From assembly GCF_018476525.1 (NCBI RefSeq), contig NZ_JAHCST010000005.1, positions 229,987 through 293,986 of the forward strand: a stretch of DNA of 64,000 bases. The letters are read 5' to 3'. Under the pieces are notes generated by a model. The model ran no database searches. It was given only the letters and a program-made list of their open reading frames with translations, and was not told where the DNA came from. The stretch's first letter is position 1, and every line of letters starts with the position of its first letter. The position numbers and the translations under genes are program-made. Source of the DNA: Acrocarpospora catenulata. Its GTDB lineage: Bacteria; Actinomycetota; Actinomycetes; Streptosporangiales; Streptosporangiaceae. Shown here in pieces: positions 1 to 64,000 of the stretch.

Positions 1-123
1 CAGGAAGAACTTGGGTTCCTTGATGGGTGACATGTGCAGGTCGGGATGTTGGGCGAGCGCGGTGTGCAGGGCGGTGGTGGCCGCTTTGGGCACACCGATC
101 ACCAGGAAGTCGGGCAGAGTCAT
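1..123 (-). CDS. Sulfotransferase, N-terminal part (cut by window edge)
   Basis: The 41 visible codons read MTLPDFLVIGVPKAATTALH and continue to HPDLHMSPIKEPKFFL. The G-V-P-K-A-A-T-T-A segment is the PAPS 5'-phosphosulfate-binding loop of the sulfotransferase family, and the following histidine-proline and KEPKFF segments also fit that family. The start at 123 is supported by an AGGAGG Shine-Dalgarno about 7 nt upstream. The rest of the gene lies outside the window, so the acceptor substrate cannot be judged. It would be cytosolic and transfer sulfate from PAPS to a hydroxyl or amine. The AT-rich stretch 124-275 upstream probably holds its promoter. Confidence 0.75.
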   Translation of the reverse strand, partial: MTLPDFLVIGVPKAATTALHTALAQHPDLHMSPIKEPKFFL

Positions 124-275
124 CAGAACCTCCTACTATCCCTACAAACTTAGTTGGAAATATCACCTCCTAAAAGACCTTCCCTGTGTCTCGGGCATCA
201 GACCAGGCACACCGGTCACTTGGGAAACGAATGCCAAGGATCGCCGCACTTGTTGCACGCGGCATGCTGAGGGGA

Positions 276-306
276 GGGCTGCCGCCGCTTTGACCGGCGG
301 CAGCCC
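276..306 (-). terminator. Rho-independent-type hairpin downstream of the HNH nuclease gene
   Basis: A perfect 12-bp stem (276-287 with 295-306) closes a 7-nt loop, 12 bases after the stop codon of the minus-strand gene at 319. There is no clear U tract, which is common for actinomycete terminators. Confidence 0.7.
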
Positions 307-318
307 CCGGGAGTTGGG

Positions 319-948
319 TCAGCAGTAGCCGAGCATGGTGGTGAGGGCGGACTTCTCGGTGCTCTGGAGGCTCAGGCCGTACTTGTACTTGACGGCGATC
401 CAGGACTTGGCGTAGGTGCACCAGAAGGCGGTGCGGGAGGGCTTCCAGGCGGCGGGGTCCTTGTCGCCCTTGGACTGGTTGACGTTGTCGGTGACGGCCC
501 AGAGCTGCGGGCTGGACAGGTCGTTGGCGAACTCCTGGCGGCGGCTGGTGGTCCAGGCCCAGGCGCCGGACTTCCAGGCCTCGGAGAGCGGGACCATGTG
601 GTCGATGTCCACGTCGGAGGCGAGGGTCCAGGTGGCGCCGTCGTACGGGCTGTACCAGCTGCCGGAGGTGGCGGAGCAGCTGGAGTTGGTGACCACGTTG
701 CTGCCGTCCCGCTTGAGCACGGTCTCCCGGGTGTCACAGGTGCCGGAGATCGTGATCCAGTGCGGGAACAGGGCGCGGTTGTAGGTGCCGGAGTTGCTTT
801 CGTTGGCGACGGTCAGGGCGGCGAGCTGGGAGGTGGCGGTCGCCGCCGACGGGATGCCGGGCGGCGTCGCCGAGGCGGGGGAGCTGAGCGCGGTGGACAG
901 GGCGAGAGTGGCGCATAACGCCACCAGGGGCGCGATGACTCGCTGCAC
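319..948 (-). CDS. Secreted HNH-family nuclease (DUF1524/GmrSD C-terminal-like)
   Basis: The 209-residue protein begins with a typical signal peptide (MQRVIAPLVALCATLALSTA, cleavage near ASA-TPP). The C-terminal half contains D-I-D-H-M-V-P-L-x-E-A-W-x-S-G-A, then S-S-P-Q-L-W-A-V-T-D-N-V-N-Q-S-K-G-D-K-D-P. This is the His-Asn pattern of the DUF1524 HNH nucleases found secreted by many actinomycetes. Two Cys pairs (C-x-T at about 90 and C-S further on; WCTY and the terminal C) may form disulfides. It most likely degrades extracellular nucleic acid. Neighbouring genes do not form an operon with it, and a strong hairpin follows. The family call is firm, the biological role is inferred. Confidence 0.8.
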   Translation of the reverse strand: MQRVIAPLVALCATLALSTALSSPASATPPGIPSAATATSQLAALTVANESNSGTYNRALFPHWITISGTCDTRETVLKRDGSNVVTNSSCSATSGSWYSPYDGATWTLASDVDIDHMVPLSEAWKSGAWAWTTSRRQEFANDLSSPQLWAVTDNVNQSKGDKDPAAWKPSRTAFWCTYAKSWIAVKYKYGLSLQSTEKSALTTMLGYC

Positions 949-1436
949 GAGTCCCTCCTTCGTCCAACCCCGGCCAGGCGGAACCCGGTCGTTTACGGGG
1001 CCGGACTAGAAGGGACAGTCGCATCGCCCACCAAACGCTGAAATATCAGGCTTTGACTATGCAGATGGGGACAATTCGTGTGATCCCGCCCGATGGAGTG
1101 GGAGACCCTTCGCTGATCTGGGCGGACGCGCGGTGCCGCCTTTGCGGGTCGTCCGAACTCGGCGTGAAGTTCGTGTTAACTGTGGGCGGGCGGCCGGACC
1201 GGGTGCGTAATTGGCACGCTCCACCTGCGTCGATGCCATTTCTCACCGCGACGAGTCCCCCGATTTGAGACGCGGGTACCGCTATTCGGGCGGTACATGA
1301 TGCAATGCGGAAACATGGGATCGGACCCCGGGTCGATCCCATGACATGCGCGCGTGATAGTCGGCTGGCGAGCTGGGAGACAGCGGTGCTGGTGGGTGGA
1401 GTGACGGGAATTCCGGCCCGGTCGCCGGAAAGCCGA
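949..1436. other. Intergenic region without a supported gene
   Basis: The 488-base stretch holds the divergent upstream side of the HNH gene and the 3' side of the condensation gene. It is locally AT-richer around 1035-1060 and contains one copy of an AT-rich octamer (GAAATATC at 1040-1047, within CTGA-AATA-TCAG). Short reading frames here (for example 1053-1268 and 1046-1342) lack ribosome binding sites and recognisable protein features. Confidence 0.5.
1411..1430 (-). terminator. Weak hairpin after the stand-alone condensation gene
   Basis: A 7-bp stem TTCCGGC / GCCGGAA with a 6-nt loop lies 7 bases beyond the stop codon at 1437. The position is right for a terminator but the stem is short. 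Confidence 0.35.
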
Positions 1437-2798
1437 TTATCGGGAGGCGGACAACTCGGTCAGCAGGGCGGCGAAGGTCGCCGGCAGCTCGCGTACCTCG
1501 GCGGGGGAGAACCGGGCCAGCCGTCCGGTGAAGGCCAGCTCGTACTCCCCGCCGCGCGGGGTCGCGGTCATCGCCAGATCGAGAGTGGCGTCGTCCACCT
1601 CGTGATCCCAGACCGAGGCGGCGAGCCCGTCCCAGTCGGCGGGCGGCCTGGGATCCTCCCGGTGGACGAAGGACGTCTGGAAGACCGGATGCACCCCGGG
1701 AATGCGGGCGATCCCGGCCTGGGAGACAAGCGTGTCGAACGGAATCTCGTGCGCCAGCGCCCCGGCGGCGGCCTCCCGGACCTTGGTGATCAGCGAGGGG
1801 AAGCTCTGCCCGGCGGGCAACGCCACCCGCAGGGGGAGCATGTTCACGAACGTGCCGACCACCGGCTCCAGCTCCCGGCGGGTCCGGGACGCGGACACGA
1901 TGCCGACGGTCTGGTCACGCTGTCCCGTCATACGCTGGAGCAGCACGAAATAGGCCGCGCAGAGCGTCACGAACGGCGTGGTGGCCCCGTCGCCCAGGCG
2001 GCGCAGCCGGTCTACGAGTTCCCGGTCCACGCGCACCAGCGCCGTCGCCCCGGCGCGGCCGGAAGCCGGGTCGCCGGTGGACTTGCCGCCGAAGAGCGGC
2101 GGCGGGCTGCCGTGCAGTCGCTCGGTCCAGTACGGCAACCGCTCGGCGAGCCGGGCCGCGCTCCGGGGGACCGACCAGGCGGCGTAGTCGGCGTACTGGA
2201 TGGGGAGCGGTGGCCGTTCGCGCCCGGAGTACAGCGCGGCCAGGTCGTCGGCGACCAGGGCGAGCGAGCCGCCGTCGGCGGCGATGTGGTGGCAGACCAG
2301 GAACAACCGGTGGTCGTCCGGCGTGATCCGGTAGACATTCAGGCGGAGCAGCGGTCCAGTGGCCGGGGGGAAACGCTCGCTTCCGGCCGCCAGGGCCATG
2401 GCCAGCGCGGTGGGTTCGCGCTCGGGCTCGGGGAGGGCGCTCAGGTCCAGGTACTCCAGCGGGGACGGCAGGCCCGGGCGGATCACCTGGTGCGGATCGC
2501 CGTCGATCAGGGTGAACGTGGTACGGAACGCCTCGTGCCGGGCGGTCAGCGCGGTGAAGGCGGCGGCCAGCCTGCCCAGGTCGAGCGGTCCGCTGAGGCG
2601 GACGCCCAGGGTGACGTTGGGCGCGGCGGTTGGGTCGGACTGCTGGGCGAGCCAGATCCGGCGCTGCTCGTGCGAGCAGGGGAGCGGGGAGCCGTCGCGC
2701 GGGACCGGAGTGACCCCCTGCGGGGCCGCCTTCTGGGCGAGCAGCCTGGCCACCAGGGCACGCCGCCGGTCTTCGGACGCCTGCTCGGACATGGTCAT
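1437..2798 (-). CDS. Stand-alone NRPS condensation-domain protein
   Basis: This 453-residue protein is a single condensation (C) domain. It has the N-terminal core (LPCSHEQRRIWLAQQ near 39-53), R-H-E-A-F-R-T-T-F, and an intact catalytic H-H-I-A-A-D-G at 170-176. C domains join a donor acyl/peptidyl-carrier intermediate to an acceptor amine. As a free-standing enzyme it would act in trans on carrier domains of the neighbouring synthetases, perhaps supplying the reaction that the degenerate first C domain of NRPS1 cannot. I chose the ATG at 2798 because an AGGGAGA ribosome binding site precedes it; an upstream in-frame ATG at 2870 lies inside the operator palindrome. The gene is divergent from NRPS1 and has a CelR-type operator 58-71 bases upstream of its start. 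Confidence 0.85.
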   Translation of the reverse strand: MTMSEQASEDRRRALVARLLAQKAAPQGVTPVPRDGSPLPCSHEQRRIWLAQQSDPTAAPNVTLGVRLSGPLDLGRLAAAFTALTARHEAFRTTFTLIDGDPHQVIRPGLPSPLEYLDLSALPEPEREPTALAMALAAGSERFPPATGPLLRLNVYRITPDDHRLFLVCHHIAADGGSLALVADDLAALYSGRERPPLPIQYADYAAWSVPRSAARLAERLPYWTERLHGSPPPLFGGKSTGDPASGRAGATALVRVDRELVDRLRRLGDGATTPFVTLCAAYFVLLQRMTGQRDQTVGIVSASRTRRELEPVVGTFVNMLPLRVALPAGQSFPSLITKVREAAAGALAHEIPFDTLVSQAGIARIPGVHPVFQTSFVHREDPRPPADWDGLAASVWDHEVDDATLDLAMTATPRGGEYELAFTGRLARFSPAEVRELPATFAALLTELSASR

Positions 2799-2855
2799 CC
2801 CGCGATTCTCCCTGACATGTCCGGGCACCCACAGTGTCCCAGACACCCGAGATGT

Positions 2856-2869
2856 TGGGAGCGCTCCCA
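2856..2869. promoter_or_regulatory. CelR/CebR-type operator upstream of the stand-alone C gene
   Basis: The sequence TGGGAGCGCTCCCA is a perfect 14-bp palindrome. It equals the operator known for the LacI-family cellulose-utilisation repressors CelR (Thermobifida) and CebR (Streptomyces). It lies in the divergent intergenic region between the C-domain gene and NRPS1, 58-71 bases upstream of the C-domain gene's start. Confidence 0.85.
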
Positions 2870-3021
2870 TGAAACACTAATGGATCCGGGCGGGCATCCG
2901 TCAAGCGCTATTTCCGGCCGTATTAAATCTCCCCAGATGAAGGCCGTATTTCCATTGAATCTTTCTGAAATATGGATGATCTGTTGACGGCGTTCACCCG
3001 CAATCCTAGCCTCGGAGTGCG

Positions 3022-3035
3022 TGGGAACGCTCCCA
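3022..3035. promoter_or_regulatory. CelR/CebR-type operator upstream of NRPS1
   Basis: TGGGAACGCTCCCA differs from the perfect palindrome by one base (G to A at position 6) and lies 83-96 bases upstream of the NRPS1 ATG. With the copy at 2856-2869, the divergent promoter region carries two operators 152 bases apart, a spacing that would also permit looping. Looping is inference. Confidence 0.85.
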
Positions 3036-3117
3036 CCACTGGCTCGCTCCCGCCGCCGGCAGTGCGGCCTTTTCAGGTGCCTGCCCTCTGTTACCCCCGG
3101 CTTGGGAGACGTGTGCG

Positions 3118-9809
<6,692 letters not shown>

Positions 9810-9813
<4 letters not shown>

Positions 9814-12800
9814 CCCATTCCCCCGACCTGTCCCAGGCCAAGCAGGCCCTGCTTCGGCAGCGGCTGCGCCGCCGTACCGTGGCCGCCGCGATCAGCCCGC
9901 GTGAGCCCGGCACGGCGCCGCCGCTCTCGCACGCCCAGGAGCGGCTCTGGTTCCTGGAGCAGTACCGGCCGGGCACGGCGGCGTACACGGTGCCGTTCGC
10001 GGTCTGGCTGGAGGGCCCGCTCGACCCCGACGCGCTGGCCGAGGCGTTGCGGCAGGTCACCGCGCGGCACGAGACGTTGCGCACGCGGTTTCGCACCTCC
10101 GAGGACGGGCTGCCGTCCATCGACGTCGCCGACGAGCCCGAGATCGACCTGACCGTGCTGACCGCGGACACCGCCGACCAGGCCAAGGAGCTCATCTCGG
10201 TCGAGCTGGCCCGGCCGTTCGACCTGGCGAAAGGGCCGCTGCTGCGGACCACCCTGGTCCGGCTGGGCCCCGAGCGGCATGTGCTCCAGCTGGCCGCCCA
10301 CCACGCGGTCACCGACGGCTGGTCCGGGGACGTGCTGCTCGGCGACCTCCTCGCCATGCTCGGCGGCCGGCCGCTGAAGCCGCTCCCCATCCAGTACGGC
10401 GACTACGCGATCTGGCAGCGCGCCCGCACCGGCACCCCCGCCTACCAGGCCGACGTCGCCTACTGGCGGGACCGGCTGACCGGAGTGCCCCCGCTGGACC
10501 TGCCCGCCGACCTGCCCCGCCCGGCCGAGCAGAGCCCCCGGGGGGCAGGGCACGGCTTCGTGATCCCCCGTGCGCTGGAGGCCGCAGTGGCCGAACTCGG
10601 GGCCGCGCACGGGGCGACGCCGTACATGACCTTCATGGCGGCGCTGCAGGTGCTGCTGGGGCGGTGGTCCGGGCAGGAGGACTTCGCGGTCGGCAGCCCG
10701 ATCAGCGGCCGGGGGCTGCCCGAGCTGGACGGGCTGGTCGGGATGTTCGTCAACACCCTCGCCCTCCGCGCCGACCTGGACGGCGACCCGGCCTTCACCG
10801 ACCTGCTCGGGCGGGTCAAGGACGCCGCGCTGGACGCCTTCTCCCACCAGGAGCTGCCGTTCGACCAGCTGGTCAACGAGCTCAACGTGGCCCGCGACGT
10901 GAGCCGTACCCCGATCTTCCAGGTCATGTTCGCGTTGCAGAACTACCAGACGGGGGCGGCTCCGGCGGCGGGCGCCGTCCAGGTGAGCGGGTTCGCGGCC
11001 GACGTCACGGTGAGCCGGTTCGACCTGGCCCTCTACCTGTACGAGGGCGTGGACGGCATGGCCGCCACCTTCATCTACTGCACCGATCTGTTCACGGCGG
11101 AGACGATCGAGCGGCTGGCCGCGTCCTTCGTGGCGCTGCTGCGGTCGATGGTGGCCGATCCCGGGGCGCGGATCTCCGAGCTGGATCTGCTGCCGCCGGG
11201 GGAGGCCGAGCGGGTGCTCGCGCTGGGCGCCGCGGAGCCCGCAGAGCCGCTGGAGCGGGAACTCCTGCACGAGCTGGTGGCCGCCGCGGCGGCCCGTACG
11301 CCGGACGCGCCCGCCGTGGTGTTCGGGGCCGACCGGCTCACCTTCCGGGAACTGGACCGGCGGGCCAACGGGCTGGCCTGGCGGCTGCGGGAGCTGGGGG
11401 TACGGCCGGGGGACCGGGTGGGGGTCTGCCTGGAGCAGTCGGCGGAACTCGCGGTGGCGATCGTCGGGGTGCTCAAGTCGGGGGCGGCGTACGTGCCGAT
11501 CGACCCGGAGCTGCCGGGCGAGCGGGTGGCGTACATGGTGGCGGACGCCGGGATCTCGATCGCGGTGACCACCCCTGAGCTGTTGCCTGCCGGGCTCGTA
11601 CCCGTCTGTCTGGACGCGGTGGGGGAGCGGGCCGAACCGGTGGACAGCGCGGTCACGCCGGGGGATCTCGCGTACGTGATCTACACCTCGGGCACCACCG
11701 GGCGGCCCAAGGGGGTCGCCGTGCAGCACCGGGAGGTGCTGGTCTACCTGTCCGGCGTGCACGATCGGTTCCGGGTCGAGCCGGGGTCGGCGTTCGCGCT
11801 GCTGCAGTCGCTGGCGTTCGACTTCGGGGTGACGGTCTTCTACCTGTCGCTGATGAGCGGAGGGTGCCTGCACCTGCTGCCGTCGCGGACGGCGGCGCCG
11901 GATCTGGTGGACTATTTCCGCCGATGGCCGGCCGACTACCTGAAGATCACGCCATCCCATCTGGCGGCGCTGCTCGCCGAGGCCGAGCCCGGGGAGCTGC
12001 TGCCGCGCAAGCTGCTCATCCTCGGCGGGGAGGCCGCGCCCGCCGAATGGGCGGCCGAGCTGGCGACCCGGGTGCGGGTGGTCAACCACTACGGGCCGAC
12101 CGAGGCCACGGTCGGGGTCACCACGCACGAGGTCGGGACGCTGTCCGGGATGTTGCCCATCGGCGTTCCCCTGCGGGGGGCGCAGGTCCGGGTGCTCGAC
12201 ACTTACGGGCGGCCGGTGCCGGTCGGGGTGCCCGGGGAGATCCATCTCGGCGGGGAGCGGCTGGCGCGCTGCTACCTCGGCCGCCCCGGGCTGACCGCCG
12301 AGAAGTTCGTACCAGACCCGTACGGCCCCGCCGGGTCACGCCTCTACCGGACCGGGGACCTGGGGCGGTGGCTGCCCTCCGGGGAACTCCAGTTCCTCGG
12401 CCGCCGTGACCTCCAGGTCAAGGTGCGGGGGTACCGGGTCGAACTCGGGGAGATCGAGACCCTGCTCGGGCAGTATCCCGGGGTCGCCCAGGCCGTGGTC
12501 GACCTGCGGGAGCAGCGGCTGGTCGCCTACCTGGTCGGGGAGGCCGGGGACACCGCCGAACTACGCGCCTGGCTGCGCGAGCGGTTGCCCGACTACATGG
12601 TTCCCGCGCGTTACGTCTGGCTGGACCGGCTTCCGCTGAAGTCGCACGGCAAGGTGGATCGGGCCGCACTGCCCGACCCCGGTTCCGGGCCGGAACCCGG
12701 GGCCGAGTTCACCGACCCCGCCACGCCGATCGAGGAGACCGTGGCCGAGGTCTGGGCCGCCGTGCTCGGCTTGGAGCGGGTATCCGTGCTGGACGACTTC

Positions 12801-15308
12801 TTCGACCTCGGCGGGCACTCGCTGCTCGCCATGCAGGTGGTCGCCCGGCTCCGCAAGGCCGGGCACACCGCGACCCTGCTCGACCTGTTCAAACACCCGA
12901 CCGTACGGCAACTCGCCCACCTCCTCGACCCCGGCACCGTCAAGGGCCCGGCCCGGCTCCTGCACCGGCTCACCCCTCCTAGGGCCGTCAAGGCCACCCT
13001 GGTCTGCGCGCCTTACGGCGGCGGCAGCGCCATCATCTACAAGCCCCTCGCCGACGTGCTCCCCGCCGACTGGGCGCTCTACTCCCTCGCCGTGCCCGGC
13101 AACGAACTGGGCGAGGAGCCCCGGCCCATCGACGAGGTGGCCGCCGAGTACGCCCAGGAGATCCTCGACACCATCACCGGCCCGATCGTCCTGTACGGCC
13201 ACTGCGGCCTGGGCGTCATGATCACCACCAAGGCGGCCCGCATCCTCGAAGCGGCGGGCCGCCCGCCGGAGGCCGTCTACCTCGGCGGCGTCTTCCCCTT
13301 CGCCCGCCCTCGCGGGCCGTTCGCCAAGTTCGCCGCCTGGATGGACGAGCTCGGCGGCGACCAGGGCCGCATCAACGCGCTGAGCGCGGCCGGGCTCGAC
13401 GTCTCGGAGTTCGACCTGGACGAGCTCAAACTGATCGTCCGTAACCGGCGGGTCGGCACCCGGGAGGCCGAGCGGTACTTCACCCAGATCTTCGAGCAGG
13501 ACCTTCCGCTGCTGTCCACCCCGGTCATCGCCGTCGTCGGCGAACGCGATCCCGCCGTCGAGTACTACCAGGAGCGCTTCCGGGAGTGGCACTGCGTGTC
13601 CGCCACGACCGCCTGCGTCGTCCTCGACGAAGCAGCCCACTACTTCATGAAATATCGGGCGGAGGAGCTGGCGGACATCCTCACCGGCACCCACCGCGCC
13701 GTCCTCTCCGGCGAAACCGAACCTCTGGAGCGCACAACCGGCGAGGAAACCTGGTGGCTGGAGGGCGTCTCCCGCCTGAACCCCGAACCGGCCGGCACCC
13801 AGGACGGCACCCAGGACGGCACCACGGACGGCACCACGGCTGGGCCCCAGGACGGCGCCTCGGGGCCCTCGGACGGCGTCTCGGCTGGATCCCCGGGCGG
13901 TGCCCCGGCGGGGTCCCCGGAAGGCGCCTTGGCCGGGCGACCGGACGGCCGGGAAGCCGTGCGGATCGGCCCCAAACCGAGCATGCGGCGGTTCGTGGCG
14001 CTGGCCGCCGGTCAGCTCGTGTCGATCACCGGGTCGGCGCTGACCGAGTTCGCGCTGCCGCTGTGGATCTACATCACCACGGGATCGCTGGCCAATTTCG
14101 CGCTGTTCTCCGTGCTCGCGCTGCTACCGGGCATGCTGGTCGCCCCGTTGGCCGGGACGGTGGTGGACCGGTTCGACCGACGCCGGGTGATCCTGTTCAG
14201 CGACATCGCCGCCGGCGGCACCCAGCTCTGCCTGGGCGTGCTCACCTGGACGGACAACCTCCAGGTCTGGCACATCTACCCGCTCCTGGTCGGCCTGTCC
14301 ATCGCGCTCACCTTCCAGCGCATCGCGTACGGCTCCGCCATCCCGCAGATCGTCCCCAAACGCTTCCTCGGCCACGCCAACGGCCTGATGGGCATGGTGA
14401 ACGGCGTCGCCCAGCTGGTCGTCCCCCTGGTGGCGGCCGGACTGATGGCGGTGATCGGGCTCGGCGGCATCCTCATCATCGACGTGGTCAGCTACACGGT
14501 GGCGATCATCACGGTCCTGCTGGTCAGGTTCCCCAGAACGATGGCCTGGCGGCGGCGCGAGCCGATGCTCACCGAGATGGTGAACGGCTTCAGGTACACC
14601 TGGGGCAACCTCGGCATCCGCCGCATGCTCCTGTTCTTCGCCGTCGTCAACCTGTTCATGTCGCCGCTGTTCATCCTGGTCTCGCCGCTCGTGCTGTCCT
14701 TCGCGGAACTGGAGGACGTCGGCCGGGTCACCTTCTTCGGCGGCCTCGGCGTCTTCCTCGGCGGCCTGATCATGACCGTCTGGGGCGGCCCCCGCCGCCT
14801 CCGGCTGCGCGGCCAGCTCTGGTCCACCGTCGCCCTCTCCGCCGGGGCGATCGTGGTCGGCCTCCGCGAGGACCTGGTGGTCATCTCGGCCGGCGTCTTC
14901 GGCATGTTCCTGTCGCTGACCATCCTCAACGGCATCTACGCGACGATCATCCAGGTCAAGGTCCCCCAGCGCTTCCACGGCCGGGTCTTCGCCCTCAACC
15001 AGCTGGTCGCCTTCTCCACCCTGCCCCTCGGCTTCGGCCTGGTCGCCCCGTACGGCACCGCGCTGTTCGAACCTCTCTTCGCCGAGGGCGGCGCCCTGGC
15101 GACCACGGTGGGCGCGGTGATCGGCACCGGCGAAGGCCGCGGCATCGCCTTCATGTACATCCTGTTCGCCCTGGTCATGGCATCGGCCGTCTTCGTGGCC
15201 CGCTGGATCAGGGGCCTGTGGCGCTTCGACGAGATGGTCCCCGACGCGCTGCCCGACGACGTCATCGGCTACGAAACCCTGAAGAACCGAATCAAGGAGC
15301 GAGTGTGA
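9810..15308 (+). CDS. NRPS2: C-A-T-thioesterase fused to an MFS exporter
   Basis: The 1832-residue protein has C (HHAVTDG at 164-170), A (about 480-980; [23 protein letters not shown]), T (Ser1004), a type-I thioesterase (about 1050-1310) and then an MFS transporter (about 1392-1832, with roughly 12 hydrophobic segments and the DRFDRRRV loop). The A-domain pocket reads about D-F-T-K-L-G-H-V-G-K, nearest to Asp/Asn-type codes. The thioesterase motif is G-H-C-G-L-G, so the nucleophile is Cys1132 rather than Ser; a downstream GERDP Asp and an AAHYF His complete the triad. A Gly/Asp/Ser/Pro-rich linker with GTQDG-type repeats (about 13793-13960) tethers the transporter. This is a terminating module able to release the peptide and probably export it. 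It is translationally coupled to NRPS1 and to the MbtH gene. Confidence 0.9.
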
Positions 15309-15478
15309 GCGAATACCTGGTCGTCCTCAACCACGAAGAGCAGTACTCCATCTGGGCGGCCGACCGCCCCGTCCCCGACGGCTGGCGCGCCGAAGGCTTC
15401 TCCGGCGAGAAGGAGGCCTGCCTGGCCCACATCGAGGAGGTCTGGACGGACATGCGCCCCCTGAGCGCCCGAGGCTGA
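15305..15478 (+). CDS. MbtH-like protein
   Basis: The 57-residue product starts at a GTG overlapping the NRPS2 stop (GTGA). It has the family signature: [14 protein letters not shown], and [14 protein letters not shown]. MbtH-like proteins bind NRPS adenylation domains and are often needed for their solubility or activity. The position directly after NRPS2 suggests it serves the A domains of this locus. A 15-bp hairpin follows 12 bases after the stop, so it ends the plus-strand NRPS operon. Confidence 0.93.
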
Positions 15479-15490
15479 CCCGCGATCAAC

Positions 15491-15526
15491 CGGACCGGCC
15501 CGCCGCGAATCCGGCGGGCCGGTCCG
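15491..15526 (+). terminator. Strong hairpin ending the NRPS1-NRPS2-mbtH operon
   Basis: A perfect 15-bp GC-rich stem with a 6-nt loop (CGAATC) lies between the MbtH stop and the convergent gene at 15551. It could stop transcription from both sides. Confidence 0.8.
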
Positions 15527-15550
15527 TCATTACCCGATGGACCAGCCTGG

Positions 15551-15991
15551 TCACTGGGGCCAGTTCGCGATGATTTCCGGCTTGATGGCGTCCGCGTAAC
15601 ACTTGAAGGTCTTGCGCAGCCCGCGATCGTAGAGGCAGACCCGCACGTCCACCCGCTTGATCTCTCCGTCCGAGCTGAGGCGGAAGGAACTCTTGGCCGA
15701 GCAGGTCACGCGAGGCTGGCTCCATCCGGTGCCGCCGCCCGCGTAGTGGAAGCGGGCACGGACGTAGGCGCAATGATCGCGGTGCTTGTCGCGGTCGTAG
15801 AGCTTCCCGGACACGACGAACGTCTCGGCCTTGAAGCCGGTGATCCAGACGTCGGCCTTGGCATACCCGGAGTGCCCCGCCGACGACTGGACGGGACCCC
15901 AGTGAATGCGCGAGGCCGCCTGCGCCGGGCCCGCGACCCCCACGCCGATCACCAAGGCCAGAACTCCACCGATGACATGTGTCTTTCTCAT
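15551..15991 (-). CDS. Small secreted protein of unknown function
   Basis: The 146-residue product starts MRKTHVIGGVLALVIGVGVA and has a clear signal peptide with likely cleavage at AQA-ASR. The mature part has four cysteines and no motif I recognise. I chose the ATG at 15991 because it begins the signal peptide; a longer frame upstream (GTG at 16114) would bury that signal, and no strong ribosome binding site marks either start. It is convergent with the NRPS operon and divergent from the next secreted-protein gene. No role in peptide biosynthesis can be read from sequence. Confidence 0.65.
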   Translation of the reverse strand: MRKTHVIGGVLALVIGVGVAGPAQAASRIHWGPVQSSAGHSGYAKADVWITGFKAETFVVSGKLYDRDKHRDHCAYVRARFHYAGGGTGWSQPRVTCSAKSSFRLSSDGEIKRVDVRVCLYDRGLRKTFKCYADAIKPEIIANWPQ

Positions 15992-16174
15992 GGCCAGGAC
16001 GCTAGGCGACCCGACTTGGAGAGATCTTGCATCCGGCTGGGCGTCGTCTTGGCAGACCCGATCTTCCATACCACTTGGGTGGCGTTTCCGCCGCTGTCCG
16101 GACCTGGCCGCCACGTTTCCCCGCTGCGCTTCATAGATGTACCGGTATTTGCACCGGAGGAGGGGAAACAGAAA

Positions 16175-16630
16175 ATGAACAAAAGAAATTTACGGCTCGG
16201 CGGGCTGTCGCTGGTCGCCGCGCTGGGCCTTTCCCTGGCACCCGCGGGGGCGGCCAACGCGGCGGGCAACTGTCAGTTGACGATCAAGGAGACCAGCAAA
16301 TACTTCGCCAACGCCACTCTCGCCTGCGTCCCGAGCGCCACCGGCGACCAGCTACGGGAATGGAAGGTGTGGGGCGAGGACCCGTGGTCCGACGACTTGG
16401 TGTTCACCGTTTACACCAACCGCCTCACGTACACGGTCTCCATCAGCCAGGAACTGCTCAACGAGGACCTGGGCGGCGTGGACGAAATCCACGCGGTCGC
16501 CCTCTTCCGCCGCCCGAACGGCACCCTGTACAAGATCAGATCCAATACGTCCGGCGGCCTGTGGGGAAGCTGGGGCGGAATCTGCTGCGGCTCACCGGAG
16601 AAAACGCACGTAGACCCCACCTACAAGTGA
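16175..16630 (+). CDS. Small secreted protein of unknown function
   Basis: The 151-residue protein starts at an ATG preceded by GGAGGAGGGG. It begins MNKRNLRLGGLSLVAALGLS with cleavage likely at ANA-AGN. The mature domain of about 120 residues is Trp/Tyr-rich and has four Cys, including a terminal ICCGS pair. No family is recognised. Divergent promoters shared with the 15551-15991 gene are expected in 15992-16174. The 280 bases after it hold only an AT-rich stretch (about 16795-16880), presumably promoter DNA for the membrane protein gene that follows. Confidence 0.7.
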   Translation: MNKRNLRLGGLSLVAALGLSLAPAGAANAAGNCQLTIKETSKYFANATLACVPSATGDQLREWKVWGEDPWSDDLVFTVYTNRLTYTVSISQELLNEDLGGVDEIHAVALFRRPNGTLYKIRSNTSGGLWGSWGGICCGSPEKTHVDPTYK

Positions 16631-16910
16631 CGAACTCGCCGTCGGCCACGTGCGGGTTCCCGCCCGGACCGGCGGCGCCGCGGCCGAGGCGCCCACCGCG
16701 GCCCGTGCACGGACGCGACGATCGTCATCCTGTCGGCATTGGGCCAGTCCGTGGCCGGATGGACGTGGGAATCCGTGAACGGGTGCTGAACACTTGATTA
16801 AAACCGACAAAACGTGCTTTTCAGTGCGTCTGACTTGATGTCATACCGAGACGCCAAATGTTTGGAATTTTCGGTATCTGGCCAAGGCTGGGGCACTACG
16901 CTCAGGCGCC

Positions 16911-17846
16911 GTGATAGATCAAGAGATCTCGCCAGAACAAAAATCTAATTCTGTCGCGCCCGAGAACGGGAACGGTCAACCCGACGAGGGGGACCGCCGC
17001 GGGAACGTCATTGACCTGCTGGAACGGGTCACCTCGGTGGTCCTGCCGGTCGGCGTCGCGCTGTACGCCGTGCTTTACCTCGGCATCCAGGAGGTTTACG
17101 CGGTCTTCGGCGTCAACCCGCAGCAGGCGGGAATCGACCAGTCCGTCCTGTTCAGTCGGCTTATCGCGGCGCTGATCCTGGCGGTCCTGATCGGCATCCC
17201 CTTGCTGGGCTTACTTGTCGGCCTGGGCTGGCTGATCGACAAAGCGACCTTCGGCGTCCTCGGCCGGATGATCCAGGGGATCCGGCAGCGCCCCTGGGTG
17301 GCCGCGCTGTTCGCCGCGCTCTGGTGCGGCGCCACCTACTGGGGCTTCTACAACTACTTCGCGGACCTCGACCTCACCACCATGATGATCATCGCGGTGG
17401 GCCTGGGCGTGCTGGCCTTCCTGATCCCGTTCCAGCTGCTCCGCCGCAGACCCGCCGCGCGAGCCGGAATGCGGGTCATCGTCGGCGCCCTGACCGGACT
17501 GGGACTGGGCTTCCTGCTCGTCCTCAATCTCACCACCGCCGCCCTGGACGTGCAGCGCACCGGAAAGGCCGACCTGCTCCTCAGCATCGTGGGCTTCCAG
17601 GACCAGTGGACCATCCTGACCAACGCCGAAGACGACAAACCCCTCTACGACGGCCGCTGGATGATGCTGCTCGGCGAGAGCGACGGCACCTATGTTCTGT
17701 ACGACTGCGACAAGCAGCAAACCTTCCGCCACCCCAAGGACGGCACCAACCTCACCCAGCTGCAACTGGACCCCGACCGCGAAGAGGGCTTCACCTGCGG
17801 CCTCCTCGCGGAGGACTCCGGCCAAGCCGAGTCCACCACCGGATGA
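16911..17846 (+). CDS. Integral membrane protein of unknown function
   Basis: The 311-residue product starts at GTG (V-I-D-Q-E-I-S) with only a weak ribosome binding site, so the start is less certain. A polar N-terminus of about 40 residues is followed by about four to five hydrophobic segments (near 43-65, 83-107, 125-145, 155-178 and 190-212). A soluble C-terminal domain of about 95 residues follows, containing WMMLLGESDGTYVLYDC. This layout recurs in uncharacterised actinobacterial membrane proteins. A TTA codon occurs at 17211. It lies between the two halves of the NRPS locus, but nothing in it suggests biosynthesis. Confidence 0.7.
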   Translation: MIDQEISPEQKSNSVAPENGNGQPDEGDRRGNVIDLLERVTSVVLPVGVALYAVLYLGIQEVYAVFGVNPQQAGIDQSVLFSRLIAALILAVLIGIPLLGLLVGLGWLIDKATFGVLGRMIQGIRQRPWVAALFAALWCGATYWGFYNYFADLDLTTMMIIAVGLGVLAFLIPFQLLRRRPAARAGMRVIVGALTGLGLGFLLVLNLTTAALDVQRTGKADLLLSIVGFQDQWTILTNAEDDKPLYDGRWMMLLGESDGTYVLYDCDKQQTFRHPKDGTNLTQLQLDPDREEGFTCGLLAEDSGQAESTTG

Positions 17847-17885
17847 ACCACGCGTTCTGACCTACTGCTGGTTCACCCGCCCACC

Positions 17886-17914
17886 AGATGGCGCCCGAGT
17901 TTCGGGCGCCATCT
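17886..17914. terminator. Bidirectional terminator between convergent genes
   Basis: A perfect 13-bp stem (17886-17898 with 17902-17914) around a GTT loop lies 40 bases after the membrane-protein stop and 4 bases from the stop of the convergent C-T gene. It is placed to end both transcription units. Confidence 0.85.
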
Positions 17915-17917
17915 GCG

Positions 17918-19471
17918 TCAGGAGGTTCGGGCGGCTTCCACCTGGGTGACGAGTTCGGCCAGGGTCGGGGTTTCGAAGAAGGTGTCGAGGGTGAGTTCGA
18001 CGCCCAGGCGTTTGTCCACTCTGGCGATGATCTGGGTGATGGTCAGTGAATGGCCGCCCAGGTCGAACAGGTCGTCGTCGGGGTGTACGTCGTCGATGCC
18101 GAGGACCTCGCACCAGATGCTGGTCATTACGGCGAGGGTTTCGTGGTCGACGGGTGTCGCGACTGCGGCGGAACCGTTTTCCGCGGGTGAGGCGAGGCGG
18201 GCCACCGCCGCGGCGTGGCCCCGGGGGAGGTCACGAAGGCGCTGGTACGGGGCCGCCGTGACCGAAGCCAGCAACCGCTGGAGATCGGAGGCGACCAGCT
18301 CCGCCGAGGCGCGGTCAAGGCAGGCGGGGTCGTAGGAGAGCCGCGCCCCCACTCCGTCGACGACCTGGAGGTGCACGGTGTTCCGGATGGCCCCGTTGGC
18401 CGCCATCCACTCCACCGAGCTGCCCAGGCCGCCGAAGACCGGGTCGGCGTCGGACCGCTTCCGGTAGCTCAGGGAGAAGGGCGCGAGCGCCGCCCGAGGG
18501 CTGATCCCGCTGAGCGCCCGGGCCACCGGCACCCGCCGATGCCGGTAGATCTCCCGTAGCTCCGCCCGCACCCCTCGGGCGTGCTGGGCGAAGGTGTCGG
18601 CCGGGTCCGGGGTCCAGAACACGGGGACCTCGTTGGCGAACAGGCCAACGGTGTCCCGGTGCTGCTCGCCGCGGGTGGACAGGTCGACGGCGAGGGCGAC
18701 GGGGCCCGGGCGGTAGCCGTGCAGCAGGGCCAGGAGGGCGGCGACCAGGGTTTCGAAGCGGGTGAGTGCGAGGTCTTCGGGGAGCGGGCCGAGGTCGAGG
18801 TCGATGGACTCGGCGGGGGTGGCGCGCAGCGAGAGGCCGGTCAGGCCGGGGAGGGCGAGTTCGGCGGGGTCGTGCCAGCGGGTTCGCCAGAAGTCACCGG
18901 CGGCGGTGATCTCCTCGTCGGAGGGGACGATGCTGCCGGAGGGGGCGGAGATCTCCCCGTCGGAGGGGACGACGCTGCCGGAGGGGGCTTCGGGGAGGGT
19001 GGCTCCGCCGTAGGCCTGGGCGAGGTCGCGGACCAGCAGGTCCTTGGAGACCCCGTCGAAGACCGCGTGGTGGGCGACGATCAGCAGTACGTTCCGGCCG
19101 GCGCCCAGTTGGAACAGCGTGAACCGGATCAGCGGCCCGTGCCCGAGGTCGAATCCCCGGCCGATCTCCCGGGTGAGTTCCTCCTCGACATCCGGAGCCG
19201 ATGGGCCGCTCAGGTCGTACACGATGAGCCCGGACGGCCAGGCAGGGACCAGCCCGACCATCCCGTCCCGGTCGGCCAGCGCCTTGCCGAGCCCCGGGTG
19301 GCGCCGGAGCACGGCGGTGCAGGCCAGTTCCAGGGCGGTGAGGTCGAGTTCGCCGGTGAGCCGGACCACGATCGGCATGTGGTGGGCGCGCGGGTCGCCC
19401 CCCAGCCGATCGGTGACCCACATGCCGTGCTGGGCAGGGGACGCCTGCTCCCAGATCAGTGACGAGGACAT
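17918..19471 (-). CDS. Condensation-carrier didomain protein (C-T)
   Basis: The 517-residue protein has a condensation domain (about 5-420; catalytic H-H-A-V-F-D-G at 134-140) and a C-terminal carrier domain with D-L-G-G-H-S-L (Ser475). It has no adenylation domain, so the carrier must be loaded by another enzyme, plausibly the ligase encoded immediately upstream. A short duplicated segment (PSGS-VVPSD-E-I twice, about 165-190) sits in the C domain's loop region. It is the last gene of a minus-strand operon of five NRPS-related genes that begins at 25588, and a bidirectional terminator follows. It could extend or cap the chain in trans. Confidence 0.87.
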   Translation of the reverse strand: MSSSLIWEQASPAQHGMWVTDRLGGDPRAHHMPIVVRLTGELDLTALELACTAVLRRHPGLGKALADRDGMVGLVPAWPSGLIVYDLSGPSAPDVEEELTREIGRGFDLGHGPLIRFTLFQLGAGRNVLLIVAHHAVFDGVSKDLLVRDLAQAYGGATLPEAPSGSVVPSDGEISAPSGSIVPSDEEITAAGDFWRTRWHDPAELALPGLTGLSLRATPAESIDLDLGPLPEDLALTRFETLVAALLALLHGYRPGPVALAVDLSTRGEQHRDTVGLFANEVPVFWTPDPADTFAQHARGVRAELREIYRHRRVPVARALSGISPRAALAPFSLSYRKRSDADPVFGGLGSSVEWMAANGAIRNTVHLQVVDGVGARLSYDPACLDRASAELVASDLQRLLASVTAAPYQRLRDLPRGHAAAVARLASPAENGSAAVATPVDHETLAVMTSIWCEVLGIDDVHPDDDLFDLGGHSLTITQIIARVDKRLGVELTLDTFFETPTLAELVTQVEAARTS

Positions 19472-19472
19472 G

Positions 19473-20921
19473 TCACTCGCTCTCTCGAGGCTTGGCGATC
19501 AGGTCGCGAAGCTCTCTCTTGATGACTTTTCCTGACTGGTTCTTTGGGAGCGTGTCGCGGAGAAGTATGTGGGCCGGCAGCTCGTGCCGGGCCAGCCGTT
19601 CGGCCAGGAAGGCGCGGAGTTCGGCGAGCGTGACGGGGACGCGGGCGACCACGGCGGCAGCCACGGCGGTGCCGAGCACCGGGTCGGGCACCCCGAACGC
19701 GGCGGCCTCCACCACGTCGGGATGCTCGTAGAGCGCCGCCTCTACCATGATCGTGGACACCTTGAAGGCGCCCGACTTGACCACGTCGCTCTCCCGGTCC
19801 ACCAGGTAGAGGTAGCCCTCCTCGTCCAGATAGCCGAGGTCGCCCATCCGCACCCAGCCGTCCTGGAAGACGGCCGCGGTGGCGGCGCCGTCCCCGACGT
19901 ACGAGCGGGGCGCGGCGCCGGAACGCAGCCAGACCTCGCCGGGCTCGCCGGGCGGCAGGGTGCCGTCGCCGATGCGCAGGCCGCTGCCGAAGGCGGGGCG
20001 GCCGAGCGCGGCGGGCCGGTCCGGATCGAAGATCATCACGGTCTGGGCGGGGGCCGCCTCGGTGGAGGTGTAGTAGTTGGTGACCGTCGCCTTCGGGAAC
20101 GCCTTGGTCAGCCGGAGCGCCAGGGCGGGCGGCAGCGCGGCGGCGGCCGAGCCGAGCAGCACCACCGAGGACAGGTCGTGCCGGTCGGCGGCGCCGGAGG
20201 CGAGCAGCTCGTTGGCCATGGTCGGCACCACGAAGACCGTGCCCACCCCGTGGCTCTCGATCAGCCGGGCGAACCGGGACGGGGTGAACGCGGGCAGGGT
20301 GAGCATGGCGGGGGCGGTGTCCAGCGCGTTGAGCAGCATGGTCTGCCCGGCCTGGGTGCCGATCGGGAACGCGTGCAGGAAGTGCTTGGAGTGCCGGAAC
20401 ATCCGCCGGGCGGGCGGGGCGCCCCGGCCGAACACCAGGTTGGCGTGGGTGGCGCCGACGCCCTTCGGCCGCCCGGTGGTGCCGGAGGTGTAGAGGATCT
20501 GGGCCAGGTCGCGGGGCCGGGGCCCGGCGGGCAGGTCGCCGTCGGCCGTCTCCAGCTCCTGGGGCACGGCCGTCCAGCCGTCGCAGGCGGGCGGGCGCAG
20601 CCGGGCGGCGTGCACGATCCCGGCGGCCCCGCAGTCCCGTACCAGGAACTCCAGCTCCGGCGCGGCCAGCCGGTCGGAGAGCGGCACCGCGACCGCCCCC
20701 GCCATCAGCACCCCGGCGTACGCGACCGCGTAGTCGGCCCAGTCCCGCGACCCGAACAGCAGCGCCACCCGCTCCCCGGGCTTGGCGGGCAGGCCGCGGG
20801 CCAGCGCGGCCGCCCGGCGCTCCCAGGCGCCGAAGGTGAGCGAGTCCACGCCCGCCACCTCGATCGCCACCCGTCCCGGGTCCTCCGCAGCCCGGGTCCT
20901 GAGCAGGTTCGCCAGGGTCAC
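19473..20921 (-). CDS. AMP-forming acyl/aminoacyl ligase
   Basis: The 482-residue protein has the adenylate-forming motifs [23 protein letters not shown], the hinge-region V-D-R-E-S-D-V-V-K-S-G, and the C-terminal catalytic lysine region (NQSGKVIKREL). No carrier domain is attached, so it most likely activates an acid for transfer to the free carrier protein or the C-T protein of this operon. The sequence departs from amino-acid A domains (no FDxSxxE core), which points to a carboxylic or fatty acid. The GTG start overlaps the stop of the upstream gene (GTGA). The substrate is unknown. Confidence 0.85.
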   Translation of the reverse strand: MTLANLLRTRAAEDPGRVAIEVAGVDSLTFGAWERRAAALARGLPAKPGERVALLFGSRDWADYAVAYAGVLMAGAVAVPLSDRLAAPELEFLVRDCGAAGIVHAARLRPPACDGWTAVPQELETADGDLPAGPRPRDLAQILYTSGTTGRPKGVGATHANLVFGRGAPPARRMFRHSKHFLHAFPIGTQAGQTMLLNALDTAPAMLTLPAFTPSRFARLIESHGVGTVFVVPTMANELLASGAADRHDLSSVVLLGSAAAALPPALALRLTKAFPKATVTNYYTSTEAAPAQTVMIFDPDRPAALGRPAFGSGLRIGDGTLPPGEPGEVWLRSGAAPRSYVGDGAATAAVFQDGWVRMGDLGYLDEEGYLYLVDRESDVVKSGAFKVSTIMVEAALYEHPDVVEAAAFGVPDPVLGTAVAAAVVARVPVTLAELRAFLAERLARHELPAHILLRDTLPKNQSGKVIKRELRDLIAKPRESE

Positions 20922-22288
20922 GGAGCCACCTCGCCCGGCTTGGCGTCGCGGAACGCCGACTCCACCACCAGTTCCTCCACCGAGCGGAGCAGCCCCACGA
21001 TCCGGTCCTGCGGCAGGCGGCAGGTGTCGGCGCTCAGGCCGATCGACAGGATGCCGCTCTGCCGGGTGACGAAGAAGCAGAAGTCGCAGTTGAAGTGGTC
21101 CACCCCGGGCAGCCACTCGATCCGGGAGGCGGCCACCGAGGTGCGCACCGCGTCCTCGCCGGGGGAGTTGTCCGGCAGGCCCGAGTGGTCCACCGGCCGC
21201 AGGTCGTTGAAGCAGCAGGACGGGTAGACCCGCACCCCGCGTTCGGCGCTCACCCGGTCCACCATGGCGTCCCAGGCCGGCTGGTCGTACTGGGCGTGCC
21301 GGTAGGCGCGCATCGCCTCCGGCTGGGTGGCCTCCAGGGTTTCCGCCAGCGTCGCGTCCGGCTCGGGGGCCAGCGTGAACAGGCCGAGCTGGCTGAGCGT
21401 GGTGACCAGGTCCCGGGTCTCCGGCCGGAACCGGTTGTGCACGATCGGGGTGATCGCGCACAGCTCGTGCGGGATGATCGTGCCGATCAGCGAGGTCACC
21501 GCAGTGAGCAGCACGGTCGCGGTGCTCATGTGGTGGCGGCGGGCCACGATGGTGACCGCGTCCTCCAGCGCCCGCGACTCCAGGATGGCCTTGCTCCACC
21601 GGGGCGCCCCCGGCTCGGCCACCAGGTCGGGGAACATGACCGGCGGGATCACCCGGTACCCGGCCTCCCAGTGCGCGATCGCCCGCTCGGAACGGTTGCG
21701 GCCCACCCCCGACTCCTGCTCGGCCACCAGGTCGAGCAGCTGCTGGGAGGGCGGCCTGGCGATGGTCCCGCGCAGCAGCAGCTGCCGCAGGTCGCGCATG
21801 ACGATGTCGGCCGCGTACCCGTCGGCGGCGGTGTGGCAGAGCACCACCGCCACCTGGCGCACCGCGTCGTCGCAGGTGATCAGGCCGATCCGGATCGGCC
21901 ACTCGGAAGCCAGGTCGAAGGAGGTGGAGGCCAGGTCCAGGGCCAGCCCTTCGGCCGCCTTCTCCGCCTCGGGCTCCGCGCAGGCCACCGTGCGCACGGT
22001 CAGCCCGCCGCCGCTCGCCACCGTCTGGTACGGCAGGCCGTCCCCGTCCACGGACACCCGGGCGCGGAGCGCGTCGTGCCGGGCGATCAGCGCCCCCACC
22101 GCCGCGCACACCTCCGCCGGGCTGTACGGCCCCCGCCCGCGCGGCATGGCCAGCAGCCGCCAGATGTTGAAGTAGTGCGCGTTCTCCGGCCCGGCGATCC
22201 GCATCGCGTCATAGATCGCCCGCTGCCCCCAGGCGAGCCCGGACCGGCCTTCCCGGGCTCCAGCGAAGGTGACGCCCACGTCTAACAC
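20918..22288 (-). CDS. Condensation-domain-like acyltransferase
   Basis: The 456-residue protein is a divergent member of the chloramphenicol-acetyltransferase/condensation superfamily. It has R-H-D-A-L-R near 70 and C-H-T-A-A-D-G at 151-157. That keeps the catalytic second His (His152), Asp and Gly of HHxxxDG while the first His is Cys. There is no carrier or adenylation domain. It may transfer an acyl group from the free carrier protein encoded just upstream, or condense two carrier-bound substrates. The start is GTG at 22288, with only a weak ribosome binding site (GTG at 22279 is possible). It overlaps the ligase gene downstream. Confidence 0.75.
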   Translation of the reverse strand: MLDVGVTFAGAREGRSGLAWGQRAIYDAMRIAGPENAHYFNIWRLLAMPRGRGPYSPAEVCAAVGALIARHDALRARVSVDGDGLPYQTVASGGGLTVRTVACAEPEAEKAAEGLALDLASTSFDLASEWPIRIGLITCDDAVRQVAVVLCHTAADGYAADIVMRDLRQLLLRGTIARPPSQQLLDLVAEQESGVGRNRSERAIAHWEAGYRVIPPVMFPDLVAEPGAPRWSKAILESRALEDAVTIVARRHHMSTATVLLTAVTSLIGTIIPHELCAITPIVHNRFRPETRDLVTTLSQLGLFTLAPEPDATLAETLEATQPEAMRAYRHAQYDQPAWDAMVDRVSAERGVRVYPSCCFNDLRPVDHSGLPDNSPGEDAVRTSVAASRIEWLPGVDHFNCDFCFFVTRQSGILSIGLSADTCRLPQDRIVGLLRSVEELVVESAFRDAKPGEVAP

Positions 22289-22295
22289 CGTCCGC

Positions 22296-22552
22296 TCACC
22301 CCAGCATCCCGGCGACGTCCTCGACCAGGGTGGCGAAGTCGTCCACCAGGCCGGGGTCCACGTCCACGCCGAACTCGTCCTCGATGGCGTCCACCAGCCG
22401 GATCAGGCTGAGCGAGGTCACCCCGAGCGCCGCCAGCGAATGTTCCCCCGCGAGCACGTCGGCGGGCGAGATCTGATCGTCGGTTGCCGCCGCGACCATC
22501 TCGGCCAAGCGCCCGGCCAGCTCGTCCTGGGCTGTCGGGTTGTGCACCAGTG

Positions 22553-22556
<4 letters not shown>
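22296..22556 (-). CDS. Free-standing acyl/peptidyl carrier protein
   Basis: The 86-residue acidic protein has the carrier-protein fold pattern with the phosphopantetheine site in L-G-V-T-S-L-S-L-I-R-L. The GTG at 22556 overlaps the stop of the C-A-T gene (GTGA); an alternative GTG at 22547 is better spaced from GGAGG, giving 83 residues. It is probably loaded by the AMP ligase two genes downstream and used by the condensation-like protein next to it. Confidence 0.87.
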
Positions 22557-25588
<3,032 letters not shown>

Positions 25589-25642
25589 CGAAGCTCTTTG
25601 GACCCTTTGGATAAGTGGTACGAGGAGCCGGTGGGGAGACGA

Positions 25643-25656
25643 TGGGAACGCTCCCA
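25643..25656. promoter_or_regulatory. CelR/CebR-type operator upstream of the C-A-T operon
   Basis: TGGGAACGCTCCCA, identical to the copy before NRPS1, lies 55-68 bases upstream of the C-A-T start codon and so probably within or just after its promoter. Confidence 0.85.
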
Positions 25657-25701
25657 CCTCCCCCCACCGGCGTCAAGCGGGAGTGAAACTTTCATGCGGG
25701 C

Positions 25702-25738
25702 GGTACGGCCGCCACCCCGCCGGGGCGGCGGCCGTACC
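25702..25738 (-). terminator. Hairpin after the GH48 cellulase gene
   Basis: A 12-bp stem GGTACGGCCGCC / GGCGGCCGTACC with a 13-nt loop that can itself pair lies 14 bases beyond the GH48 stop codon, separating it from the operator of the next operon. Confidence 0.75.
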
Positions 25739-25751
25739 TGACGGGCTTAGG

Positions 25752-28700
25752 TCAGCCTGTCGGGAAGAACGAGCCGTAGTCGGCGAACGCCATCGCGATG
25801 TCCGCCTGGGCCCAGAATCGGTGGTAGGTGAACGTCGGCGCCGGGCCGCCGTCCAGGTGGGCCTGGACCTTCGGCCAGTCCGGGTCGTTCAGGTAGAACG
25901 AGCGGATGCCCAGGAAGGTCTTGCCCGGCACGATGGTGTCGCCGTTGGGCATGACACCGCTGTAGCCGGAGGGGATGTACAGACCCTGCTGGGTGGTGGA
26001 GTTCCACACCTGGTTGAACCGGTTGTAGTCGCCGCGGGTCTCCGGCACCACGATGCCGCGGGAGTCCTTCAGCAGCAGCATCCGGTCCAGCAGGCCCTTG
26101 GCCGTGTTCTTGGCCGAGGTGCCCAGCGTGGTGCTGCCCTCCTTGGCCGCGTAGTAGATCAGCGTCCGGGCGTACGCGGCGGCGACACCGACGTCGTTGG
26201 TGTAGTTGCGCACCGTGACGTGCAGGCCCGGGTTGTCCGCCGGAGTGCCGGTGGTGCTGTTGAAGCTGGCCGACGGCGCGCCGCTCCAGTCCATCTCGTT
26301 CGGGATCTGGAAGGTGCTGCCGGTGCCGAGCGTGGTCTGCGAGACGGCCCAGGCCACCCACTTGTCCAGCACGGACTTGGCCATCGTGTTGCCGGTCACG
26401 TAGTACAGCTCCGCGAGGCGCTGCACACCCCAGCCCTGGAAGCCGAACCACTGGTTCGACGGCGGGTCGTGGTAGACCGGGGCCACGTCGTACGTCATGC
26501 CGAAGAACTGCGGCAGGTTGGACGGCCGGGCCGCGTAGGCGCCGTCCCAGCTGTTGGTCGCGCCACCGGCGATGGCGCCCTCGGCCGACTGCAGCCACTT
26601 GTAGAACTGCACCTGCCGGGTGAGGCTCTGGTTCCAGTCCGACGCGGCGGTCGGCGACTGCGGGCGCAGCGCCGACGGGCCGGACGGGGACAGCGCCCAC
26701 GCGGCGAGCGGGTTCTGGTAGCCACCGTGGTTGTGGCTGGAGCCGATCCGCCACGCCCAGGTGCCGTCCAGCGCGCCACCCCAGGCGAAGTACCAGCTCA
26801 GCAGGTACGCCGAGCTGCTCTTGCCGCTGCCGGCGGTGCAGGTGGGCGAGGCGCAGCCGGGGTTCTTGAAGTACTTGTCGTACATCGCGTAGCGCAGGTA
26901 GTCGCCGAGCTTGGCCGCCTTGGCCAGGGTGGCCGAGATCTGCGACTGGTTGCCCTGCGCGGTCGCCCAGGTCAGCGCCCAGTAGGCGGCCTGAACGGCG
27001 CGGGCGTCGGCGTCCGGAGCGTTGGTGTACCGCCACTGCGGAGCCGCGGTGCCCTGGATGAACAGCGGCTGGTAGCCGCCGCCCGACTGGCCGAACCGCT
27101 GGGTCTCACACGAGGGGTGCGGGACGGTCTCCCACACCGACTCCTGCGGGCCGCGCTGGTAGGTGTTGATGTAGGTGACCCGCTTGGTGTTGTCGCCGCA
27201 CTCGGTCAGCGAGCTGCCCCGGCCGGTGCCGTAACCGTAGATGTCGTCCACGTCCAGCAGCCAGTGCATGGCGTACATGTTGCGGTTGCCGTACGTCGAC
27301 TGGAGCTCGCTGGCCAGCGGGTCCTGGCCCGCCACCACCGAGGTGCTGAGCGGGGACGGGTACTGGCTCGGCTGACCGAACTCGGGCGCGTAGTCGGCCG
27401 GGTCGGCCGGGTTGTAGGAGGTCTGGCCGCCCGGCTGGTTGGCCGCGGACGGGATGATGTAGGTCTCCATCAGCGTCCAGGCGGCGTTGAACGGCGCCCA
27501 GTTGCCGGTCACCCGGCCGTACTGGGCCTCCAGCCAGATCAGGAAGCTGAACGCCTCCGACGTGGTCTCGTGACCGTGGTCGGGGGCCTCCACCATCAGC
27601 GTCTCGATCGAGTGGTACGGGATGCCCTCGGGGGAGAGGTAGCCGCTGGCCGACGCCTTCAGCTTGTTGTACTGGGCCTGGAACTCGGTGATGTAGCTGT
27701 TGGCCGGGCTGTCGTCGTCCGCCTCGGTCGCGGTCACCGCAACCGTGGTCAGGCCGGTCGAGGCGACGTTGATGGTCCGCGTGCCGTTGGTCTGGTCCGC
27801 GTCCTGTGCCGCGGACAGCGTCACGTTCTGCGGGGTGGCCCAGTTGCCGGTGGTGAAGGTCAGCGAGGCGCCGCCGGTCACCGTGATGTCCGTGTCGCCG
27901 GAGCCCGCGGTGCTGGTCACCGTCACGTTGCCGCTCGGCTGGACGGCCAGGCGGACGCTGAAGATGGCCGTGGAGCCCTCGGGCACGGTGACGTTGGTGG
28001 GCGAGACGATCAGCGACTGCTGGGTCACGGTGGTCCGGGTCACGGTGACCGGGACCGTGGTCAGGCCGCTGGAGGCGACGTTGATCGTCCGGGTGCCGGG
28101 GGTGCCGCCGGTCGCGCCGGTCACCGTCACCGTCTGCGGTGTCGCCCAGTTGCTGGTGGTGAACGTGAGCGAAGCGCCGCCGGTCACCGTGATGCCGGTG
28201 TCACCGCTGGAGGCGGCGGTGCTGGTCACCGTCACGTTGCCGCTCGGCTGGGCGGCCAGGCGGACCGAGTAGGTGGCGGTGCTGCCCGAGGCCACCGACA
28301 CGCTGGTCGGCGAGACGATCAGCGACTGGGGGGTCACGGTGGTCCGGGTCACGGTGACCGGGACCGTGGTCAGGCCGCTGGAGGCGACGTTGACGGTCCT
28401 GGTGCCGGGGGTGCCCCCGGTGGCGCCGGACACCGTCACGTTCTGCGGGGTCTGCCAGTTGGACGGCGTGAAGGTCAGCGACGCCCCGCCGGACACCGTG
28501 ATGCCGGTGTCACCGCTGGAGGCGGCGGTGCTGGTCACCGTCACGTTGGCGGTGGGAGCGGAGGACAGGCGGACCGAGAAGGTGTTGGTGCCGCCCGAGT
28601 TCACCGACAGGCTGGTCGGCGAGACGACCAGGGACTGCGTCTGCGGCTGGCCGGTGCACGGGGTGCCGTTCAGCGAGAACGCGGTCGGGTTGGTGTTGGT

Positions 28701-29072
28701 CCCGGTGAAGGTGAAGTTGGCGCCCGGCTGCACGACCGCGTTGGCGGCCAGGTTCGGGGCCCAGTCCGGCGCCGCGATCGTGATGTTCTGCCCCGACTGG
28801 GACCAGTTGCCCTCCCAGCCGTTCTGCAACGTCTGGCTGCCGGAGTAGGAGTAGGTGATCCGCCAGTTGCTGACCGGGTCACCGAGGTTCTGCAGGCGAA
28901 CCTGCACACCGAAGCCGTTACCGCCCTCCCAGGTCCTGGTGTAGGTCACCTGGCAGGCCACGGCGGCGCTCGCCGGGGTGGAGGTGATGGTGGCAAGGGC
29001 CAGGGCGGTGGCTAAAGCGGTAGCCACCGCCATGAGGCGACCTCGCCAGGATCTTGATCTCAAACTGATCAT
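25752..29072 (-). CDS. Secreted GH48 cellulase (cellobiohydrolase) with CBM2
   Basis: The roughly 1106-residue protein has a basic n-region plus hydrophobic signal (LMAVATALATALALATITST, cleavage near ASA), a CBM2 cellulose-binding module (about 37-140; WEGNWS, WAPN and closing Cys), three tandem Thr/Ser-rich beta-domains (about 148-450) and a GH48 catalytic domain to the end. GH48 hallmarks are E-A-P-D-H-G-H-E-T-T-S-E-A-F-S, with the catalytic Glu, and the Trp/Tyr-rich tunnel segments. GH48 enzymes are processive, reducing-end cellobiohydrolases releasing cellobiose. The ATG at 29072 has GGGAG directly against it, so a TTG at 29063 or an upstream ATG at 29123 are alternatives. A CelR operator lies 72-85 bases upstream. 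Cellobiose made here would be the expected inducer of the NRPS operons that share the operator. Confidence 0.93.
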   Translation of the reverse strand: MISLRSRSWRGRLMAVATALATALALATITSTPASAAVACQVTYTRTWEGGNGFGVQVRLQNLGDPVSNWRITYSYSGSQTLQNGWEGNWSQSGQNITIAAPDWAPNLAANAVVQPGANFTFTGTNTNPTAFSLNGTPCTGQPQTQSLVVSPTSLSVNSGGTNTFSVRLSSAPTANVTVTSTAASSGDTGITVSGGASLTFTPSNWQTPQNVTVSGATGGTPGTRTVNVASSGLTTVPVTVTRTTVTPQSLIVSPTSVSVASGSTATYSVRLAAQPSGNVTVTSTAASSGDTGITVTGGASLTFTTSNWATPQTVTVTGATGGTPGTRTINVASSGLTTVPVTVTRTTVTQQSLIVSPTNVTVPEGSTAIFSVRLAVQPSGNVTVTSTAGSGDTDITVTGGASLTFTTGNWATPQNVTLSAAQDADQTNGTRTINVASTGLTTVAVTATEADDDSPANSYITEFQAQYNKLKASASGYLSPEGIPYHSIETLMVEAPDHGHETTSEAFSFLIWLEAQYGRVTGNWAPFNAAWTLMETYIIPSAANQPGGQTSYNPADPADYAPEFGQPSQYPSPLSTSVVAGQDPLASELQSTYGNRNMYAMHWLLDVDDIYGYGTGRGSSLTECGDNTKRVTYINTYQRGPQESVWETVPHPSCETQRFGQSGGGYQPLFIQGTAAPQWRYTNAPDADARAVQAAYWALTWATAQGNQSQISATLAKAAKLGDYLRYAMYDKYFKNPGCASPTCTAGSGKSSSAYLLSWYFAWGGALDGTWAWRIGSSHNHGGYQNPLAAWALSPSGPSALRPQSPTAASDWNQSLTRQVQFYKWLQSAEGAIAGGATNSWDGAYAARPSNLPQFFGMTYDVAPVYHDPPSNQWFGFQGWGVQRLAELYYVTGNTMAKSVLDKWVAWAVSQTTLGTGSTFQIPNEMDWSGAPSASFNSTTGTPADNPGLHVTVRNYTNDVGVAAAYARTLIYYAAKEGSTTLGTSAKNTAKGLLDRMLLLKDSRGIVVPETRGDYNRFNQVWNSTTQQGLYIPSGYSGVMPNGDTIVPGKTFLGIRSFYLNDPDWPKVQAHLDGGPAPTFTYHRFWAQADIAMAFADYGSFFPTG
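27723..28631 (-). repeat. Three tandem ~100-residue domain repeats in the GH48 linker
   Basis: Three copies (28335-28631, 28032-28328, 27723-28022) each start S-L-(V/I)-V-S-P-T and include N-V-T-V-T-S-T-A and G-G-A-S-L-T-F-T. They end at the L-T-T-V repeat boundary. The first two copies are nearly identical over long stretches of DNA, which points to recent duplication or conversion. They look like Ig/fibronectin-type spacer domains between CBM2 and GH48. Confidence 0.88.
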
Positions 29073-29143
29073 CTCCCAGCCATATGGGGTCCGCGCCGTC
29101 CCGAATTGCGGTAACGGCTCCAAGCTGCGCCCAATCCCCGTAT

Positions 29144-29157
29144 TGGGAGCGCTCCCA
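29144..29157. promoter_or_regulatory. CelR/CebR-type operator upstream of GH48
   Basis: TGGGAGCGCTCCCA is the core of a perfect 18-bp palindrome (29142-29159, ATTGGGAGCGCTCCCAAT), 72-85 bases upstream of the chosen GH48 start. Cellulase genes are the classical targets of this operator, which supports the identification of the other three copies. Confidence 0.9.
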
Positions 29158-29280
29158 ATGTCCGTTCGTTTCGGGTTGGCGTACAGGGTGTTTCGCCTAC
29201 GTCACCGCCGACGTGCGCAGTTGTCGCAAAGGCGGTGAAACGTTCACCAACCTCCTTGTTCTCCGGCCTTTCGCCGGTTA

Positions 29281-29311
29281 TTCTCAGATGGAGATTTACT
29301 CGAACTGAGAA
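29281..29311. promoter_or_regulatory. Inverted repeat upstream of the Nudix-vWA-PurA-like operon
   Basis: TTCTCAG (29281-29287) and CTGAGAA (29305-29311) form a perfect 7-bp inverted repeat with a 17-nt AT-richer spacer, ending 11 bases before the Nudix start codon. This is a reasonable place for an autoregulatory operator of the Nudix/winged-helix protein. The function is inferred. Confidence 0.45.
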
Positions 29312-29322
29312 AGACGAGGCGG

Positions 29323-30066
29323 ATGAACGAGTCGGACTTCCTCCGGGACTACGACCCCACGGCCTACGAGCCGATGGCCGTCACGGCCGACGTCGTGGCG
29401 CTGACCATCCGGGACGGGCGGCTGCACGTGCTGCTGATCCGGCGGGCGGAACCGCCGCACCAGGGCATGTGGGCGCTGCCCGGCGGCTTCGTCCGCGGCG
29501 ACGACCTGAAGGACGCCGCCGCCCGCGAGCTCGCGGAGGAGACCGGCCTGCTCCCGCACGACCTCGACCGCGTCCACCTGGAACAACTCGGCACGTACGG
29601 CAAGCCTGGGCGGGACCCGCGGATGCGCGTGGTCACCGTCGCCTTCCTCGCCTTCGCCGCCTGGATGCCCGACCCGAAAGCCGGATCCGACGCGGAAGCC
29701 GCCGCGTGGACCCCCCTGACTGCCACCAGGGAGCTGGCCTTCGACCACGGCGACATCCTGGAGGACGGCCTGGAGCGGGCCCGCTCGAAGCTGGAGTACA
29801 CGCCGCTGGCGACCTCGTTCGTCGGCGACGAGTTCACCATCTCCGAGCTCCGCGCCGTGTACGAGGTGGTCTGGGGGGAGCCGCTGCACCCCGGCAACTT
29901 CCACCGCAAGGTGCTCTCGGTGCCGGGATTCGTCGAAGCCACCGGAACCACCACCGAGCGCGGGGGACCACGTGGGGGCCCCCGCGCCCGCCTCTACCGC
30001 AAGGGCGACGCCAGGCTGCTCCACCCGGCCCTGCTGCGCCCTTCACGTGAAGACGAGATCCGATAG
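29323..30066 (+). CDS. Nudix-domain protein with C-terminal winged helix (NrtR-like)
   Basis: The 247-residue protein has a Nudix domain (about 15-155) with G-G-F-V-R-G-D-D followed by R-E-L-A-E-E-T-G-L. The box Glu of GX5E is Asp, a conservative change. About 70 residues after it (EYTPLATSFVGDEFTISELR, then YEVVWGEPLHPGNFHRKVL) match the winged-helix part of NrtR-type regulators, which sense NAD-derived nucleotides such as ADP-ribose. It may be a regulator, an ADP-ribose/NADH pyrophosphatase, or both. It is followed 17 bases later by the vWA gene with a good ribosome binding site, so the three genes form an operon. A poorly conserved Arg/Gly-rich tail ends the protein. Confidence 0.82.
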   Translation: MNESDFLRDYDPTAYEPMAVTADVVALTIRDGRLHVLLIRRAEPPHQGMWALPGGFVRGDDLKDAAARELAEETGLLPHDLDRVHLEQLGTYGKPGRDPRMRVVTVAFLAFAAWMPDPKAGSDAEAAAWTPLTATRELAFDHGDILEDGLERARSKLEYTPLATSFVGDEFTISELRAVYEVVWGEPLHPGNFHRKVLSVPGFVEATGTTTERGGPRGGPRARLYRKGDARLLHPALLRPSREDEIR

Positions 30067-30083
30067 ACGAAGGAGATATCCCG

Positions 30084-30914
30084 ATGGGGAGCGGACGCTG
30101 GTCCCTGGACTCCTATGACGCCGCCCAGGCCTACCGCGAGCAGCACGGACTGAGCGCCTTCGGGCACACCGACGACATGCGGCGGCTCAACCGCCACCAG
30201 TGGCGGGTGCACCAGGCGCTCGACCCGATCGGCGTGCGCACGCGGGAGGCCATGGACTCCGACGAACACCCCGAGAGCCTGGCCATCGCCGTGTTCTTCG
30301 ACGTCACCGGCTCCATGCAGCTGGTGCCGCGCGAACTCCAGGCCCGGCTGCCCCGGCTGCTCGGCACCATCAGCCGGCACATCAAGGACCCGCAGATCCT
30401 GTTCGGCGCCATCGGGGACGCCACCTGCGACCGGGCCCCGCTCCAGATCGGCCAGTTCGAGTCGGACAACCGCATGGACGAGGACCTGCGCCGCATCCTG
30501 CTGGAGGGCGGCGGCGGGGGCAACCTGACCGAGTCGTACGAGCTGGCCTTCTACTTCCTGGCCCGGCACACCCAACTGGACTGCCTCCGCAAGCGCGGGG
30601 TGCGCGGCATCGCCTTCGTGATCGGCGACGAGACCGCCTACCCGGCGGTCAAGGCCGACGAGGTGGCGCACATCTTCGGCGAGTCCCTGCAGCAGGACAT
30701 CCGGCTGGAGAGCATCCTGCACGAGGCCATGGCCAGCTGGGACATCAACTTCATCATCCCGGGCGGCACCTCGCACGGGCGCAACCAGATCGTCACCGGC
30801 TTCTGGCGCACCCTGCTCGGGGACCGGCTGATCGAGATCGAGGACCTGTCGGAGATCTGCGAGACCATCGCGCTCACCGTGGTCGACCGGGTCATGTCCC
30901 AACGAGCGCGGTAA
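30084..30914 (+). CDS. von Willebrand factor A (vWA)-like protein
   Basis: The 276-residue soluble protein contains F-F-D-V-T-G-S-M (71-78), a MIDAS-type D-x-T/S-x-S metal site at the end of a beta strand. This is followed by G-A-I-G-D-A-T and G-G-G-G-G-N-L-T-E-S-Y-E, the typical second loop of vWA folds, and F-V-I-G-D-E-T for the third. There is no signal peptide or membrane segment, so it acts in the cytoplasm. vWA proteins usually assemble or activate partners in a metal-dependent way. Here the partners are likely the Nudix protein and the PurA-like enzyme, separated by 17 and 15 bases. AAGGAGATAT precedes the start. The exact role is unknown. Confidence 0.75.
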   Translation: MGSGRWSLDSYDAAQAYREQHGLSAFGHTDDMRRLNRHQWRVHQALDPIGVRTREAMDSDEHPESLAIAVFFDVTGSMQLVPRELQARLPRLLGTISRHIKDPQILFGAIGDATCDRAPLQIGQFESDNRMDEDLRRILLEGGGGGNLTESYELAFYFLARHTQLDCLRKRGVRGIAFVIGDETAYPAVKADEVAHIFGESLQQDIRLESILHEAMASWDINFIIPGGTSHGRNQIVTGFWRTLLGDRLIEIEDLSEICETIALTVVDRVMSQRAR

Positions 30915-30929
30915 CCGGAGGAGACAGGG

Positions 30930-32225
30930 ATGGACGAGCACCTGATCATCGCCGACCTGGGGTACGGCGACGCCGGCAAGGGCACGATCGTGGACTGGCT
31001 CTGCTCCCGCAGCCAGGTGCACGCGGTGGTGCGGTACAACGGCGGCGCGCAGGCCGGCCACAACGTGGTCACCCCCGACGGGCGGCACCACACCTTCGCG
31101 CAGTTCGGTTCCGGCACCTTCTGGGGCGTGCCCACCTTCCTGTCCCGGTTCATGATGGTGGACCCGCTGGCCCTGGCCGCCGAGCACGCGCACCTGCGCT
31201 GGCTCGGCGTGCCGGACCCGTTCGAGCTGCTCACCGTCGCCCCGGAGGCGCTGGTGACCACGCCCTACCACAAGGCCGTCAACCGGGCCAGGGAGCGTGC
31301 GCGGGGTGCGGCCCGCCACGGGTCGTGCGGAATGGGAGTCGGAGAGACGGCCTCCTACGCGGTCTCCCATTCCGCCGCCGCGCCCCGGGTGGCCGACTGC
31401 GGCAACCCGCGCGCCCTCCGGTTACTGCTGCGGCGGCTGCGCGAGTGGGTGCTGGACGAGGTCGGGCCGGTGCCCACCCCGGCGGTGGAGGACGTGGCCG
31501 ACGCCTTCCACGCCTTCGCCGGCCGCATCCGCACCGGGCGGCTGCCCTCCGGCGGGCCGCTCGTCTTCGAGGGCGCCCAGGGGGTGCTGCTGGACGAGCG
31601 GTACGGCTTCCATCCGTACACCACCTGGTCCACCACCACCTTCACCAATGCCTTCCTGCTGCTCGGCGAGGCGGGCGCGGGCGACGCCAAGCGCATGGGC
31701 GTGCTGCGCACCTACGCCACCCGGCACGGCGCCGGGCCGTTCGTCACCGAGGACCCCGCGCTGACCCTGCCGGAACGGCACAACGCCACCGGCGAGTGGC
31801 AGGGCGCGTTCCGGGTCGGCCACCTGGACCTGGTCGCCACCCGGTACGCCGTGCGCGTCTGCGGCGGCGTGGACGAGCTGGCCCTCACCCACCTGGACGT
31901 CGCCGAGGAGCACCGCGAACTGCGCGTCTGCCGCGCCTATGACCAGCAGGTACGGCTCACGCCCGGCGACCTGGCCAACCAGGCCGCGCTGGCCGAGCGG
32001 CTGGCCACGGCCCGGCCGGTCCTGGAACCGGTGCCGGGCCCGTGGCCGGCCTTCGTGGCCGACGAACTGGGCGCCCCGGTCACCGTGACCTCCAGCGGGC
32101 CCACCTGGCTGGACAAGCGGGTACGCCGGGTGCCCCGGGGACAGCGCAGCCCGGGATGGGGCCAGCGGGGGCACCGGGTTCAGAGGAAAACGGTGGCCAC
32201 CGCGGCCGGCGCGCCCTCCTGGTAA
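30930..32225 (+). CDS. Divergent adenylosuccinate synthetase (PurA-like) paralog
   Basis: The 431-residue protein keeps PurA landmarks: a G-D-A-G-K-G-T loop (13-19, with Asp14 at the catalytic-base position but Ala for the usual Glu), N-G-G-A-Q-A-G-H-N (His44), V-F-E-G-A-Q-G-V-L-L-D, and a C-terminal T-S-S-G-P-T-W-L-D-K-R. In the loop that binds aspartate, the normal T-T-G-R-x-R is replaced by A-T-G-E-W-Q-G-A-F-R, so the amino substrate may not be aspartate. It probably catalyses a GTP-dependent condensation on IMP or a related nucleotide. A TTA codon (31422) is present. Its 3' end overlaps the convergent S41 gene by 46 bases. It is unlikely to be the housekeeping purA. Confidence 0.75.
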   Translation: MDEHLIIADLGYGDAGKGTIVDWLCSRSQVHAVVRYNGGAQAGHNVVTPDGRHHTFAQFGSGTFWGVPTFLSRFMMVDPLALAAEHAHLRWLGVPDPFELLTVAPEALVTTPYHKAVNRARERARGAARHGSCGMGVGETASYAVSHSAAAPRVADCGNPRALRLLLRRLREWVLDEVGPVPTPAVEDVADAFHAFAGRIRTGRLPSGGPLVFEGAQGVLLDERYGFHPYTTWSTTTFTNAFLLLGEAGAGDAKRMGVLRTYATRHGAGPFVTEDPALTLPERHNATGEWQGAFRVGHLDLVATRYAVRVCGGVDELALTHLDVAEEHRELRVCRAYDQQVRLTPGDLANQAALAERLATARPVLEPVPGPWPAFVADELGAPVTVTSSGPTWLDKRVRRVPRGQRSPGWGQRGHRVQRKTVATAAGAPSW

Positions 32226-34147
32226 CCCTCGGCCCGGATGACCCCGGCGCTCACCACGCCGGGCACCACCACCGTGGGGGCCGGGTCGGCGCCGATGTCG
32301 AACGAGCCGCGGGGGCGCCCGTCCAGCCAGAGGTCGACCCGGTCCAGACCCACCGTGTCCAGCGTCACGTTGAGCACGTCGTCGCCCGGCACGGCCGAGA
32401 CCCGCAGCCGCCGCTTCGGCAGCGCGGCCAGCTCCCGCCCGGCCAGCTCCATCAGGTCGGGGTTGCCCTGCAGCACGTCGGCCGGGGTCATCCGGTGCAG
32501 CACGGCGGGCGTCACGCCGAGGTCCTCCAGCGGCACCCCGGCCGAGCCGCCGACCCGGAGCAGCCGCCGGATGGCCACCGTCATGTCGGCCCCCTTCGGC
32601 AGCTCCTGGTAAGGAGTGCCCTGATCGTCCTCCAGGGCACTCCGCAACCAGGCGTGGTGCAGCACGTTGCCGCCCCCGGCGCCGGTGTTGCCGTCCACCC
32701 CGATGATCGTGCCGATGCCGTGGTCGGCGAAGCCCGCCGCGAAGATGTCCGCGGTGGAGTAGCACCGGGCGTCGGTGATCAGCACCACCGGGCCGTGGTA
32801 GTACTGCCCGTAGGCGTTGGCCAGCTCGACCGGGGTGAGCGGAAACGCGTCCGAGTAGACCGCCCCGGTCTCCACCGCCTGCTCCATCGACGGCGCCCAC
32901 GCCCCGAAGACGCCGGGCGCCTGGCGGCCGAGCCGCAGGTTGAGCGGCGTGTTGAGCAGCTGCGCGGGCTCCGGCTGGATGCGGCCCGGGGTGAGGAACT
33001 GGAGCAGCGTCTCCCCGGCCAGGATCACCCCACCCGGGTTGCCGCGAATGTCGAGGATCAGCCCGTCCTCCGGCAGGCTGGTGGCGATCGTCACGAAGTC
33101 GGACTGGAACTTGAACAGCGCCGCCTCGAACTCGTCGTTGGTCTGGAACTCGCCCAGGTCGAAATCGCGGATGCGGATGTGGCCGTACGTGCCGGTGGAC
33201 GTGGTCACCCGGCGCCACAGGAAACTGCCGGTCGCCGTGTACGCCGACGCCGACACGGCCGCAGCCTGCTCGGGGGGCAGCAGGGTGCGCCGGATGTTGG
33301 CGATCTCCAGGCCCTCCAGGTCCACCCCGCGGGTCGCCGCGGTGACCCCGTTCCCGCCCGGCGCCGCCGGGACCGTCCTGCGCAGCACCAGCCACGGCAT
33401 GCGCAGTTCCTGCGGCTTGCCCGTCAGGTCCAGGAAGCCGATCTGCACCCACTCCTCGTCCGGCGGCAGGTGCACCACCAGCGAGCGGCTGGTCATCGAG
33501 GCCAGCGCCCTGCTGTGCCGGGCGGCCGCGTTGCCCCCGGAGAACCGGGCCCCCTGCCGGTCCACCGCGCGGCCGATCGGCACGCCGTTCCAGTGCGTGA
33601 CCGTCACGCCCTTGACGAACACCGCCGCCAGGTCCTGCGGCAGCAGCGCCGGGTTGTCCACCCCGGCCACCAGATACCGGGACCGCCCGTCCGCCTCGGC
33701 GGCCTCCTCGATCCGGAACGGCAGCACCGCCGCCGTGTCCGCGAACGGGCGCGGCAGCAGGTAGAGCGTGTGCAGGTCCCGGACCGAGTGGAAGATCGAC
33801 AGCAGCTCGGAGTGGAACTCCCACTCCGGGTCCGGCGTGCCGGTCATCTGCCGGAGCACCCGGGCCTGGAGCAGCCGTAGCCGCTGCAACGGGTTGACCC
33901 CGTGCATGGCGATCTTCAGCGGCAGGTGCGCGTAGTTGCCCTCCAGCACCACCAGCGCCTGCTCCACCAGCGCCAGCCGCTCCTCCTGGCTGAGCTCGCC
34001 CGCCCCGGCCAGGAAGTCGTCCAGCTTCAGATCCGTCAGCTGCCACACCGGCGCCGCCTCGGCCTCCGCGGCCCCCTCCTCGGGCTCCTCGCCCGCCCGC
34101 AGCGCCAGCCGGACGGGGTCGAACGTGTACCGCTCGCCGATGGTCAT
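32180..34147 (-). CDS. S41-family (C-terminal processing/tail-specific) peptidase
   Basis: The 655-residue product begins at an ATG with an AGGAGGAGAG ribosome binding site. The middle has D-I-R-G-N-P-G-G-V-I-L-A-G and T-D-A-R-C-Y-S-T-A-D-I-F-A-A-G-F-A-D, the oxyanion and nucleophile segments of S41 peptidases (nucleophile probably the Ser of CYSTAD). A large N-terminal region and a C-terminal beta-sandwich-like region flank it. I see no signal peptide, so it may be cytoplasmic, unusual for this family. It is transcribed alone, behind hairpins separating it from the upstream small gene. The substrate is unknown. Confidence 0.8.
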   Translation of the reverse strand: MTIGERYTFDPVRLALRAGEEPEEGAAEAEAAPVWQLTDLKLDDFLAGAGELSQEERLALVEQALVVLEGNYAHLPLKIAMHGVNPLQRLRLLQARVLRQMTGTPDPEWEFHSELLSIFHSVRDLHTLYLLPRPFADTAAVLPFRIEEAAEADGRSRYLVAGVDNPALLPQDLAAVFVKGVTVTHWNGVPIGRAVDRQGARFSGGNAAARHSRALASMTSRSLVVHLPPDEEWVQIGFLDLTGKPQELRMPWLVLRRTVPAAPGGNGVTAATRGVDLEGLEIANIRRTLLPPEQAAAVSASAYTATGSFLWRRVTTSTGTYGHIRIRDFDLGEFQTNDEFEAALFKFQSDFVTIATSLPEDGLILDIRGNPGGVILAGETLLQFLTPGRIQPEPAQLLNTPLNLRLGRQAPGVFGAWAPSMEQAVETGAVYSDAFPLTPVELANAYGQYYHGPVVLITDARCYSTADIFAAGFADHGIGTIIGVDGNTGAGGGNVLHHAWLRSALEDDQGTPYQELPKGADMTVAIRRLLRVGGSAGVPLEDLGVTPAVLHRMTPADVLQGNPDLMELAGRELAALPKRRLRVSAVPGDDVLNVTLDTVGLDRVDLWLDGRPRGSFDIGADPAPTVVVPGVVSAGVIRAEGYQEGAPAAVATVFL

Positions 34148-34188
34148 CGGCTCTCCTCCTGCCTGTCGGTACGCCTCCGACAACACAG

Positions 34189-34231
34189 TGCGCCCGGAGG
34201 GGGCCTCCGCGCATGAGTAACCCCGTACTCA
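34189..34231 (-). terminator. Pair of hairpins after the lipocalin-like gene
   Basis: Two adjacent stems lie between the stop at 34244 and the S41 gene: TGAGTA/TACTCA (34214-34231) and a GC-rich CGGAGG/CCTCCG stem with outer TGCG/CGCA (34189-34213). Either could end transcription from the sigma-factor side. Confidence 0.45.
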
Positions 34232-34243
34232 CCGGAATTCGGG

Positions 34244-34687
34244 TCAGCCGATTCTGGTCATGACGGTCTGATAGCCACCACCGGGGAAGACCCAGCCGCC
34301 CCTGACGGTGTCGCCGTCGGCGTCGAAGGTGCCCCGGTAATACGCCGGGGAGCCCTTCTCCAGGCCCCAGATGGTCAGGGTGTCGCCATCGAGTTCGTAG
34401 ACGTAGTCGAGGGTGTTGCCTTCGCTGTCGTACACGCGGGACTTGATGTCCTCGCTGGACTTGTCCGACATGAAGGGCCTCTCCCGGCCGATGACCTCGA
34501 TGCCGGTGATCTTCCGCCCGTCGTGCTCCAGCGCGATGTCCTGGATGAGGAAGAATCCGCCCGCCAGCCACCGGTAGGTGACCGTGCCCTTCGCGCCGCC
34601 GCTCACCCGCCACGTGCCGGCCAGCCGGTCCAGCGCCAGGACCTGCTCGTCCGGCTGCGCGGCCTGGGTGTTCTCGATCTCCGCCAT
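34244..34687 (-). CDS. Small lipocalin-like (DUF1579-type) protein
   Basis: The 147-residue soluble protein starts at an ATG preceded by GGGAGAG. Residues from about 20 on (LAGTWRVSGGAKGTVTYRWL, FFLIQDIALEHDGRKI, LDGDTLTIWG, YRGTFDADGDTVRGGWVFPG) form a repeating beta-strand pattern typical of small beta-barrels that measure or bind a ligand. It lies 86 bases downstream of the sigma-factor gene in the same direction, so the two may be co-transcribed or it may be a target of that sigma factor. Similar small barrels often neighbour SnoaL-tailed ECF sigma factors. Function unknown. Confidence 0.65.
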   Translation of the reverse strand: MAEIENTQAAQPDEQVLALDRLAGTWRVSGGAKGTVTYRWLAGGFFLIQDIALEHDGRKITGIEVIGRERPFMSDKSSEDIKSRVYDSEGNTLDYVYELDGDTLTIWGLEKGSPAYYRGTFDADGDTVRGGWVFPGGGYQTVMTRIG

Positions 34688-34773
34688 GGTGCTCTCCCGC
34701 TTCCGTTCCGCTGATGTCGCCCGTATGACCGGGACGGCCCGCGAACGGAATCGGTGAATCGATGTGACCTCTG

Positions 34774-35736
34774 TCACACTACGGCGGGCGGTGCGCCCAG
34801 GCCGATGACGGACAGGAGTTCGGGACCGAACGTGGTGATCTCCGCGATCAGGCCGTCCTCGATCCGCAGCACGTCGATGTTGATCGCGGTGACGGCGGTC
34901 TCGCCGGGCCGCCGGGCGTAGGTGGCCGCGGCGGGCTGCCGGTTCACCGCCAACGGAACCGAACGCCACTCGTCCCAGCTCCGGTCCCCTTCCAGGAACG
35001 GCCGCCACATGTCCAGGATCGCCGCGCGCCCCTCGTACACCAGGTTGAGTGGGGGCATGGTCTGCCGGGCATCCTCGCGCAGCAGTTCCGCCAGGGCCCT
35101 CAGGTCGGCCTGCCGGGAGGCGGTGACATAGCGCTGGAGCAGGGCGCGTTCCTCCGCACTGGGAGCGGCGGTCGCCGCCCACTCCTCACGCCGCCGCGGC
35201 AGCCGTTCCCGCAACGTCGCCCTGGCCCGCTGGAGCGCGCTCTTGACCGAGGCCTCACGCGCTTCCAGCGCCTCGCAGATCTCCGGCACCGGCCAGCCGA
35301 CCACGTCCCGCAGGATGAGCACGGCCCGTTGCCGTGGCGGCAGATGCTGGATCGCCGCCAGAAACGCCAGCTCGATGGTCTCCCGCGTGATCACCACCGC
35401 ATCGGGCCCGCCCTCGTCCGGCGCCGCCAGATCCAGCAACTCATCCGGATACGGCTCCAGCCACGGCACCTCCACCATCGGCGACCCCGCCGTCCCGTAC
35501 GCCGCCGTCGTCACCTCGCGACGAGCCAGCGCATCCAGGCACACATTCGTGGCGATCCGATACAACCAGGCCCGAAACGTCGACCGCCCGGCGAACCCCG
35601 CCCGCCCTCGCCAGGCCCGCAAGAACGTCTCCTGCACCAGATCCTCGGCGTCACCGAACGACCCCAGCATCCGGTAACAGTGCACCCGCAACTCATGCCG
35701 ATGCCGCTCGGCGAGTTCGGCGAACGCATCGTCCAC
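34774..35736 (-). CDS. ECF sigma factor with C-terminal SnoaL-like domain
   Basis: The 320-residue protein has sigma region 2 (R-H-R-H-E-L-R-V-H-C-Y-R-M-L-G-S, A-E-D-L-V-Q-E-T-F-L-R-A-W) and region 4 (L-P-P-R-Q-R-A-V-L-I-L-R-D-V-V-G-W, E-A-S-V-K-S-A-L-Q-R-A-R). It then carries a SnoaL/NTF2-like domain of about 110 residues (from about 200). This is the large ECF group with a C-terminal extension, which often acts without an anti-sigma factor. The start is GTG at 35736. It stands just downstream of the amidohydrolase gene (15-base gap). Its regulon is unknown. Confidence 0.9.
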   Translation of the reverse strand: MDDAFAELAERHRHELRVHCYRMLGSFGDAEDLVQETFLRAWRGRAGFAGRSTFRAWLYRIATNVCLDALARREVTTAAYGTAGSPMVEVPWLEPYPDELLDLAAPDEGGPDAVVITRETIELAFLAAIQHLPPRQRAVLILRDVVGWPVPEICEALEAREASVKSALQRARATLRERLPRRREEWAATAAPSAEERALLQRYVTASRQADLRALAELLREDARQTMPPLNLVYEGRAAILDMWRPFLEGDRSWDEWRSVPLAVNRQPAAATYARRPGETAVTAINIDVLRIEDGLIAEITTFGPELLSVIGLGAPPAVV

Positions 35737-35751
35737 TGGGCTCCCTCGCGG

Positions 35752-36975
35752 TCAGTGGAATTCGGTCCGGGTGGTGGTCGAGGCGGCCACCCTACCCCCG
35801 ATCACCACGTGGCTCGGCGGCGCGTGGGCGGTCAGGGCCTGCCTGATGGTACGCCCCTGGAGCACGACCAGGTCGGCGGGAGCGCCGGGGACTGTTTCCG
35901 GCGCCGGGACGCCCAGGACGCGGGCGGCGGTCACAGTGATCATGTCGTAGAGCCGGTCGAGCTCGGGGTCGGTGCGGGCGTCGAGCAGGTGGGCGGCGAG
36001 GAAGGCGACCTCCAGCATGTTGTGGCGGCCGAAGGGATAGTAGGCGTCCTCGATGTCGTCCTGGCCGAGGGCCACGGGGATGCCCGCGTCGGCGAGGGTG
36101 AAGACCGGCAGGTGGAGCGGGCCGGTGTGCGGGTCGCTGACGAAGCCCAGGCCCGCCGCGCGGCACAGCCCGATCAGGCGGCGCAGGTAGGGCTGCGGGT
36201 AGAGCGACATGGCACGGGCGTGCTGGGCGGTGCCGCGGCCGTACATGCCGTGTTCCAGGAGGGCGGTGGCCAGCATCTCCGTGGTACGCAGGGAGGGGTC
36301 GCCCGCGTCGTCGACCAGCATGGCGACGCGTTTGCCGTACCGGTGGGCGAGGGCGACCATGCGGCGGACGTGCTCGGCGGCGTCGGCGTCGGTCCACTCG
36401 ATCCACGGGATGCCGCCGACGACGTCCGCGCCCACGCGGATCGCCTCCTCGACCAGTTCCTCGGCGCCGGGGGAGCGGAGCAGGCCGTCCTGGGGGAAGG
36501 CGACCACCTGGATGTCGACCAGGGAACGGAACTCCTCCTTCAGTTCGAGGAGCGCCGTCACCCCGGTGAGCCCGGCCGTGGGGTCCACGTCGGCGAACGC
36601 CTGGACGCGGCGGACGCCGTGCCGTACCGACTCGGTCAGGGCGGCGCGGGCCCGCGCGCGGACCGCGGCGGCCGACTGGTCGGCCTTGACTGCGGCGGCA
36701 CTCTCGATCGCGGTCATGGCCGCGCCCATCGAGCCGCCGGTGTAGTCGGCCAGCGCGGACGGCCCCGCCAGGTCGAGGGTGTGGACCTTGCAGAGGTGCA
36801 GGTGGCCGTCGGTGAACGGCTCGGTGACCAGGTGGCCGTCGGCGTCCAGGACGGTGGCGGCGGTGGGCGCGTCCCGATCCTCGGGAGTGACGGCGGAGAT
36901 CAGCCCGTCCTCGGCGGCGATCATCCAGCGGCCGGGACGGCCCCGGAGGGCGGCGTTGCGTATGAGCAGATCCAC
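35752..36975 (-). CDS. Amidohydrolase (cytosine-deaminase-like)
   Basis: The 407-residue protein starts at GTG (V-D-L-L-I-R-N-A) after the response-regulator stop; the start is approximate because the ribosome binding site is weak. It has the metal-binding F-T-D-G-H-L-H-L motif, a His in the second barrel half (S-D-P-H-T-G) and the Q-D-D-I-E-D-A-Y-Y-P-F-G-R-H-N-M-L-E-V segment typical of the cytosine deaminase/isoguanine deaminase branch. It would be a cytosolic metal-dependent deaminase of a nucleobase or cyclic amide. It follows two RiPP-linked two-component systems on the same strand but shows no obvious link to them. Confidence 0.8.
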   Translation of the reverse strand: MDLLIRNAALRGRPGRWMIAAEDGLISAVTPEDRDAPTAATVLDADGHLVTEPFTDGHLHLCKVHTLDLAGPSALADYTGGSMGAAMTAIESAAAVKADQSAAAVRARARAALTESVRHGVRRVQAFADVDPTAGLTGVTALLELKEEFRSLVDIQVVAFPQDGLLRSPGAEELVEEAIRVGADVVGGIPWIEWTDADAAEHVRRMVALAHRYGKRVAMLVDDAGDPSLRTTEMLATALLEHGMYGRGTAQHARAMSLYPQPYLRRLIGLCRAAGLGFVSDPHTGPLHLPVFTLADAGIPVALGQDDIEDAYYPFGRHNMLEVAFLAAHLLDARTDPELDRLYDMITVTAARVLGVPAPETVPGAPADLVVLQGRTIRQALTAHAPPSHVVIGGRVAASTTTRTEFH

Positions 36976-37001
36976 AACTCGAAACGGTACGGGGAGGGAA
37001 T

Positions 37002-37649
37002 TCAGCGTCGAAGGCCCGGGGTGACGCAGTTGGGGCGCGGCCGTTCGATCCACCCGTAGTCCACGGCGATGCGCACGGCGTCCGTCCGGTTACGGGCCCC
37101 GGTCTTGGTGATGATGCTGGAGACGTAGTTGCGGACGGTCGCCGCCGACAGGTGCAGTTCAGCGGCGATCTCCCCGGTCGTGGCCCCCAGGCCGACCAGG
37201 CTCAGCACGGCCGCCTCCCGGTCGGTGAGCAGACTGGCCGTCGCGTTCATCGCCGCCACGGCCAGGGACGCGTCGATCACCCGCTCGCCCTGGGCGATCC
37301 TGCGGATGCTCTCGGCCAGCCGCTCGGTGGGGGAGTCCTTCAGCAGGAAGCCGCTCGCGCCCGCCTCCATCGCCCGCTTGAGCAGCGTGGTCTGGGCGAG
37401 CGCGGTGAGGATGAGCACGCGGCAGGTCGGCACGGCCCGCCGCAGACGGCAGGTGGCCTCGATTCCGTCCACGCCCGGCATCTCGATGTCGAGGACGGCC
37501 ACGTCGGGCGAAGCGGCGAGCGCGTGGGCGACGACCCTGTCCCCCCGATCCGCCTCGGCCACCACTTCGATGTCGCCCGTCAGGTTCAGCAGGACGGTGA
37601 GCGCGCCCCTGACCACGCCGTGGTCCTCAGCCAGCAGAACACGAATCAA
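37002..37649 (-). CDS. NarL/LuxR-family response regulator
   Basis: The 215-residue protein has a receiver domain (L-L-A-E-D-H near the start; phospho-acceptor in V-A-V-L-D-I-E-M-P-G; K in F-L-L-K-D) and a C-terminal LuxR helix-turn-helix (L-T-D-R-E-A-A-V-L, T-T-G-E-I-A-A-E-L-H-L-S-A-A-T-V-R-N-Y-V). The ATG overlaps the end of the histidine-kinase gene upstream, so the pair is translationally coupled. It belongs to the regulatory block at the end of the RiPP locus and is a candidate for binding the inverted repeat at 38803-38831. Confidence 0.9.
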   Translation of the reverse strand: MIRVLLAEDHGVVRGALTVLLNLTGDIEVVAEADRGDRVVAHALAASPDVAVLDIEMPGVDGIEATCRLRRAVPTCRVLILTALAQTTLLKRAMEAGASGFLLKDSPTERLAESIRRIAQGERVIDASLAVAAMNATASLLTDREAAVLSLVGLGATTGEIAAELHLSAATVRNYVSSIITKTGARNRTDAVRIAVDYGWIERPRPNCVTPGLRR

Positions 37650-38778
37650 TGGTGATCACTCTCTCCTGGTCGTGTACGGCGGGCAGCCACACCCGCACTT
37701 CGAACCCGTCACCGCCTGTGCTACCCGCGTGCAGGGACCCGCCCAGCCTGTCCACCCGCTGTCTGAGCCCGGCGAGTCCAGATCCGTGCCCCTTGCCCGA
37801 TTCGCGGCGGGCGCCGTCGTTCCGCACCAGTAGGTGGATCCGCCCGTCGACGCGGTCCAACTCGATCAGGCAGTGCCGGGCGTCGCTGTGCCTGACGATG
37901 TTCGTGGCCGCCTCGCGCACGACCCAGCCGAGCGTATCGCCCGTCTCCTCGTCGATCTCGCTGATCCCCAGGCGCAGGTCGCAGCACGCGCCGGTCAGTT
38001 CGATCAGCGCGACGGCCGCCGACAGCTCGGCGCCGACGGCGAGCGAGCGCCTGGCCGCCACGACGTCACCGACCTCCTGGCGCGCCGCGCGGGCGATCGC
38101 GATCGTGGCCTCGACCTCACCGATGGCCCGCTTCCTGTCCAGGTCCACCATGGCCAGGGCCACCTCGGTCTTGAGCGTGATCGACGCCAGGGTCTGGCCG
38201 AGCAGGTCGTGGAGTTCTCCCGCCATGCGGACCCGGTCCTGGTCCACGGCCATCTCCGCCAGCACCGCCCGCAGTTCACGCAGCTCCCGTACGAACCTGG
38301 CGTAGTGCACGATCCCCGCGGCGACCACGGAGGAGACGAGCACTCCGGCGCCGTCCTGCAGCGCGTCCAAGGGCTTGGCCCCGTCCAGGGTCAGCGTGAG
38401 CGGGAACTCGGCGACGGCCACCACGAGGAGGACGCCGACGGCGTACCTGAACGGCAGCAGGAGCAGGCCCGCGGTGGCGACGATGAGCGGCGTGTAGACC
38501 CAGACCGGGCCGAGGAAGGGAAAGGCCCCGTAGACGGCCACCGCGAACAGGGCGAAGGTCCGCACCCGGTGCGGCCCTGGGCCCGTTCCCGCGATGTGCC
38601 CGGTGACGACCCGCGTGTACACCACCAGCAACCCGCCCAGAACCACGCTCGACAGCAGGGCCCGGACCACGTCGCCGATGAGCAGGAACGCGAGGGGGGT
38701 GAGTGCCCACAGGGCCCCCGTCACCGCGACGACGCCTGTGGACAGCCACTTGACCTGCGCTTCGGTCTCCTGAGCCAC
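37627..38778 (-). CDS. NarL-system sensor histidine kinase
   Basis: The 383-residue protein has five to six hydrophobic segments in the first 160 residues, then a HisKA_3 dimerisation helix with G-E-L-H-D-L-L-G (phospho-acceptor His) and a HATPase domain (A-A-T-N-I-V-R-H-S, L-V-R-N-D-G, G-S-G-L-A-G-L-R-Q-R). I chose the GTG at 38778 because GGAGA precedes it at a good distance; GTG 38793 is an alternative. It overlaps the following response regulator. The signal is not evident, perhaps the RiPP product or membrane stress. Confidence 0.88.
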   Translation of the reverse strand: MAQETEAQVKWLSTGVVAVTGALWALTPLAFLLIGDVVRALLSSVVLGGLLVVYTRVVTGHIAGTGPGPHRVRTFALFAVAVYGAFPFLGPVWVYTPLIVATAGLLLLPFRYAVGVLLVVAVAEFPLTLTLDGAKPLDALQDGAGVLVSSVVAAGIVHYARFVRELRELRAVLAEMAVDQDRVRMAGELHDLLGQTLASITLKTEVALAMVDLDRKRAIGEVEATIAIARAARQEVGDVVAARRSLAVGAELSAAVALIELTGACCDLRLGISEIDEETGDTLGWVVREAATNIVRHSDARHCLIELDRVDGRIHLLVRNDGARRESGKGHGSGLAGLRQRVDRLGGSLHAGSTGGDGFEVRVWLPAVHDQERVITIDSCSAG

Positions 38779-38802
38779 GGGTGGTCTCCACACATGTCCG
38801 AG

Positions 38803-38831
38803 GCGTCATGTTTTCGTACTGATCGTGACGC
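38803..38831. promoter_or_regulatory. Inverted repeat upstream of the second two-component pair
   Basis: GCGTCA (38803-38808) and TGACGC (38826-38831) form a perfect 6-bp inverted repeat with a 17-nt AT-richer spacer, 25 bases upstream of the kinase start. It resembles a dimeric-regulator site and lies where an autoregulated promoter would be. Confidence 0.35.
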
Positions 38832-38868
38832 TTTCCGGAGCCCCGATCAACCGCTGGCGGCGATCTGC

Positions 38869-39486
38869 CTACTCCTGTAACCAGCCGTTGGCCCGCGCGA
38901 TGCGGACCGCTTCCTCGTCGCTACGGGCGCCGGTCTTCAGGCGGGCGGCGGCGAGGTAGTTCCTGATTGTGTGGGCGGACAGCCCCAGGCTGCCCCGCAG
39001 GTCGCTGCCGCGCTCGCCGGCCGCGAGGGCCGACAGGACGCTGATCTCCCGCGCGGTCAGCGGGTTGGTGTTGACCTCCGGCTCGCCACCGTCGGCCGCC
39101 AGGTCCAGGTCGATGTAGCGTTCCCCCCTGGCCACGGCGCGGATGGCGTCGGTGAGCCGGTGGGCGGGCGCGTCCTTGACCAGGAAGCCGCGCACCCCCG
39201 CGGCCATGGCCCGGTCGAAGTTGCCGGGTGAGCCGACGCTGGTGAGGATGAGCACCGGCGGCGGCTGCTCCAGCTCCTTGATCAGGCCCGCGGCCGCCAG
39301 GCCGTCGATGCCCGGCAGCCCGATGTCGAGGAGGGCCACGTCGGGCTTGCAGCCGACGACGGCGGGCAGGATCTCATCGCCCCTGGACACCTCCTCGATC
39401 ACGCGGATGTCCCGCTCCTCCGACAGCAGGGCGATGAGCGCGCCCCTGATGAGATCGTGGTCCTCCGCGATAAGAACTTTGATCAT
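38869..39486 (-). CDS. NarL/LuxR-family response regulator
   Basis: The 205-residue protein has a receiver domain (L-I-A-E-D-H-D-L-I-R, V-A-L-L-D-I-G-L-P-G, F-L-V-K-D) and a LuxR-type C-terminus (L-T-A-R-E-I-S-V-L, G-L-S-A-H-T-I-R-N-Y-L). It overlaps the stop of the kinase gene upstream by 4 bases. It is paralogous to the regulator at 37002-37649. Two complete tandem systems of this kind beside a RiPP pump suggest separate control of production and self-protection, which is inference. Confidence 0.9.
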   Translation of the reverse strand: MIKVLIAEDHDLIRGALIALLSEERDIRVIEEVSRGDEILPAVVGCKPDVALLDIGLPGIDGLAAAGLIKELEQPPPVLILTSVGSPGNFDRAMAAGVRGFLVKDAPAHRLTDAIRAVARGERYIDLDLAADGGEPEVNTNPLTAREISVLSALAAGERGSDLRGSLGLSAHTIRNYLAAARLKTGARSDEEAVRIARANGWLQE

Positions 39487-40658
39487 TTCCGGTCTCCTGT
39501 GGCAGAGGTGAGTGCGGCCGCCATGGGGCGGCCGGGAACGTCCAGCGACAGCGTGAACCAGCCGTCTTCGGTGTACCGTTCGCTGCTCCCGCCGACCTGG
39601 GCGAGCCGTTCGTCGAGTCCGGCCAGGCCGCTGCCGCCGACACCGTCGGTCCTGGCGTCGCCTTCCGAAGGACGTACGCCGTCGTTGGCCACGGTGACCC
39701 TGATCCGGTCGCCGTCCGTCTCGACGCCGAGCAGGCAGACGGTGGCGTTGCTGTGCCGTAGCAGGTTGGTGGCCGCCTCGCGTACCGCCCAGGCCAGCGC
39801 CACGCGGACCTCGGCGGGCAGCGCGGCCGGCAGCTCGGCGAAGTCACACCTGACGCCCGCGGTCTCCAGCACCCGGCGCACCCCGCTCAGCTCCCGCTCC
39901 AGCGACATCTCGCGGTAGCCCTTGACCACCGCCCGTACGTCGTGGAGGGAGCGCCTGGCGATGTCGTGGATCTCCGCCAGCTCACCGTGCAGCCGGGCGA
40001 TCTGCTCCGCGGGGATCCGCGTGGACAGTTCCGTCCGCATCGCGATGACCGAGAGGTTGTGCCCGAGCACGTCGTGCAGCTCGCGGGCGAACCGCAGCCG
40101 CTCCTCGGTGATGGCGAGCCTGGCCAGCTCCTCGCGGGTGCGCTGGAGTTCGCTCAGCAGCGTCGCGAAGATGGTCAGGCCCGCGAGCGCGCCCGCCGTG
40201 AGCATGCTCTGCAGGCCGCCGAAGAGCACCCAGCTCAGCTCCTGGGAGGCCGACAGGGCGACGTTGACGGCGAGCGCGGCGAAGAAGCCCGCCGCCGCCC
40301 GCCAGCCCCGCAGGGTGACCGCGAACGCGAACGGGAGCATGAACCCGAGACCCAGCCAGGAGGGCCCCGCGGCGAACGGCACGGCCACGGCCAGCGCCGC
40401 CATCACCGCCAGCACCACCAGGTCCCGCCGGGAGCTCCGGTCGAGCACGGCCCGCACGCCGAGCCACAGGTAGCAGCCGGTGAGGCCGGTGATGAGGAGC
40501 ACCGCGGCGGCGGCCCTGAGCACGGGGAATCCGCCGAGTGCCTCCATGAGGGGGACGGCGGCGAAGGCCGCCATGCCCACCGAGAAGACCGCGGCTCCGG
40601 CGCGCGCGAGCCGTACGGTGCCCGGCCCCACGCCCGTCAGCCTCTCCGGGGCTCCCAC
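39483..40658 (-). CDS. NarL-system sensor histidine kinase
   Basis: The 391-residue protein has several hydrophobic segments in the first 150 residues, then E-R-L-R-F-A-R-E-L-H-D-V-L-G-H-N-L-S (HisKA_3 with phospho-acceptor His) and a HATPase domain (A-A-T-N-L-L-R-H-S, V-A-N-D-G-V, G-S-G-L-A-G-L-D-E-R). The GTG at 40658 is preceded by AGAGGT. Its start lies 21 bases inside the end of the ABC-2 permease gene, tying it to the pump operon. The predicted partner is the regulator at 38869-39486. Confidence 0.88.
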   Translation of the reverse strand: MGAPERLTGVGPGTVRLARAGAAVFSVGMAAFAAVPLMEALGGFPVLRAAAAVLLITGLTGCYLWLGVRAVLDRSSRRDLVVLAVMAALAVAVPFAAGPSWLGLGFMLPFAFAVTLRGWRAAAGFFAALAVNVALSASQELSWVLFGGLQSMLTAGALAGLTIFATLLSELQRTREELARLAITEERLRFARELHDVLGHNLSVIAMRTELSTRIPAEQIARLHGELAEIHDIARRSLHDVRAVVKGYREMSLERELSGVRRVLETAGVRCDFAELPAALPAEVRVALAWAVREAATNLLRHSNATVCLLGVETDGDRIRVTVANDGVRPSEGDARTDGVGGSGLAGLDERLAQVGGSSERYTEDGWFTLSLDVPGRPMAAALTSATGDRK

Positions 40659-41440
40659 CTGAACCACCTCTTCGCCGCGAGTAACGACAGGACAAGCCAG
40701 GCGGCCAGGACCAGCCACCCCGGCGCCATCACCTGGAACCCCTCCAGGAACCCGACCTCGGGAGGTACGGCCGAGCCCGCGTAGCCGACGTAGTCCCGCC
40801 CGAGGTAGGCGGTGGTGATCCCCTCGGCCACCCGCCCGAACGGCAGGAAGGAGGAGGCGGTCCGCAGCCAGTCGGGAAACGCCGAGACCGGGTACGCGAA
40901 CCCCGACAGGCCGAGAGTGAGCACCAGGAACGGCAGGCTCACCACCACGGTGGAGCCCTGCGCGGGAATCCTGCCGCTCACCGCGATGGCCATCGCGGCG
41001 AACACCGCGAGCGCCAGGACCACGGTGACCACCAGCAGCACGGGGTTGGCCGGCAGGTCGACACCGTGCACGATCTTCGCCACGGCGACGATGCCCGCGA
41101 GCTGGAGCAGGCCGGCCGACACCACGGTCAGGATCTCCCCGCCGAAGACGGCCAGATCGGGGAGCTCCGTCCCGCGCAGCCGCTTGAGTATCAGCAGCTG
41201 CCGCTTGATGACGAAGGACTCCACCAGCGTCATGAACCCCAGGAAGGCGATCCCCATCACGATGACGCCGGTGACGATGGCGACCTCGACGGGCGCCCCG
41301 CCTTTGACCCCGCCCGGGACCATCATCGGGAGCAGCCAGGAGAACAGGATGGGGAAGCCCAGGGCGACGCCGACCGACACGGGCGTGCGCCAGAAGAGGG
41401 TCAGGGTCAGCCGGTAGTGCGCGAGCGTGTAGGCGGTCAC
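40637..41440 (-). CDS. ABC-2 type permease
   Basis: The 267-residue protein has about six hydrophobic segments (first near 18-40, last near 235-255). It contains the long loop F-V-I-K-R-Q-L-L-I-L-K-R-L-R-G-T-E-L-P, typical of ABC-2 permeases of the drug/peptide export type. The GTG start overlaps the ATPase stop (GTGA). With the ATPase it forms a full exporter. Because the ATPase is translationally coupled to a RiPP precursor, self-immunity is the likely job. Confidence 0.85.
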   Translation of the reverse strand: MTAYTLAHYRLTLTLFWRTPVSVGVALGFPILFSWLLPMMVPGGVKGGAPVEVAIVTGVIVMGIAFLGFMTLVESFVIKRQLLILKRLRGTELPDLAVFGGEILTVVSAGLLQLAGIVAVAKIVHGVDLPANPVLLVVTVVLALAVFAAMAIAVSGRIPAQGSTVVVSLPFLVLTLGLSGFAYPVSAFPDWLRTASSFLPFGRVAEGITTAYLGRDYVGYAGSAVPPEVGFLEGFQVMAPGWLVLAAWLVLSLLAAKRWFRWEPRRG

Positions 41441-42354
41441 GTCCTGACCTCCTGCCCGCTCGTCTCGGCGACGTCCAGGAAGATCTCTTCGAGCGTGGCC
41501 TGGCGGACGTCGAGGCCGCTGATCCGCACGCCCCGGCTCTGCGCCCAGCCCAGTACGGCGTGCGCGACCGACTCGGGCTCCGCCGTGACGATCACGCACC
41601 GCCGGCCCGTCACGGTCAGCGTGCCCGACTCGCCCACCGGCAGTCCTTCGGGAACCACGCCGTCGGGCAGCTCGAAGGCGACCCGCCCCGAGCCCTGCCC
41701 GAGCACCTCGGCCATCGTGCCGTGCACCACGATCCTGCCCTTGTCCATGATGGCCACCCGGGCGGCCAGCTCCTGGGCCTCCTCCAGGTAGTGCGTGGTG
41801 AGCAGCACGGTCATCCCCCGGCCCGCCAGATCCCTGACCAGGTCACGGACCCGGCGCCTGGCCTCGGGGTCGAGACCCGTGGTCGGCTCGTCGAGGAAGA
41901 GCAGCTCGGGGTGGCCGAGCGTGGCCAGCGCGATGTCGAGCTTGCGCCGCTCCCCGCCGGACATCCGCTTGACCCGGGTCCCCGCCTGACCGGTGAGCCC
42001 CACCAGGTCCAGGGCCTCGGCCACGGGCCTGGCGTTGGAGGTGAACCTGCGCCAGGCCGCCACCGTCTCGGCCGCAGACAGGTCGCCGAACAGGCCGGAC
42101 TCCTGGAGCACCAGGCCGATCCTGGACCGCAGCGGGCCGCGGTCGGCGGGGTCGTGGCCGAACACCCTGGCCGTGCCCTCGGTGGCCTTGAGGTAGCCCT
42201 CCAGGATCTCGATCGTGGTGGTCTTGCCGGCTCCGTTGGTGCCGAGCAGGGCGAACACCTCGCCCTTGCGGACGTCGAAGGAGATGCCGTCCACGGCGGT
42301 GAAGTCCCCGTATCGCTTGCGGAGGCCCGCGACCTCGATCACCGTCTCGCTCAT
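41437..42354 (-). CDS. ABC-2 transporter ATP-binding protein
   Basis: The 305-residue protein has Walker A (G-T-N-G-A-G-K-T-T-T), Q loop (V-L-Q-E-S-G), signature (M-S-G-G-E-R-R-K-L), Walker B (L-L-F-L-D-E-P-T-T-G-L-D) and H loop (T-T-H-Y). A C-terminal extension of about 90 residues is usual for drug-resistance ATPases (DrrA-like). Its ATG overlaps the stop of the precursor gene (ATGA), so precursor and pump are made together. Confidence 0.92.
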   Translation of the reverse strand: MSETVIEVAGLRKRYGDFTAVDGISFDVRKGEVFALLGTNGAGKTTTIEILEGYLKATEGTARVFGHDPADRGPLRSRIGLVLQESGLFGDLSAAETVAAWRRFTSNARPVAEALDLVGLTGQAGTRVKRMSGGERRKLDIALATLGHPELLFLDEPTTGLDPEARRRVRDLVRDLAGRGMTVLLTTHYLEEAQELAARVAIMDKGRIVVHGTMAEVLGQGSGRVAFELPDGVVPEGLPVGESGTLTVTGRRCVIVTAEPESVAHAVLGWAQSRGVRISGLDVRQATLEEIFLDVAETSGQEVRT

Positions 42355-42656
42355 CCCGTGGTCTCCCCGGGGTCGATGTAGTAGGTGGCAGCGGTGGGAA
42401 TGGTGACGCAGCTGACCGAGCTGACGCTGTAACCGGCCGCGGACTCCAGGTTGGCGATGTCGAACTCGCCGTCGGGTTTGGCGGGCAGCGGCGGAGTGGG
42501 CACGCCGTCGGGGTAGACGATGCCGTACTGGCTGAGCACGGTTCTGGGGTCGGTCTCGTAGCGCTCCCGGAGCTCACCGTCGCCCCACGCCGCCGCGATC
42601 AGTCGGGCGAACTTCTTACGATCCTCATCTCCGAGAATGTAGATGCTCTCGGCCAT
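42351..42656 (-). CDS. RiPP precursor A with nitrile-hydratase-like leader
   Basis: The 101-residue protein starts MAESIYILGDEDRKKFARLI and has the NHLP-type leader (about 1-75; A-A-W at 22-24, V-P-T-P-P-L-P-A-K-P, then E-S-A-A-G). The core is Y-S-V-S-S-V-S-C-V-T-I-P-T-A-A-T, then a tail ending D-P-G-E-T-T-G. It has four Ser, several Thr and one Cys, so azole and dehydroamino acid formation are possible but at most one thioether ring. I use ATG 42656 (GGGAG 6 nt upstream), not the TTG at 42662. The leader is nearly the same as precursor D while the cores differ completely. The gene lies directly after SagB and is coupled to an ABC-2 pump. Confidence 0.85.
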   Translation of the reverse strand: MAESIYILGDEDRKKFARLIAAAWGDGELRERYETDPRTVLSQYGIVYPDGVPTPPLPAKPDGEFDIANLESAAGYSVSSVSCVTIPTAATYYIDPGETTG

Positions 42657-42761
42657 CGACAACTCCCGTTCTCTCCGTTAGCGGGGTCTCTCACCTGCAA
42701 CGATCCCGAATACCGGCAGGGGCGGGCAGATGCAGACGACACCTGTCACCCATGACGGACA

Positions 42762-44126
42762 TCACGAACCGGGCACACGAGGGGCGCCGCCGATGAGGAA
42801 GTCCCCGACCGAGGACTCCGTGGCCCAGTCGAGCCCGAAGGTCCGGGCCGCCAGGTCGGCGTCGCCGCTGCCGAGGCCGCAGGGCGCCATCCCCATCGCG
42901 GTGGCCACCAGGTAGAGGGTCTGGTAGAGCACGCCGACGTTCTTCAGCGTGGCGGCGTACGCCAGGCCGGAGTACTTCCACGACATCCGCCGGAAGCGCG
43001 AGGTCATGGTGATGAGCACCTCGGGCTGGGCGGTCCCGCCCGTCGACACGCTCGCGGTGGCCAGCATCGCCCGCGCGTCCTGGTCCCTGGCGGGCAGCCT
43101 GATGAGCCGGTGACCGAACGGGTCGTAGTAGTAGACGCCGCTATCCAGCCCGTCACATCTGCCGACGGTCAGGTACAGCTCCAGCTCGTAGGCGGCCCCG
43201 CCGCCGGGGTAGGGACGGCTGCTGGCCTCGTACGGCATGCCGGGCGCCGGCCCGAAGACGCCCCTGACCCGGGCCACCCGGTAGAGGAACTCGCCGAGCC
43301 GCCGGACCGTGAGCGGCTCGTCCGCGTACGCGCGCACCGACCGGCGCGACTCCAGCACCGTGGTGAACGGGGGATCGGCCGCGGCGGCCGCGTCCAGCGA
43401 GGGCCGGAACAGCTCCACCGCCGGGCCCTCGGGCAGCGGCTTGGCCACCGGCTCGGGCGGCTCCTCCGCGAGGAACCGGAAGGTCGCGCCGAACGGCTGG
43501 TCGTGCCGCCCCACCCGGGTCCTGCTGTGGAAGAGCAGGTCGTGGAACTCCCAGGCGCGGAGCGCGGGATGCTCCTCCTCGGCCTCGTCCGCGCCCGCCA
43601 GACCGGCCGCGACCAGGTGACCGAGCGCCTCGGGCGCCTCCTTCACCAGGACCCCACGGCCGAGCGCCGCGATCAGCGGCATGGCCTCCTCGGTCAGCGT
43701 GACCCGGTGCCGCGACAGCGGGGACTCCAGGATCAGTCCCTCGCCCGACCTGCGCACCAGCGCGAACCGGGACAGCCGCACGGTGTCGTCGGCGGACAGC
43801 GCGGGCGGCTCGAACACCGCGTCGCGGGCGATCGGGACCACCCGCAGCAGCGGCTCCAGCGCATGGACCAGGACCGGGCGCAGCCGGGACAGCGCCAGAT
43901 AGAAAAGGGCGACCTCCTGGCTCGTCCCGCCCGCCGCCAGCAGCCGCTCCGCCAGCTCGTCCTCGTCGGCCAGCGTGCCGGGAAGCTCCTGGAGCAGCGC
44001 GGCGATGCCCGGGGTCAGGCCGCGGGCGGTGACCGTGCCGAAGGGGTGCGTGATGGTCAGCACACCGTCCGCCCACGCCAGAACGGCGTCCTCACGCAGG
44101 CCGATCAGGCGCGTTGGGGGGTTCAT
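42762..44126 (-). CDS. SagB-type FMN dehydrogenase (azoline oxidase)
   Basis: The 454-residue protein has an N-terminal region of about 230 residues with no motif I can name and a C-terminal nitroreductase-fold domain. That domain includes E-S-R-R-S-V-R-A-Y, Y-P-G-G-G-A-A-Y-E-L-E-L-Y-L, S-G-V-Y-Y-Y-D-P and the conserved A-M-G-M-A-P-C-G-L-G near the end. SagB/McbC enzymes oxidise thiazolines and oxazolines made by a YcaO enzyme to azoles with FMN. The ATG overlaps the YcaO stop (ATGA), so the pair is coupled. It strongly implies azole rings in at least one product of this locus. Confidence 0.88.
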   Translation of the reverse strand: MNPPTRLIGLREDAVLAWADGVLTITHPFGTVTARGLTPGIAALLQELPGTLADEDELAERLLAAGGTSQEVALFYLALSRLRPVLVHALEPLLRVVPIARDAVFEPPALSADDTVRLSRFALVRRSGEGLILESPLSRHRVTLTEEAMPLIAALGRGVLVKEAPEALGHLVAAGLAGADEAEEEHPALRAWEFHDLLFHSRTRVGRHDQPFGATFRFLAEEPPEPVAKPLPEGPAVELFRPSLDAAAAADPPFTTVLESRRSVRAYADEPLTVRRLGEFLYRVARVRGVFGPAPGMPYEASSRPYPGGGAAYELELYLTVGRCDGLDSGVYYYDPFGHRLIRLPARDQDARAMLATASVSTGGTAQPEVLITMTSRFRRMSWKYSGLAYAATLKNVGVLYQTLYLVATAMGMAPCGLGSGDADLAARTFGLDWATESSVGDFLIGGAPRVPGS

Positions 44127-46372
44127 AGGAACATCGTGATGGGGTTCATCCGCTCCTCCGGGGTGGGCTCGGACAGCCAGCCGAGCTGGACGGGCACGTC
44201 GTAGAGGCGGCCGGGTGCCAGCCGCCGCCAGAAGTGGCGGAGCCCCGGCACGATGACCTTGACCACGGGCAGGCCGATGTCGGGCCGGGTCTGGTCCAGG
44301 ACCAGCATCTCCATGCCGCGCTCCTCGACCAGGGCGCGGGCCGCGGCGACGTCGTCGAGCAGGTCCCCGGTGGCGGGTCTGGCGTACGCCGACGCGAGCA
44401 CGGGCGATCCGCCGGGCATCAGGTAGGGGTGTGCCGCCATGCGCGCGTGCTTCCACCAGTTGAGCTGGTCGCTCTCGTGGAACCGGTACTGGGTGGCGCC
44501 GTCCGGTCCGACGTCGATGACCGCCGGGATGAACTGGTTCATCTCGGCCAGCGCCCGCTGGACGGCGATCCGCACGTCGAAGTGGGCGCCGAAGGCCATG
44601 AGGATGTCCTCGCTCGGCCCCTCGACGCGGCGGCTGATCGCGGCGGCCACCGGGACGCCCAGGTCGGTGGTGAGGTCGAGCACGTGCAGCTCGCGGCCGA
44701 GCCCCGCGTAGACCTCCTGGAACTCGGTCATCCACGGGTCGGCGAAGCTGCCGAGGTCGAAGGCGGGACGGGTGACCCGGTTGTACCACCACAGGCCCAC
44801 CGCGTCCCGCTCGACGAGTTCCATGAAGCCCTGGACCACGGCGTCCTCCAACGAGGATCCCGCGGCGTTGCCGTTGGAGTCGGCCCAGGCGTAGACCGGT
44901 CCGGCGGGGGAGAGGTCGCGGTGGTAGTAGTACAGGTAGCCGGTGGGCAGGTACTTGTGCCGCCGCTCGGTCAGCGACCACACGGGCGTCCACTCCAGCA
45001 CGGCGTCCTCGTCGAGGGGATCGTTGACGTAGTCGTAGCTGGAGGTCGCGCCCAGTTCCCGCCGGGTGCGGTACTGCGCCTGGCTGTAGAGCGAGCACGC
45101 GTTCGGGTGGACCGCGTCCGCGCCCAGCTCCCGGAAGCTGGCCTCGCGCCTGGCCTCGTCCCCCTGGAAGATGCCCGAGTAGCGTTCCATCGCCTCGCAC
45201 ATGGCGCTGACCTTCGCCTGCAGGTCGGTCGTGCCCTTGCCGGCGCTCTGGCTGCGCAGGCCGCTGCGGAGCCCGCGCAGGTCGCGGATCTGCCGGGAGA
45301 AGTTGTGCCCCGCCACGTACGTCTTGACGAAGGGCGTTCCGGTGTCCAGCCTGGTGAGCTCCTTGACGACGCCGGTGACCGGGCTGACGAGGTGGCCGTA
45401 CTGCTCGACGGTGTCCTCGGGGTGCCGGGAGCGGTGGCCGCCGTCGGCCGTGAAGGTCTTCGGCCGGGAGCGCAGGTCGACCGGCCGCCCGGCGGCCGCG
45501 GCCATCAGCCCCGGGTCGCCGCACTCGGGGCACTGCGGCCTGCGGCGCAGCGGGTGGCGGGTGGTGCCGAGCCGCTGGGTGTCGAAGGTGATCACGTCGC
45601 GCTGCTGTTCGCTCCTGGCCCCCGCCAGCCACTTCACCACCTCGGCCGCGACCAGGCGCGTCCCCGCGTCACGCGTCAGCGGCAGGTCGGCGGTGGGCAG
45701 GGTCAGCGGACGCGCGCTGCGCAGCCGGTTCTCCAGGTAGTTCACCGACTGCCGGTGCCCTTCCAGCCGCTGCGTCAGGCAGCGCCAGCAGCCGCTCTCG
45801 CCCGGCTGGAAGACGGGCCCCAGCCACAGGACGGGGCCCGTGGGGCGGGCCAGCAGCCACGGCCGTCCCTCCGCCAGGTGACGCCTGTTGATCTCGGCGA
45901 GTTCCCCGTGGAGGTAGTCGTCGGTCAGCACCACGGTCAGCACCCCTGGCCCGGGGCCGGTGACCGCCACTCCCTCGGCGGCGAGCAGCCGTCGCAACTC
46001 CTCGCCCGGTACCTGGCCCACCGTGAGGACCTCGGCCCGCCCGTTCCGTACGCCCGCGACCGCCGCCTCGGCCTGCTGACCCGCCATCTCCCAGTAGGCG
46101 GCCGTGCCCCGCTCCAGGTCCTCGGTGACGTCGACCAGCAGGTCGCGCGTCCTGAGCTGGTGGAGCACGTAGTAGACGTGCTCGGGCGGGATGTCGGGGT
46201 CCACCGCGGTGAGGATGTCGGAAACGGTGTGCTTGCCGTCGAGCAGACCCGCCACCGCCTCGATCGATCGGCCGGTGAGCAGGTGCAGGTCGCGCTCGGA
46301 GATCAGGAAGACCCCTTCTCCGTCGATGGTCTCCACGCGGAAGTGGCGGCGGAATGCTGGCCGGGCGTCCAT
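44123..46372 (-). CDS. Fused YcaO cyclodehydratase (TOMM/azole-forming)
   Basis: The 749-residue protein has an N-terminal winged-helix-like leader-recognition region (about 1-85), an E1/ThiF-like partner region with two zinc-type pairs C-W-R-C (195-198) and C-P-E-C (281-284), and a YcaO domain (about 330-749). The YcaO ATP-binding parts are visible: S-A-G-K-G-T-T, A-M-C-E-A-M-E-R-Y and F-M-E-L-V-E-R-D-A. Such fused proteins make azolines from Cys, Ser or Thr using ATP. The usual proline-rich C-terminus is not obvious (it ends N-P-I-T-M-F-L). AAGGA precedes the ATG. It lies 10 bases after the LanM-like gene and overlaps the SagB gene. Confidence 0.92.
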   Translation of the reverse strand: MDARPAFRRHFRVETIDGEGVFLISERDLHLLTGRSIEAVAGLLDGKHTVSDILTAVDPDIPPEHVYYVLHQLRTRDLLVDVTEDLERGTAAYWEMAGQQAEAAVAGVRNGRAEVLTVGQVPGEELRRLLAAEGVAVTGPGPGVLTVVLTDDYLHGELAEINRRHLAEGRPWLLARPTGPVLWLGPVFQPGESGCWRCLTQRLEGHRQSVNYLENRLRSARPLTLPTADLPLTRDAGTRLVAAEVVKWLAGARSEQQRDVITFDTQRLGTTRHPLRRRPQCPECGDPGLMAAAAGRPVDLRSRPKTFTADGGHRSRHPEDTVEQYGHLVSPVTGVVKELTRLDTGTPFVKTYVAGHNFSRQIRDLRGLRSGLRSQSAGKGTTDLQAKVSAMCEAMERYSGIFQGDEARREASFRELGADAVHPNACSLYSQAQYRTRRELGATSSYDYVNDPLDEDAVLEWTPVWSLTERRHKYLPTGYLYYYHRDLSPAGPVYAWADSNGNAAGSSLEDAVVQGFMELVERDAVGLWWYNRVTRPAFDLGSFADPWMTEFQEVYAGLGRELHVLDLTTDLGVPVAAAISRRVEGPSEDILMAFGAHFDVRIAVQRALAEMNQFIPAVIDVGPDGATQYRFHESDQLNWWKHARMAAHPYLMPGGSPVLASAYARPATGDLLDDVAAARALVEERGMEMLVLDQTRPDIGLPVVKVIVPGLRHFWRRLAPGRLYDVPVQLGWLSEPTPEERMNPITMFL

Positions 46373-46382
46373 GAGGTTCCTT

Positions 46383-49300
46383 TCAGTGCACGAGTCGGAG
46401 CGAGGCGACCTGGTCGTCGGCCAGCCGGAGGAGGGTGAGGCCCGCGGCGGCCAGCCCGTTGACGGCGGACAGGGTGAGCCGATCGGCGCGCCGCCGGTCG
46501 GCGAACCAGCGGCCGGTGTGACTCCGGCGGTTCAGCAGCTCGGCGGTCAGCTCCCTGGCGGACCGCGCCGTCGCCGGATCGCCGGTCAGGCGGGCGGTGT
46601 GGATCGCGACCTCGGCGTCCACCACGAGCCGTACGCAGGCGCGTCCCGAGGCGGGCGCGCAGTGCCTGGCCACCCGCTCCCGGAGCGCGTCGGGGACCTC
46701 CCCGGTGAGGGTGTGGGCCGTGGCGACCGCGGCGAGCAGCGAGCCAGGCGTGCCGAGACCGAAGCGGTGCGCCAGCAGCGGGGCGAGCGCCGCGCCGGTC
46801 TCCCCGAGCGCGGCGGCGCTGGCGGCCAGCGCCCACACCAGCCCGTCCACGCCGGTGGGCAGCCCGTCGAGGGCGGGCACCCCCGGCGGGTACGGCGGCC
46901 GGGACGCGGCGCCCGAGGCGAGCTCGGCCAGCAGCTCCGCATGGAGCCGCGCGGCGAGCGCGTCGGCCGCGGGAACCGCCACGGGGGAGGCTTCGCGCAG
47001 TTTGTGCAGGGCCAGCAACAGTCCCGCCCGGCCGAGCACGGGCTCGGCCGAGGTCGGCTTGGCCAGCTCGCTCTCCGCCAGCGGCACCAACCCGGCCGCC
47101 CGCTCCACCAGCCGGGGGTCGGCCAGCGCGCCGCCGCAGCGGCTCAGCGCGTAGATGGCGGAGCCGATGCCGACGAAGGCCCCGACGGGGGCCATCGCCC
47201 CGCACATCCTGCGGTAGAAGCCCGACTGGGGGGCCAGCGTCACGAACTCGACCGAGGCGTCCAGCGCCTCCTGCGCGGCCGTCCAGTGGCCGGGGGCGCC
47301 GGTGTTGGCGTACAACTCGGCGAGGAAGACGGCCAGGCCCGCCGTACCGGTCAGCAGGTCACCGTGGAGGGGTTCGATCTGGTCGAGACCGTGCGCGGGG
47401 TAGGAGACCACGCCCATCCAGGCCGACCGGTCCTCGCCGAGCGGCACGGCGGCGGCGAGCACCTCGTCGGCCACCTCGCCCGCGCGGGCGAGCAGCACCT
47501 CGGCCGGCGGCTCCTCCCGCCGGCCAGACAGGTCGTAGGCGTGCAGGCCGATCTCACGTACCGTCCGGGGCCGTCGCCCGGCACTGGGGAACGAGGTGGG
47601 CAGTTCGCCCGCGCCGGTGATGTCGAGGCAGGTCTCCAGGACCGCGAGGTGCTCCGCCAGCGGGAACCCCGCGAGGTCGGCGACCCGGTCCTGGAGGCGC
47701 TGCCAGGCCGTACCCGCGAAGTGCCCGGGGATCTCGACGCCGTCGGGCGTGAACACCGAGTCAGAGTTCGGCCTGGCGGTGAAGAGCGGGACGTCCATCC
47801 GGCGGAACGCGTCCATCTCCTGCTCGATGATCTCCAGGATGTCGGTACGCCCGGGGTCCACCCGGAGCGTCCCCAGGGCGCTGCGGAACACGTGGGCCAG
47901 GCAGATCTCCCTGGCCACGCCGTCGATCAGCGCGCCCGGGCCGACGCTCGTGCGGAGCAGGTCGACGCAGTCCCAGGTGCTGCGCCAGATGTAGCGGACC
48001 GGCGCGTCCCTGAGCAGGGCCAGCGGCCCGCGCGGGTCGGCCAGCAGCTCCTGGTTGCGGGCCAGGCAGTCCTGCATCTGCCGGTAGCCCTCGGCCACCT
48101 CGTCGGCGTAGTGGCGGGGGTCGGCCAGCTCGCCCGCGCCCCACGTGGGCCGGTACGGCGGCGCCTCCCAGCCGAACGGAAACCCCTGGGAGTTCTGCGC
48201 GACCTGTTCCTGGAGCGCGGCCAGGCAGCCGATGTCCTGCGCCTGGACACCGCCCGCGATCACTCGGGGGAAGGTGACGACGGCGGTCTTGGCCACCGTG
48301 TCCTCGACCCTCCCCCACAGGGACTGGATCCGCTCGCCGATGAGGGTCGGCTTGCTGATGCGGGCCTGCAGGACGTTCTCCAGGTCGATGAAGACCGGTG
48401 TGTCGCCCATCGCGACCAGGTTGTCCGCCCACAGGTCGCGGCACTCCAGGAACTGGGCGAGTCTGGCGAACATGCCCAGGCGCGTGTAGTAGCGGCGGAC
48501 GCTGGCCTCGTCGGTCCCCGGCTCGGCGGTGACGTACTCCTCCCAGCCGTAGCCGTCGCGCAGCACGACCTCGCGGGTGTGCAGGGGGAGCGCCAGCCCG
48601 TGGTTGTTGAGCAGGGCGCACACGTCCATCACCCCGGCCACCGAGCGCAGGTCCTTCGGCTTGTAGACCACGCGCTCGCCCGAGGCGAAGGTGAGCAGGG
48701 TGACCACCCTGCCGTGGTTGTGCGGGTCGCCCGAGTCGCCGGAGTACCCGGTGACGGGGCCGGGGGAGGCCCAGCTCCACAGCGTCCTGCGCAGGTCCGG
48801 CAGGTCGGCGCCGAGCCGGTCGAACAGCTCGTGGACCACGCGCCGCCACTGCAGGCACGTCATGCCCATCACGTAGGCGAGCCCCGGCAGCGTCTCCAGC
48901 CGGTCGAGCCAGCCCGACTGGCTGACGTCCAGGCCGGGGCTCTGCAGCCAGGCGGTCACGTCGCCCGCGGTGCCGGCGAGCTGGGCCTCGAACGCGAACC
49001 CCGCGAAGCACACCTGCGTCAGGCGCTCGACGAGCTGGCCCGCGATGTCCTCGCACGCCTCGGCGGTCACCGGCACGCCGCGCACCGTCCCGTCGTTGAT
49101 GTCGACGAGCCGGTTCACCGCCCGCCGGAACGCCACGAACGGGGCGCCGGGTCGCCCGGTCGCCGGGTCGGACGCGGCCGTGGGCGGCTGCGCGAGCAGG
49201 AAGTCCACCAGGGCGTACGCCCAGTCCGGCAGCCTGCGCGGATCGGCCACCCGGACGTCGACGAGCCCGGCGCCCAGGTCACGGCCCGAGCGCCTGCGGT

Positions 49301-49544
49301 GGTGGAGCACCGCCCGCTTCGCGTCCTCGTCGTCGCCCACGGCCGCCCTGAGCCAGCGCTGGGTGCGCTCGGACGCCTGGCGCAGGCCGCGCCCCACGAC
49401 CGGGACGAAGAACTCGCCCGCCACCCGTTCGTGGAAGGGCGCGGCGGCCGCCAGCACGGCTATCAGCCGCTCGTCCCCGCCGGGGACGGCGAGCAGCCCC
49501 TCGCTCTGCGCTTCGGCGTTTCCCTGGTGAACCGGGACCGGCAT
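46383..49544 (-). CDS. LanM-like lanthipeptide synthetase with degenerate cyclase
   Basis: The 1053-residue protein has a LanM dehydratase (about 60-640) and a LanC-like C-terminal domain (about 740-1053). Dehydratase residues seen include G-D-P-H-N-H-G-R (272-279), V-V-Y-K-P-K-D-L (K295) and D-L-W-A-D-N-L then F-I-D-L-E-N (370-390); the usual D-L-H-x-E-N His is Trp372. In the cyclase half the zinc motif is gone: where C-H-G is expected there is V-N-G (about 1028-1030), no W-C-x-G is visible, and an H-G-x-x-G-equivalent reads T-G-V-D-G. It should phosphorylate and eliminate Ser/Thr but may not close thioether rings. GGAGG precedes the ATG, one base after the ABC stop. Confidence 0.88.
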   Translation of the reverse strand: MPVPVHQGNAEAQSEGLLAVPGGDERLIAVLAAAAPFHERVAGEFFVPVVGRGLRQASERTQRWLRAAVGDDEDAKRAVLHHRRRSGRDLGAGLVDVRVADPRRLPDWAYALVDFLLAQPPTAASDPATGRPGAPFVAFRRAVNRLVDINDGTVRGVPVTAEACEDIAGQLVERLTQVCFAGFAFEAQLAGTAGDVTAWLQSPGLDVSQSGWLDRLETLPGLAYVMGMTCLQWRRVVHELFDRLGADLPDLRRTLWSWASPGPVTGYSGDSGDPHNHGRVVTLLTFASGERVVYKPKDLRSVAGVMDVCALLNNHGLALPLHTREVVLRDGYGWEEYVTAEPGTDEASVRRYYTRLGMFARLAQFLECRDLWADNLVAMGDTPVFIDLENVLQARISKPTLIGERIQSLWGRVEDTVAKTAVVTFPRVIAGGVQAQDIGCLAALQEQVAQNSQGFPFGWEAPPYRPTWGAGELADPRHYADEVAEGYRQMQDCLARNQELLADPRGPLALLRDAPVRYIWRSTWDCVDLLRTSVGPGALIDGVAREICLAHVFRSALGTLRVDPGRTDILEIIEQEMDAFRRMDVPLFTARPNSDSVFTPDGVEIPGHFAGTAWQRLQDRVADLAGFPLAEHLAVLETCLDITGAGELPTSFPSAGRRPRTVREIGLHAYDLSGRREEPPAEVLLARAGEVADEVLAAAVPLGEDRSAWMGVVSYPAHGLDQIEPLHGDLLTGTAGLAVFLAELYANTGAPGHWTAAQEALDASVEFVTLAPQSGFYRRMCGAMAPVGAFVGIGSAIYALSRCGGALADPRLVERAAGLVPLAESELAKPTSAEPVLGRAGLLLALHKLREASPVAVPAADALAARLHAELLAELASGAASRPPYPPGVPALDGLPTGVDGLVWALAASAAALGETGAALAPLLAHRFGLGTPGSLLAAVATAHTLTGEVPDALRERVARHCAPASGRACVRLVVDAEVAIHTARLTGDPATARSARELTAELLNRRSHTGRWFADRRRADRLTLSAVNGLAAAGLTLLRLADDQVASLRLVH

Positions 49545-49545
49545 C

Positions 49546-51765
49546 TCAGACCTCCTGTCGGCGGACCATGCGGGCGAAGAGCTGGTTCTGGTCCACCAGC
49601 GCCTCGAAGGAGCCGCTGGCGGCGACCCTGCCCTGGTCGAGTACGTAGATCCGATCCGCCGACCTGATGGTGCTCAGCCGGTGCGCGATCACGATCCTGG
49701 TGATGTCAAGCTCGGCGATCCTCCGGCTGACCAGCGCCTGCGTGAGGTTGTCCAGGGCGCTGGTGGCCTCGTCGAGGATGAGGATCCGGGGCCGCTTCAC
49801 CAGCGCTCTGGCGATGAGCAGCCGCTGGAGCTGGCCTCCGGAGAAGGAGGCGTTGTCCTCGCTGACGACGGTGTGCATGCCCATCGGCATCAGGGCGATG
49901 TCGCCGTCCAGGTCGGCGAGGCGGGCCGCCCGCCAGGCGTCCTCCTCCGTGGCGCCGGGCACGTCCCCGATGATGTTCTCCAGGATCGCGCCCCGGAGCA
50001 CTCTGGCCTGCTGCATCACCACGCCCACCTGGGCGCGGAGCCGGCGCAGGTCGAGGTCGCGCAGATCGCCCCCGTCGTAGAGGATCTGGCCGGTGCGTGG
50101 CGGCTCGAAGCCCAGCAGGAGCCGTACCAGGGTGGACTTGCCCGCGCCCGAGGGGCCGGTGACCGCGACGAACTCGCCCGGCCGGAACACCATCGACACG
50201 TCGTCGAGAATCCGCTTCGTGGTGCCGGGGTAGGCGAAGGAGACGCCGCTGAGCCGTACCAGTCCGGTCAGCTCGCCCGGGTCCTTCGCCCCCGGCGGCG
50301 TCTCGGGCGCCCGTTCCAGCAGCGGCCGCAGGCGCGCGAACCGGGGCAGCAGGGCGAAGGCCGCCTCCACCGCCCGGTTCATCTGGCCGAGCGCGAGCAC
50401 GAACTGGCCCAGCGCCACGGCGGCGATCACGAAGGAGACCGCGGGCACGCCCAGGGCCAGTCCGGTCACCGCGAGGAGGAGCAGCAGCGTCGGCTGTGCC
50501 GCGGCGCCGATCGCCGCCGACACCGCCTGCTCGCGCCGCGCGGCGGCGGCGGCGCGCTGCTGCGTGGCGAACAGCCGCGCCCAGAGCCCGAAGACCTGCG
50601 CCTCCCGGCCCGAGACGTGGATTTTGTCGATCGCGGTGAGGCAGGAGTACAGCAGCGAGTAGACCTTCCCGTACTGCTCGTGGGTGACCAGCTCGTGCCG
50701 CTGCTGGCGGGCCGCGCGCACGGCCAGTACGGCCAGCAGCGCCACCACCCCGCCCAGCGCGGCCAGCGCGAGACGCCAGTCCACGGCCACCAGGACCAGC
50801 AGGCCGAGCAGGGAGAACACGCCACCCAGGAGCGAGTTGACCGCGGCCTCCCCGAGCGACTTGCGCATGTCGGAGACGGCGTTGGCCCGCTGGACCAGCT
50901 CCCCGGTGCTGTACTGGGCGAAGAACGGCAGGTCGAGCGAGACGAGATGGCTCCAGACAGCGGGTTCGAGCCGCTCCTGCAGGCGGCCCTGCACCCGGAC
51001 GAGCACCGAGTTCCGTACCGCGAGGAGCATGGCGCTCGCGCACACCGCGCCCGCGATGACCACGGCGATCCAGACCATCCCCGGCCGGTCGGCGGGGTTT
51101 CCCGCGGCGCTCAGCAGGGCGAAGGTGAACAGGGGGACGCCGAGCGCGAGCAGCGCGGCGCCACCCCCGGCCGCCAGCAGCCAGGCCAGCTCCCTGCCCG
51201 CGCCGCGCAGGCCGAACCTGAGCAGGGCGAGCGGCGAGGTGATGCCTTCGCCGAGCGGCGGGTAGACCTGCCAGGCGTCCGGGGCGAGGGTGGCGGCCAC
51301 GTCCTCGGTCACCCGGCGCACGTCCGCGGCCGGGTCGGCGATCCGGTAGCCGCCCCGGTGCGGGAGGAGCGCCACGGGCCGCTCGCCCTCCCGGGTGAAG
51401 CCGACCAGGGGGACGGTGGCCTTCCGCCACCACCGCTCCTCCAGGCGTACGCGCCGGTACCTGACCCTGGCGGCGTCCAGCGCCGCGCCGAGTGGGTCGC
51501 CCGGCGCGGGCCCGATGTCCCGCGCGGTGAAACCGCAGTGGTCGCCGAGCGCCTTGACGACCTCCACGGCGTGGTCGGCGCCCGTACGGGGCGTGTCGGG
51601 CGAGGGCCGCGCGCCCGCGGCGGCCGCGAGGTCGGCGAAGGACCGGCTCAGCGTCTCGCCCGTGGCCGCCACCCTGGCCGCGCGCCAGTCGTCCCGGCCG
51701 GCCTCCGCCACATCGCCCGGCAGGAGCGCCAGCGTCCCGTTCTCGTTGACCGTGGGTCCGTTCAT
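49546..51765 (-). CDS. NHLM-type ABC exporter, ATP-binding/permease
   Basis: The 739-residue protein has a long non-transmembrane N-terminus of about 230 residues typical of the second NHLM transporter, then an ABC-membrane region (about 240-470) and a nucleotide-binding domain (Walker A G-P-S-G-A-G-K-S-T, signature F-S-G-G-Q-L-Q-R, Walker B I-L-I-L-D-E-A-T). These pairs travel with NHLP-leader precursors. Its ATG overlaps the stop of the peptidase-bearing transporter (ATGA). It has no C39 peptidase and probably pairs with that protein. Confidence 0.88.
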   Translation of the reverse strand: MNGPTVNENGTLALLPGDVAEAGRDDWRAARVAATGETLSRSFADLAAAAGARPSPDTPRTGADHAVEVVKALGDHCGFTARDIGPAPGDPLGAALDAARVRYRRVRLEERWWRKATVPLVGFTREGERPVALLPHRGGYRIADPAADVRRVTEDVAATLAPDAWQVYPPLGEGITSPLALLRFGLRGAGRELAWLLAAGGGAALLALGVPLFTFALLSAAGNPADRPGMVWIAVVIAGAVCASAMLLAVRNSVLVRVQGRLQERLEPAVWSHLVSLDLPFFAQYSTGELVQRANAVSDMRKSLGEAAVNSLLGGVFSLLGLLVLVAVDWRLALAALGGVVALLAVLAVRAARQQRHELVTHEQYGKVYSLLYSCLTAIDKIHVSGREAQVFGLWARLFATQQRAAAAARREQAVSAAIGAAAQPTLLLLLAVTGLALGVPAVSFVIAAVALGQFVLALGQMNRAVEAAFALLPRFARLRPLLERAPETPPGAKDPGELTGLVRLSGVSFAYPGTTKRILDDVSMVFRPGEFVAVTGPSGAGKSTLVRLLLGFEPPRTGQILYDGGDLRDLDLRRLRAQVGVVMQQARVLRGAILENIIGDVPGATEEDAWRAARLADLDGDIALMPMGMHTVVSEDNASFSGGQLQRLLIARALVKRPRILILDEATSALDNLTQALVSRRIAELDITRIVIAHRLSTIRSADRIYVLDQGRVAASGSFEALVDQNQLFARMVRRQEV

Positions 51766-53951
51766 GAGGCTTCCTCGACGAGCGCGCGGTAGGGACCGGG
51801 GGCGGTGATGAGTTCGGTGTGCGTGCCGCGCTGGACGACCTCGCCCCGGTCGAGCACGAGGATCAGGTCGCTGTCCCGTACGGTGCTGAGCCGGTGCGCG
51901 ATCACCACGCAGGTGCAGCCTCTGGCCTTCAGGTTCGCGTCCACCAGCGCCTCGGTCTCGGCGTCCAGCGCGCTGGTGGCCTCGTCGAGCACGAGGACCG
52001 AGGGGGAGAGCGCGAGCGCTCTGGCGATCTCCAGGCGCTGCCGTTCGCCGCCGGACAGGTTGCGGCCCCGTTCCTGGATCCAGCCGCCGGAGAGCCCGCC
52101 CCTGCGGTCGACGACCTCGGCCAGCGAGGCGTCGGCGAGTGCCCCGCGCAGCCGGTGCGGCGGGACCGTCGGATCCCAGAGCGTGAGATTGTCGGCCACC
52201 GTGCCCTCGAACACCTGGAGGTTCTGCTCGACGTAGCCCACCGAGGTGGTGAGCGTCTCCCTGGGCGTCTGCTCCCTGGGGACGCCGTCGAGCAGGATCC
52301 GCCCCGACCACGGCCGGACCGCGCCGGTGAGCAGGCGGGCGACCGTGGACTTGCCGCTGCCCGTACGGCCGACGATGGCGACCCGCCGGCCGGGCTCGAC
52401 GCGGAACGACAGCCCCTTGACGACCGGCCCGTGCTGGCGGTCGTAGCCGAAGGTGACCTCGTCGAACTCCACCGTGCCGCGCAGGCCGCCGGCCCGCTCG
52501 GGCGCCTCGGGCAGCGTCGCGTACTGCGGGTCGGGCTCGGCGGTGAGCGCGTCGTCGAGCATGCTGGTCTGCGCGACCACGATCTGCGCCTCGGCGCCGA
52601 GCCCGACCAGCGAGCTCACCGGCACGAGGAAGGCGCCGACCAGGAGCTGGGCGGCGATGACCGTCTCCATGGTGACCTCGCCGCGGGCCATCAGCACCGC
52701 CCCGGTGATCACTATCGCGGCCCCGGCGAGCGAGCCGAGGGCGGCGGGCACCACCAGCAGCGCCTGCGTCACCCGGATGAGGTCCTGGGTGGCCGACAGG
52801 GTACGCGCCGACAGGCCCGCCCACTTGGCGAAGAACCAGCCCTCGGCGCCGTCCGCCTTCAGCGACTCGGCCATCGAGATCCCGTTGAAGGCCATGCTGT
52901 CCCTGCGGTGCTCGTCGAAGATCAGCCGCTGCTGGTGCGGGGCGCTGCGGCGGCTGACCGCGCGCATCGCCACCAGGTTGACCGCCGCCAGCACCGCGGC
53001 GACCGCGGCGAAGGCCGGGTGGAAGAAGAACAGGATCGAGGAGTGCACCAGCATGGCCAGGACCGCCGCGACGGCCGCGGCGACCCGGTCCGACAGGAGC
53101 AGGGCCAGTCCCGCGCCGAAGGAGGTCCTGGTCACCAGGCCGCCCGTCATCCGCCGGTGGAAGTAGTCGCCCGGCAACCTGAGCATCCGCCACAGGTAGC
53201 GGCCAGACAGGTCGGCCGCCATCGCCGTCTGCACGGCGCCGAGCAGCCGCTGCTGCGCCCAGACCCCGGCCAGGGTGAAGGCGGCGCAGCCGAGCAGTCC
53301 GAGCAGCACGGGCGCGGACCAGGTGGGATCTCCCGCGACCAGCACCCTGCCCAGGAGCAGCCGGGTGAGCAGCGAGGTGGCCGCCGCGGGGAGGGCGAGC
53401 GCGAAGGCCATGACGGCGATGGCGAGCAGCGCGGACAGGTACGGACGCACCTTCGCCAGCGCCGAACGGGCCAGGGGGAAGCGTGCCCCGCCCGGCGTGA
53501 AGCCCTCGCCCGGGCGCGGCACCAGCACGATCCCGCTGAACCGCTTCCGGAACTCCGCCCGGCTCAGCCGGATCCTGCCCACGGCGGGGTCGTTCACGTA
53601 CGCCCACCGCCTGCGCATGCCCTCCAGCACCACGTAGTGCCGGTGATCGACGAAGATCATCGATGGGACGGGGTAGGTCTCCAGCTCATCGGCCGCCACC
53701 CGCCAGCCGCTGATGTCGAAGCCGTACTCCTGCGCCGCCGCCTTCAGCCCCGCTCCGGTCAGCCCGTCCCTGCCGACCCCGCACCGCTCCCTGATCTCGT
53801 GCAGGGGTACGCGCAGGCCGTGGTAGGAGAAGATCATGCTGAGGCAGGCGGGTCCGCAGTCGGCGTCCTCCATCTGCGGGCGGCGCTCGGTGCGTACGGG
53901 GCGTGGCCTTTTCGCCGTCTTATCCACGGTTGCCCCCGGGGAAGAGCGCAT
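51762..53951 (-). CDS. NHLM-type peptidase-containing ABC exporter (C39)
   Basis: The 729-residue protein begins with a C39 peptidase (M-E-D-A-D-C-G-P-A-C, catalytic Cys32; D-H-R-H-Y-V-V-L with the His; N-D-P with the Asp). It continues with about six membrane segments (about 160-430) and an ABC domain (G-R-T-G-S-G-K-S-T, L-S-G-G-E-R-Q-R, V-L-V-L-D-E-A-T). C39 peptidases cleave leaders at double-Gly-type sites, which fits the A-A-G, S-G-G and S-A-G-G leader ends of the four precursors. It is coupled to HlyD upstream and to the second ABC gene downstream. Confidence 0.92.
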   Translation of the reverse strand: MRSSPGATVDKTAKRPRPVRTERRPQMEDADCGPACLSMIFSYHGLRVPLHEIRERCGVGRDGLTGAGLKAAAQEYGFDISGWRVAADELETYPVPSMIFVDHRHYVVLEGMRRRWAYVNDPAVGRIRLSRAEFRKRFSGIVLVPRPGEGFTPGGARFPLARSALAKVRPYLSALLAIAVMAFALALPAAATSLLTRLLLGRVLVAGDPTWSAPVLLGLLGCAAFTLAGVWAQQRLLGAVQTAMAADLSGRYLWRMLRLPGDYFHRRMTGGLVTRTSFGAGLALLLSDRVAAAVAAVLAMLVHSSILFFFHPAFAAVAAVLAAVNLVAMRAVSRRSAPHQQRLIFDEHRRDSMAFNGISMAESLKADGAEGWFFAKWAGLSARTLSATQDLIRVTQALLVVPAALGSLAGAAIVITGAVLMARGEVTMETVIAAQLLVGAFLVPVSSLVGLGAEAQIVVAQTSMLDDALTAEPDPQYATLPEAPERAGGLRGTVEFDEVTFGYDRQHGPVVKGLSFRVEPGRRVAIVGRTGSGKSTVARLLTGAVRPWSGRILLDGVPREQTPRETLTTSVGYVEQNLQVFEGTVADNLTLWDPTVPPHRLRGALADASLAEVVDRRGGLSGGWIQERGRNLSGGERQRLEIARALALSPSVLVLDEATSALDAETEALVDANLKARGCTCVVIAHRLSTVRDSDLILVLDRGEVVQRGTHTELITAPGPYRALVEEAS

Positions 53952-54657
53952 CCACGGGCCGGACGACCGCGACGGTGATCTCCGCCGACACCGGGGTGAG
54001 CGTGGCGCCGGGCCAGGCCGGGCGGTCGAGGTCGACGGTCACCAGGTACCGGCCGTCCGCCCGCAGCGCCTCGCCGAACAGTGGGCGGAGCAACTCGCCT
54101 GAGGCGGGGTAGGGATCGACGTCGCGCACCCGTCCCTGCCCCGTGCCGCCCGTGCCGCCGACCGTGACGGGCTGTCCGGCGGTGAGCGCGCCGACCCGGT
54201 CCTGGCCGACCAGGAGCAGCGCCCGCAGTGGTCCGGTGACCGGATCGACGACCGCGACGGTGCCGCCCACGGCGACGGTGGCGCCGGGGGCGGCGGTACG
54301 GAGCACCCGGCCGCGCGCCGCCGCCGTCACCACCCGCCTGTTCCCCCGCTCGTCGGAGAGCACGGCCAGCGGGGTCCCCGGGGTCACCTCCTGCCCCGCG
54401 CGGACCAGAACCTCGGCCAGGCTGCCGGACACGGGGGCGGCCACCCGCACCGGCCCGCTCCCCGCCACCAGCACGCCCGTGGCCAGGACCACGTCGCGGA
54501 CCTGCCCCAGCAACGCCCAGCTCGCCCCGCAGGCCGCGACCAGGAGAAGGGCGAGCGCGGCGAGCCAGGCCTTGGTCCGCACCGTGGCGACGAGCTGGTC
54601 GATCCGCTCGCCGCCCGGCGTCTCGACCGCGGGCATGGTCATTGCGGGCATGGTCAT
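53920..54657 (-). CDS. NHLM-type HlyD/membrane-fusion secretion protein
   Basis: The 245-residue protein has one N-terminal membrane segment (about 31-52), then a lipoyl-like hairpin pair (V-R-V-A-A-P-V-S-G-S-L-A-E-V-L-V-R-A-G and A-A-R-G-R-V-L-R-T-A-A-P-G) and a beta-rich C-terminus. This is the short HlyD-type adaptor that accompanies NHLM exporters. The ATG at 54657 overlaps the precursor B stop (ATGA). Its 3' end overlaps the next transporter by 32 bases. Confidence 0.85.
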   Translation of the reverse strand: MTMPAMTMPAVETPGGERIDQLVATVRTKAWLAALALLLVAACGASWALLGQVRDVVLATGVLVAGSGPVRVAAPVSGSLAEVLVRAGQEVTPGTPLAVLSDERGNRRVVTAAARGRVLRTAAPGATVAVGGTVAVVDPVTGPLRALLLVGQDRVGALTAGQPVTVGGTGGTGQGRVRDVDPYPASGELLRPLFGEALRADGRYLVTVDLDRPAWPGATLTPVSAEITVAVVRPVDALFPGGNRG

Positions 54658-54950
54658 TGGGGGGCCTTCGTCTGCGGCGTCTCCATCAGGCAGAAGCACA
54701 GGCTGAGCATGCAGGGCGGCGGCGGAAGCTCGCCCCCGGAGAGCGTTTCGACGACCAGTTCGGCGCTGGGCTCCGGGGGCAGCGCCGGCGCGCGGACCCC
54801 GTCGGCGAGGGGGATGTCGTACTCGGCCAGGACCGCGGCGGGCTCGCGCTCGTAGCGGAGCCTGAGCCCGGCGTCGGACCACGCCCGCGCGGTGAGCTCG
54901 CCGAATCCTCTGCGCTGGGCGGTGTCCCAGCCGATCGTGTGCACAGTCAT
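54654..54950 (-). CDS. RiPP precursor B with NHLP-like leader
   Basis: The 98-residue protein has a leader of about 73 residues: A-R-A-W-S-D-A-G-L-R at 21-30, R-Y-E-R-E-P-A-A-V-L-A-E-Y, L-P-P-E-P, ending E-T-L-S-G-G at 69-73. The core is E-L-P-P-P-P-C-M-L-S-L-C-F-C-L-M-E-T, then P-Q-T-K-A-P-Q, with three Cys in C-x4-C-x-C. The start has GGGAGG at a good distance. A 14-bp hairpin with the conserved AGTCCAGAT-type loop lies 40 bases upstream. Its stop overlaps the HlyD gene. The leader is the same type as in precursor C, next to it. Confidence 0.82.
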   Translation of the reverse strand: MTVHTIGWDTAQRRGFGELTARAWSDAGLRLRYEREPAAVLAEYDIPLADGVRAPALPPEPSAELVVETLSGGELPPPPCMLSLCFCLMETPQTKAPQ

Positions 54951-54989
54951 CACGGGCCTCCCGCGGCGTGTTGTGAGATGCTGCATCGA

Positions 54990-55024
54990 CGGGGTGGTGG
55001 GCATCTGGACTGCCCACCACCCCG
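54990..55024 (-). promoter_or_regulatory. Strong hairpin between precursors C and B
   Basis: A perfect 14-bp stem with a 7-nt loop lies 20 bases after the precursor C stop and 40 bases before the precursor B start. Read on the minus strand, stem and loop contain GCAGTCCAGATGCCC, which recurs in the hairpin before precursor D. It may be a partial terminator or RNA processing element setting a high precursor-C to downstream-gene ratio. Confidence 0.75.
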
Positions 55025-55044
55025 CTCGGAAGTGCTGGGAACTC

Positions 55045-55341
55045 TCAGGTGGTCTGGCCGGAGAAACATCCGGTGGGGCAGCTCACGGTGCCGATCGTGC
55101 CGAGGGCGCCGCCCGCCGAGGACTCCAGGCTCTCCAGGTCGATGGCCTGGTCGGAGCCGGCGGGCAGGTCAGGCAGGTCGGGCAGGGGGAGCTCGCCCGG
55201 CCAGTCGACGCCCGCGTCCGCGAGCGTGGCGCGCGGGTCTCGCGCGTAGTCCCGCCTGATCGACTCATCTGACCAGGCGCGGGCGAAGAACCGGGCGAGC
55301 TGGGTGCGTAGTTCGGGGGACAGCGTCGAGTCTTCCGGCAT
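55045..55341 (-). CDS. RiPP precursor C with NHLP-like leader
   Basis: The 98-residue protein has a leader (F-F-A-R-A-W-S-D-E at 18-26, R-D-P-R-A-T-L-A-D-A-G, L-P-D-L-P, ending E-S-S-A-G-G at 73-78). The core is ALGTIGTVSCPTGCFSGQTT, with two Cys and seven Ser/Thr. GAGG precedes the ATG. It is the first precursor of the main operon, with the 30-nt bipartite element about 115 bases upstream and nested stems (CTCCGGG/CCCGGAG around CGGAC/GTCCG, about 55361-55399) in its leader. Confidence 0.85.
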   Translation of the reverse strand: MPEDSTLSPELRTQLARFFARAWSDESIRRDYARDPRATLADAGVDWPGELPLPDLPDLPAGSDQAIDLESLESSAGGALGTIGTVSCPTGCFSGQTT

Positions 55342-55455
55342 GATGTCACCTCGTTGGGAGGCTCCGGGTCGGACACCTGTGGGTCCGCTCTCCCCGGAGG
55401 TCGGGAGGGGGACCGCCTGTGACCTCCAGTTTTGTCACCGGCGTCGACGCGAGCC

Positions 55456-55485
55456 AGAACCAACTAACACGGACATATCGTGATA
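55456..55485 (-). promoter_or_regulatory. Conserved 30-nt element upstream of precursor C
   Basis: AGAACCAACTAACAC-N8-CGTGATA matches the element at 56818-56847 (AGAAACAACTAACAC-N8-CGTGATA) in 21 of 22 fixed positions with the same 8-nt spacer of unrelated sequence. It lies 115-144 bases upstream of the precursor C start, against 123-152 for precursor D. A promoter or response-regulator site is inferred. Confidence 0.7.
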
Positions 55486-55506
55486 TTCATCATGTCCGGC
55501 GGTGGA

Positions 55507-56262
55507 CTACGGGAGTCGTTGCTCCCGATGCGCGAACTCGCGCATCTCCCGCTGGGCCTCGCGGGCCACGTCGAGCATGTCGCGCAGCTCCTTCCTGAGG
55601 CTCTCGGCTTCACCGTCCGCGGCGTCGAGCACCCGGTGGCCCCGCGCGGCGATGGTGTCCAGGCGGCTGCCGAGGATCCCTTCCAGCTCCCGCATCGCCC
55701 GCGCGCGCTGCGCCGCCACCTCCACCGCGACGAGTTCGGCCCTGGTCGCGTAGAGCACCCTCGCCGTCTCCACGAAATGCGTGAGCGCCGCCAGCGGGAT
55801 GGACGCCACCGCGACGGTCAGGATCCACGACAGGGCCGTCGCCGGATCGTCCCCGAGGGCCAGCGACTTGGCCATCTCCACCAGGAGCACCAGCCCGAAC
55901 GCCGGCAGCGCGTACGGCCGGGCGAGGAGTCCCAGCGCCGTCGCGGCGAGCAGGATCCCCGGCGCGGACCACCATTCGCCCAGGAACGGCAGCGGACCAT
56001 AGACGAGGAGCGCCATCGCCCCCGCCACCCAACTCAGCCGGCTTCTGCGCAGGCCCGGGAAGCTGGCCGAGACGTAGAGGGCGACCAGCGCGGTCGCCAG
56101 GATCACGGCGGGAATCGCGCGAGAAGGGCCGTCCTGGAGGTAATGCGCGAACGTGCCACCCATCAGGAAAAGGGCGAACGCCGCAATGGCGGCGCGGCCG
56201 AGCCGCACCTCGAGCGGTGCGCGAACGGCCGTCCGCAGTCCGGGAGCCCCCGATCGGGTCAC
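55507..56262 (-). CDS. Truncated sensor-kinase-like membrane protein
   Basis: The 251-residue protein has about five hydrophobic segments (about 24-160), followed by a helical region aligning with HisKA_3 helices of the kinases at 37627 and 39483. Where those have E-L-H-D-x-L-G, this has E-L-E-G-I-L-G, so the phospho-acceptor His is Glu194. The protein stops soon after and lacks a HATPase domain. It cannot be an ordinary kinase. It may form dead heterodimers with one of the two kinases or act as a signal-binding decoy, which is inference. It lies between precursors C and D, just downstream of the precursor D terminator and upstream of the precursor C element. Confidence 0.75.
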   Translation of the reverse strand: MTRSGAPGLRTAVRAPLEVRLGRAAIAAFALFLMGGTFAHYLQDGPSRAIPAVILATALVALYVSASFPGLRRSRLSWVAGAMALLVYGPLPFLGEWWSAPGILLAATALGLLARPYALPAFGLVLLVEMAKSLALGDDPATALSWILTVAVASIPLAALTHFVETARVLYATRAELVAVEVAAQRARAMRELEGILGSRLDTIAARGHRVLDAADGEAESLRKELRDMLDVAREAQREMREFAHREQRLP

Positions 56263-56318
56263 AAACGGATCATGACAACCCAGCCCGGTGAAGGCAACGG
56301 GTCACGGGGGTTGGACGT

Positions 56319-56352
56319 CCTGGGAGCGCGCAGGCGGAACCACGCTCCCAGG
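56319..56352 (-). terminator. Hairpin after precursor D
   Basis: A perfect 10-bp stem CCTGGGAGCG / CGCTCCCAGG with a 14-nt loop lies 20 bases beyond the precursor D stop. It resembles a split CelR palindrome, but the 14-nt spacing excludes operator function. Confidence 0.7.
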
Positions 56353-56371
56353 ACAGGTCACCCGACGTCGC

Positions 56372-56695
56372 TCAGGAGTCCAGCCCGCAGCCGAAGGTGG
56401 AGGCGGTGCCCAGGCAGCCGCCGATGGTGCTGATCGTGCTCGCGGAGCCCAGGCAGCCCTCGGCCTCGGCGCCCGCCGCGACCTCCAGCTCCTCGACGCT
56501 GAACTCGCCCTCGGGCCGGGCGGGCAGCGGCGGCGTGGGCACGCCCTCGGGGTAGCTGATGCCGTACTCGGCCAGCATGGTGCGGGGCTCGTGGCCGTAG
56601 CGGGTCTTGACCTCGCCCTCCGACCACGCGGCGGCGACCAGCCGGGCGAACTTCTTGCGGTCCTCGTCACCAAGAACGTAGACGCTTTCGGCCAT
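56372..56695 (-). CDS. RiPP precursor D with NHLP-like leader
   Basis: The 107-residue protein starts MAESVYVLGDEDRKKFARLV and has the same leader as precursor A (about 1-75; V-P-T-P-P-L-P-A-R-P, E-E-L-E-V-A-A-G). The core is different: A-E-A-E-G-C-L-G-S-A-S-T-I-S-T-I, then G-G-C-L-G-T-A-S-T-F-G-C-G-L-D-S. It has three Cys, and the segment C-L-G-(S/T)-A-S-T occurs twice. The repeated motif suggests two modification or ring units. It forms its own transcription unit, with the conserved 30-nt element and hairpin upstream and a terminator downstream. It is divergent from the glycosyltransferase-ABC operon. Confidence 0.85.
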   Translation of the reverse strand: MAESVYVLGDEDRKKFARLVAAAWSEGEVKTRYGHEPRTMLAEYGISYPEGVPTPPLPARPEGEFSVEELEVAAGAEAEGCLGSASTISTIGGCLGTASTFGCGLDS

Positions 56696-56744
56696 CGGGG
56701 CACTCTCCTTCCGCCTCGGCTCGCGGCCGAGATCCGACGGGAGT

Positions 56745-56773
56745 GGCAGCGGGCATCTGGACTGCTCGCTGCC
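56745..56773 (-). promoter_or_regulatory. Hairpin in the precursor D leader
   Basis: GGCAGCGAGC / GCCCGCTGCC (minus strand) pairs over 10 positions with one A-C mismatch around the loop AGTCCAGAT. The minus-strand sequence GCAGTCCAGATGCCC is identical to that in the hairpin at 54990-55024, though the outer stems differ. It ends 50 bases before the start codon. Confidence 0.65.
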
Positions 56774-56817
56774 CCTTGTCACATGTTCAGATTCGCCCGA
56801 GATGACCCTTAGTCACC

Positions 56818-56847
56818 AGAAACAACTAACACCAACCGGTCGTGATA
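56818..56847 (-). promoter_or_regulatory. Conserved 30-nt element upstream of precursor D
   Basis: AGAAACAACTAACAC-N8-CGTGATA is the second copy of the bipartite element before precursor C. The spacer differs in sequence but not in length. It lies 123-152 bases upstream of the precursor D start. Confidence 0.7.
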
Positions 56848-56923
56848 ACTGTCACGCGACAGCCATGACACGCCGGAAACCCGGCACTGACCAGGCCAGA
56901 TGACCCCGGCCCCCGGAGGCACA

Positions 56924-56940
56924 GCATTTAGAAAGATGCG
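56924..56940 (+). promoter_or_regulatory. 17-nt motif, copy 1 (before glycosyltransferase-ABC operon)
   Basis: GCATTTAGAAAGATGCG fits the consensus GCATT-N4-AAGATGCG, with GCAT/ATGC ends that form a short inverted repeat. It ends 63 bases before the glycosyltransferase start at 57004. Confidence 0.6.
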
Positions 56941-57003
56941 TCCGCGCGGAGCCCCCCGGAAGACTGAAATTCCGGATTCCTGTTCAGGTGGACTGGAGTG
57001 GAC

Positions 57004-57930
57004 ATGGCAGGCTCATTGCAGTGCAGCGTGGTGATCCCCACCTACAACAGAGTGGGACTGCTGCGGCACACCCTCGACTCGCTGGTCGGCCAGACGCTGC
57101 CGACCGACCAGTTCGAGGTGCTGGTCGTCGACGACGGGTCGAGCGACGGCACCGCCGAGATGGTGGACACCTTCCGCGGGCGGCTCAACCTCCGCTACTT
57201 CTTCCAGGAGGACGAGGGCTACCGGGCGGCCAAGGCCAGGAACGTGGGCATCGCGGCGGCCAGTTCTGACATCGTGGTACTGATCGACTCCGGCGTGCTG
57301 GCCCACTCCGGGTGCCTCCAGGCGCACGTCGACAGCCACCGTTCCACCGCGGAACCGCTGGCCGTCGTGGGATACGTGTACTGCTTCAACCTCGACAACG
57401 AGGACGCCATCCTGATCAACCAGGCGATCGACTTCGAGGACCCCGACGGCACCATCGCCCGGCTGGAGGAGAAGGGCAACTGGCTGGACATCCGCGAGCT
57501 CTTCTACGAGATGTACGGCGACAACTTCGGCGACCTGCCCGCCCCCTGGCTCAACTACTGGACCTGCAACGTCTCGGCCCGTACCGACCGGCTCCGCCGG
57601 ATCGGCATGTTCGACGAGGAGTTCAAGCGCTGGGGCGGCGAGGACATCGACCTGGGCTACCGCCTGTTCCGCGACGGCGCCAGGTTCGTGCTGAACCGCC
57701 AGGCCGCCGCCATCCACTGCCCGCACGAGAAGAGCTTCGACGGCAACAACGAGCAGGCCGCGGGCAACTACGACTACATGTACGCCAAGTACGGCACGCC
57801 CATCATCGAGCTGCTCACCCACATCGGCGAGCTCGACTACTTCGAACTGAACAACATCATCAAGGAGCGCGGGCTGCCCCGCTGCGAAGACTATCTCGCC
57901 GAGTTGCAAACAAGCGGGGAGCGGTCATGA
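57004..57930 (+). CDS. Family-2 glycosyltransferase with galactosyltransferase-type C-terminus
   Basis: The 308-residue cytosolic protein starts at an ATG preceded by GGAG. It has S-V-V-I-P-T-Y-N-R near the N-terminus, V-V-D-D-G-S-S-D-G-T (nucleotide-sugar site), and the acceptor-side F-K-R-W-G-G-E-D-I-D-L-G-Y-R. That combination is typical of GT2 enzymes carrying the galactosyltransferase C-terminal segment. It is paralogous to the enzyme at 61652. It heads an operon with two ABC transporters (ATGA overlap with the next gene). The acceptor may be an exported lipid or peptide, and a RiPP precursor cannot be excluded. Confidence 0.85.
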   Translation: MAGSLQCSVVIPTYNRVGLLRHTLDSLVGQTLPTDQFEVLVVDDGSSDGTAEMVDTFRGRLNLRYFFQEDEGYRAAKARNVGIAAASSDIVVLIDSGVLAHSGCLQAHVDSHRSTAEPLAVVGYVYCFNLDNEDAILINQAIDFEDPDGTIARLEEKGNWLDIRELFYEMYGDNFGDLPAPWLNYWTCNVSARTDRLRRIGMFDEEFKRWGGEDIDLGYRLFRDGARFVLNRQAAAIHCPHEKSFDGNNEQAAGNYDYMYAKYGTPIIELLTHIGELDYFELNNIIKERGLPRCEDYLAELQTSGERS

Positions 57931-59774
57931 GCAACCCGTACGTGATGTCCTTCTGGGAGCTGGCCGGCTCCCGGTGGCGGATCGCCAAGCTGGTGCCCCG
58001 CGCGGGCGCCGGCCTGGTGGCGTTGCTGGTGCTGGTCAACCTGGTGCTGGGCCTGCTCCCGGTGGTCTTCGTGATCGCCACCAGCATGGTGCTCGGCCGG
58101 GTCCCCGCGGCGGTGCAGGCCGGTCTCGGCTCGCCCGAGTGGGACGCCCTGGTCGGCGTCTTCGTGGTGGCCGCCGTGGCGTTCGTGGCCCAGCAGATCA
58201 TCGCGCCGCTCCAGGCGTCCCTGGGCGAGCTGGCCGCCCGCCGGGTGGACGGCCAGATGGTGGAGCAGCTGATGGCCGCCTCGCTGCGCACCCCCGGCAT
58301 CGGCCCGCTGGAGGACCAGGCCGCGCTGGACGACCTGCGGGTGGCCGCCCGCGAGCTGGAGTTCGGCGTGCAGAGCCCCGGCCAGGCGTGCTCCGGCCTG
58401 GTCGCCCTGCTCGCCCGCTACACCCAGCTGGCCGGGTACGCGGTGGTCATCGGCGTCGCCTTCTCCTGGCTGGCCGCCATCGGCCTGGTCATCGCCGTCA
58501 TGCTCTTCCGGTACGGCCAGCGCGGCGGCCTGCGCAAGTACGCCCGGGTCAGGTTCTCCCTCGGCGGGGCCGAACGCAAGGGCGACTACCTGCGCACCCT
58601 GGCCATCCAGCCCGCCGCGGGCAAGGAGATCCGGGTGTTCGGCCTGGCCGGGTGGCTCAGGGACACCCTGCGCGGCGCCTACTTCGACTGGCTGCGGCCG
58701 ATGTGGGCGGAGCGCCGCCGGGTCTACCTGTGGCCGTTCGTCTGGTTCGGCACCTGGGCGCTGATCGCCACCGGCGCGGTCTTCGGCCTGGTCGGCGCCA
58801 CCGACACACTCACCCTGACCACCTTCGTCCTGGTCATGCAGGCCGCGCTGGGCGCGCTCCGGCTGGCCGAGTACTACCCGGAGTCCGACCTGCAGACCGC
58901 CATCGGCATGGAGGCCTACGACGCGGTGCAGCGTTTCGCCGGCCGCATCGAGGACACCCCGGCAGAGTCGGCGGGGCCGCCGGTGCCCGACCCGGTGCAC
59001 ACCATCACCTTCGAGCAGGTCACCTTCCGCTACCCCGGCCAGTCGCGGGCGGTCTTCGAGAACCTGGACCTGACCATCCCGGTCGGCCGGTGCACCGCCA
59101 TCGTCGGCCTCAACGGCGCCGGCAAGACCACCCTGGTCAAGCTCCTGGCCCGGCTGTACGAGCCCACCTCCGGCACCATCCGCTGCGACGGGGTGGACAT
59201 CGCCAGCTACCCGATCGAGGCGTGGCGCGCCAAGCTCGGCGTGATCTTCCAGGAGTTCGCCAGGTACGAGGCCCCGGCCGCCGACAACATCGGCTTCGGC
59301 GCGGTCGCCCACATGGACGACCGGGACGGCATCCGCGCCGCCGCCGAGGGGGTGGGCCTGACCGCCACCCTGGACCGGCTCCCGCGCGGCCTGGACACCC
59401 CGCTGGCCCGCCACCTCACCGGCGGCGCCGACCTGTCCGGCGGCCAGTGGCAGCGGGTGGCCCTGGCCAGGGCGCTGTTCGCGCTCCGCCACGGTTCCAC
59501 GATCGTGGTCCTGGACGAGCCCACCGCGAGCCTGGACGTACGCGCCGAAGCCCTCTTCTTCGACGACTTCGCCGGTCTCACCCAGGGCGCGACCACCCTG
59601 CTCATCTCGCACCGCTTCTCCACCGTGCGCCAGGCCGACTTCATCGTCGTACTGGAACACGGCAAGATCATCGAGCAGGGCTCGCACGAGGAACTGCTCA
59701 CCCTCGACGGCCGCTACGCCACGCTCTTCCACCTCCAGGCCGACCGGTTCACCGACGAGGGAGTCTCGGCGTGA
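57927..59774 (+). CDS. ABC exporter half-transporter 1
   Basis: The 615-residue protein has a membrane domain of about six segments (about 25-340). Its nucleotide-binding domain starts at about 365 (Walker A G-L-N-G-A-G-K-T-T, signature L-S-G-G-Q-W-Q-R, Walker B I-V-V-L-D-E-P-T). There is no peptidase domain. It starts at an ATG overlapping the glycosyltransferase stop and ends at a GTGA overlap with the second ABC gene. The two are likely a heterodimer of the type next to lanthipeptide and lipid-linked clusters. Confidence 0.88.
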   Translation: MSNPYVMSFWELAGSRWRIAKLVPRAGAGLVALLVLVNLVLGLLPVVFVIATSMVLGRVPAAVQAGLGSPEWDALVGVFVVAAVAFVAQQIIAPLQASLGELAARRVDGQMVEQLMAASLRTPGIGPLEDQAALDDLRVAARELEFGVQSPGQACSGLVALLARYTQLAGYAVVIGVAFSWLAAIGLVIAVMLFRYGQRGGLRKYARVRFSLGGAERKGDYLRTLAIQPAAGKEIRVFGLAGWLRDTLRGAYFDWLRPMWAERRRVYLWPFVWFGTWALIATGAVFGLVGATDTLTLTTFVLVMQAALGALRLAEYYPESDLQTAIGMEAYDAVQRFAGRIEDTPAESAGPPVPDPVHTITFEQVTFRYPGQSRAVFENLDLTIPVGRCTAIVGLNGAGKTTLVKLLARLYEPTSGTIRCDGVDIASYPIEAWRAKLGVIFQEFARYEAPAADNIGFGAVAHMDDRDGIRAAAEGVGLTATLDRLPRGLDTPLARHLTGGADLSGGQWQRVALARALFALRHGSTIVVLDEPTASLDVRAEALFFDDFAGLTQGATTLLISHRFSTVRQADFIVVLEHGKIIEQGSHEELLTLDGRYATLFHLQADRFTDEGVSA

Positions 59775-61555
59775 AAGACCTGGTCGCCGGGTGCTGGAAG
59801 ATGATCAGCACCGCCTGGCGGATGGACCGGCGCAAGACCGCGCTCTCCGTGGTCCTCATGGTGGCCGGGGCGGCCGCGGCGCCCGCCCTGGCCGCCGGGC
59901 TCGCCTGGATGACCAACGCCATCGTCGCCGGGGACGCGGCGACCGCCACCCTCGCGGGCCTGGTGGTCGCCGTGCTGGCGGTGATGGTGCTGACCTTCGG
60001 GCACTTCGCCCACCTGGCCTACTTCGAGCTCTCCGAACTGGCCGAACTCGACTTCGACGAACAACTGATCGCGCTGTCCAACGGCTCGGCCGGCATCGAG
60101 CACCATGAGCGGGCCGAGCACGCCGACGCGCTGACCGTGCTCCAGCAGGAGAGCCGCCAGTTCCGGGTCGGTCTTGAGGCGCTGCTCAACAGCCTCGGCC
60201 TGGCCCTGGCGGTGACCCTCACCGGCACCCTGCTGGCGCTGGTCAACCCGTGGCTGCTGCTGTTGCCGCTGGCCGCGATCCCGCCCCTGGTCACCGGCCG
60301 GATGGCCGAGCGCATCCGGGACAACGCGCGCACCACCACCGCCGAGCCCACCCGGGTCGCGCTCAACCTGTTCCACCTGTCCACCTCGGCCAGGCTCGCC
60401 GGGGAACTGCGCGTGTTCGGCCTGGGCCGGGAGCTGCGCGGGCGGCACACCCGGCTCTGGGCGGACGCCACCCGGGGTCTGTGGCGGGCGCACCTGGCCG
60501 CCACCTGGCTCCGCGCCGCCGGGCAGGTGGTCTTCGCGCTGGCCTACGTGGGCGCGGTGCTGCTGGTGGTCAGGGACGCCATCGCCGGGGCACGCTCGGT
60601 GGGCGAGGTGGTGCTGGTCATCGCCCTGGCCGCCCAGGTCAACCAGCAGGTGACCACCGCCGTCACGCTGCTGCAGGACCTCCAGCGCATGTCCAGCGCG
60701 TACCGGCGGCTGACCGGGATCAAGGAGGTGGTGGCGGCGGCCGCGCCCGGCGCGGGCGACCAGGCGCCGCCGGACCGGCTCAGCGACGGCATCCGCCTGG
60801 ACGACGTCGGCTTCACCTACCCGGGCACCGACGCCAAGGTGCTCAGCGACGTGAACCTGCACTTACCGGCCGGATCCACTGCGGCCATCGTGGGGGAGAA
60901 CGGCGCCGGCAAGACCACGCTGGTCAAGCTGCTCTGCGGGTTCTACCGCCCGAGCCGGGGCCGGGTCCTGGTGGACGGCGTGGACCTGGCGCACGTCCCC
61001 GTCGACCAGTGGCGCGAGCGCATCGCCGCCGGGTTCCAGGACTTCGTCCGGTACGAGTTCCGGGCCGGGGAGACCGTCGGCGTCGGCGACCTCACCCAGT
61101 TGTCCTCCGAGGCGGCCGTGCTGGACGCGCTGGACCGCGCCCAGGGCAGCGACGTGCTCGGCCACCTGGCCGAGGGCCTCGACACCCAGTTGGGCAAGTC
61201 CTTCGCCGACGGCGTGGAGCTGTCCGGCGGGCAGTGGCAGAAGCTGGCCCTGGGCCGGGCGCTGATGCGGTCCTCCCCGCTGCTGCTGGTGCTGGACGAG
61301 CCCACCTCGGCGCTGGACCCGCAGGCCGAGCACGCCCTGTTCGAGCGGTACGCCGAGCAGGCCAAGCGGGTGGGGGAGGCGACCGGGGCGATCACGCTGT
61401 TCGTGTCGCACCGGTTCTCCACGGTGCGGATGGCCGACGTGATCATCGTGGTGCAGGACGGCCGGGTGGCGGAGGTGGGGGACCACGCGACCCTGATGGG
61501 CAACGGGGGGCTGTACTCGGAACTGTTCGCGCTCCAGGCCAAGGCGTACAGCTGA
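59771..61555 (+). CDS. ABC exporter half-transporter 2
   Basis: The 594-residue protein has a membrane domain (about 20-300) and a nucleotide-binding domain (Walker A G-E-N-G-A-G-K-T-T, signature L-S-G-G-Q-W-Q-K, Walker B L-L-V-L-D-E-P-T). The start is GTG 59771, overlapping the previous stop. A TTA codon occurs at 60863. It probably dimerises with half-transporter 1 and exports the glycosylated product of this region. Confidence 0.88.
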   Translation: MKDLVAGCWKMISTAWRMDRRKTALSVVLMVAGAAAAPALAAGLAWMTNAIVAGDAATATLAGLVVAVLAVMVLTFGHFAHLAYFELSELAELDFDEQLIALSNGSAGIEHHERAEHADALTVLQQESRQFRVGLEALLNSLGLALAVTLTGTLLALVNPWLLLLPLAAIPPLVTGRMAERIRDNARTTTAEPTRVALNLFHLSTSARLAGELRVFGLGRELRGRHTRLWADATRGLWRAHLAATWLRAAGQVVFALAYVGAVLLVVRDAIAGARSVGEVVLVIALAAQVNQQVTTAVTLLQDLQRMSSAYRRLTGIKEVVAAAAPGAGDQAPPDRLSDGIRLDDVGFTYPGTDAKVLSDVNLHLPAGSTAAIVGENGAGKTTLVKLLCGFYRPSRGRVLVDGVDLAHVPVDQWRERIAAGFQDFVRYEFRAGETVGVGDLTQLSSEAAVLDALDRAQGSDVLGHLAEGLDTQLGKSFADGVELSGGQWQKLALGRALMRSSPLLLVLDEPTSALDPQAEHALFERYAEQAKRVGEATGAITLFVSHRFSTVRMADVIIVVQDGRVAEVGDHATLMGNGGLYSELFALQAKAYS

Positions 61556-61567
61556 CCTTGGGGAAGC

Positions 61568-61584
61568 GCATTCCCGAAGATGCG
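61568..61584 (+). promoter_or_regulatory. 17-nt motif, copy 2 (before second glycosyltransferase)
   Basis: GCATTCCCGAAGATGCG matches the GCATT-N4-AAGATGCG consensus. It begins 13 bases after the ABC stop and ends 67 bases before the glycosyltransferase start. Confidence 0.6.
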
Positions 61585-61651
61585 GGCCGCGTCCGATCGC
61601 CTGGACGATTGACATGACAATCCCCCAAACAACCAGTCAGGTGGAGTTTTC

Positions 61652-62857
61652 ATGCGTGCGGATCGCCGGCGGGTCTCGGTAATCATTCCCACCTACAATC
61701 GCAGCGAAATTCTCCGGGAAACGCTGCACCAGCTGACCCGGCAGAGTATTCCGGTGGACGACTTCGAGGTCATCGTGGCCGACGACGGCTCCACCGACCA
61801 GACCAAGGCCGTGGTGGACTCCTTCGCCGGACGCCTGCACATGAAGTACCACTGGCAGGAGGATCTGGGCTTCCGCGCCGGGCACGCGCGAAACGCCGGG
61901 GCCCGGCTGGCCGTCGGCAACCTGCTGGTCTTCCTGGACACCGGCGCCATGGCCGGCCCCGACTTCCTCCGCGACCACCTCGCCGAACACGACGCCGGGC
62001 GCAAGGGCGTCATCGGGTACGCCTACGGCTACAACCCCGACGACCCGCTCGACGAGATCGGCGCGGTGATGGCCCAGATGCCGCCCGAGCAGGTGGTCGC
62101 CCACTACGCCGGTCGGTCCGGCTTCCTGGACATCCGCCACGGCTGGTACGAGAAGTGCGGCTTCGACCTGAGCCGCCTGACCATCCCGTGGATGATGGCC
62201 TTCAGCATCAACATGTCGGTCAGGGCCAGGGACTTCCACGAGGTCGGCGGCTTCGACGAGGGCTTCGACCGGTGGGGCGCCGAGGACATGCACCTGGGCT
62301 ACAAGCTGCTCAAGCACGGCGTCCCGCTGGCCCTGTCCCGCACCGCCTGGGTGGTGGAGTTCCCGCACGAGCGGGACCGGGAGAGCGGCATGCAGGAGGT
62401 CAGCATCAACCTGCGCTACTTCCTCAGGATGCATCCCGAGCCCGCGGTCGAGCTGCTCGCCCTGCTCATCCCGCGCATCCTCTTCTGGACCTGCGACGAT
62501 GAGTTCCGGGCCATCCTCGACTGGGAGGCCTCCGTCCGCGACCTGGACGTTTCCCCGGAACTGGCGCGGGCGGCCGCGGAGATCGCCCCCAGCGACCGGA
62601 TCGCCGTCATCGGCGCGGGCGGGTCGGTGCCCACGGGGCTGCCCCAGGCCGAGCTGTTCGACTTCGACGCCGAGCTGGCCGCCCGCTCCGGCGCGCACCA
62701 CCTGATGGGCCTGCTCACCCCGCTCGGCAGCCAGTCGGTGGACACCGTCGTGTTCACCTCCAGGATGGCCGGGCTCTGGCCCCGGTGGGGCGAGGATCTG
62801 CTCGCCGAGGCGCAGCGCGTCGGGCGCAAAGTGCATTTCACGTTCGCGCATTCCTAA
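61652..62857 (+). CDS. Family-2 glycosyltransferase, paralog with extra C-terminal domain
   Basis: The 401-residue protein shares with the enzyme at 57004 the S-V-I-I-P-T-Y-N-R start, V-A-D-D-G-S-T-D-Q-T, the L-D-I-R-H segment and F-D-R-W-G-A-E-D-M-H-L-G-Y-K. It adds a C-terminal domain of about 110 residues (I-A-V-I-G-A-G-G-S-V-P-T-G) that looks like a small Rossmann-type fold. CAGGTGGAG lies before the ATG. It is a separate transcription unit with its own 17-nt motif, and its stop codon lies inside the next copy of that motif. Confidence 0.85.
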   Translation: MRADRRRVSVIIPTYNRSEILRETLHQLTRQSIPVDDFEVIVADDGSTDQTKAVVDSFAGRLHMKYHWQEDLGFRAGHARNAGARLAVGNLLVFLDTGAMAGPDFLRDHLAEHDAGRKGVIGYAYGYNPDDPLDEIGAVMAQMPPEQVVAHYAGRSGFLDIRHGWYEKCGFDLSRLTIPWMMAFSINMSVRARDFHEVGGFDEGFDRWGAEDMHLGYKLLKHGVPLALSRTAWVVEFPHERDRESGMQEVSINLRYFLRMHPEPAVELLALLIPRILFWTCDDEFRAILDWEASVRDLDVSPELARAAAEIAPSDRIAVIGAGGSVPTGLPQAELFDFDAELAARSGAHHLMGLLTPLGSQSVDTVVFTSRMAGLWPRWGEDLLAEAQRVGRKVHFTFAHS

Positions 62858-62864
62858 AGATGCG
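62848..62864 (+). promoter_or_regulatory. 17-nt motif, copy 3 (before secreted hydrolase)
   Basis: GCATTCCTAAAGATGCG matches the GCATT-N4-AAGATGCG consensus. It overlaps the last codons and TAA stop of the glycosyltransferase gene and ends 94 bases before the hydrolase start. Confidence 0.6.
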
Positions 62865-62958
62865 TGTGGGTTCCCTGTTATTTCACGATTAACGCACCAG
62901 AAATAAAGGAGGGACCTGTGCGTATCACCACAAATTCCAGCGAGTCGGGGAGCCGATT

Positions 62959-63942
62959 ATGAGCCGGGCGCGGGTCGCCGTCGCCGCGCTCGTGGCGGTG
63001 CTGCTGGCCCTGTTCAGCACCGGCGCCGCCGCGAGCACGGGCGGCAAGGACAAGAAGAACCAGACCCCGGCCCTGACCCATGGCAAGGTCGCCGTCGACG
63101 GCGGCTACCTCCACTACGTCAGGGCCGGCAGCGGCCCGCCGCTGGTGCTGCTGCACGGCTGGCTGGGCACCTGGGTCACCTGGCAGAAGGTGATCCCCGG
63201 CCTGGCCCGCGAGCACACCGTGATCGCCATCGACCTGCCGGGGCTCGGCGACTCCAGCCACTTCTCCGGCGGCTACGACAAGGTCACCACCGCCCGCCGG
63301 GTCCGCGAGGCCGTGCGCAAGCTCGGCTTCAAGGACAAGGTGGAGATCCTCGCCCACGACGTCGGCGGTCAGGTCGCCTACCCGTACGCGCGGGACTTCC
63401 CGAACGAGGTCTCCCGGCTGGCCGTGGTGGAGTCGGTGCTCCCCGGCTTCGGCCAGGAGGACTTCTACCCCTACAGCTGGCACTTCACCTTCAACATCGC
63501 GCCCGCGCCGCTGGCCGAGAAGGTCATCGACAACGACGACGTCAAGGTGGTGCTCGACTACTTCTACGACGGCGCCCGGCATCCGGAGGCCATCGCCAGG
63601 AACGACTTCTACCGGGCCTACGCCGACCCCGACGACCGGCACGCCGGCTACGAGTACTACCGCTCGCTCGCCGCCGACTCCGCCGACAACCAGGCCAACG
63701 CCGAGGCCAAGCGGCTCACCATGCCGGTCCTGGCGATGGGCGGCCAGTACTCGCTGGGCGGCTTCATCGCCAACTCCTTCCGCAACGTGGCCTCCGACGT
63801 CCGCGAGGTCGTCGCCCCCGACGCCGGCCACTTCACCCCCGAGGAAGCCCCCGGCTTCACGGTGGACTGCGCCCGCCTCTTCTTCGGCGGCATAGCTCCA
63901 CCGCAGAACCTCCCCGCCAACCTGGCGGGCTGCCTTCCCTGA
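62959..63942 (+). CDS. Secreted alpha/beta hydrolase (epoxide-hydrolase-like)
   Basis: The 327-residue protein has a signal peptide (MSRARVAVAALVAVLLALFS, cleavage near AAA-STG). The hydrolase core shows an oxyanion H-G-W-L-G-T-W, a nucleophile in L-A-H-D-V-G-G-Q-V-A (Asp, as in epoxide hydrolases and dehalogenases), and a C-terminal D-A-G-H-F-T-P-E-E catalytic His. It would act outside the cytoplasm on an epoxide or ester. GGGGAG precedes the ATG. It ends the region controlled by the 17-nt motif. No link to the RiPP is evident. Confidence 0.85.
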   Translation: MSRARVAVAALVAVLLALFSTGAAASTGGKDKKNQTPALTHGKVAVDGGYLHYVRAGSGPPLVLLHGWLGTWVTWQKVIPGLAREHTVIAIDLPGLGDSSHFSGGYDKVTTARRVREAVRKLGFKDKVEILAHDVGGQVAYPYARDFPNEVSRLAVVESVLPGFGQEDFYPYSWHFTFNIAPAPLAEKVIDNDDVKVVLDYFYDGARHPEAIARNDFYRAYADPDDRHAGYEYYRSLAADSADNQANAEAKRLTMPVLAMGGQYSLGGFIANSFRNVASDVREVVAPDAGHFTPEEAPGFTVDCARLFFGGIAPPQNLPANLAGCLP

Positions 63943-63963
63943 TCCATCCCTCCCAGCGCGTCG

Positions 63964-63990
63964 CCGCCACCCTCCCGCTTGGGGTGGCGG
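63964..63990 (+). terminator. Hairpin after the hydrolase gene
   Basis: CCGCCACCC / GGGTGGCGG forms a perfect 9-bp stem with a 9-nt loop, 21 bases after the hydrolase stop. Confidence 0.7.
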
Positions 63991-64000
63991 GGGCGCTGTG

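Follow-up and report, generated by a model that had tools for sequence, protein, structure and literature searches.

A probable dehydrazole-type RiPP cluster with a zinc-less LanM in Acrocarpospora catenulata

What kind of peptide would be made where an azole-forming YcaO/SagB pair and a LanM-like dehydratase are encoded side by side? The question is raised by a locus of Acrocarpospora catenulata lying in a window of 64,000 nucleotides (contig NZ_JAHCST010000005.1), which is the whole stretch of DNA analysed here. On the minus strand, positions 42351-56695 encode four precursors, NHLM exporters with a C39 protease, a LanM-like protein, a YcaO fusion and SagB, with the same frames, domains and coordinates as in a first-pass annotation. 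By comparison with relatives, the conserved cluster reaches down to 38869, thereby including an ABC pair, a histidine kinase and a response regulator beyond 42351, and a membrane protein is an additional member, for which a Pfam search gave no match (Table 1). The gene order is repeated, with small exceptions, in 13 related loci of other genera, so that the locus is more than a chance assembly. A tRNA search of the window found none, and its LanM and YcaO had no match in a defence library.

Table 1. Genes of the conserved cluster and their supporting evidence
Feature	Position	Strand	Evidence
Precursor p1, core AEAEGCLGSASTISTIGGCLGTASTFGCGLDS, three Ser-Thr dyads	56372..56695	-	TIGR04351 61.6 bits (cut-off 65); NF033482 29.0 bits (cut-off 25)
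Membrane protein, no role assigned	55507..56262	-	kept in 13/13 related Streptosporangiaceae loci
Precursor p2, core GALGTIGTVSCPTGCFSGQTT	55045..55341	-	11-residue stretch identical in 14/14 clusters
Precursor p3, Cys-rich core PPPPCMLSLCFCL..., without Ser-Cys or Ser-Thr dyad	54654..54950	-	TIGR04351 62.3 bits
HlyD-like adaptor of exporter	53920..54657	-	PF13437 29.7 bits, PF13533 30.4 bits
NHLM exporter 1 with C39 peptidase, putative leader cutter	51762..53951	-	PF03412 115.6 bits; TIGR03796 733 bits
NHLM exporter 2	49546..51765	-	TIGR03797 673 bits
LanM-type dehydratase, zinc-less cyclase half (LanMbC type), Trp372 replacing catalytic His	46383..49544	-	
Winged-helix + E1-like leader-binding + YcaO fusion, predicted azoline formation	44123..46372	-	TIGR03604, TIGR03882
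SagB/ThcOx dehydrogenase, predicted azoline to azole	42762..44126	-	TIGR03605 158 bits; PF22767 76 bits
Precursor p4, core YSVSSVSCVTIPTAATYYIDPGETTG	42351..42656	-	TIGR04351 61.5 bits
DrrA-like ABC ATPase, possible self-protection	41437..42354	-	TIGR01188 237 bits (cut-off 312); 11/13 related loci
ABC-2 permease partner	40637..41440	-	PF12698 57 bits; 11/13 related loci
Histidine kinase, start provisional	39483..40718	-	PF07730 54 bits; 13/13 related loci
LuxR-type response regulator	38869..39486	-	PF00072 72 bits, PF00196 34 bits; 13/13 related loci

The first-pass annotation had named a YcaO/SagB pair, a dehydratase of the LanM rather than LanB type, a C39 exporter of the NHLM type and several precursors with NHLP leaders, and these assignments are borne out by profile scores. 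The 749-residue fusion protein reaches 262 bits against the YcaO model TIGR03604 (curated cut-off 219) and 161 bits against the leader-binding model TIGR03882 (cut-off 37), while SagB reaches 158 bits against TIGR03605 (cut-off 78). LanM scores 338 bits with TIGR03897, above the curated NCBIfam cut-off of 304, and 271 bits with the DUF4135 dehydratase family PF13575. The C39 domain of exporter 1 scores 115.6 bits with PF03412; both NHLM exporters stay below their curated cut-offs (TIGR03796, 733 against 853; TIGR03797, 673 against 709). Likewise, the precursors have a long nitrile-hydratase-like leader and a Ser/Thr/Cys-rich core, though their profile scores are below cut-off: 62, 33, 62 and 62 bits for p1 to p4 with TIGR04351 (cut-off 65; E-values from 2e-17 to 4e-8), and 21, 23 and 24 bits for p1, p2 and p4 with the NHLP model TIGR03793 (cut-off 51), where p3 is unlisted.

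The same gene set has been described before. A 2023 report named the products dehydrazoles and reconstituted one of them, carnazolamide (Nat Commun 2023; PMC10676384). About 50 such clusters were described, mostly in Proteobacteria and Actinobacteria, and some of the related loci discussed here may be the same as clusters of that list. The cca cluster of Chryseobacterium carnipullorum shares with the window YcaO, a dehydrogenase, a zinc-less LanM, an NHLP-type leader and a Ser/Thr/Cys-rich core; as the dehydrazole gene set requires, YcaO and the flavin dehydrogenase adjoin LanM in the window, both above curated cut-off. However, the window has four precursors, C39/NHLM export, an ABC pair and a two-component system, whereas the carnazolamide cluster has an S8 protease, a radical SAM epimerase and a methyltransferase (PMC10676384), none of which was found by profile matches among the annotated genes of the locus. 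Judged by its gene content, the cluster is thus a further member of the dehydrazole class, the chemistry of which is already described. The statement that no example was known has to be corrected: a described family with YcaO, SagB, LanM and NHLP leaders had been named in advance as grounds for refutation, and the dehydrazoles are such a family. The locus is assigned to this recently established class, of which a single product has been studied. A route to azoles and dehydroamino acids other than that of LanB, as had been proposed, does agree with the product class of the closest studied pathway, but that chemistry is not new (PMC10676384).

In that pathway, azoles are formed first, and a LanM without cyclase zinc ligands then dehydrates only serines preceding an azole (PMC10676384). 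Independence of LanM from the leader is a further trait of dehydrazoles. Class II lanthipeptide enzymes such as CylM and LicM2 join a DUF4135 dehydratase to a LanC-fold domain, as does the window LanM, the predicted model of which keeps the LanC fold and matches both structures. In contrast to these enzymes, which carry zinc ligands and a catalytic His, the window LanM lacks the ligands in the zinc columns of its cyclase half (alignment; columns checked for 66 rows) and thus has no class II zinc-binding cyclase site; a Trp, W372, stands at the position of CylM His349. Equivalents of CylM K274, D347, N352, D364, R506 and T512, whose catalytic roles are known (PMC4550811), are all present and are invariant in 24 aligned LanMs. 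The earlier view that the ring-closing half looks dead holds as far as the zinc ligands are concerned; "dead" is nevertheless too strong, because the cyclase half of CcaM, the zinc-less LanM of the carnazolamide pathway, is needed for dehydration (PMC10676384).

The conserved co-occurrence that had been proposed as a check is observed: among the 80 top-ranking LanM loci in the genome scan, 36 have both YcaO and SagB. The WCH zinc motif occurs in 0/36 LanMs from these loci and in 37/44 of the remaining ones, the L029 frame being incomplete, with its cyclase half left out of this reading, and the expression used missing Cys-Asn/Tyr/Gln variants (a second pattern was uninformative). In a quick tree of 65 rows, a branch with an SH-aLRT value of 100 separates 40 zinc-less LanMs from the rest. 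They include those of the window, of Cystobacter fuscus and of Chryseobacterium sp. MYb264, this last representing CcaM as a same-genus relative, since CcaM of C. carnipullorum (WP_073335633.1) was not among the matches listed in the protein searches (best 120 of 167, best 120 of 138, all 82). Chryseobacterium and Cystobacter fuscus are also taxa of the dehydrazole report (PMC10676384).

From these comparisons we infer the products and the order of reactions as follows. The YcaO fusion would bind the leaders via its E1-like domain and cyclise Cys and Thr, mostly those after Gly or Ser, as its domains and the core statistics suggest; Ser may perhaps also be made into azole. SagB, by its family, would oxidise the azolines to azoles. 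By analogy with CcaM, and with all catalytic residues but the His in place, LanM would then phosphorylate and eliminate the Ser directly preceding an azole. By family, cleavage behind the AG/GG site would fall to the C39 domain and release of the product to the exporter, while the DrrA-like ABC pair might protect the producer. Applied to the cores, this scheme predicts four azoles plus a single dehydroalanine for p2 (-98 Da), at most seven azoles and three dehydroalanines for p1, and one or two of each for p4. Precursor p3, with few Ser/Thr in its core and its GG site mostly missing too, is by its sequence outside the dehydrazole rule and fits no part of it. Altogether, a dehydrazole-type RiPP cluster, in which LanM dehydrates only Ser directly before an azole and thioether rings are likely absent, is very probably the right description of the locus.

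Other outcomes may be envisaged. The products could be true hybrids with azoles and lanthionine rings, if the cyclase half closed rings without zinc in the manner of class III cyclases, which function without these ligands. This precedent, the LanC fold of the model and the presence of Cys in the cores would favour such hybrids. Yet the Cys of these cores is mostly preceded by Gly or Ser, as for azole sites, and the zinc-less CcaM yields dehydroalanine and no lanthionine (PMC10676384), so that azole/lanthionine hybrids appear improbable. Even less credit can be given to the idea that LanM only phosphorylates, leaving phosphopeptides because its catalytic His is a Trp: the elimination residues R517 and T523 are retained, the CylM H349A variant reaches nearly complete modification after 10 h (PMC4550811), and the same Trp is found in Chryseobacterium sp. 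MYb264, whose relative CcaM dehydrates (PMC10676384).

A thiopeptide-like pathway, in which p1 would be macrocyclised, is suggested by the resemblance of the p1 core to the thiocillin family NF033482 (29.0 bits, above the cut-off of 25; p2 is below with 18.0 bits, and p3 and p4 are unlisted). Goadsporin and the thiopeptides indeed combine azoles and dehydroamino acids on one peptide, like the predicted products of the window, but there dehydration is carried out by LanB with glutamyl-tRNA (PMC10676384). The LanB and pyridine-synthase families PF04738 and PF14028 have no match on the window's contig (C127), those of the genome being all on C171, C160 and C35, and a thiopeptide is hardly to be expected. 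Of other known peptides, the nocathioamides are reportedly chimeric, with lanthipeptide and azole features, and bear thioethers and a thioamide.

The dehydrazole reading can be confronted with the cores themselves. Among 21 dissimilar cores, Cys/Thr follows Gly 32 times against 16.5 expected (0/3000 shuffles). Enrichment after Ser is modest (26 against 17.7; 45/3000) and about equalled after Leu (10 against 5.3; 73/3000). Three cores from Nostoc and Polyangium loci show no enrichment of Ser before Cys/Thr beyond composition (14 against 13.9 expected), and several Herbidospora p1 cores have neither Ser-Cys nor Ser-Thr. The dyad statistics are only suggestive of dehydroalanine being formed solely before azoles. 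The related loci of Nostoc and Polyangium have 30-residue cores with positions matching those published for carnazolamide (PMC10676384).

The Trp deserves separate consideration. It is found in the window LanM and in 181 of 208 zinc-less LanMs, but in 0/140 zinc-keeping ones, counts that are non-independent because proteins and loci overlap (pattern search over 364 proteins from family-seeded searches; 5 rows unreadable and 11 fragments set apart). A large branch of zinc-less LanMs is thus marked by a single residue, a signature earlier reported for one Synechococcus enzyme (PMC10783134). The cluster of that strain, UW179A, has YcaO, SagB and a LanM-like enzyme with Trp for CylM H349, as in the window; unlike the window, it has a cytochrome P450 and other precursors, and its authors term the enzyme LanB-like (PMC10783134). 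It may be imagined, though we regard it as rather unlikely, that the Trp is an azole sensor, which would grip the ring next to the target Ser on its C-terminal side and tie the branch to azole-bearing cores; in Streptosporangiaceae-type clusters, one leader-independent enzyme would then serve several precursors, a fixed p2 beside freely evolving p1 and p4. That Trp is a must beside YcaO was rejected: a second zinc-less group (L042, L063, L079), sitting within the zinc-keeping side of the tree, keeps His, which makes the sensor idea in its strong form less credible. YcaO and SagB are seen in L042 and L063, and L063 has one Cys left of the four ligand columns.

As for p2, the stretch TIGTVSCPTGC of its core is identical in 14/14 closely related clusters, with synonymous change only. 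The codon comparison (309 differences, summed over all pairs; L017 and L019, which differ, left out) indicates that this stretch is under strong purifying selection in actinomycetes; as it was chosen by its own motif, the pN of 0 inside it is partly a matter of choice, but its presence in 14/14 is not. This identity makes p2 a good candidate for isolation, and its cluster also encodes an ABC pair, for which self-protection would be a fitting role. Since carnazolamide had neither antibacterial nor cytotoxic activity in the reported tests (PMC10676384), the search for a function looks more promising in a conserved member from actinomycetes.

Finally, precursors vary among related loci. The NHLP-type profile detects them in 18/37 loci and in the window, but not in L037, L039, L042 and L063. 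In a small-frame comparison, from whose list many shadow frames were set aside, 15 loci of Kitasatospora, Streptomyces and Actinacidiphila have a short precursor instead, and the precursors of L063 and L042 are of the Nif11 type.

The genes around the LanM-like protein (table below) form a real, conserved cluster and not a chance grouping. From the HlyD-like adaptor through SagB, adjacent genes are at most 10 bases apart or overlap by at most 32 bases. Scanning of a one-genome-per-species collection yielded 164 LanM relatives, and the best 80 loci (L-numbers) were kept. Both YcaO (>500 bits against the window protein) and SagB (>200 bits) are present in 36 of these 80.

Genes of the cluster in transcription order (window positions)
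Feature	Position	Strand
Precursor p1	56695-56372	minus
Membrane protein	56262-55507	minus
Precursor p2	55341-55045	minus
Precursor p3	54950-54654	minus
HlyD-like adaptor	54657-53920	minus
NHLM-type ABC transporter 1, with C39 peptidase	53951-51762	minus
NHLM-type ABC transporter 2	51765-49546	minus
LanM-like protein	49544-46383	minus
Leader-binding/YcaO fusion	46372-44123	minus
SagB/ThcOx dehydrogenase	44126-42762	minus
Precursor p4	42656-42351	minus
DrrA-like ABC ATPase	42354-41437	minus
Permease	41440-40637	minus
Histidine kinase	to 39483	minus
LuxR-type response regulator	to 38869	minus

The 13 closest loci (L005-L016 and L018, from Nonomuraea, Herbidospora, Sphaerisporangium and Sphaerimonospora) all keep the order p2, p3, HlyD, ABC1, ABC2, LanM, YcaO, SagB, and all have the membrane protein, kinase and regulator. 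Upstream, p1-type precursors occur in 12 of the 13 (none found in L005). In 11 of these 12 the membrane protein separates p1 from p2; in L014 it precedes p1. Downstream of SagB, p4-type precursors are present in 12/13 (none in L016). The DrrA-like ATPase and permease occur in 11/13 (missing from L009 and L013). No homologue of the glycosyltransferase at 56998 or of the next gene was found in L005-L039, where only about 1-2 kb past p1 is visible. The distribution is patchy: among 297 genomes of the host's family, Streptosporangiaceae, the LanM (E <= 1e-100) is found in 12, one of them the host itself, and these fall in 5 of 68 genera; it is in none of four other genomes searched from the host's genus.

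The cluster belongs to the dehydrazoles, which combine YcaO, a dehydrogenase and a LanM devoid of the cyclase zinc ligands (PMC10676384). It is not a new class, and the novelty suggested for the product class in the first-pass annotation is not borne out. A quick tree built from the dehydratase part of 65 LanMs puts 40 proteins without zinc ligands on one side of a branch (SH-aLRT 100), with 20 that keep the ligands and five with altered ones on the other. The zinc-less side includes actinomycetes (the window protein with its relatives in the Streptosporangiaceae, Micromonospora, Kitasatospora, Actinacidiphila) as well as Polyangium, Pyxidicoccus, Nostoc KVJ20, Cystobacter fuscus, Chryseobacterium sp. 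MYb264, Tenacibaculum and further rows. Chryseobacterium and Cystobacter fuscus are named as carriers of such clusters in PMC10676384.

A second, separate zinc-less group (cyanobacterial L042, L063, L079) is nested among zinc-keeping LanMs; YcaO, SagB and Nif11-type precursors accompany L042 and L063, the precursor cores beginning with Cys and finishing in KW. In two Nostocaceae LanMs (L066, L072), Ser replaces the first zinc-ligand Cys, and no YcaO lies within the fetched flanks. In the 946-residue protein P0184, a DUF4135 dehydratase is fused to a leader-binding domain and the first part of a YcaO; the cyclase half is absent. The host genome additionally carries a predicted LanB-type azole locus: contig C35 has matches to the LanB families PF04738 and PF14028 next to a YcaO at ~81.7-88.2 kb, a region partly within L002.

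In the published pathway (PMC10676384), YcaO and dehydrogenase act first and LanM after; LanM dehydrates only Ser preceding an azole, requires its cyclase half but not the leader, and no lanthionine ring was found. By analogy, YcaO and dehydrogenase would come first in the window cluster, LanM then acting on Ser before an azole; the leader would be removed by C39, judging from its family. Core composition fits this predicted order in part. Among 21 mutually dissimilar p1/p2/p4-type cores (3000 shuffles), Cys/Thr follows Gly 32 times versus 16.5 expected (reached in 0/3000 shuffles), Ser 26 versus 17.7 (45/3000), Leu 10 versus 5.3 (73/3000) and Thr 8 versus 17.1. Counting against the order, Ser enrichment in Nostoc and Polyangium cores is not above composition, and several Herbidospora p1 cores have neither Ser-Cys nor Ser-Thr.

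Precursor frames numbered 75, spread over the window and 18 of the 37 loci: 42 p1/p4, 16 p2, 14 p3 and three carnazolamide-like. In L030, L032 and L033 the precursor closes with a 30-residue stretch (hand-counted, starting at the second of three Ala) that has the Pro15, Cys17, Cys29 and Ser30 stated for carnazolamide, the reconstituted dehydrazole; positions 7, 10, 20, 23 and 26, given as its azole sites in PMC10676384, are Ser or Thr in all three. Cores of p1 and p4 are variable. All 14 clusters compared (13 loci and the window) share one p2 stretch, TIGTVSCPTGC, without a residue change; its codons show 309 synonymous and 0 non-synonymous differences summed over all pairs, and 52 codons of the p2 leader have pN 0.243 and pS 0.411. 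Variants are TIGTVSCPGAC in L017 (Micromonospora) and TIGTVSCPGSC in L019 (Phytohabitans). The same 14 clusters have p3, which is found in neither L017 nor L019. Its PC...CFC-type core is kept in 13 of 14 (L014 deviates), with GG ahead of it in 2/14 and Ser-Cys or Ser-Thr in 0/14.

Streptomycetaceae clusters (L020-L029, L031, L034-L036 and L038; Kitasatospora, Streptomyces and Actinacidiphila) have the same enzymes but a short non-NHLP precursor with a terminal double Gly. This precursor, alongside a DrrA-like ATPase, is present in 15/15 loci compared; in three sequences inspected, an NGG or SGG end is followed by ISVSSLACAACPVSSFSSVSN or a near variant.
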